The translations under genes and the position numbers were made by a program. The notes under the pieces are model-generated. The model ran no database searches and was not told the origin of the DNA. It saw nothing but the letters and a program-made list of their open reading frames with translations. A stretch of 20,036 nt of DNA from the IMG/VR virus record IMGVR_UViG_3300009182_000388, positions 1 to 20,036 of that record; one strand, 5' to 3'. Below are positions 1 through 20,036 of this stretch, one piece after another (the first letter of the stretch is position 1; every line of letters starts with the position of its first letter). Source of the DNA: a virus.

Positions 1-195
1 ACAGAGCACATGGGGTTTAACCTTGGTAATGCCTTAAAGTATATTTGGCGATGTGATCTTAAGAAAGATGCAGTAGAAGATTTAAGAAAAGCTCGATGGT
101 ACATTGAAAGAGAAATACAAAAACGAACTGCGGTCGGTTCGTTTGGATTTGCAGATTACGAAACTATTTATCATGAAACGGAGTGTGGAAAATGA
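1..195 (+). CDS. DUF3310-like phage protein, 5'-truncated by window edge
   Basis: The reading frame is open from base 1, so only the C-terminal 64 residues or so are present. The ATG at 10 is probably internal, because the frame upstream of it (TEH) continues the same pattern. The stretch FNLGNALKYIWRCDLKKD followed by EDLRKARWYIEREI matches the conserved core of the small phage family DUF3310, in which a G-NA-KYIWR motif is followed by a helix of type DL-KARWY. The family is known mainly from phages and its function is not settled; it is sometimes annotated as a nucleotide-kinase-like protein. The last ten residues or so are variable. The gene overlaps the next one by four bases (ATGA at 192-195), so the two are probably translationally coupled. 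Family assignment is from motif recognition. Confidence 0.8.
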   Translation, partial: TEHMGFNLGNALKYIWRCDLKKDAVEDLRKARWYIEREIQKRTAVGSFGFADYETIYHETECGK

Positions 196-413
196 TTGTA
201 CAAATTGATGACGACTTTGCAGATGTTATAGTCGTTGCCTCACTGGCAGATAGCTACGCCAGCATGAAACAGAGTCTTAAAAATGGATCTCTTTGGCACG
301 AAGATGATGTGGCGGCATACAAAGAAATGCTACCTGCATTAAAAACTGTTGGTGCGTGGTTTAGCATCGACTTTGATGCGGAAATTAAAAAAGCTAAAAA
401 GAGGTTAAAATGA
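192..413 (+). CDS. Small conserved phage protein, unknown function (73 aa)
   Basis: I chose the ATG at 192 over the in-frame GTG at 183 because it forms an ATGA overlap with the preceding stop and has GGAG at 180-183 at good spacing. The protein starts MIVQIDDDFADVIVVASL, then has a polar middle with LWHEDDVAAYKEMLPAL and ends in a lysine-rich helix. It has no signal peptide or membrane segment and no catalytic motif I recognise. The N-terminal IDDDFAD stretch and the WHEDD motif look like a conserved small phage protein of the early region, but I cannot name a family. It overlaps the following gene by four bases, so it is part of one operon from the window edge to 1196. Confidence 0.8.
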   Translation: MIVQIDDDFADVIVVASLADSYASMKQSLKNGSLWHEDDVAAYKEMLPALKTVGAWFSIDFDAEIKKAKKRLK

Positions 414-739
414 ATAGATACCTACCTGCCGATTTAGAACAAGCCATCATGATGGCATGGCAAACCAGCGAAGATATTGATTTGCTGTTTAAGCACTATG
501 GTGATGCACCAAAACCAATGACCGAGGATGAGGTTATGAATGCGTTACTCGGCATCAAGACTTTGCATGACATGCGCTGTCATGCGCTGATGGAGATGCA
601 CTGCAAGGTGTTTGAACTTAATGAGTACTGCACCGACCCAGAAAAACTAGCAGCAAGAAACACCCTTTTTGGGTTGGCGGTACCTGATTTAGATTTAGAT
701 GTAAAAATTAACAAACCAAAGAAAGGAAGTAAAAAATGA
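410..739 (+). CDS. Hypothetical phage protein (109 aa)
   Basis: This unrecognised gene starts with ATGA overlapping the upstream stop, with GAGG just upstream as ribosome binding site. It is mostly helical by eye. It has an N-terminal helix with MMAWQTSEDIDLLF and a central segment holding a Cys/His cluster (MRCHALMEMHC, with another Cys nine residues on), then a lysine-rich tail (NKPKKGSKK). The Cys/His spacing could bind a metal, but it fits no zinc-finger class I know and may be chance. No membrane segment is present. It lies second to last but two in a tight operon of small early genes and overlaps its downstream neighbour by four bases. Confidence 0.75.
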   Translation: MNRYLPADLEQAIMMAWQTSEDIDLLFKHYGDAPKPMTEDEVMNALLGIKTLHDMRCHALMEMHCKVFELNEYCTDPEKLAARNTLFGLAVPDLDLDVKINKPKKGSKK

Positions 740-954
740 GCGAAATCACACAAGAGCAATTAGATGCAATCGAAGTAAACATCACAGCAACAGTGGCGCA
801 GGTTAACCAGCTGTTAATCATCTTGGGCGAAACAGCATTTGTTAAAGCCGCGCCATTTGTCAACTTGATTCAGTCCCAAGCTGGCCCCCAAGTTCAAGCC
901 GCTATTGCAGCACAGCAAGCAACAGAACCCACAGTAGCACCAGTCACTGAGTAA
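736..954 (+). CDS. Hypothetical small protein (72 aa)
   Basis: The ATG at 736 overlaps the previous stop (ATGA), with AAGGAAG upstream as ribosome binding site. The product is acidic at the N-terminus (MSEITQEQLDAIE), has a mildly hydrophobic central helix (QVNQLLIILGETAFVKAAPF) and ends in an Ala/Gln/Thr-rich tail. The central segment is too short and too mixed for a confident membrane helix. I recognise no family. The stop codon shares a base with the next start (TAATG), so it is likely co-translated with the 954 gene. The Ala/Gln-rich tail resembles low-complexity linkers and may be disordered. Confidence 0.7.
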   Translation: MSEITQEQLDAIEVNITATVAQVNQLLIILGETAFVKAAPFVNLIQSQAGPQVQAAIAAQQATEPTVAPVTE

Positions 955-1196
955 TGGCCGGAGATAACTTCCTGCGTAACCTCCTCGCCCGAGCTGGTAT
1001 CAGTAATGATATTGCCAAGGCGGTGGAGGAAAAAACCAATAAGCTTACTGAGGAGCAGGAACAGTGGGCGCAGTTACAAGCCTCCGACATGACCAAGAAA
1101 ATCATTAACGAAGTTCTTGGTGATCTAAAGGCACAAGAGGCAAAACGTCAGCAAAAACAGGCCCCCAAAAAGATCATATTAACAGGTGACGAATAG
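954..1196 (+). CDS. Hypothetical charged helical protein (80 aa)
   Basis: The gene begins with a TAATG overlap with the preceding gene. The N-terminus (FLRNLLARAGISNDIAKAVEE) looks like a short helical domain. The rest is a highly charged, probably continuous helix (TEEQEQWAQLQASDMTKKI) ending in a Lys/Gln-rich tail. I recognise no enzyme motif or family. Its stop codon TAG at 1194-1196 is the first three bases of TAGGGCGAAA, the sequence that precedes one copy of the repeated intergenic element, so transcription of this operon probably ends or is handed over right here. Confidence 0.75.
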   Translation: MAGDNFLRNLLARAGISNDIAKAVEEKTNKLTEEQEQWAQLQASDMTKKIINEVLGDLKAQEAKRQQKQAPKKIILTGDE

Positions 1197-1217
1197 GGCG
1201 AAATACGCTAGTTTTTT
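1194..1217 (+). terminator. Weak hairpin plus T6 tract (possible terminator)
   Basis: Right at the stop codon there is TAGGGCGAAATACGCTAG followed by six T. Only a 3-4 bp stem (GCG/CGC with a flanking G-T) can form, so this is a weak intrinsic terminator at best. Its interest is that the same TAGGGCGAAA stands at the same distance (24 bases) before the minus-strand copy of the element at 19346-19361. Confidence 0.3.
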
Positions 1218-1233
1218 GGATAAGTAGTAATAG
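1218..1233 (+). promoter_or_regulatory. Repeated intergenic element, copy 1 (GGATAAGTAGTAATAG)
   Basis: This copy shares GGATAAGTAGT exactly with copies at 2585, 4175 and 6784, and differs only in the following WAT triplet. It follows a T6 tract and precedes the foldable non-coding stretch 1238-1347 and the 1397 gene. It does not contain a normal -35/-10 pair at 16-18 spacing. I infer a phage-specific promoter or 5' leader element; the sequence itself shows only position, orientation and conservation. Confidence 0.6.
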
Positions 1234-1237
1234 GACA

Positions 1238-1347
1238 TGCCGTGATGGCACTCCTCGACCCCTTTGCCGTGTAAAGAAACGGCACTGGTTGGTGGTCTAC
1301 CAGCATAGAAAACCACCACCTTTACAACGCCCAAGACAGTAAAGGTG
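1238..1347 (+). ncRNA. Candidate structured RNA or long 5' leader
   Basis: The 200-base gap between genes (1197-1396) holds no good gene. It is rich in inverted repeats: TGCC/GGCA (1238-1241 with 1247-1250); TGCCGT/ACGGCA (1265-1270 with 1279-1284, 8-base loop); TGGTGGT/ACCACCA (1290-1296 with 1312-1318); and a perfect 9-bp pair CACCTTTAC/GTAAAGGTG (1317-1325 with 1339-1347, 13-base loop). The last two share two bases, so they are alternative or must yield at the border. A 9-codon frame (ATG at 1245, stop at 1272-1274) with AGGA at 1232-1235 could be a leader peptide. I see no T-tract after the last stem, so read-through into the 1397 gene is expected. It matches no RNA family I can name. Confidence 0.4.
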
Positions 1348-1396
1348 TATTACCAAATGCGGGCAATCACACACTTAAACACACAGGAGAATTAAC

Positions 1397-1657
1397 ATGA
1401 CTTCACCATACGAATTACGCTTTAATATCTTTAACACCGCTAAAGAGATCTTAGAATCCCAGTACCAAGCCAATTTGGACGCTTGGAAACTGTTAGATAA
1501 GGCATCTAAAGAAGCCGCAGACTTAGCCCCTAAGTTCCCCACTGTCCACGAGATCGTGGAGAAGGCCTTGGAGATCAATAAGTTTGTCAGCGAAACAAAT
1601 CACAACGAACTGGTCAAGGTAGCTAAACGCCTTACCGGCACAACAATAGTATTCTAA
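1397..1657 (+). CDS. Small helical phage protein, unknown function (86 aa)
   Basis: The ATG at 1397 has a strong AGGAG ten bases upstream. The protein begins MTSPYELRFNIFNTAKEILE and continues as an amphipathic helix (QYQANLDAWKLLDKASKEAA), then a segment with PTVHEIVEKALEINKFV and a short C-terminus. The opening pattern, YELR-NI---AKE-LE followed by a Tyr/Trp-containing helix, reminds me of small uncharacterised proteins common in marine and freshwater myoviruses and podoviruses; this is memory of a pattern, not a search result. No enzyme motif or membrane segment is present. It is the first gene after the structured leader and opens the run of small basic proteins leading to the terminase-like gene. 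Confidence 0.75.
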   Translation: MTSPYELRFNIFNTAKEILESQYQANLDAWKLLDKASKEAADLAPKFPTVHEIVEKALEINKFVSETNHNELVKVAKRLTGTTIVF

Positions 1658-1666
1658 GGAAGCATT

Positions 1667-1819
1667 ATGGCAACTAAACCCGGCTTATACGCAAACATCC
1701 ACGCAAAACAAGAACGCATCAAGGCTGGCTCAGGCGAGAAGATGCGCAAGCCGGGCGCTAAAGGCGCCCCAACAGCTAAGCAGTTTAAACAGGCGGCAAA
1801 GACCGCTAAGACAAAATGA
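1667..1819 (+). CDS. Very basic 50-aa protein
   Basis: The start is ATG with AAGGAAGC just upstream, and the stop overlaps the next start (ATGA at 1816-1819). The product is a 50-residue Lys/Ala/Gly-rich protein opening MATKPGLYANIHAKQERI, then GSGEKMRKPGAKGAPTAKQF and a lysine-rich end. Such composition fits nucleic-acid or virion binding, but nothing more specific can be said. The GLYANIHAK-ERI-AGSGE-MRKPG pattern looks like a conserved mini-protein of environmental phages. Tight coupling to the following Cys-containing basic protein suggests that the two act together. The gene is shorter than the size most gene callers report, and is supported by the overlap pattern and composition. Confidence 0.75.
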   Translation: MATKPGLYANIHAKQERIKAGSGEKMRKPGAKGAPTAKQFKQAAKTAKTK

Positions 1820-2124
1820 AAGACTTTAAAACACTTCCTAAGATGGCATCAGGCGGCTCCGTTAAGCATGACAAGCCGATTGCCAAGACCACCACTGGAA
1901 AAGATCGTCACTACCTTTCCACTAAAGAAGGTGCTGGCATGACCGAAGCCGGTCGCAAGGCATATAACGCCAAAAACGGCTCACATCTCAAGGCACCACA
2001 ACCCGAAGGTGGTTCACGCAAGGATTCATTTTGTGCCCGCATGTCAGGCGTAAAAGGCCCGATGAAGGACGAGAACGGTAAACCAACCCGCAAGGCAGCG
2101 GCACTAAAAAGGTGGAAGTGCTAA
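1816..2124 (+). CDS. Basic phage protein of the DUF6321-like type (102 aa)
   Basis: After MKDFKTLPKMASGGSVKHD the protein carries the pattern GMTEAGRKAYN, a short basic linker, RKDSFCARMSGVKGPM, and ends AALKRWKC. The combination L/MT-AGR-AYN, R-(K)-SFCARM-G and a terminal RW-C is the pattern I associate with the uncharacterised phage family annotated DUF6321; that name is from memory. Two cysteines (in SFCARM and at the very C-terminus) are probably conserved, perhaps for metal or disulfide. The N-terminal MASGGSV is one of several A-x-GG-x-V motifs also found in the virion proteins of the minus arm, which hints that this protein is packaged or processed with them. It lies directly before the terminase-like gene (TAATG overlap at 2122-2126). 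Confidence 0.75.
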   Translation: MKDFKTLPKMASGGSVKHDKPIAKTTTGKDRHYLSTKEGAGMTEAGRKAYNAKNGSHLKAPQPEGGSRKDSFCARMSGVKGPMKDENGKPTRKAAALKRWKC

Positions 2125-2519
2125 TGGCAGCTAGATCTAAATTCAAATTTACACCAGACCACGCCAAGATTATTCTTGAGCTGGGTAAGGTAGGCGCGTC
2201 CCAAAAAGCTATGTACGCCGCCCTTGGTATCAGCAAGGACACGGCAGCAAAACTTAAAAAAGATGACCCAGATTTTTATGAGGCAATGTCCATGGCGACC
2301 ACGCACGGCCAAGCCTTTTGGGAAAACATGATGCTTGCAAACATTGACAACAGGGCTTTTAACAGCCGAGTTGCTGAGATTGCCCTTCGTGGGCAGTACC
2401 CCGACGACTACAAAGATCGTCAAGAAATTAAAGCTGAGGTAAAACAAGAACTTAACATTGACTTCCAAGGCGCGGTTAATGACCTCATTGGCAAACTTAA
2501 AGAAGCCGCCCAAGAATAG
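2124..2519 (+). CDS. Putative terminase small subunit / HTH DNA-binding protein (131 aa)
   Basis: I chose ATG at 2124 (TAATG with the upstream stop) over the in-frame GTG at 2112. Residues 1-55 hold a likely helix-turn-helix: a helix with HAKIILELGKVGASQKAMYA, the turn LGIS, then a helix with KDTAAKLKKDDPDFYEAM. The middle (QAFWENMM followed by FNSRVAEIALRGQYPDDYKD) matches the pattern of phage DNA-packaging small subunits, where such a segment precedes a variable acidic/helical oligomerisation tail (here QELNIDFQGAVNDLIGKLKE). Small terminases bind the packaging site and regulate the large subunit. No large terminase is in the window, so the pair is not adjacent, and another HTH regulator remains possible. 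A UUCG terminator follows at once. Confidence 0.6.
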   Translation: MAARSKFKFTPDHAKIILELGKVGASQKAMYAALGISKDTAAKLKKDDPDFYEAMSMATTHGQAFWENMMLANIDNRAFNSRVAEIALRGQYPDDYKDRQEIKAEVKQELNIDFQGAVNDLIGKLKEAAQE

Positions 2520-2539
2520 AAAAAATATAGTTGTAAGTT

Positions 2540-2556
2540 TTTCACATTGTGGTAAA
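2540..2556 (+). promoter_or_regulatory. Imperfect inverted repeat TTTCACATTGTGGTAAA (cassette part A)
   Basis: This 17-mer is repeated with one change (TTTCACATGGTGGTAAA) at 6739-6755, in both cases just ahead of a UUCG terminator and the GGATAAGTAGTTAT element. It has partial dyad symmetry (CACA-T-TGTG core here). Role unknown: operator, terminator-associated RNA signal or recombination footprint are all possible. Confidence 0.5.
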
Positions 2557-2584
2557 AATAAGGCTCTTCGGAGCCTTTATTTTT
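2554..2584 (+). terminator. Rho-independent terminator with UUCG loop
   Basis: AAGGCTC-TTCG-GAGCCTT forms a 7-bp stem with the very stable UUCG tetraloop. Past one bulged T the stem can extend through AAAAAT/ATTTTT, ending in a T-tract. It closes the operon that ends with the terminase-like gene. Confidence 0.85.
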
Positions 2585-2600
2585 GGATAAGTAGTTATAG
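2585..2600 (+). promoter_or_regulatory. Repeated intergenic element, copy 2 (GGATAAGTAGTTATAG)
   Basis: It is directly fused to the T-tract of the terminator and stands 38 bases before the DUF2800 start. It is identical to copies at 4175 and 6784 over 14 bases. An element placed immediately after a terminator and before a new gene is best explained as a promoter or start-of-message signal. Confidence 0.65.
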
Positions 2601-2622
2601 ACAAGAAAAGGAAAACAGACAA

Positions 2623-3753
2623 ATGACAGCACACGCACTTTTAAGCGCATCCAGTAGTAAGCGATGGCTAACATGCACACCCAGTGCCAGACTAGAATCT
2701 ACACTACCTGAGCAAAAGCGCCCCGCTGGCTCGTTTGATTTTTCGCAGGAAGGCACCATGGCTCACAGCCTAGCCGAGGTTAAACTACGACACCACTATG
2801 CGCAAATTGGATATGAAGAATATAAACAAGAAATCGAAAGCATTAAAAATACGCCATTCTACAATGAAGAGTTCGAGGCGTATGTCGACAACTATGTTCT
2901 TTATGTTCGTTCACAAATCGGAGATGGGGATGTTCCGCTATTTGAACAACGCGTGGATTTCTCTGACTGGGTTCCTGACGGCTTTGGTACAGCCGATGTG
3001 GTTATACTTTCTAAGTACTCCATTCGCGTCATCGACCTCAAGTTTGGCAAGGGTGTGCCTGTCTCCGCAATCGACAACACACAGCTACGACTATATGCTC
3101 TTGGTGCTTATTCAAAATTTAAGGAAGAGTATCCAGACATCAAAGAGGTTTCCTACACGATCCACCAGCCTCGCTTGGACAGTATCTCATCTGATGGCAC
3201 TTCAATCGCTAAACTGGTCGACTGGGCGAGTTACTTCGTAAAACCCAAGGCTAAAAAAGCGTGGGCTGGTGCCGGTGAGTTTTTAGCTGGTGATCATTGC
3301 CAGTTCTGCCGTGCCAAGGCACAGTGCCGCGCCCGTGCAGATCTTAACAACCAAATTGCTGCATTAGAGTTTAGACCACCAGCACTTTTATCTGATGAAG
3401 AGTTTGACTTGGTGTTATCAAAGGCGGATTTAGTTAAGACATACATTAACGACGTGCAGTCATTCGCCTTAGATCGTGCGGTAAATAACGATATAATCCC
3501 CGCAGGCTACAAACTTACCTCCACCAAGACACACCGCAAGATTGGTGATCAGGCATTAGCCGCCGTGGTTTTGATGGAAAAAGGTTTTAAGGAAGAAGAG
3601 ATTTATGAACCCAAAAGCCTTAAATCGATCGCACAGCTTGAGAAACTAGGTCAGAAGGGTCAGGTAGCCGCCGCACTTGGTGCGCTTATCCTACGCCCTG
3701 ATGGAGCCCTTAAACTGGTAAAAGACAAGGCTGTTGAGGAGGACTTTAAATGA
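2623..3753 (+). CDS. DUF2800 family PD-(D/E)XK nuclease (376 aa)
   Basis: The frame is open from 2458, but the real start is ATG 2623 with AAGGAAAA upstream. The product then opens MTAHALLSASSSKRWLTCTP, the usual start of DUF2800, and the earlier frame overlaps the terminase-like gene and terminator. DUF2800 proteins are Cas4/RecB-like nucleases of phages and prophages. Visible motifs are EGTMAH (43-48), GTAD with D125, DLK (138-140), Q154 and Y158 in NTQLRLY, which form the nuclease core, and four cysteines C18, C226, C229 and C235 (HCQFC, then C six on) placed to hold an iron-sulfur cluster. Expected role: processing DNA ends in replication or recombination together with the DUF2815 SSB and PolA in this arm. 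Length is normal for the family. Confidence 0.9.
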   Translation: MTAHALLSASSSKRWLTCTPSARLESTLPEQKRPAGSFDFSQEGTMAHSLAEVKLRHHYAQIGYEEYKQEIESIKNTPFYNEEFEAYVDNYVLYVRSQIGDGDVPLFEQRVDFSDWVPDGFGTADVVILSKYSIRVIDLKFGKGVPVSAIDNTQLRLYALGAYSKFKEEYPDIKEVSYTIHQPRLDSISSDGTSIAKLVDWASYFVKPKAKKAWAGAGEFLAGDHCQFCRAKAQCRARADLNNQIAALEFRPPALLSDEEFDLVLSKADLVKTYINDVQSFALDRAVNNDIIPAGYKLTSTKTHRKIGDQALAAVVLMEKGFKEEEIYEPKSLKSIAQLEKLGQKGQVAAALGALILRPDGALKLVKDKAVEEDFK

Positions 3754-3899
3754 ACTCTTGGTTAATGGGTTTTATAGCCGTGGTTTATGCTGTTGTGGCA
3801 ATAAATTTTTTTAGAACTGATCAGACAGGTTTTGGTATTTCGTTTTTAGGTTACGCAATAGGAAACATAGGACTAATACTTGCCGCAATAGGAAAATAA
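3750..3899 (+). CDS. Small two-helix membrane protein (49 aa)
   Basis: The start overlaps the DUF2800 stop (ATGA), with GAGGAGG upstream as a strong ribosome binding site, and the stop is immediately followed by the next ATG. The protein begins MNSWLMGFIAVVYAVVAINF, a clear membrane helix, then a short polar loop (FRTDQTGFG) and a second hydrophobic stretch (ISFLGYAIGNIGLILAAIG) ending in a single Lys. This hairpin topology is shared by small holins and antiholins but also by many phage membrane peptides of unknown role, so I do not name it. It has no cysteines and no charged residues inside the helices. Confidence 0.75.
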   Translation: MNSWLMGFIAVVYAVVAINFFRTDQTGFGISFLGYAIGNIGLILAAIGK

Positions 3900-4136
3900 A
3901 TGGACGAAAGAATCCAAGTACACATAAACCAAAGTGAAGTAGATGAGTTTTGTTTAGATTTTTATGACATGCCAAAAGATAGTATTAATACTATCCGAGA
4001 AAGCATATACGAAACAATAGAGACGGCAACTGAAGAGCCCGAGTTGACCGAGCATCCTTTATTCATGGAAGATTTAACAAGAGCATTTACAATGCGTCAG
4101 GCCTTGATTCAATTGAACAAATTGTATGACGCATAA
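3900..4136 (+). CDS. Hypothetical acidic protein (78 aa)
   Basis: The ATG directly follows the upstream stop (TAAATG), with AGGA about ten bases before. The product is acidic (MDERIQVHINQSEVDEF, then IYETIETATEEPELTEHPLF) and ends in a helix (FTMRQALIQLNKLYDA). It has no membrane segment, no cysteine cluster and no known enzyme motif. I do not recognise the family. Its acidity and place between a nuclease and an SSB could suit a protein that binds basic partners or mimics DNA, but the sequence does not establish this. It is the last gene before the long leader of the DUF2815 gene. Confidence 0.7.
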   Translation: MDERIQVHINQSEVDEFCLDFYDMPKDSINTIRESIYETIETATEEPELTEHPLFMEDLTRAFTMRQALIQLNKLYDA

Positions 4137-4174
4137 ATATATTACATTATGAAATTAAAAAGTAGTAAAAGTTT

Positions 4175-4191
4175 GGATAAGTAGTTATGTA
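4175..4191 (+). promoter_or_regulatory. Repeated intergenic element, copy 3 (GGATAAGTAGTTATGTA)
   Basis: The 17 bases are identical to those at 6784-6800. It stands 78 bases before the DUF2815 start. No clear hairpin precedes it, but the AT-rich sequence upstream (TTACATTATGAAATTAAA at 4142-4159) loosely resembles the TTTCACAT-GTGGTAAA part of the full cassettes, as if a terminator stem had been lost. The 60 bases after it form a long leader without an open frame. Confidence 0.65.
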
Positions 4192-4252
4192 AGAAAGGTA
4201 GACGACTAGCACCTCAGAAGTTTAGTCAATTCAAAGCAAACAAGGAGCCAAG

Positions 4253-4768
4253 ATGGCACAAGCAATTAAAGTAGTTACAGACAAAGTTCGTTTTTCATAC
4301 GCCAACGTATTCGTACCTAAGGCACAGATGGAAGGTGGCACTCCAAAGTATTCAGTATCAATCATTATTCCAAAGAGCGATACTGAGACAGTAGCAAAAA
4401 TCAATAAAGCAATCGAGCAGGTTAAAGCTGACAACCAAGACATCTTTAAGGGTGTTGCGGCTAAGTTAATTAAAGGTGGTTTGCGTGATGGCGATGAAGA
4501 AAAACCTAACGATCCAGCATACGCTAATTCGTACTTCATTAACGCCAACTCATCACAAAAGCCCGGCTTGGTAGACGCTGATCGTCAACCTATTATTGAC
4601 GCAAGTGAAATCTATTCCGGCTGTTATGGCCGTGCATCAGTAAGCTTCTTCCCATACAACGTATCAGGCTCACGTGGCGTTGGCTGTGGTTTAAACGGCT
4701 TACAGAAGTTAGAAGATGGTGAGGCACTCGGTGGCGTTTCTAATGCCGCTGCGGACTTCGCAATTTAA
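4253..4768 (+). CDS. DUF2815 single-stranded DNA-binding protein (171 aa)
   Basis: The start ATG follows CAAGGAGCCAAG, a strong ribosome binding site context shared with the gene at 6817. The sequence (VVTDKVRFSYANVFVPK, a Gly-rich turn, PKYSVSIIIPKSD, then FFPYNVSGSRGVGCGLNGLQ) is typical of DUF2815, the phage OB-fold SSB family represented by Enc34 SSB. Such proteins coat single strands during replication and recombination and are often encoded near DUF2800 and a family A polymerase, as here. Length is normal. A strong terminator follows directly, so this gene is probably a separate, strongly expressed unit between the element at 4175 and the hairpin at 4792. Confidence 0.9.
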   Translation: MAQAIKVVTDKVRFSYANVFVPKAQMEGGTPKYSVSIIIPKSDTETVAKINKAIEQVKADNQDIFKGVAAKLIKGGLRDGDEEKPNDPAYANSYFINANSSQKPGLVDADRQPIIDASEIYSGCYGRASVSFFPYNVSGSRGVGCGLNGLQKLEDGEALGGVSNAAADFAI

Positions 4769-4791
4769 TAGTAGTACCCAGTAGATGGGCC

Positions 4792-4822
4792 AACCCAGTG
4801 CAGAAACTGCACTGGGTTTTTT
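4792..4822 (+). terminator. Rho-independent terminator, 12-bp perfect stem
   Basis: AACCCAGTGCAG pairs perfectly with CTGCACTGGGTT around an AAA loop, with T residues after the stem. A smaller CCCA/TGGG hairpin (4777-4780 with 4786-4789) lies just upstream. No copy of the GGATAAGTAG element follows this terminator, unlike the UUCG-loop ones, so RNR may be read from its own promoter or by read-through. Confidence 0.9.
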
Positions 4823-4857
4823 GCCCTTAAGACCAATACAATAACAAGAAAGACACC

Positions 4858-6732
4858 ATGGATCAGTACCAAGAATATATCGCCGCCAGCCGTTATGCCC
4901 GTTTCCAAGACGATAAGGGTCGTCGTGAAAACTGGGGTGAGACCGTAGACCGGTATGTAGAATACATGTTTAGCCGTACACCAGCCATTACTAACAACAC
5001 CGAATTAAAAACAGAACTTCGTAGCGCCATTTTTAACCTTGAACTAATGCCGTCCATGCGTGCCATGATGACAGCAGGAAAGAGTGCCGACCGTGACAAT
5101 ACTTGCGTCTATAACTGCAGCTATCTCCCAGTGGATGACCCCAAGTCGTTTGACGAAAGCATGTTTATTTTGTTGTGTGGAACGGGAGTTGGCTTTTCAG
5201 TCGAGTCGAAGTATATTAGTAACCTGCCCGAAGTGCCGGAACAGTTATTTGAAAGCAGCCACACCATTGCAGTGCATGATAGCAAAGAAGGCTGGGCTAA
5301 GTCGCTGCGATTGCTCCTCGCTCATTTGTGGGCTGGAGAAATCCCAAAATGGGATGTCTCCAATATTCGACCTGCGGGAGCACGACTCAAAACTTTTGGA
5401 GGGCGAGCTTCAGGACCCGAACCATTAGTTGACCTGTTTAAGTTCGCTGTTAACATGTTCAAACATGCACAAGGGCGCCGCCTTAATTCACTTGAGTGCC
5501 ACGACCTAATGTGCAAAATTGGTGAGGTTGTAGTTGTTGGCGGCGTGCGCCGCTCTGCTATGATTTCTTTATCAGATTTAGATGATGAAAGGATTCGACA
5601 TGCAAAAGCTGGACCATGGTGGGAAACCGCTCCACATCGGGCTCTCGCAAATAATAGCGCTGTCTATAATGACACACCAACTGTTGGGAAATTTATGGAG
5701 GAGTGGCTTTCTCTGTATAATTCTCATTCTGGTGAACGTGGTATATTCAATCGTGAAGCTGCTAAGAACACAGTTGCTAAGTATGGTCATCGCGATCCTA
5801 ATTTTGAGTTTGGGACTAATCCTTGCTCAGAAATTATCCTCCGACCTTACCAATTTTGTAACCTCTCTGAAGTGGTGGTGAGACATGACGACGACAAACA
5901 AACTTTGCTGCGCAAAGTGCGGCTTGCGGCTGCCCTTGGAACAATCCAGTCAACCTTTACCCGGTTCCCCTATCTGCGCAAGGTGTGGCAGAGAAATACT
6001 GAGGCAGAACGGCTTTTGGGTGTTTCCCTCACCGGCATTTATGACAACCCCCTTTTGGTCAACCAAGGAGAACAACTAAATGAGTTACTTACCGAGCTTC
6101 GAGAGGAAGCTAGAAGAACCAACAAAGAATTTGCAGAGCTGCTTGGAATACCTGAAAGTGCTGCAATTACTTGCGTTAAGCCCAGTGGAACCGTCAGCCA
6201 ACTCGTTGATAGTGCTTCTGGAATCCACCCTAGACACTCTAAATTCTACATACGAAGAGTTAGAGGAGATAAGAAAGACCCTCTCACCCAATTCTTAATT
6301 CAACAAGGAATACCAAATGAAGCGTGCGTTTATAAACCTGATCAAACAATTGTTTTTAGTTTTCCAATCAAGGCCCCAGCAGGCATCACAAGAGACCAAG
6401 TCACCCCGATTGACCATCTTGGACTCTGGCTTACTTATCAGCGGCACTGGTGCGAGCACAAACCCTCTGTCACCATTTCCGTCGAAGAAAAAGACTGGCC
6501 AAGCGTCGGTGCGTGGACGTGGGAAAACTTCTCAGAAATCAGCGGCGTCAGCTACCTCCCGTACGACGGCGGAACCTACCGCCAAGCCCCGTACGAAGAG
6601 TGTAGCGAAGAAGACTACCAAGCCCTCAAAGCCCAAGTCCCCCAAATCAACTGGGAAGACTTCGAAGAAACCACGGACAACGTCGAAGGCGCCCAACAAC
6701 TAGCCTGCAGTGCCGGGTCTTGCGAAATTTAA
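4858..6732 (+). CDS. nrdJ: Adenosylcobalamin-dependent (class II) ribonucleoside-triphosphate reductase (624 aa)
   Basis: This enzyme reduces ribonucleotides to deoxyribonucleotides using vitamin B12, supplying phage replication. Motifs visible: NTCVYNCSY (Cys83/Cys87, one of them an active-site cysteine), LCGTGVGFSVE (107-116), GTNPCSEI with the thiyl-radical Cys323 and Glu325, the partner Cys334 eleven residues on (QFCNLSEV), KPSGTVSQL (441-449), and a C-terminal tail CSAGSC (617, 622) for re-reduction. The 11-residue spacing of the Cys pair and the C-x4-C tail fit the monomeric Lactobacillus leichmannii type, in which the equivalents are 408, 419 and 731/736. At 624 residues it is clearly shorter than that 739-residue enzyme, chiefly before the radical cysteine. 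Codon use shifts along the gene (see findings). It has its own terminator downstream. Confidence 0.93.
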   Translation: MDQYQEYIAASRYARFQDDKGRRENWGETVDRYVEYMFSRTPAITNNTELKTELRSAIFNLELMPSMRAMMTAGKSADRDNTCVYNCSYLPVDDPKSFDESMFILLCGTGVGFSVESKYISNLPEVPEQLFESSHTIAVHDSKEGWAKSLRLLLAHLWAGEIPKWDVSNIRPAGARLKTFGGRASGPEPLVDLFKFAVNMFKHAQGRRLNSLECHDLMCKIGEVVVVGGVRRSAMISLSDLDDERIRHAKAGPWWETAPHRALANNSAVYNDTPTVGKFMEEWLSLYNSHSGERGIFNREAAKNTVAKYGHRDPNFEFGTNPCSEIILRPYQFCNLSEVVVRHDDDKQTLLRKVRLAAALGTIQSTFTRFPYLRKVWQRNTEAERLLGVSLTGIYDNPLLVNQGEQLNELLTELREEARRTNKEFAELLGIPESAAITCVKPSGTVSQLVDSASGIHPRHSKFYIRRVRGDKKDPLTQFLIQQGIPNEACVYKPDQTIVFSFPIKAPAGITRDQVTPIDHLGLWLTYQRHWCEHKPSVTISVEEKDWPSVGAWTWENFSEISGVSYLPYDGGTYRQAPYEECSEEDYQALKAQVPQINWEDFEETTDNVEGAQQLACSAGSCEI

Positions 6733-6738
6733 AAACTA

Positions 6739-6755
6739 TTTCACATGGTGGTAAA
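6739..6755 (+). promoter_or_regulatory. Imperfect inverted repeat TTTCACATGGTGGTAAA (cassette part A, second copy)
   Basis: It differs by one base from 2540-2556 and sits in the same order relative to terminator and element. Because the base pairs of the two terminators differ while this block is kept, it is likely under its own selection. Confidence 0.5.
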
Positions 6756-6758
6756 TTT

Positions 6759-6783
6759 GGCCCCTCTTCGGAGGGGCTTTTTT
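6759..6783 (+). terminator. Rho-independent terminator with UUCG loop
   Basis: GCCCCTC-TTCG-GAGGGGC forms a 7-bp GC-rich stem (6760-6777), extended by a G-T pair, and is followed by T6. It ends the RNR message. The loop is the same as at 2567-2570 but the stem pairs are changed on both sides. Confidence 0.9.
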
Positions 6784-6800
6784 GGATAAGTAGTTATGTA
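6784..6800 (+). promoter_or_regulatory. Repeated intergenic element, copy 4 (GGATAAGTAGTTATGTA)
   Basis: It is fused to the T-tract of the RNR terminator and lies 33 bases before the ATG at 6817. It is identical over 17 bases to copy 3. It would start the message for the ten-gene train up to 8986. Confidence 0.65.
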
Positions 6801-6816
6801 AAAACAAGGAGCCAAT

Positions 6817-7035
6817 ATGACCACAGCAGAACAAGCCTACAATCACTGGAAAAAAGCCATGAAGATGGATTTGCGAGTCTATACAGATCAGCAGCTCTTT
6901 GAATTGGGCTTTAATGCCGCTAAGTCCATTATGAACGAAATGGAAAAGGTAGTTTCTGAAATGGAACGCGAAAACAAAAAACTGTCGGCTGAGATCAAAA
7001 AGCTTCGTAAGGCAAATAAAAATGCGCCCGAATAA
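6817..7035 (+). CDS. Hypothetical coiled-coil protein (72 aa)
   Basis: The ATG follows ACAAGGAGCCAAT, a strong ribosome binding site nearly identical to that of the DUF2815 gene. The N-terminal third (TTAEQAYNHWKKAMKMDLRV) is mixed; from about residue 38 on the protein is one long charged helix (MNEMEKVVSEMERENKKLSA) with heptad-like spacing, ending in a Lys/Arg-rich tail, so a dimeric coiled coil is likely. No family recognised. It is the first gene of the small-gene train and overlaps the next by 14 bases, an unusually long overlap for this arm. Confidence 0.75.
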   Translation: MTTAEQAYNHWKKAMKMDLRVYTDQQLFELGFNAAKSIMNEMEKVVSEMERENKKLSAEIKKLRKANKNAPE

Positions 7036-7276
7036 ATTCCAATTTCGCAAGACAGCAGCTCGTAATGGGTGGACAAAGATCTTTGGTGGCATCGGCCGAC
7101 GTAGAAGTATTAAAGACTTCTTTAATACCAAAACACCAGTTAAAAAACGCTTTAATATGCAGATGGTAAGGCGCTCACACCAAGGACACCGTAACAGAAT
7201 TTTTGGTAGTCTAAATGCCCTAAAGATCCGTCTACAATTTGGCCGCAGGCCAACAATATCAGATTTTAGGAGGTAG
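7022..7276 (+). CDS. Hypothetical strongly basic protein (84 aa)
   Basis: The ATG at 7022 lies inside the end of the preceding gene; AAGG about ten bases before could serve as ribosome binding site. The product is very rich in Arg and Lys with aromatic residues (MRPNKFQFRKTAARNGWTKI, then FNMQMVRRSHQGHRNRIFG and RLQFGRRPTISDFRR). Such composition fits DNA or RNA binding, but there is no named motif. A long reverse frame covers the same bases, so coding is less certain than for its neighbours. In favour: it fills a gap that would otherwise be 240 bases in an arm with almost no gaps, and the next gene starts one base after its end with a strong AGGAGG inside it. Confidence 0.55.
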   Translation: MRPNKFQFRKTAARNGWTKIFGGIGRRRSIKDFFNTKTPVKKRFNMQMVRRSHQGHRNRIFGSLNALKIRLQFGRRPTISDFRR

Positions 7277-7277
7277 T

Positions 7278-7355
7278 ATGATTTACTTTGCAATCTATTT
7301 AGTACTTCTCGTTGTTGCGTTACTATTTAATTATGGAGCACATCTTGATGACTAA
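7278..7355 (+). CDS. Tiny single-pass membrane peptide (25 aa)
   Basis: ATG at 7278 has a perfect AGGAGG seven bases upstream, one of the best ribosome binding sites of the window. The peptide starts MIYFAIYLVLLVVALLFNYG and ends AHLDD, so it is essentially one membrane helix with a short acidic tail. Its stop lies inside the start of the next gene (overlap 7348-7355). At 25 residues it falls below normal gene-calling limits, but the ribosome binding site and clean hydrophobic helix make it believable. Function unknown; small membrane peptides near a spanin-like gene can be lysis or host-takeover factors. Confidence 0.6.
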   Translation: MIYFAIYLVLLVVALLFNYGAHLDD

Positions 7356-7482
7356 CGAAAAACAAAAGCCAATTACTGAGCAGTACCGTAACAACTACGA
7401 TAAGATTTTTGACAAACCAAACCCACTTGCCGAGAAGCTAATTAAGCAGATTGAGGAAAACATAAAGGCCAATTCAAAATGA
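7348..7482 (+). CDS. Hypothetical small protein (44 aa)
   Basis: Start ATG at 7348 with GGAG about nine bases upstream; it overlaps the preceding tiny gene by eight bases and the next by four (ATGA at 7479-7482). The product is polar and helical (MTNEKQKPITEQYRNNYDKI, then DKPNPLAEKLIKQIEENIKA) with no membrane segment. I recognise no family. The chain of overlaps on both sides supports that it is translated. Confidence 0.65.
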   Translation: MTNEKQKPITEQYRNNYDKIFDKPNPLAEKLIKQIEENIKANSK

Positions 7483-7754
7483 CATATGAATACTTTATTT
7501 TGTTTTTCATTGGCTTTATTGTGGGTGCGTTACTTAACCGCAGCAAAGAAAGCCGTGAACAAGAGCGCATATACGAAGATCGGTATCGTGACTACGAGGC
7601 CAATGTGCAGTATTACAAACGCTTAACCCGCAATTTGGTAGAAGAAAACAACAACCTCAAACAATGGCAAACCCGCCAGCTTGATGTTATTGATTCTCTA
7701 AACACACAGATCAGACACCTAGAGTCTCAAGTATACGGAGGCAGCACAAAATGA
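7479..7754 (+). CDS. Membrane-anchored coiled-coil protein, spanin-like topology (91 aa)
   Basis: ATGA overlap with the upstream gene. An N-terminal membrane helix (residues about 5-19, YFILFFIGFIVGALL) is followed by a basic junction (NRSKESREQER) and then a long helical, Tyr/Gln/Asn-rich coiled coil (DYEANVQYYKRLTRNLVEEN, then IDSLNTQIRHLESQ). This N-anchored periplasmic coiled-coil layout is that of inner-membrane spanins (Rz type), which join inner and outer membranes at lysis. No outer-membrane lipoprotein partner or endolysin is visible nearby, so the spanin idea is only inference from topology. The frame just past its stop could add a Cys-rich tail if ribosomes shifted by +1 (see findings). 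Confidence 0.7.
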   Translation: MTYEYFILFFIGFIVGALLNRSKESREQERIYEDRYRDYEANVQYYKRLTRNLVEENNNLKQWQTRQLDVIDSLNTQIRHLESQVYGGSTK

Positions 7755-7783
7755 GGATGTTAAATGTCTGATTTGTGAGAAAA

Positions 7784-7826
7784 AGTTATGTAAAAAGGAT
7801 AAACTTGCATAACATTGTTATAACAA
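7784..7826 (+). promoter_or_regulatory. Degenerate element copy plus 12-bp palindrome
   Basis: The 87-base gap before the gene at 7842 holds AGTTATGTAAAAA (7784-7796), identical over 13 bases to the end of copy 4 and what follows it (6792-6804), although the GGATA half is not kept. Eighteen bases later comes the perfect palindrome TTGTTATAACAA (7815-7826), an operator-like site just ahead of the start. No normal -35/-10 pair is seen. Confidence 0.35.
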
Positions 7827-7841
7827 CACATGAGGATAGAA

Positions 7842-8129
7842 ATGACCGCAAATGAAATAGCAGAACAATTAGAAAGCATTAGTTGGCTACAAGGCGATGG
7901 TAAAGTAAAACCATTTCAACACTATGCCAACTTTGTTCGCCAGCAACAACAGCTTATTGAAATACTGAACGGGCGCATTGAGCGCATGATTGAAAACCAA
8001 AGCCACCACGAAGGTATCGCTCACGCCGGCGGCTTTGAACAAGGCTATGAGGCGGGACGTAAAATGGGCATGCAACAAGAGCGGGCACTATGGGAACTAG
8101 CCGCATCAACACAGGAGATTGAGAAATGA
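7842..8129 (+). CDS. Hypothetical phage protein (95 aa)
   Basis: I chose ATG 7842 over ATG 7830 because GAGGATA lies at proper spacing before it, while nothing resembling a ribosome binding site precedes 7830. The protein opens MTANEIAEQLESISWLQGDG, continues as a helix with HYANFVRQQQQLIEILNGRI and has a His/Gly-rich patch (HHEGIAHAGGFEQGYEAGRK) before a C-terminal helix ending AASTQEIEK. No family is recognised; the composition is that of a soluble helical protein. It overlaps the following gene by four bases. Confidence 0.75.
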   Translation: MTANEIAEQLESISWLQGDGKVKPFQHYANFVRQQQQLIEILNGRIERMIENQSHHEGIAHAGGFEQGYEAGRKMGMQQERALWELAASTQEIEK

Positions 8130-8299
8130 CCACATTCACCACAGAAGACAGGTTACATGCGGGAGAGTACCCGTTGACCGATGAGCAGATTAAAGAACTG
8201 ATGCCACTTAAACCATACGAAGAATATACAGAAATGGAAGCGCCGGATTTAATTGCGTTTGCCCGCGCTATCGAACGCGCCCACGGAATAGGAGAATAG
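8126..8299 (+). CDS. Conserved small phage protein (57 aa)
   Basis: The start overlaps the preceding stop (ATGA); AGGAG lies 13 bases upstream. The protein (MTTFTTEDRLHAGEYPLTDE, then KPYEEYTEMEAPDLIAFARA) ends in IERAHGIGE. The C-terminal D-I-FARAIE-AHGI pattern is common at the end of small phage proteins and within longer unknown phage proteins, where it is of unknown role. No catalytic motif is visible. The length is below common reporting limits, but context and conservation-like pattern make it a firm call. Confidence 0.75.
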   Translation: MTTFTTEDRLHAGEYPLTDEQIKELMPLKPYEEYTEMEAPDLIAFARAIERAHGIGE

Positions 8300-8301
8300 A
8301 A

Positions 8302-8517
8302 ATGAATAAACCAGAACTACTCAAAGACGCAGTAAACGACCTAGAGTCTATAGCAGCACTTGTGCAGTATCAAACCTCTGATCGAGATTTGGCACTTGCT
8401 ATACTGGACTGCGCCGACCAACTAACCAAACTGATTAAAATGGAAAAACCAAAGCCTTATGAATCAGAATATTTAAAGAACGTCAAATTGGCTGCTGCGG
8501 CAGGGGAAGAGGGTTAA
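8302..8517 (+). CDS. Hypothetical helical protein (71 aa)
   Basis: The ATG at 8302 comes two bases after the preceding stop, with AGGAG about eight bases upstream. The product is a helical protein (MNKPELLKDAVNDLESIAAL, then LALAILDCADQLTKLIKMEK) with a more polar C-terminus ending AAAAGEEG. One cysteine only. No family recognised and no membrane segment. It is a normal member of the small-gene train and is followed two bases later by the next start. Confidence 0.7.
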   Translation: MNKPELLKDAVNDLESIAALVQYQTSDRDLALAILDCADQLTKLIKMEKPKPYESEYLKNVKLAAAAGEEG

Positions 8518-8519
8518 AC

Positions 8520-8774
8520 ATGACAAAGATTAAAGTAGTTAAACCAGCTATTGTCGAAAAAACTGGCAAGATCGACAAGGCAAAGTCTGTCAAAGAGAGC
8601 CACGATGACATCATCAAGCGCACTGGTAAATCCGGCAAACATAAGTTTGTGCTGTCCAATAAAAAGATTGCCGACCGTAAGGAGGCTGCTAAGGTGGCTA
8701 AAGCCGCTGGTGAGGTAAAAGATCCTGGCAAGAAGCTACACAGCCATGAGCTACGCAAGGGACTAAAGAAATGA
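8520..8774 (+). CDS. Basic protein, possibly nucleic-acid binding (84 aa)
   Basis: ATG at 8520 with GAGGG seven bases upstream; the end overlaps the next start by four bases. The product is very rich in Lys (MTKIKVVKPAIVEKTGKIDK, then RTGKSGKHKFVLSNKKIADR), with a helical Lys/Ala middle (KEAAKVAKAAGE) and a His-containing basic end (LHSHELRKGLKK). The composition resembles histone-like tails and other DNA-packing proteins of phages, but no fold can be assigned. Role inferred only from charge. Confidence 0.7.
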   Translation: MTKIKVVKPAIVEKTGKIDKAKSVKESHDDIIKRTGKSGKHKFVLSNKKIADRKEAAKVAKAAGEVKDPGKKLHSHELRKGLKK

Positions 8775-8986
8775 AAGACGATTTTAGATTTACACTGGAG
8801 CATGTATCTGACAACCCAGACGGATCTGGTAACTTTAAGGCGGACTTTAGTGACAATGTTGCCCAGATATTAATCCAACGTGGCATACAGGCCATATTGG
8901 AGGACTACATAAAGCAAGAAGAAGCACGTCCAAAGTCCAAACAAGAAAAACGCCTCAAACAACTATTATCAGAAGACCGTAAGTAA
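8771..8986 (+). CDS. Hypothetical protein (71 aa)
   Basis: ATGA overlap with the basic 84-aa protein. The N-terminal half (DDFRFTLEHVSDNPDGSGNF, then DFSDNVAQILIQRGIQAILE) looks like a small mixed strand-helix domain with a conserved-looking F-N-SD-V---L---G pattern; the C-terminus is a charged helix rich in Lys and Glu (KQEEARPKSKQEKRLKQLL). No enzyme motif. I do not recognise a family. It is the last gene of the train before PolA. Confidence 0.7.
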   Translation: MKDDFRFTLEHVSDNPDGSGNFKADFSDNVAQILIQRGIQAILEDYIKQEEARPKSKQEKRLKQLLSEDRK

Positions 8987-8996
8987 TTTTAAACCC

Positions 8997-9010
8997 ACTG
9001 ATTCGTCAGT
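8997..9010 (+). terminator. Short UUCG hairpin between the small-gene train and PolA
   Basis: ACTGA-TTCG-TCAGT gives a 5-bp stem with the same UUCG loop used at 2567 and 6767, but without a T-tract and without the GGATAAGTAG element after it. It is more likely an attenuator or mRNA-stability hairpin than a full stop. Confidence 0.4.
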
Positions 9011-9027
9011 TTGCCTAAGGAGCTTAT

Positions 9028-10941
9028 ATGATTTACAGCATTGACTTTGAAACCCGCAGCGCCATCGACTTAGCCGACCAGGGGCTAGACATCTACGCCA
9101 ACGACCCCAGTACAGAGGTGTTGTGTATTGCGTTTGGTACCACTCTCCAAAATGTGGATGTACTATCACCTAAAAATTGGGTTACTCAAGCAACACTTTT
9201 GGAGCACGTCCGTCGAGGTGGCAAAATTGCAGCCTGGAACGCCATGTTTGAGTACGCCATCTGGAACTGCGTCTGTGTGCCTAAGTACAAATGGCCACCA
9301 CTAAAACTAGAGCAGTGCATTGACTCCATGGCCATAGCAGCTGCCAATAACATCCCCCAGTCCCTCGAAGAAGCCGCTTTGTTCTTAAATGCCAGCCATA
9401 AGAAAGACACCACTGGCAGAAAGCTAATCCAAAAGCTGTGTAAGCCCAAGAAAGATGGCACCTTTAACAACGACCCGCAGGCGATGGCAGAGCTGTTTTC
9501 ATACTGCCAACAGGACGTCCGTGCTGAGATGGCGATTGTGGCCAATTTAAGGCCCCTCTCAGACGAGGAACAGGCAATCTGGACCCTCACCCAGCGGATC
9601 AATTTGAGAGGCGTACCGGTCGATCCACAAGAGCTCCACAACGCTGTCGTAGCTGTGGCAAGGGCACAAGATGCCATCGACAACGAATGCGTCGCCTTGA
9701 CGGGTTTTAGAGCGTCTGAGAGGGATAAATTGCTAGGGTGGTTAAATGCCCAAGGAATGGATATGTCCAACATGACCGCTGAGATGATATCAGTTATGTT
9801 GCAACGCACCAATTTAAAGCCTAATGTAAGGAGGGCGTTAGAATTACGCCAAGAAGGAAGCCAAACTAGCGTGGCTAAGTACGCTAAGATGATGGAGATA
9901 CAACGTGAAGGACGGATTAGGAATACACTGGTATATCATGGCGCTTCCACTGGCCGCTGGGCGAGCCGCGGTGGGCTTAATTTACAGAATATTGCTCGCC
10001 CCACACTTGGCGATGAAGAAATTGGACAGGCAATACCAAGAGTATTTAGTGAGGGAGTTGGGACGATGCAACAACTATCGTCCCTCGTCCGTAGCGCTAT
10101 ACGAAGCCCTGCAGGCAAAACCTTCGTTGACGTGGATTTTAGCTCAATTGAAAACCGAGTTGGTGTCTGGTTGGCTGGGCAAACAGACAAAGTAGAACTA
10201 TTTAGAAAAGGATTAGATGAGTACAAGACGTTTGCGTCAGAAGCGCTTTATCGTATCGCTTATAACGACGTTACTAAGGATCAGCGTCAAGTCGCGAAGT
10301 CAGCGGTTCTAGGCTGCCTCTTTGGTCAAGGTGCCAAGGGTCTGGTAAAGTACTCTGAGGGGATGGGGGTAAAGATGAGCGAGCAGCAGGCCCAACAAGC
10401 CGTGAATGCTTATCGGGCATCTTACCATCAGGTAAAGAGCTGCTGGGGTGAGATGGAGTCTGCAGCCATGTCAGCCATCTTAGAGCCTGGCACTGCGTTT
10501 GCGGCGGGCAAGTGCGCGTTTAAGGTGCAGAAAGACGTACTGTGGATGCGCCTACCAAGTGGGCGGCTTATCTGTTGGCATAATCCCAAGGTCGAGGAGC
10601 AACTGACTCCATGGGGCGTTAAGAAGTTGGGCGTCACCGTCCGTAGCCAAAACACCTTTACGCGCCAGTGGACTCGAAATAACTTGATTGGTAGTTCGAT
10701 CTTCCAAAGTGCTGTTCAGGCAACTGCTAGGGATATGCTCGCCGAAAGTCTCTTGAGGCTGGATAACGAAGGATACGAAGTGGTCAATTGTGTTCACGAT
10801 GAGGTACTCCTATTATGTAATGAAGAGGAGGCCGAAGCCGTCTTAGATCGTGTTATTGGTATTATGACAACACCGCCTAAGTGGGCTACCAACTTTCCAA
10901 TTGCTGCGGAAGGCTGGATCTCAAAACGCTATCGTAAGTAA
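9028..10941 (+). CDS. polA: Family A DNA polymerase with 3'-5' exonuclease (637 aa)
   Basis: Start ATG with AAGGAG upstream. The N-terminal proofreading domain shows Exo I DFET (D6, E8), Exo II WNAMFEY (N71, E75; Glu in place of the usual Asp, common in phage forms) and Exo III Y159-x3-D163. The polymerase domain shows GASTGRWAS (305-313), motif A DVDFSSIE (D370, E375), motif B R420-x3-K424 with LGCLFGQG, and motif C VHDE (589-592). It lacks a 5' nuclease domain, as usual in phages. Aligning motif B with E. coli Pol I (K758, F762, Y766) gives Leu428 at position 762 and Phe432 at 766. It is the replicative polymerase. It is the last plus-strand gene and abuts the convergent minus arm with no spacer; helicase and primase are not in the window. 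Confidence 0.95.
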   Translation: MIYSIDFETRSAIDLADQGLDIYANDPSTEVLCIAFGTTLQNVDVLSPKNWVTQATLLEHVRRGGKIAAWNAMFEYAIWNCVCVPKYKWPPLKLEQCIDSMAIAAANNIPQSLEEAALFLNASHKKDTTGRKLIQKLCKPKKDGTFNNDPQAMAELFSYCQQDVRAEMAIVANLRPLSDEEQAIWTLTQRINLRGVPVDPQELHNAVVAVARAQDAIDNECVALTGFRASERDKLLGWLNAQGMDMSNMTAEMISVMLQRTNLKPNVRRALELRQEGSQTSVAKYAKMMEIQREGRIRNTLVYHGASTGRWASRGGLNLQNIARPTLGDEEIGQAIPRVFSEGVGTMQQLSSLVRSAIRSPAGKTFVDVDFSSIENRVGVWLAGQTDKVELFRKGLDEYKTFASEALYRIAYNDVTKDQRQVAKSAVLGCLFGQGAKGLVKYSEGMGVKMSEQQAQQAVNAYRASYHQVKSCWGEMESAAMSAILEPGTAFAAGKCAFKVQKDVLWMRLPSGRLICWHNPKVEEQLTPWGVKKLGVTVRSQNTFTRQWTRNNLIGSSIFQSAVQATARDMLAESLLRLDNEGYEVVNCVHDEVLLLCNEEEAEAVLDRVIGIMTTPPKWATNFPIAAEGWISKRYRK

Positions 10942-12744
10942 TTATTTTTTCTTCTTTTTAACTTTGCCACCTTTTTTATAACCGGCTTTTTGCATATTGG
11001 TAAGTAGCTTTTCATCAATTAGTTGGGGTTCTTTCATGTACCCAAACCAAGAGTTACCGTGCGGTGCCAAGCCAGTCTTTGCAAACTGTCTGTTATAAAA
11101 ATCTGGTGTGGCAAGACTGTGTGGGACAGGGGCAAACTGGACGCCTTGGTCTTGTCCATAAACAGCCCAGTTGTAGTCTGGGTGAAGATCCTGCCTAAAT
11201 TCTGCTGGCCTTTTTGGGTCCACAGTAAACAATCGAGTTCCAATAGAACTAGTTGGAATACCCTCTGTTAATGGATCCCTGTGGGATCTTAAAATGTCCT
11301 GATACTGCGGCAGTGCAATCCCGCTCTTAGTACCACCAACACCCTTACCCTCTCCCAAAATAGAGGCTAAGGCACTCCTACGATCAAACGTGTCACCGGC
11401 CATTTCTGCGGCGGCGTATGGATCTCGAATATCAAACTGATTCGGAAACACTAACGGGCCTTCTTTACCCTTGCGCATTGTGCCAATTCGTGCGTTGATT
11501 AAATCAATCTGCTCAGGGGTTAAATTACGCTGATAGTGTTGGTTTAGGATGTCGTTAAAAACCGTCTTATTAGACTTTAACTGATCTGGTCCACCAATAT
11601 ATGTTGACCAAATTGTGTCATCACCTGACTTTTTAACCATGTCGTTGGCGTGTTTTTCTGCGTCGTTCATCCAAACAGCGCCAGACTCCTGGTGTGCTGG
11701 ACTAATATTTTGAAAGTTTGGAAACTGATTGCCGCCCATTCTGCCACCATGAACACCAAAGTTATCAGTCTGTGTGAGACCTAGTTTTTTACCTTCGTGG
11801 GCACCCAATGCCTCACTGGCTTTTACAATAGTAGTTGGCCTGTGCTCAAACAACTTAGCGGCCGCCTTCAACACCTCACCACCCTTAGCAAATTCTTGCA
11901 CAGGTGTCTTCTCAAACAACACACCCGTATCACCTGTATGGTAGCCCTTATAACCAGCGCCTTTAATTGCACGCTCTAAATTGTTTAAGTGCAAATCTTG
12001 GCTGTATTGGTTAATGCCTTGTTTTGCTAAGTATGGGTCGTTTGATATGGCCTTAGTCTCGGCTCGTAATCCACGTGGGTCATTTGCCAAGTTGTAAATG
12101 CCGGTTGCAGTGCCGGTGTACTTATTGCCACCAACGCCACTCTCGGGCTTCATGGTATCAGCGCCCTTATCAACATAAAAATAACTACGGTGCTTTACAT
12201 CAGGCGCATCAGCCAATCTTCCAGCCTCAGCACCCTTCATGCCAGTTCCGTACATCGCCGGATCCAGTTCACCCAAACCAGCTTGACGGCTATAGTGTAC
12301 GAATGGCACGTCTTCAACGTGCGCATTTCCAAACGCAGCCTCATCTCCTGGATGTACAAAATAACTCTTATTAAATGCACCGCCCCAGTCTTCTGCCTTA
12401 GGGCCGGCCAATACAGCCTCACCAGTGGTGTGGTTTAGTGCGGGAATGGCATCCTGTGCCAACGCCTCAGATAGGGCGTGTGTGCTAGCTTTAATGTCGC
12501 CTGAAGGGGCTTCTATGGTCACACGACTGGTGTGCTCAAATGGGCCAAAGTGGCTTTCTGGTTTTGGTGGAATAACATCATGCGTCACAATCTTAGAACC
12601 AGGGAAATGTTTTGCAACAGCCTTCTCAATGTCCTTACTGGCGAGCTTATTAATATCAGAGCCCACATTGCGCCCGACGTTAATGCTGATCTTTTCCATT
12701 TCCTTAGCAGCCTGTAGGGCAGCCTTCATTTGAGCTGGTGTCAT
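10942..12744 (-). CDS. Multidomain 'polyvalent'-type virion protein with possible ADP-ribosyltransferase-like domain (600 aa)
   Basis: Last gene of the minus arm, started by an ATGA overlap with the 535-aa gene. Three parts are visible. Residues 1-130 are a helix and a strand-rich segment. Residues 148-282 hold VHYSRQAGLGELDPAMYGTG, a GAEAGRL motif, RSYFYV and a closing GYHTGDTGVLFEKTPV; this layout is like the ART-type domains described in phage polyvalent proteins. Residues about 345-590 contain SPAHQESGAVWMNDAEKHA and a YIGGPDQLKSNKTVF motif. FAKGGEV (285-291) sits at the border of parts two and three, and the chain ends KKGGKVKKKKK. Such proteins are thought to be packaged and sent into the host with DNA. 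The ART call rests on pattern only. Confidence 0.6.
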   Translation of the reverse strand: MTPAQMKAALQAAKEMEKISINVGRNVGSDINKLASKDIEKAVAKHFPGSKIVTHDVIPPKPESHFGPFEHTSRVTIEAPSGDIKASTHALSEALAQDAIPALNHTTGEAVLAGPKAEDWGGAFNKSYFVHPGDEAAFGNAHVEDVPFVHYSRQAGLGELDPAMYGTGMKGAEAGRLADAPDVKHRSYFYVDKGADTMKPESGVGGNKYTGTATGIYNLANDPRGLRAETKAISNDPYLAKQGINQYSQDLHLNNLERAIKGAGYKGYHTGDTGVLFEKTPVQEFAKGGEVLKAAAKLFEHRPTTIVKASEALGAHEGKKLGLTQTDNFGVHGGRMGGNQFPNFQNISPAHQESGAVWMNDAEKHANDMVKKSGDDTIWSTYIGGPDQLKSNKTVFNDILNQHYQRNLTPEQIDLINARIGTMRKGKEGPLVFPNQFDIRDPYAAAEMAGDTFDRRSALASILGEGKGVGGTKSGIALPQYQDILRSHRDPLTEGIPTSSIGTRLFTVDPKRPAEFRQDLHPDYNWAVYGQDQGVQFAPVPHSLATPDFYNRQFAKTGLAPHGNSWFGYMKEPQLIDEKLLTNMQKAGYKKGGKVKKKKK

Positions 12745-14348
12745 TTTTTACTAAGGATTTTCTTTAGTGCGTCTTCATGGCTGCCTGATACCTTACCACC
12801 TTTAGCAAATTGGAAATCTTCTTTTTTGCCGTACATTGGTTTTTTAGCCAGTACCAAGGGTCCAATTTGTAGTGCCTCTTCGGCGTGTGTAATTGGCTCC
12901 ATTGTTGCACGGTCATAAAAATACCCATGACGCTCTGGGTCCATACCAACTTGACGCCAGTCTGGGTGACTTAAATAATCTTGTGCGTTAGCAACAGCCT
13001 GTTCTTGGTCAACTGGATTCCAGTTACCTTTGATTGTCGCAATTGTGCCCTTTGGTTTACCACCAGCAATACTTAAGGCCGCCTTTTCTGACATGCCAAA
13101 TTGCGGGTTTAGCACAGAGGCTACGCTCTCATGTCCAATAGATTTTCCAGCTCCAAATCCAGAGGCTTGTTCATGAATAGTTGGCACCCAAACACCGTGG
13201 TTACTATATGCCGGTATATCGAGCCTTAAACCAACTGGGTGACCAGCTTGAAGGGTCTGTGAGGGTACACCATACAAATCTTTTTTATCGCTTGTGAGGG
13301 CGTTTACGGCCTCTTCACGGGTTGCTGGAGTAGGAACAAAGTCAAATGGTTTGACTGGCTTAAAAGTATTTACCAAGGCATCGTGCGCCTCACGTGTTCC
13401 GGTACCGGCCTGTATTTGTTGTGCGGATTGCTGCAGCTCAGGAACGCGTTTTGTTACGTCTTTAAAGTGCATGTTGATTCTATTAACAGCTGGTTTAGCA
13501 TCAGACATTAATAGGTCAATTAATTTAGAACCAGCTTTAACAGCTGAACCCCCACCAGCCATGTGAATTGAACCACCTTCAGCTTTTTCAGGCATTGCGG
13601 CTTCTACCACACCCTTAGCAGCGGGAACAAGACCCAATCCTGTAGCAATTGCCCTTACAGGAATCTTTCCAATTTTTTTAGGTAAGAAAGGGGCAGCAGC
13701 CATTGAAACTCCAGCGCCTATATCAGCAGCACCACCCAAAGAAGTTGGGTCAGCTAGTCCGCGACCAATATCGTATCCGGCTACTGCGCCTCTTCCTACA
13801 ACCGATCCAATTTTTTTAGCGCCGTGTAGTGGACCTTTTTTATACTTAGAAAGATCAATGCCTTCCGAAGCAGCGGCTCCAGGGATTTTTTCATAATGCG
13901 TTACAACAGGTTGTCCCAAACTATCCAAACCATACACTGGCTTAATAATATCTGGCATAGCCTCTGACTTTGAAACTTTTCTAACGGCCGCTTGAACCTC
14001 AGGCATTGTCTGTAACTTAAAACCAACTTCTTTTTCTAAGTCACTTAACGGCACATTGTAACGATCACCAATTTGACTGTTTGCATATCTTTGCAAACTA
14101 GGCGGCCCTATAATATCTAATAACTTTCCTCCCGCCATAACAGCCCCACTAGTACCAACACCAGCAGCAGCACCAAGCACCCCACCTAAATTTTCCATGC
14201 CTGAAGATTCATCTACAGGAGCTGGTTGATTAACCTGTTCCGCCTGCATAGTGCGGATGTAATCTGCTATTTGTTCAGCGTGTTCTTTATTACCAGCTTC
14301 GTGAGCTTGTTGAAGGGCATCATACGCACGATCTAAATCAGCACTCAT
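12741..14348 (-). CDS. Polyvalent / internal virion protein (535 aa)
   Basis: Start codon overlaps the upstream stop by one base (TAATG). Residues 4-33 form a helix pair (LDRAYDALQQAHEAGNKEHA, then EQIADYI) of the sort found at the front of ejected phage proteins. Residues 50-80 and 180-250 are Gly/Ala-rich and hydrophobic, suggesting membrane activity. KAEGGSI (255-261) and MAGGG mark the border to a helical linker. Residues 340-508 form a globular domain with VWVPTIHEQA, SVLNPQFGMSEKAALSIAGG, GYFYDR (475-480) and QIGPLVLAKKPMYG; I know this pattern from multidomain phage proteins but cannot name its activity. FAKGGKV (514-520) precedes the terminal helix. Likely packaged in the particle. 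Confidence 0.6.
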   Translation of the reverse strand: MSADLDRAYDALQQAHEAGNKEHAEQIADYIRTMQAEQVNQPAPVDESSGMENLGGVLGAAAGVGTSGAVMAGGKLLDIIGPPSLQRYANSQIGDRYNVPLSDLEKEVGFKLQTMPEVQAAVRKVSKSEAMPDIIKPVYGLDSLGQPVVTHYEKIPGAAASEGIDLSKYKKGPLHGAKKIGSVVGRGAVAGYDIGRGLADPTSLGGAADIGAGVSMAAAPFLPKKIGKIPVRAIATGLGLVPAAKGVVEAAMPEKAEGGSIHMAGGGSAVKAGSKLIDLLMSDAKPAVNRINMHFKDVTKRVPELQQSAQQIQAGTGTREAHDALVNTFKPVKPFDFVPTPATREEAVNALTSDKKDLYGVPSQTLQAGHPVGLRLDIPAYSNHGVWVPTIHEQASGFGAGKSIGHESVASVLNPQFGMSEKAALSIAGGKPKGTIATIKGNWNPVDQEQAVANAQDYLSHPDWRQVGMDPERHGYFYDRATMEPITHAEEALQIGPLVLAKKPMYGKKEDFQFAKGGKVSGSHEDALKKILSKK

Positions 14349-16330
14349 TATTTCTTTCTCTCTGGGTAAAGGTCAAGTAAAGCTGCTCCAGGGTGAGCTG
14401 GCTTTTCATTTTTACCCTCTTGGCCGTTAGCCTTTACAAGTTTTTCTACTTGTTTAGCATGGTCTGCTCGAATTGCCTTGTACTGTGCTGTCGACTCAAA
14501 ATCCTGAAATTGTCCGTTTCTGTTTTGGGCTTTCCAGTCTTCGTAAGCATTGCCCATTTTCTCATCGTAGTCTGCTCTTGTCTTATACCACTGGGCAAAT
14601 TTCTTAATAGTTTCAGGACTATTTTTTGTACTTCCAGTCATTTTAGCAACAAGCTCACGCTCAGCATCAGATACTGCGCCTTGACCCTTAAGAACAACTT
14701 TAGCAGCATTAAGTTGAAGTTCAGCAAATATTCTTGCCGCTTCTTCTGCAGCCCTGAGATCTTCTTTCTTAATTCCTGGTCTTAATCTAAGCGCAGCCTC
14801 TTCCATATTAGATAGTTTTGCAGTGCCACTGCCAGGTACTGTTACGCCACCTTCAATAGCCTTAACGGCGGCTGCAAGAAGGCCAGTTTCTTGCAACACA
14901 CCAAAAGCTTTTGGATTACTTGTTGAAAGATCAATAAGCCTTTGAGCATTTGCACGATTGGTTCCAACATTATCGCGGGCTTCACGAATGGCATCACTTC
15001 TTACAGCTGCGGTTTTACCTGTAGCTTCAAGTTCCGCGGCTCTGCCTTTTTCCTCTGTTTTAATACTTTCTTCAGCTTTTAGCTTTTGGTTAGCTAAAGC
15101 TAAATCATACTCATCGCGCGTTGTTGGCTTAGAGCCATCTGGCATGAGAGGACCCACATACCCAGCCGCTTTAGCTGCGGGTTGTTTAGGTGCAGGCTCT
15201 AAACCAGTTGCGCCAGATGTAGCAATGGGTTTACCACCTAAAATGCCTGTAGCAATTTGAGTTGCTTTTTCTGCACCACCATTAGCTGCAGCAGCTTCTG
15301 AACTTATATTGCCAGTTTTAATGTAGTTAGCTGCACCAGTGGGTCCTAAAAAGTGAGCTAAATCTAAATTCTGTGCGCTTGGTTCTACACCAAGTTTAGA
15401 AAGTTGGTTTTGAGCCAATCCACGATATGTGTTAAAGGCTTCAGTTTGCTCATCTTTATTGAGTGAAGTGATCGGACGATCTTTGAACCGTGGATTGGCA
15501 GCTTGTACATCCTTGTAAGCTGCATCAGTAATTCCATAGGTTCCGTATGCAGTACCTTTAGTGAGATCATGATAACCTATATCCCTACCACCAGATTCAC
15601 GGGCGGCAACTCTTAAAGCAGCGTCATCAGAAACAACAGGCTGCTGAGAAACACCGCGGTATAACTCTGGTTTTTTTGTTAGTATTTTCTCAGCATCTGC
15701 CTGAGTCATTTCTTCCACTTTGTTTGTTAAGGGATTAAATACCTTAACAATCGTAGCCATCTGTGGAGAGAATTCTTTTTTAGTACTTTCAGTAATCCGG
15801 CCTTTACGCCACTCATCAAGGATAGCCAATCTATCGGAGTCTGTTCTAGCAGCTTGCATGCGAGCCTGAACATCAGCTGGAATAGCTGCAGCACCGCCCG
15901 CACCACCAACACCACCAGCGCCACCTGTTAAGGCAGCAAGACGAGCTGCGTCATTGGCAGCAGAAGATTGTGCAGCCTTGTATGATGCTAATTGTTGCTG
16001 CATGTTAAAAAGGTCTTTACCTTCTTCATTTTGCTGTTTATTTATAGCGGCCAGTGTGGCAGCGGGTCCTTCAACACCACCTGAACCCCAAGCAGATGCG
16101 CGAGCTAAACTATCTTGAAAACTTTTCCATGGGCTTGATTTTTCAGCAATCAATCTTTCCATGTTGGCTAATAGATCTTTAGTTGCTGAAGGATCAGCAA
16201 CAATTTCTTTTGCTGAAGGAACCAAATTACCTTTAGGCCCAATTTTTACAGATAAACCCCCTGTAGGAGTTTCCGTAGTCTGTGTGTCTTCAACCGGAAT
16301 GGCATCCAAGCCTGATGTTGTGTTCGCCAT
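14348..16330 (-). CDS. Virion protein with lysozyme-like transglycosylase domain (660 aa)
   Basis: ATG 16330 follows AAGAGAATAAAATT on the minus strand. Residues 1-130 are polar and helical; 136-149 is a Gly/Ala linker. Residues 235-340 form a lysozyme-like domain: AARESGG with probable catalytic Glu245, AYGTYGIT (261-268), a helix with TEAFNTYRGLAQNQLSKLG, and LDLAHFLGPTGAANYI (322-337). This matches soluble lytic transglycosylases of tail or ejection proteins, which open peptidoglycan as DNA enters. The C-terminal half (about 400-660) is Ala/Glu/Lys-rich helix and may form a long fibre or trans-envelope tube. It lies among other internal virion candidates in one operon. T7 gp16-like function is the closest analogy, though the protein is much shorter. 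Confidence 0.75.
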   Translation of the reverse strand: MANTTSGLDAIPVEDTQTTETPTGGLSVKIGPKGNLVPSAKEIVADPSATKDLLANMERLIAEKSSPWKSFQDSLARASAWGSGGVEGPAATLAAINKQQNEEGKDLFNMQQQLASYKAAQSSAANDAARLAALTGGAGGVGGAGGAAAIPADVQARMQAARTDSDRLAILDEWRKGRITESTKKEFSPQMATIVKVFNPLTNKVEEMTQADAEKILTKKPELYRGVSQQPVVSDDAALRVAARESGGRDIGYHDLTKGTAYGTYGITDAAYKDVQAANPRFKDRPITSLNKDEQTEAFNTYRGLAQNQLSKLGVEPSAQNLDLAHFLGPTGAANYIKTGNISSEAAAANGGAEKATQIATGILGGKPIATSGATGLEPAPKQPAAKAAGYVGPLMPDGSKPTTRDEYDLALANQKLKAEESIKTEEKGRAAELEATGKTAAVRSDAIREARDNVGTNRANAQRLIDLSTSNPKAFGVLQETGLLAAAVKAIEGGVTVPGSGTAKLSNMEEAALRLRPGIKKEDLRAAEEAARIFAELQLNAAKVVLKGQGAVSDAERELVAKMTGSTKNSPETIKKFAQWYKTRADYDEKMGNAYEDWKAQNRNGQFQDFESTAQYKAIRADHAKQVEKLVKANGQEGKNEKPAHPGAALLDLYPERKK

Positions 16331-16345
16331 AATTTTATTCTCTTA

Positions 16346-17266
16346 TTAAATATCTTCGCCAGCGATTTGTGGAGCCACATAATTAGGGTCAGTATTTTCA
16401 CCAAGCCCCACATCTCTGTTATCCATTGCGGGGTTACTGTTTGAAATATAAGTTCCAGAATTTCCACCACTAAACAAATTACCAATAGCTTTGCCTGCAC
16501 CACCAACCAAACCACTTAATCCACCCTTAACTCCCAATGAACCCAATAAAGAATTAACAGCACCTGTTCCACCAAGTAAGTTAGACAATGCGCCAATTTG
16601 ATTTAATGGCGATACCTGAGTACTTTGGGTAACTGATTCTGGAGCCTTAATACCTGCTAGAATTGTTGCCAATGTGGCGGCTTGTTTCGTTGGGTCCATC
16701 TGTTGCAACTGACCCAAAGCTGTTTCTTGAGTAATGTTTTGATTAGCCAATGAGCCTGCTTGACCAGCAGCACTCACACCAGTTGCTTGATTTTTTAATG
16801 CTGCATCCATCTGTTGTGAGAATAGATTTGCTTGCGCATCACCTAAAGCTTTTTCAACGGCAGTCTGTCCGCGTAAACTACCAAAGTTACCCGATGCAAT
16901 AGCACCAGCTTCAGGAGCTGCCTTAATATTTGGCATAAGCTGGTTAAGCTGTTGGTTTTGCGCTTGAAACAAACCGCCAAGCGCCGTGCTAGTATTTGGA
17001 GTAACTTGACCAGTTGCACTAACGTTCCATGGATTAGCTGCCCCAGTAGCAATAGATTGAGCGGTATTACCAGCTTGTACAAAAGGGTTGTTGGCACCAC
17101 CAAGCTGAGTAATAGCATTGCCGGCAAGCGTATTTTGTAGCGTAGGCATTGCGTTGACGCCAGCCGTTGCCTTAGACACTGCATCTTGTTGTGCGCTATC
17201 ATACCACGCTGGTAGCGTTGTCTGTTTGGTTGATGTGTTTGCAATAAGACTGCTTAATCCGGCCAT
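16346..17266 (-). CDS. Gly/Ala/Asn-rich virion (DNA-ejection-like) protein (306 aa)
   Basis: The start lies six bases past the upstream stop, with AAAGG upstream as ribosome binding site. After a short N-terminus (MAGLSSLIANTSTKQTTLPA) the protein is rich in Ala, Gln, Asn and Gly, with repeated stretches such as NPFVQAGNTAQSIATGAANP and FQAQNQQLNQLMPNIKAAPE, a GNFGSLRGQTAVEKALGDA segment, and a C-terminal hydrophobic Gly-rich part (LSGLVGGAGKAIGNLFSGG, about 240-265). Such proteins in podovirus-like phages are internal or ejected proteins. No enzyme motif is seen. The composition and its place between the 629-aa and transglycosylase proteins support a particle role; the exact part is unknown. 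Confidence 0.65.
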   Translation of the reverse strand: MAGLSSLIANTSTKQTTLPAWYDSAQQDAVSKATAGVNAMPTLQNTLAGNAITQLGGANNPFVQAGNTAQSIATGAANPWNVSATGQVTPNTSTALGGLFQAQNQQLNQLMPNIKAAPEAGAIASGNFGSLRGQTAVEKALGDAQANLFSQQMDAALKNQATGVSAAGQAGSLANQNITQETALGQLQQMDPTKQAATLATILAGIKAPESVTQSTQVSPLNQIGALSNLLGGTGAVNSLLGSLGVKGGLSGLVGGAGKAIGNLFSGGNSGTYISNSNPAMDNRDVGLGENTDPNYVAPQIAGEDI

Positions 17267-17272
17267 AATATG

Positions 17273-19162
17273 TTATACCTTTGTTTTTCTTTTTGCATCA
17301 GTCAAATAAGCTAGTGGGCCTTTTGAATCTGGTGGCAATTTATTTGTGTCATGCTTTTGTTTGTGAGCACGAATTGTTTCTAAAAACTTATTTAAAACTT
17401 TTGAACCGCTGTCGTTACTACCATTACCAAGAGAAGCAACAACGTCAGCTGGTATCACAAACTCACCGTTTGCTAACATTGCTGGTACGCTATCGCTTGT
17501 TCCATCTCCATCACCTTGAACATACGTGTTCTTTAATGAATTTAATCCACCCTCGGAATAAAACTGCGGGTTATGATCTTCTACTTCACCACCTTCAGCG
17601 TAACCACGATGTTGCTGAAGTTTTTGCAACAATTTTAAATATTCAGGATTTGAAAGTTCTTTCAATCCGGATGTATCTGCTTTTAATATATCGCTTTTTA
17701 AATATGGATCGTTTGTTTGGTCTGTGGGTGTTGTATCTGTAGATGTCGTATCCGATGTTTGACTGTCTCCGGCTGTGGATCCAGCAATTGCAGCACCACC
17801 CAAGCCAAGTAAACCGCCCGTAGTGGAACCAGAACCACTTAAAAGTGAGTTAAGTCCCATCTTTGCGGCGTTACTACCTAATTTAGAAGCTATGTTTTTT
17901 CCAATATTAGAGCTTGTTTCTCCAGCTCCAGGTCCAAATGCTTGAGCCAATTCTTCTGGAGTCATGCTTTTTAATTCAGACATTGTTTGAATTGGGTCTG
18001 GTGTTGAGTTAGCATAGCTGGCCATGTCAGCTTCAGTTATATTAGGAGCTCCACTAAAAGCACTTGAAATCCCACCAGCAACACCGCCGCCAACTCCACC
18101 ATATGCAGAACCTTTAAGTGCTCCGCCAAGAATATCTCCATTGTGCGCAGCAGCATTGATAGCACCACTACCACCACCTAATATAGCGCCAGTAGCAGCA
18201 CCGCCCAATAGCGCACTACCACCTAACCCTTCGGCTAGAAAAGGTGCTAGCTCAGGTGCTATAGCCATTGCAGCAATAGTAGTAATTGCAGGTATTGCGT
18301 CTCCAAACATCCCACCACTATCTAAGCCAGCAATACGCTGTCTATTGGCGCTACTTGCTTGTGAGGCAGACTGGCTATATAAATCATTGATTTGCTGAGG
18401 AGTCATTCCCTCTTTAATAGCGTCTGGAATCAAACTTTGTATTGTTTGTTGGTGGCCAGTAGCCCTATCACTTCTATTTTGCGCAAGATCCCATCCAGCC
18501 GCTTGGCTTTCAGCCTTAATTTTATTTTTGTAGTATGTTTGCGGATCTAATGTCTTTAACTGTTCAAGAGCATTTTGTTGTACTGAAGAAGGTGCGTTGG
18601 TATACAAAGTCCCATAAATAGTGTTCTCTAAGGCATCACCAATTTGGCTGTAATACCCATGGGGGTCTGTTGCTTTTTGAGTGTACAACTGTTCAGCTTT
18701 TGTTGGATCAGTATTTAATCCAGCAGCTTGTAGAAGTGGGTCGTTTAGTGCAGCTCCACCAGCTAACGCCTTAATACTGGCGGGGTCAATTCCACTTTGC
18801 TCTCCACCTGAATCTGTAAGGTATGAATATGTGTAAGCATTTCCAGTGCGAGGATCTACATAATAGCTACCGCCGCCACTATCAGGATTATTTGGATCTG
18901 TCTGATAGGTACGTTGCTCCCAAGTATTGGGGTCAGAAACAGTCTGGTCAGTATTAAACCCCGCCAAATTAGCTGTTTTACCCGCATTTGAAGCAAAATA
19001 GTTTAATGCTCCCTCTGGGTGCAAGTTTTGAAACTCTTGACTATTTTGTAATGCAGATGCTACAACAGAAGGATCTTGATTACTCCATGTGGATAAACCA
19101 CTTGGATCGACATCACGACCAAGGTACTGTTGGTACAGGGAGTTTAATCCGGACTGATCCAT
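17273..19162 (-). CDS. Large virion protein: DUF4214-like N-terminus, membrane-like middle, conserved C-terminal domain (629 aa)
   Basis: Residues 4-50 (LNSLYQQYLGRDVDPSGLST, then SQEFQNLHP) follow the YQ-YLGR-pDp-GL-W pattern of DUF4214, best known from secreted and surface proteins. Residues 286-370 are hydrophobic and Gly/Ala-rich (AIPAITTIAAMAIAPELAPF and following), as is 440-465; these could enter the host membrane. YAEGGEV (521-527) and SEGG (536-539) lead into a C-terminal domain, GDGTSDSVPAMLANGEFVIP then ADVVASLGNGSNDSGS and a basic helix, which I recognise as a recurring C-terminal module of phage virion proteins. Start ATG 19162 has no clear ribosome binding site and probably depends on coupling with the 50-aa gene five bases upstream. 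Confidence 0.7.
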   Translation of the reverse strand: MDQSGLNSLYQQYLGRDVDPSGLSTWSNQDPSVVASALQNSQEFQNLHPEGALNYFASNAGKTANLAGFNTDQTVSDPNTWEQRTYQTDPNNPDSGGGSYYVDPRTGNAYTYSYLTDSGGEQSGIDPASIKALAGGAALNDPLLQAAGLNTDPTKAEQLYTQKATDPHGYYSQIGDALENTIYGTLYTNAPSSVQQNALEQLKTLDPQTYYKNKIKAESQAAGWDLAQNRSDRATGHQQTIQSLIPDAIKEGMTPQQINDLYSQSASQASSANRQRIAGLDSGGMFGDAIPAITTIAAMAIAPELAPFLAEGLGGSALLGGAATGAILGGGSGAINAAAHNGDILGGALKGSAYGGVGGGVAGGISSAFSGAPNITEADMASYANSTPDPIQTMSELKSMTPEELAQAFGPGAGETSSNIGKNIASKLGSNAAKMGLNSLLSGSGSTTGGLLGLGGAAIAGSTAGDSQTSDTTSTDTTPTDQTNDPYLKSDILKADTSGLKELSNPEYLKLLQKLQQHRGYAEGGEVEDHNPQFYSEGGLNSLKNTYVQGDGDGTSDSVPAMLANGEFVIPADVVASLGNGSNDSGSKVLNKFLETIRAHKQKHDTNKLPPDSKGPLAYLTDAKRKTKV

Positions 19163-19167
19163 TAAAA

Positions 19168-19320
19168 TTATTCAGTAATGTTTTTTGCTTTTGCAGCCAA
19201 AGACTCTTCAACAGCTTTTTCAAATACTGGATCGATAGCTTGAGTATTTTTGTGCTTAGCCAATATAGCTTGAGCAACGGCTTGATCGTTAAGATACTTT
19301 AATGTTTGTTGTCCGTGCAT
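19168..19320 (-). CDS. Small helical protein (50 aa)
   Basis: Minus-strand ATG at 19318-19320 with AAGGAAAC before it, a good ribosome binding site. The product (MHGQQTLKYLNDQAVAQAIL, then KNTQAIDPVFEKAVEESLAA and a short end) is helical with no membrane segment. It is too short for most gene callers and I do not recognise it. It is the first gene after the minus-strand copy of the repeated element, five bases ahead of the 629-aa protein, to which it is probably coupled in translation. Confidence 0.7.
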   Translation of the reverse strand: MHGQQTLKYLNDQAVAQAILAKHKNTQAIDPVFEKAVEESLAAKAKNITE

Positions 19321-19345
19321 TTTGTTTCCTTTAGTTAAATTACTT

Positions 19346-19361
19346 CTATATCTACATATCC
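19346..19361 (-). promoter_or_regulatory. Repeated intergenic element, minus-strand copy (GGATATGTAGATATAG)
   Basis: Read on the minus strand, a T6 tract (19362-19367) is followed by a 16-mer with two changes from copy 2. TAGGGCGAAA lies at 19376-19385, 24 bases before the element, exactly as in copy 1. It sits in the only sizeable gap (19321-19389) of the minus arm and points with transcription toward the large virion genes. Confidence 0.6.
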
Positions 19362-19389
19362 AAAAAATAAAGCTTTTTCGCCCTAAAAA

Positions 19390-19650
19390 TCAGTAACTTG
19401 GGCCATTTACTACTGTGATAAACGCTCTTGCCCAATCCTGCCAAGTTGCAAACCCTACTGGATCTGGCACTGGATATGTGGCAAAGGGCGGTGACTGTAC
19501 TAATGCGTTTGCAGTGTCTTGCCAGTGGTCTTCTGCAGAGTGCACAATGTTGCGCTGACCATACTGCACAAACAAGTTACCATTAAACTCTTCCCAGGTT
19601 GAATGATCTGGGGAGTATGGAAAATACTCTATTGTGCCGGCTTTAACCAT
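19390..19650 (-). CDS. Conserved hypothetical virion-region protein (86 aa)
   Basis: Start overlaps the upstream stop by one base (TAATG). The protein is rich in aromatic residues and acidic: GTIEYFPYSPDHSTWEEFNG, then LFVQYGQRN, HSAEDHWQDTANAL and PFATYPVPDP, with a final TWQDWARAFITVVNGPSY. The regular Trp/Tyr/Pro pattern indicates a small folded domain, and its place directly after a structural protein suggests a particle or assembly part such as a neck, head-completion or tail protein. I recall similar proteins next to such structural genes, all without known function. No signal peptide or membrane segment. Confidence 0.7.
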   Translation of the reverse strand: MVKAGTIEYFPYSPDHSTWEEFNGNLFVQYGQRNIVHSAEDHWQDTANALVQSPPFATYPVPDPVGFATWQDWARAFITVVNGPSY

Positions 19651-20036
19651 TATGGTCTTTCATCACCCATTTCAGCTGTAATCATGGTTCGACCAAGCTG
19701 ATAATTACCATCAATAGTATTTGATTCAAACAACAAGCTCATTTCACGATGCTCAATGCGCAGATCAATCTTTTCAGTACTTGGCCCAAACAAAAACGGA
19801 CCATTAGATTCAACCGGGCTTCTAGCAAACTTACGACCTAGTAATGTCAATGACATCACACCTGTTTGCACAAAGTCTGGCTCAACACGGCGTAAGTGCA
19901 TCCTACGGTTTACGCCTTGGGGTGTGTCTTGTGCTGGTGTTCCGCCAATCCAGCTAATATCGCAGGTGGTAAAACTAGAATAAATAGCGTTTACATCATT
20001 AAGCGTTACTGCGTTGTAACCATTTTCATGCTGCCA
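19650..20036 (-). CDS. C-terminal part of a virion structural protein, truncated at window edge
   Basis: The minus-strand frame is open to base 20036, so the gene starts outside the window; the ATG at 19901 is internal. The visible 128 residues are strand-rich: NDVNAIYSSFTTCDISWIGG, TPQGVNRRMHLRRVEPDF, QTGVMSLTLLGRKFA, a Gly/Pro loop, then EKIDLRIEHREMSLLFESNT and YQLGRTMITAEMGDERP. The closing pattern (REM-L-F-SN---G-Y-LGR, ending GD-RP) is one I associate with the C-terminal beta domain of podovirus-type tail or DNA-stabilisation proteins, but this is not firm. It is the most upstream member of the minus operon in the window and overlaps the 86-aa gene by one base. Confidence 0.65.
   Translation of the reverse strand, partial: WQHENGYNAVTLNDVNAIYSSFTTCDISWIGGTPAQDTPQGVNRRMHLRRVEPDFVQTGVMSLTLLGRKFARSPVESNGPFLFGPSTEKIDLRIEHREMSLLFESNTIDGNYQLGRTMITAEMGDERP

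Follow-up and report, generated by a model that had tools for sequence, protein, structure and literature searches.

The sigma factor gp36 of phage phiEco32 lacks region 4 and serves middle and late genes from promoters with a single −10-like element (tAATGTAtA), with transcription starting 6–8 bp downstream (PMC8948821). In gp47 of Salmonella phage 7-11, region 4 is part of the same polypeptide, late promoters are bipartite (GTAAtg-(16)-aCTA) and there is no middle class (PMC8948821). The T4 late system (gp55, gp33 and gp45) combines a sigma-like protein for the −10 element with a separate 112-aa sigma4 mimic, an arrangement termed split sigma; in sequence, gp33 does not discernibly resemble sigma (PMC2988020). 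Sigma4 and sigma2 are also located on separate polypeptides in the Bacillus subtilis SigO–RsoA system (PMC8103513, PMC10028694).

The window analysed here, meaning the whole stretch of 20,036 nt, contains a repeated short element that very probably marks where transcription starts in a freshwater phage family and is read by a phage-encoded sigma factor; no transcript or protein data exist for it. According to our reading, to which we assign a probability of about 0.83 in the absence of transcript 5′ ends and binding data, the copies are −10 cores for the phage sigma on host core RNA polymerase, and a class of them has an upstream GGGCG box, which, most tentatively, a region-4-like protein may read. 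No description of promoters or transcription control of this phage group was found in the open-access literature, and absence there is not proof.

The shared block of the plus-strand element, TTTGGATAAGTAGT, occurs in four exact copies at 1218, 2585, 4175 and 6784, and a minus-strand variant, GGATATGTAGATATAG, occurs once at 19361–19346. A sequence-only reading of the window had claimed these five copies; all positions and strands were correct, and the block is indeed present at all four plus sites, but it is longer than that reading gave, and the division of the copies into two promoter classes was overlooked. Against the four copies of TTTGGATAAGTAGT, the most frequent 14-mer in any of 200 second-order Markov surrogates of the window had at most two. 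The only further GGATATGT in the window, at 9759 within the polymerase gene, has no element context and looks like a chance match. The T-rich tract described ahead of the element is real, and at 2585 and 6784, two of the four plus copies, it forms the T-tail of an intrinsic terminator (hairpins at 2560–2577 and 6759–6778). The statement that the element has no sigma70-like −35/−10 pair holds for host-type hexamers, but not entirely, since a −35 box accompanies two of the five copies: those at 1218 and 19361 have TAGGGCGAA, with GGGCG exactly 19 nt 5′ of the hexamer, and the other three are without it. The features of the window are as follows.

1196–1200, plus strand: GGGCG box at the −35 position of the 1218 promoter, 19 nt before the hexamer, a spacing that is exact in the window.
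1215–1231, plus strand: putative promoter core TTTGGATAAGTAGTAAT, hexamer ATAAGT at 1220–1225, inferred start about 1232, box class.
2541–2555, plus strand: palindrome-like box TTCACATTGTGGTAA, with TTCACA 40 nt before the hexamer.
2560–2584, plus strand: intrinsic terminator, T-tail abutting the promoter core.
2582–2598, plus strand: putative promoter core TTTGGATAAGTAGTTAT, hexamer at 2587–2592, inferred start about 2599, no box.
4172–4188, plus strand: putative promoter core, hexamer at 4177–4182, inferred start about 4189, no box, 5′ of the single-stranded DNA-binding protein (SSB) gene.
6740–6754, plus strand: palindrome-like box TTCACATGGTGGTAA, with TTCACA 40 nt before the hexamer.
6759–6783, plus strand: intrinsic terminator, T-tail abutting the promoter core.
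6781–6797, plus strand: putative promoter core, hexamer at 6786–6791, inferred start about 6798, no box, 5′ of a train of small genes.
19379–19383, minus strand: GGGCG box at the −35 position of the minus-strand promoter.
19346–19364, minus strand: putative promoter core TTTGGATATGTAGATATAG, hexamer ATATGT at 19359–19354, inferred start about 19347, box class.

The putative promoter at 1218 lies upstream of a unit at 1397–2519 whose last gene is the terminase small subunit, that at 2585 upstream of a DUF2800/PD-(D/E)XK nuclease gene, and the minus-strand one upstream of virion genes starting at 19320. Positions 4858–6732 encode a ribonucleotide reductase of 624 aa, of the B12-dependent type by Pfam.

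Relatives were collected by a polymerase search that gave 80 contigs with DNA polymerases 65–75% identical; the polymerase of the best deposited phage record is only 36% identical. The window word, GGATAAGTAG or GGATATGTAG, is absent from all 80 related contigs. Each well-covered related genome has its own repeated word (GCATTAGT, GCATTATT, GCATTAAT, GTATTATT, GCGTATTAGT or GCATAAGT) in about 9–14 copies at the same sites as in the window, and these lineage words substitute for one another at orthologous nuclease, SSB and virion sites. Conservation at the same sites in relatives, on which the sequence-only reading had staked its proposal, thus extends to site and layout and not to the letters. 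The word closest to that of the window is GCATAAGTAG, found in contigs such as L012 and L013, and the element type of the window itself recurs in two more contigs, L212 and L217. A search of viral contigs for the exact window word gave six unrelated single matches, about the chance number. Copies inside genes or against transcription would have refuted the proposal, and no such refutation was obtained: 97 of 118 copies lie between genes or at their edges, point with transcription and are followed by the expected discriminator. Some true copies fall ‘inside genes’ by crude ORF calls, and these were judged on context alone. Among orthologous SSB, polymerase and region-4 sites, roughly one in two had no recognizable element. 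At the SSB site of L022, L025, L013, L051 and others, a host-like TGTTATACT or GGTATACT replaces the phage word. Other dispersed sequences also occur in these genomes, namely GTTTAAAC palindromes at about 9–12 places each in G005 and G019, and the short words CTGGTTACAG (G010) and GGTATCTCTG (G001) at 11–21 places.

With the hexamer as anchor, we aligned 125 copies, drawn from the window, the contigs L212 and L217 and 11 relatives. T is present at 84–94% in the three bases preceding the G, and six bases past the hexamer T is found at 80%, followed by A at 86%. Across lineages the hexamer is ATAAGT, ATTAGT, ATTATT or ATTAAT. An ATG stands exactly 6 nt past the hexamer in 20 of the 125 copies, and any other distance below 17 nt occurs in at most two. 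The ATG of these 20 copies falls exactly at the inferred +1 and thereby defines the likely start site. The layout of T-tract, G-N, hexamer, 6 nt and start fits a putative −10 promoter element. Copies of the replication class have this single conserved −10-like element without a −35, and their start is inferred from the ATG at 6 nt. Leaderless messages are likely where the ATG is at the inferred start (for example, G003 8466-, G017 61135- and L212 101+). In some replication promoters a TTTCACATTGTGAAA-like palindrome places its TTCACA about 30 or 40 nt before the hexamer. Such ATTTCACATTGTGAAAT-like palindromes occur in the window at 2541–2555 and 6740–6754 and also in G001, G003, G005, G006, G016, G018 and G020; the two spacings differ by about one helical turn, and in some genomes the palindrome also occurs elsewhere.

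A sigma factor encoded elsewhere in the phage was among the options of the sequence-only reading, and it found support in a sigma gene that is present in all 11 relatives examined and on the neighbouring contig L217. The protein has about 172–190 aa, with Pfam matches to regions 2 and 3 and a weak one to region 1.2; no Sigma70_r4 match was found by Pfam, and the protein ends after region 3. A profile of 20 members matches E. coli RpoD 344–509 at about 8e-30. The AlphaFold model has a mean pLDDT of 79.9, with no confidently folded domain past region 3. By homology of regions 1.2, 2 and 3 to RpoD, the protein is a predicted member of the sigma-70 family, and its activity in initiation is inferred. 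Positions 7539–7661 of L217 are 100% identical to window positions 1–123, and L217 continues the first reading frame of the window; it neighbours the window, stems from the same phage or one nearly identical to it, and adds 7.5 kb to the left. L217 carries a sigma gene at 1237–1806, and GGATAAGT occurs on it three further times, in one case together with the GGGCG box. Assigning this sigma, which stands on a long branch of the tree, to the window's phage requires that the 123-nt overlap reflect one genome or two nearly identical ones.

Besides the start-site geometry of the element, the association of element type with the sigma gene supports this option. On the sigma tree, element type requires 7 changes with a minimum of 6; on the polymerase tree, 16. 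Moreover, GCGTATTAGT needs 8 changes and is scattered on the polymerase tree, and forms one group on the sigma tree. Hence, element type appears to track the sigma tree better than the polymerase tree, as far as trees that overlap only in part in their loci and differ in method can be compared; in addition, the two ATAAGT types were merged on the polymerase tree. Among sigma residues that vary with element type, the highest values were scattered without concentration in region 2.4, an analysis confounded by phylogeny. In 66 of 69 cases no element lies 5′ of the sigma gene, which suggests, by inference, that its early expression is driven by the host. Sigma relatives (49–51%) are found on L222 and L223, contigs binned as betaproteobacterial genomes, and this binning is a weak hint of a betaproteobacterial host group.

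Not all copies consist of the core alone. In the 125-copy alignment 56 copies bear the box, and in 55 of them GGGCG precedes the hexamer by exactly 19 nt; among 349 distinct candidate elements at all loci the spacing is 19 nt in 102 of the 105 cases with GGGCG within 60 nt. In the GCGTATTAGT type the G-C is shifted by two bases, yet the distance from GGGCG to hexamer is unchanged. The box separates genes by function. Of the elements ahead of primase, nuclease, SSB, polymerase or region-4-like genes, 167 are without box and one has it, besides one nuclease-site element that has the box with one mismatch; of those ahead of the 1397 unit, hg (window 19320-) or the virion/tail gene that follows, 33 have it and one is without. 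By genome arm, the box is present in 36/51 virion-arm versus 15/67 replication-arm copies (Fisher p 2e-7), and the replication-arm copies with box mostly belong to the 1397-type unit. Two classes of putative promoter are thereby established at the level of sequence: core plus GGGCG for packaging and virion genes, and core without box for replication genes.

A candidate reader of the box is a family of proteins of about 100 aa with a helical C-terminus, present in 11/11 relatives. Ten of 26 members match Sigma70_r4_2 (best 0.0016), and one scored match reached 13.7 bits, below the curated cut-off of 25.7; the member of the window's phage has no Pfam match. Ten of 26 also match the phage sigma family phrog_1740 (best 9e-5). 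The helical part of the model has pLDDT >90 and all top five Foldseek matches are sigma region-4 domains, but at E 0.5–0.8, and a PDB profile search with the family matched nothing meaningful. Elements ahead of the gene are 22 without box versus one with box. With a sub-threshold profile and poor Foldseek values, the assignment to sigma region 4 is weak, suggestive but not proof. That this protein reads the GGGCG box is the most tentative part of our reading; there are no binding data, and another activator could read the box. Indeed, it remains quite possible that the element is a core for the phage sigma as we propose, while an unrelated late activator, MotA-like or other, binds GGGCG and the ~100-aa protein is employed otherwise. 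In favour of such an activator are the weak scores above and the presence of further sites, the TTCACA palindrome among them, ahead of some copies. However, the rigid 19-nt spacing better suits a −35 reader bound in the holoenzyme, the phage sigma has no region 4 of its own, and sigma-type matches for the ~100-aa protein came independently from two libraries and were also the best ones in Foldseek.

Much less probable is that the element is an extended −10 of host sigma70 whose lineage-specific letters reflect shared ancestry only. The TG-N ahead of the hexamer in most relatives looks alike, and the TGTTATACT-like sequence at the SSB site of some lineages is compatible with host use. However, ATAAGT, ATTAGT, ATTATT and ATTAAT are not TATAAT-like, the element copies in the window do not meet the host promoter criterion TTGACA-N16-18-TATAAT, and host sigma70-like promoters are not in excess in the window (34 versus 30.1 expected). 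Moreover, one lineage word is used across the whole genome, and this is not followed by the DNA polymerase tree.

T7-type promoters carry TATAGG, and the consensus GATATAGG at the inferred start, ending in ATATAGG, resembles it; the letters also vary by lineage, as a promoter of a single-subunit phage RNA polymerase might. This option of the sequence-only reading has nevertheless become very improbable. No RNA_pol (PF00940) match was found in the records of 28 relatives (the window itself is a fragment), and none in six relatives of which three have terminal repeats. The first control genomes also gave no match, so the T7 record was taken as control and was recovered at 1e-109. In addition, the sigma gene of every relative examined and the fixed position of a −35 box argue against a T7-type polymerase. 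The other option, a 5′ leader or RNA-processing signal for stability or translation, would agree with non-coding copies that are oriented with transcription and in some cases follow terminators, but it is equally hard to sustain because in many copies only 6 nt separate the end of the element from an ATG (this excludes it for 20/125), the fixed-spacing box lies further upstream and Rfam gave no match.

In the mechanism that we propose, host core RNA polymerase loaded with the phage sigma (regions 1.2-2-3, no region 4) would use each copy as a −10, the core consisting of T-tract, G-N, lineage hexamer (ATAAGT here), a 6-nt discriminator with T at −1, and a starting A or G. Replication-type promoters would need the core alone, accompanied in some cases by a TTTCACATTGTGAAA-like site located 30 or 40 nt upstream; virion and packaging promoters would need the core and GGGCG at −35, exactly 19 nt before the hexamer. 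Host sigma70 would first direct synthesis of the phage sigma, and the −10-only replication promoters would then fire and yield the region-4-like protein, which together with the phage sigma may fire the GGGCG promoters of virion and packaging genes. Binding of the element by sigma, the start sites, the time order of these steps and the box reader are all inferred. The letters themselves establish how the element is laid out, that the box stands at a fixed spacing, that the two promoter classes precede different groups of genes, that a sigma gene is present and that element type is associated with it. For the stronger proposition, that a split sigma acts as a timer in which sigma2-3 alone serves replication promoters until a separate DNA-reading sigma4 opens the GGGCG promoters, with words and sigma co-diversified into at least seven types, we consider the evidence to be evenly balanced.

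These results offer a testable promoter reading for a large uncultured group of freshwater phages. The −10 words, of which there are at least seven, are each paired with a sigma of their own and provide a natural series for studying joint change of sigma and promoter. If the region-4-like protein does read GGGCG, a split sigma would switch between gene classes.

Among known systems, phiEco32 gp36 is similar in being a region-4-less phage sigma with −10-only promoters, which are restricted to the replication class here; homology was not compared directly. Its consensus tAATGTAtA is not met, and here virion and packaging promoters have a GGGCG −35 box and there is a separate region-4-like protein. 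Phage 7-11 gp47 is similarly a phage sigma with its own bipartite promoters, but the consensus differs and region 4 is not separate there. SPO1 gp34/gp33 also pair a 197-aa sigma with a 101-aa accessory protein, but the SPO1 sigma itself has region 2 and a weak region-4 match, and no homology to SPO1 gp33, gp34 or gp28 was found for either phage protein. SigO–RsoA is cellular and requires both parts; in our proposal, sigma2-3 needs no partner at replication promoters. The T4 late system shares the combination of a −10 sigma with a separate sigma4-type protein, but is activated by the sliding clamp. To our knowledge, T4 late promoters have no −35 box, in contrast to the GGGCG at fixed spacing upstream of virion and packaging cores here. 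Thus, phage sigmas with −10-only promoters are already known from phiEco32, and a region 4 that is detached as a separate protein and serves as a late switch would be new.
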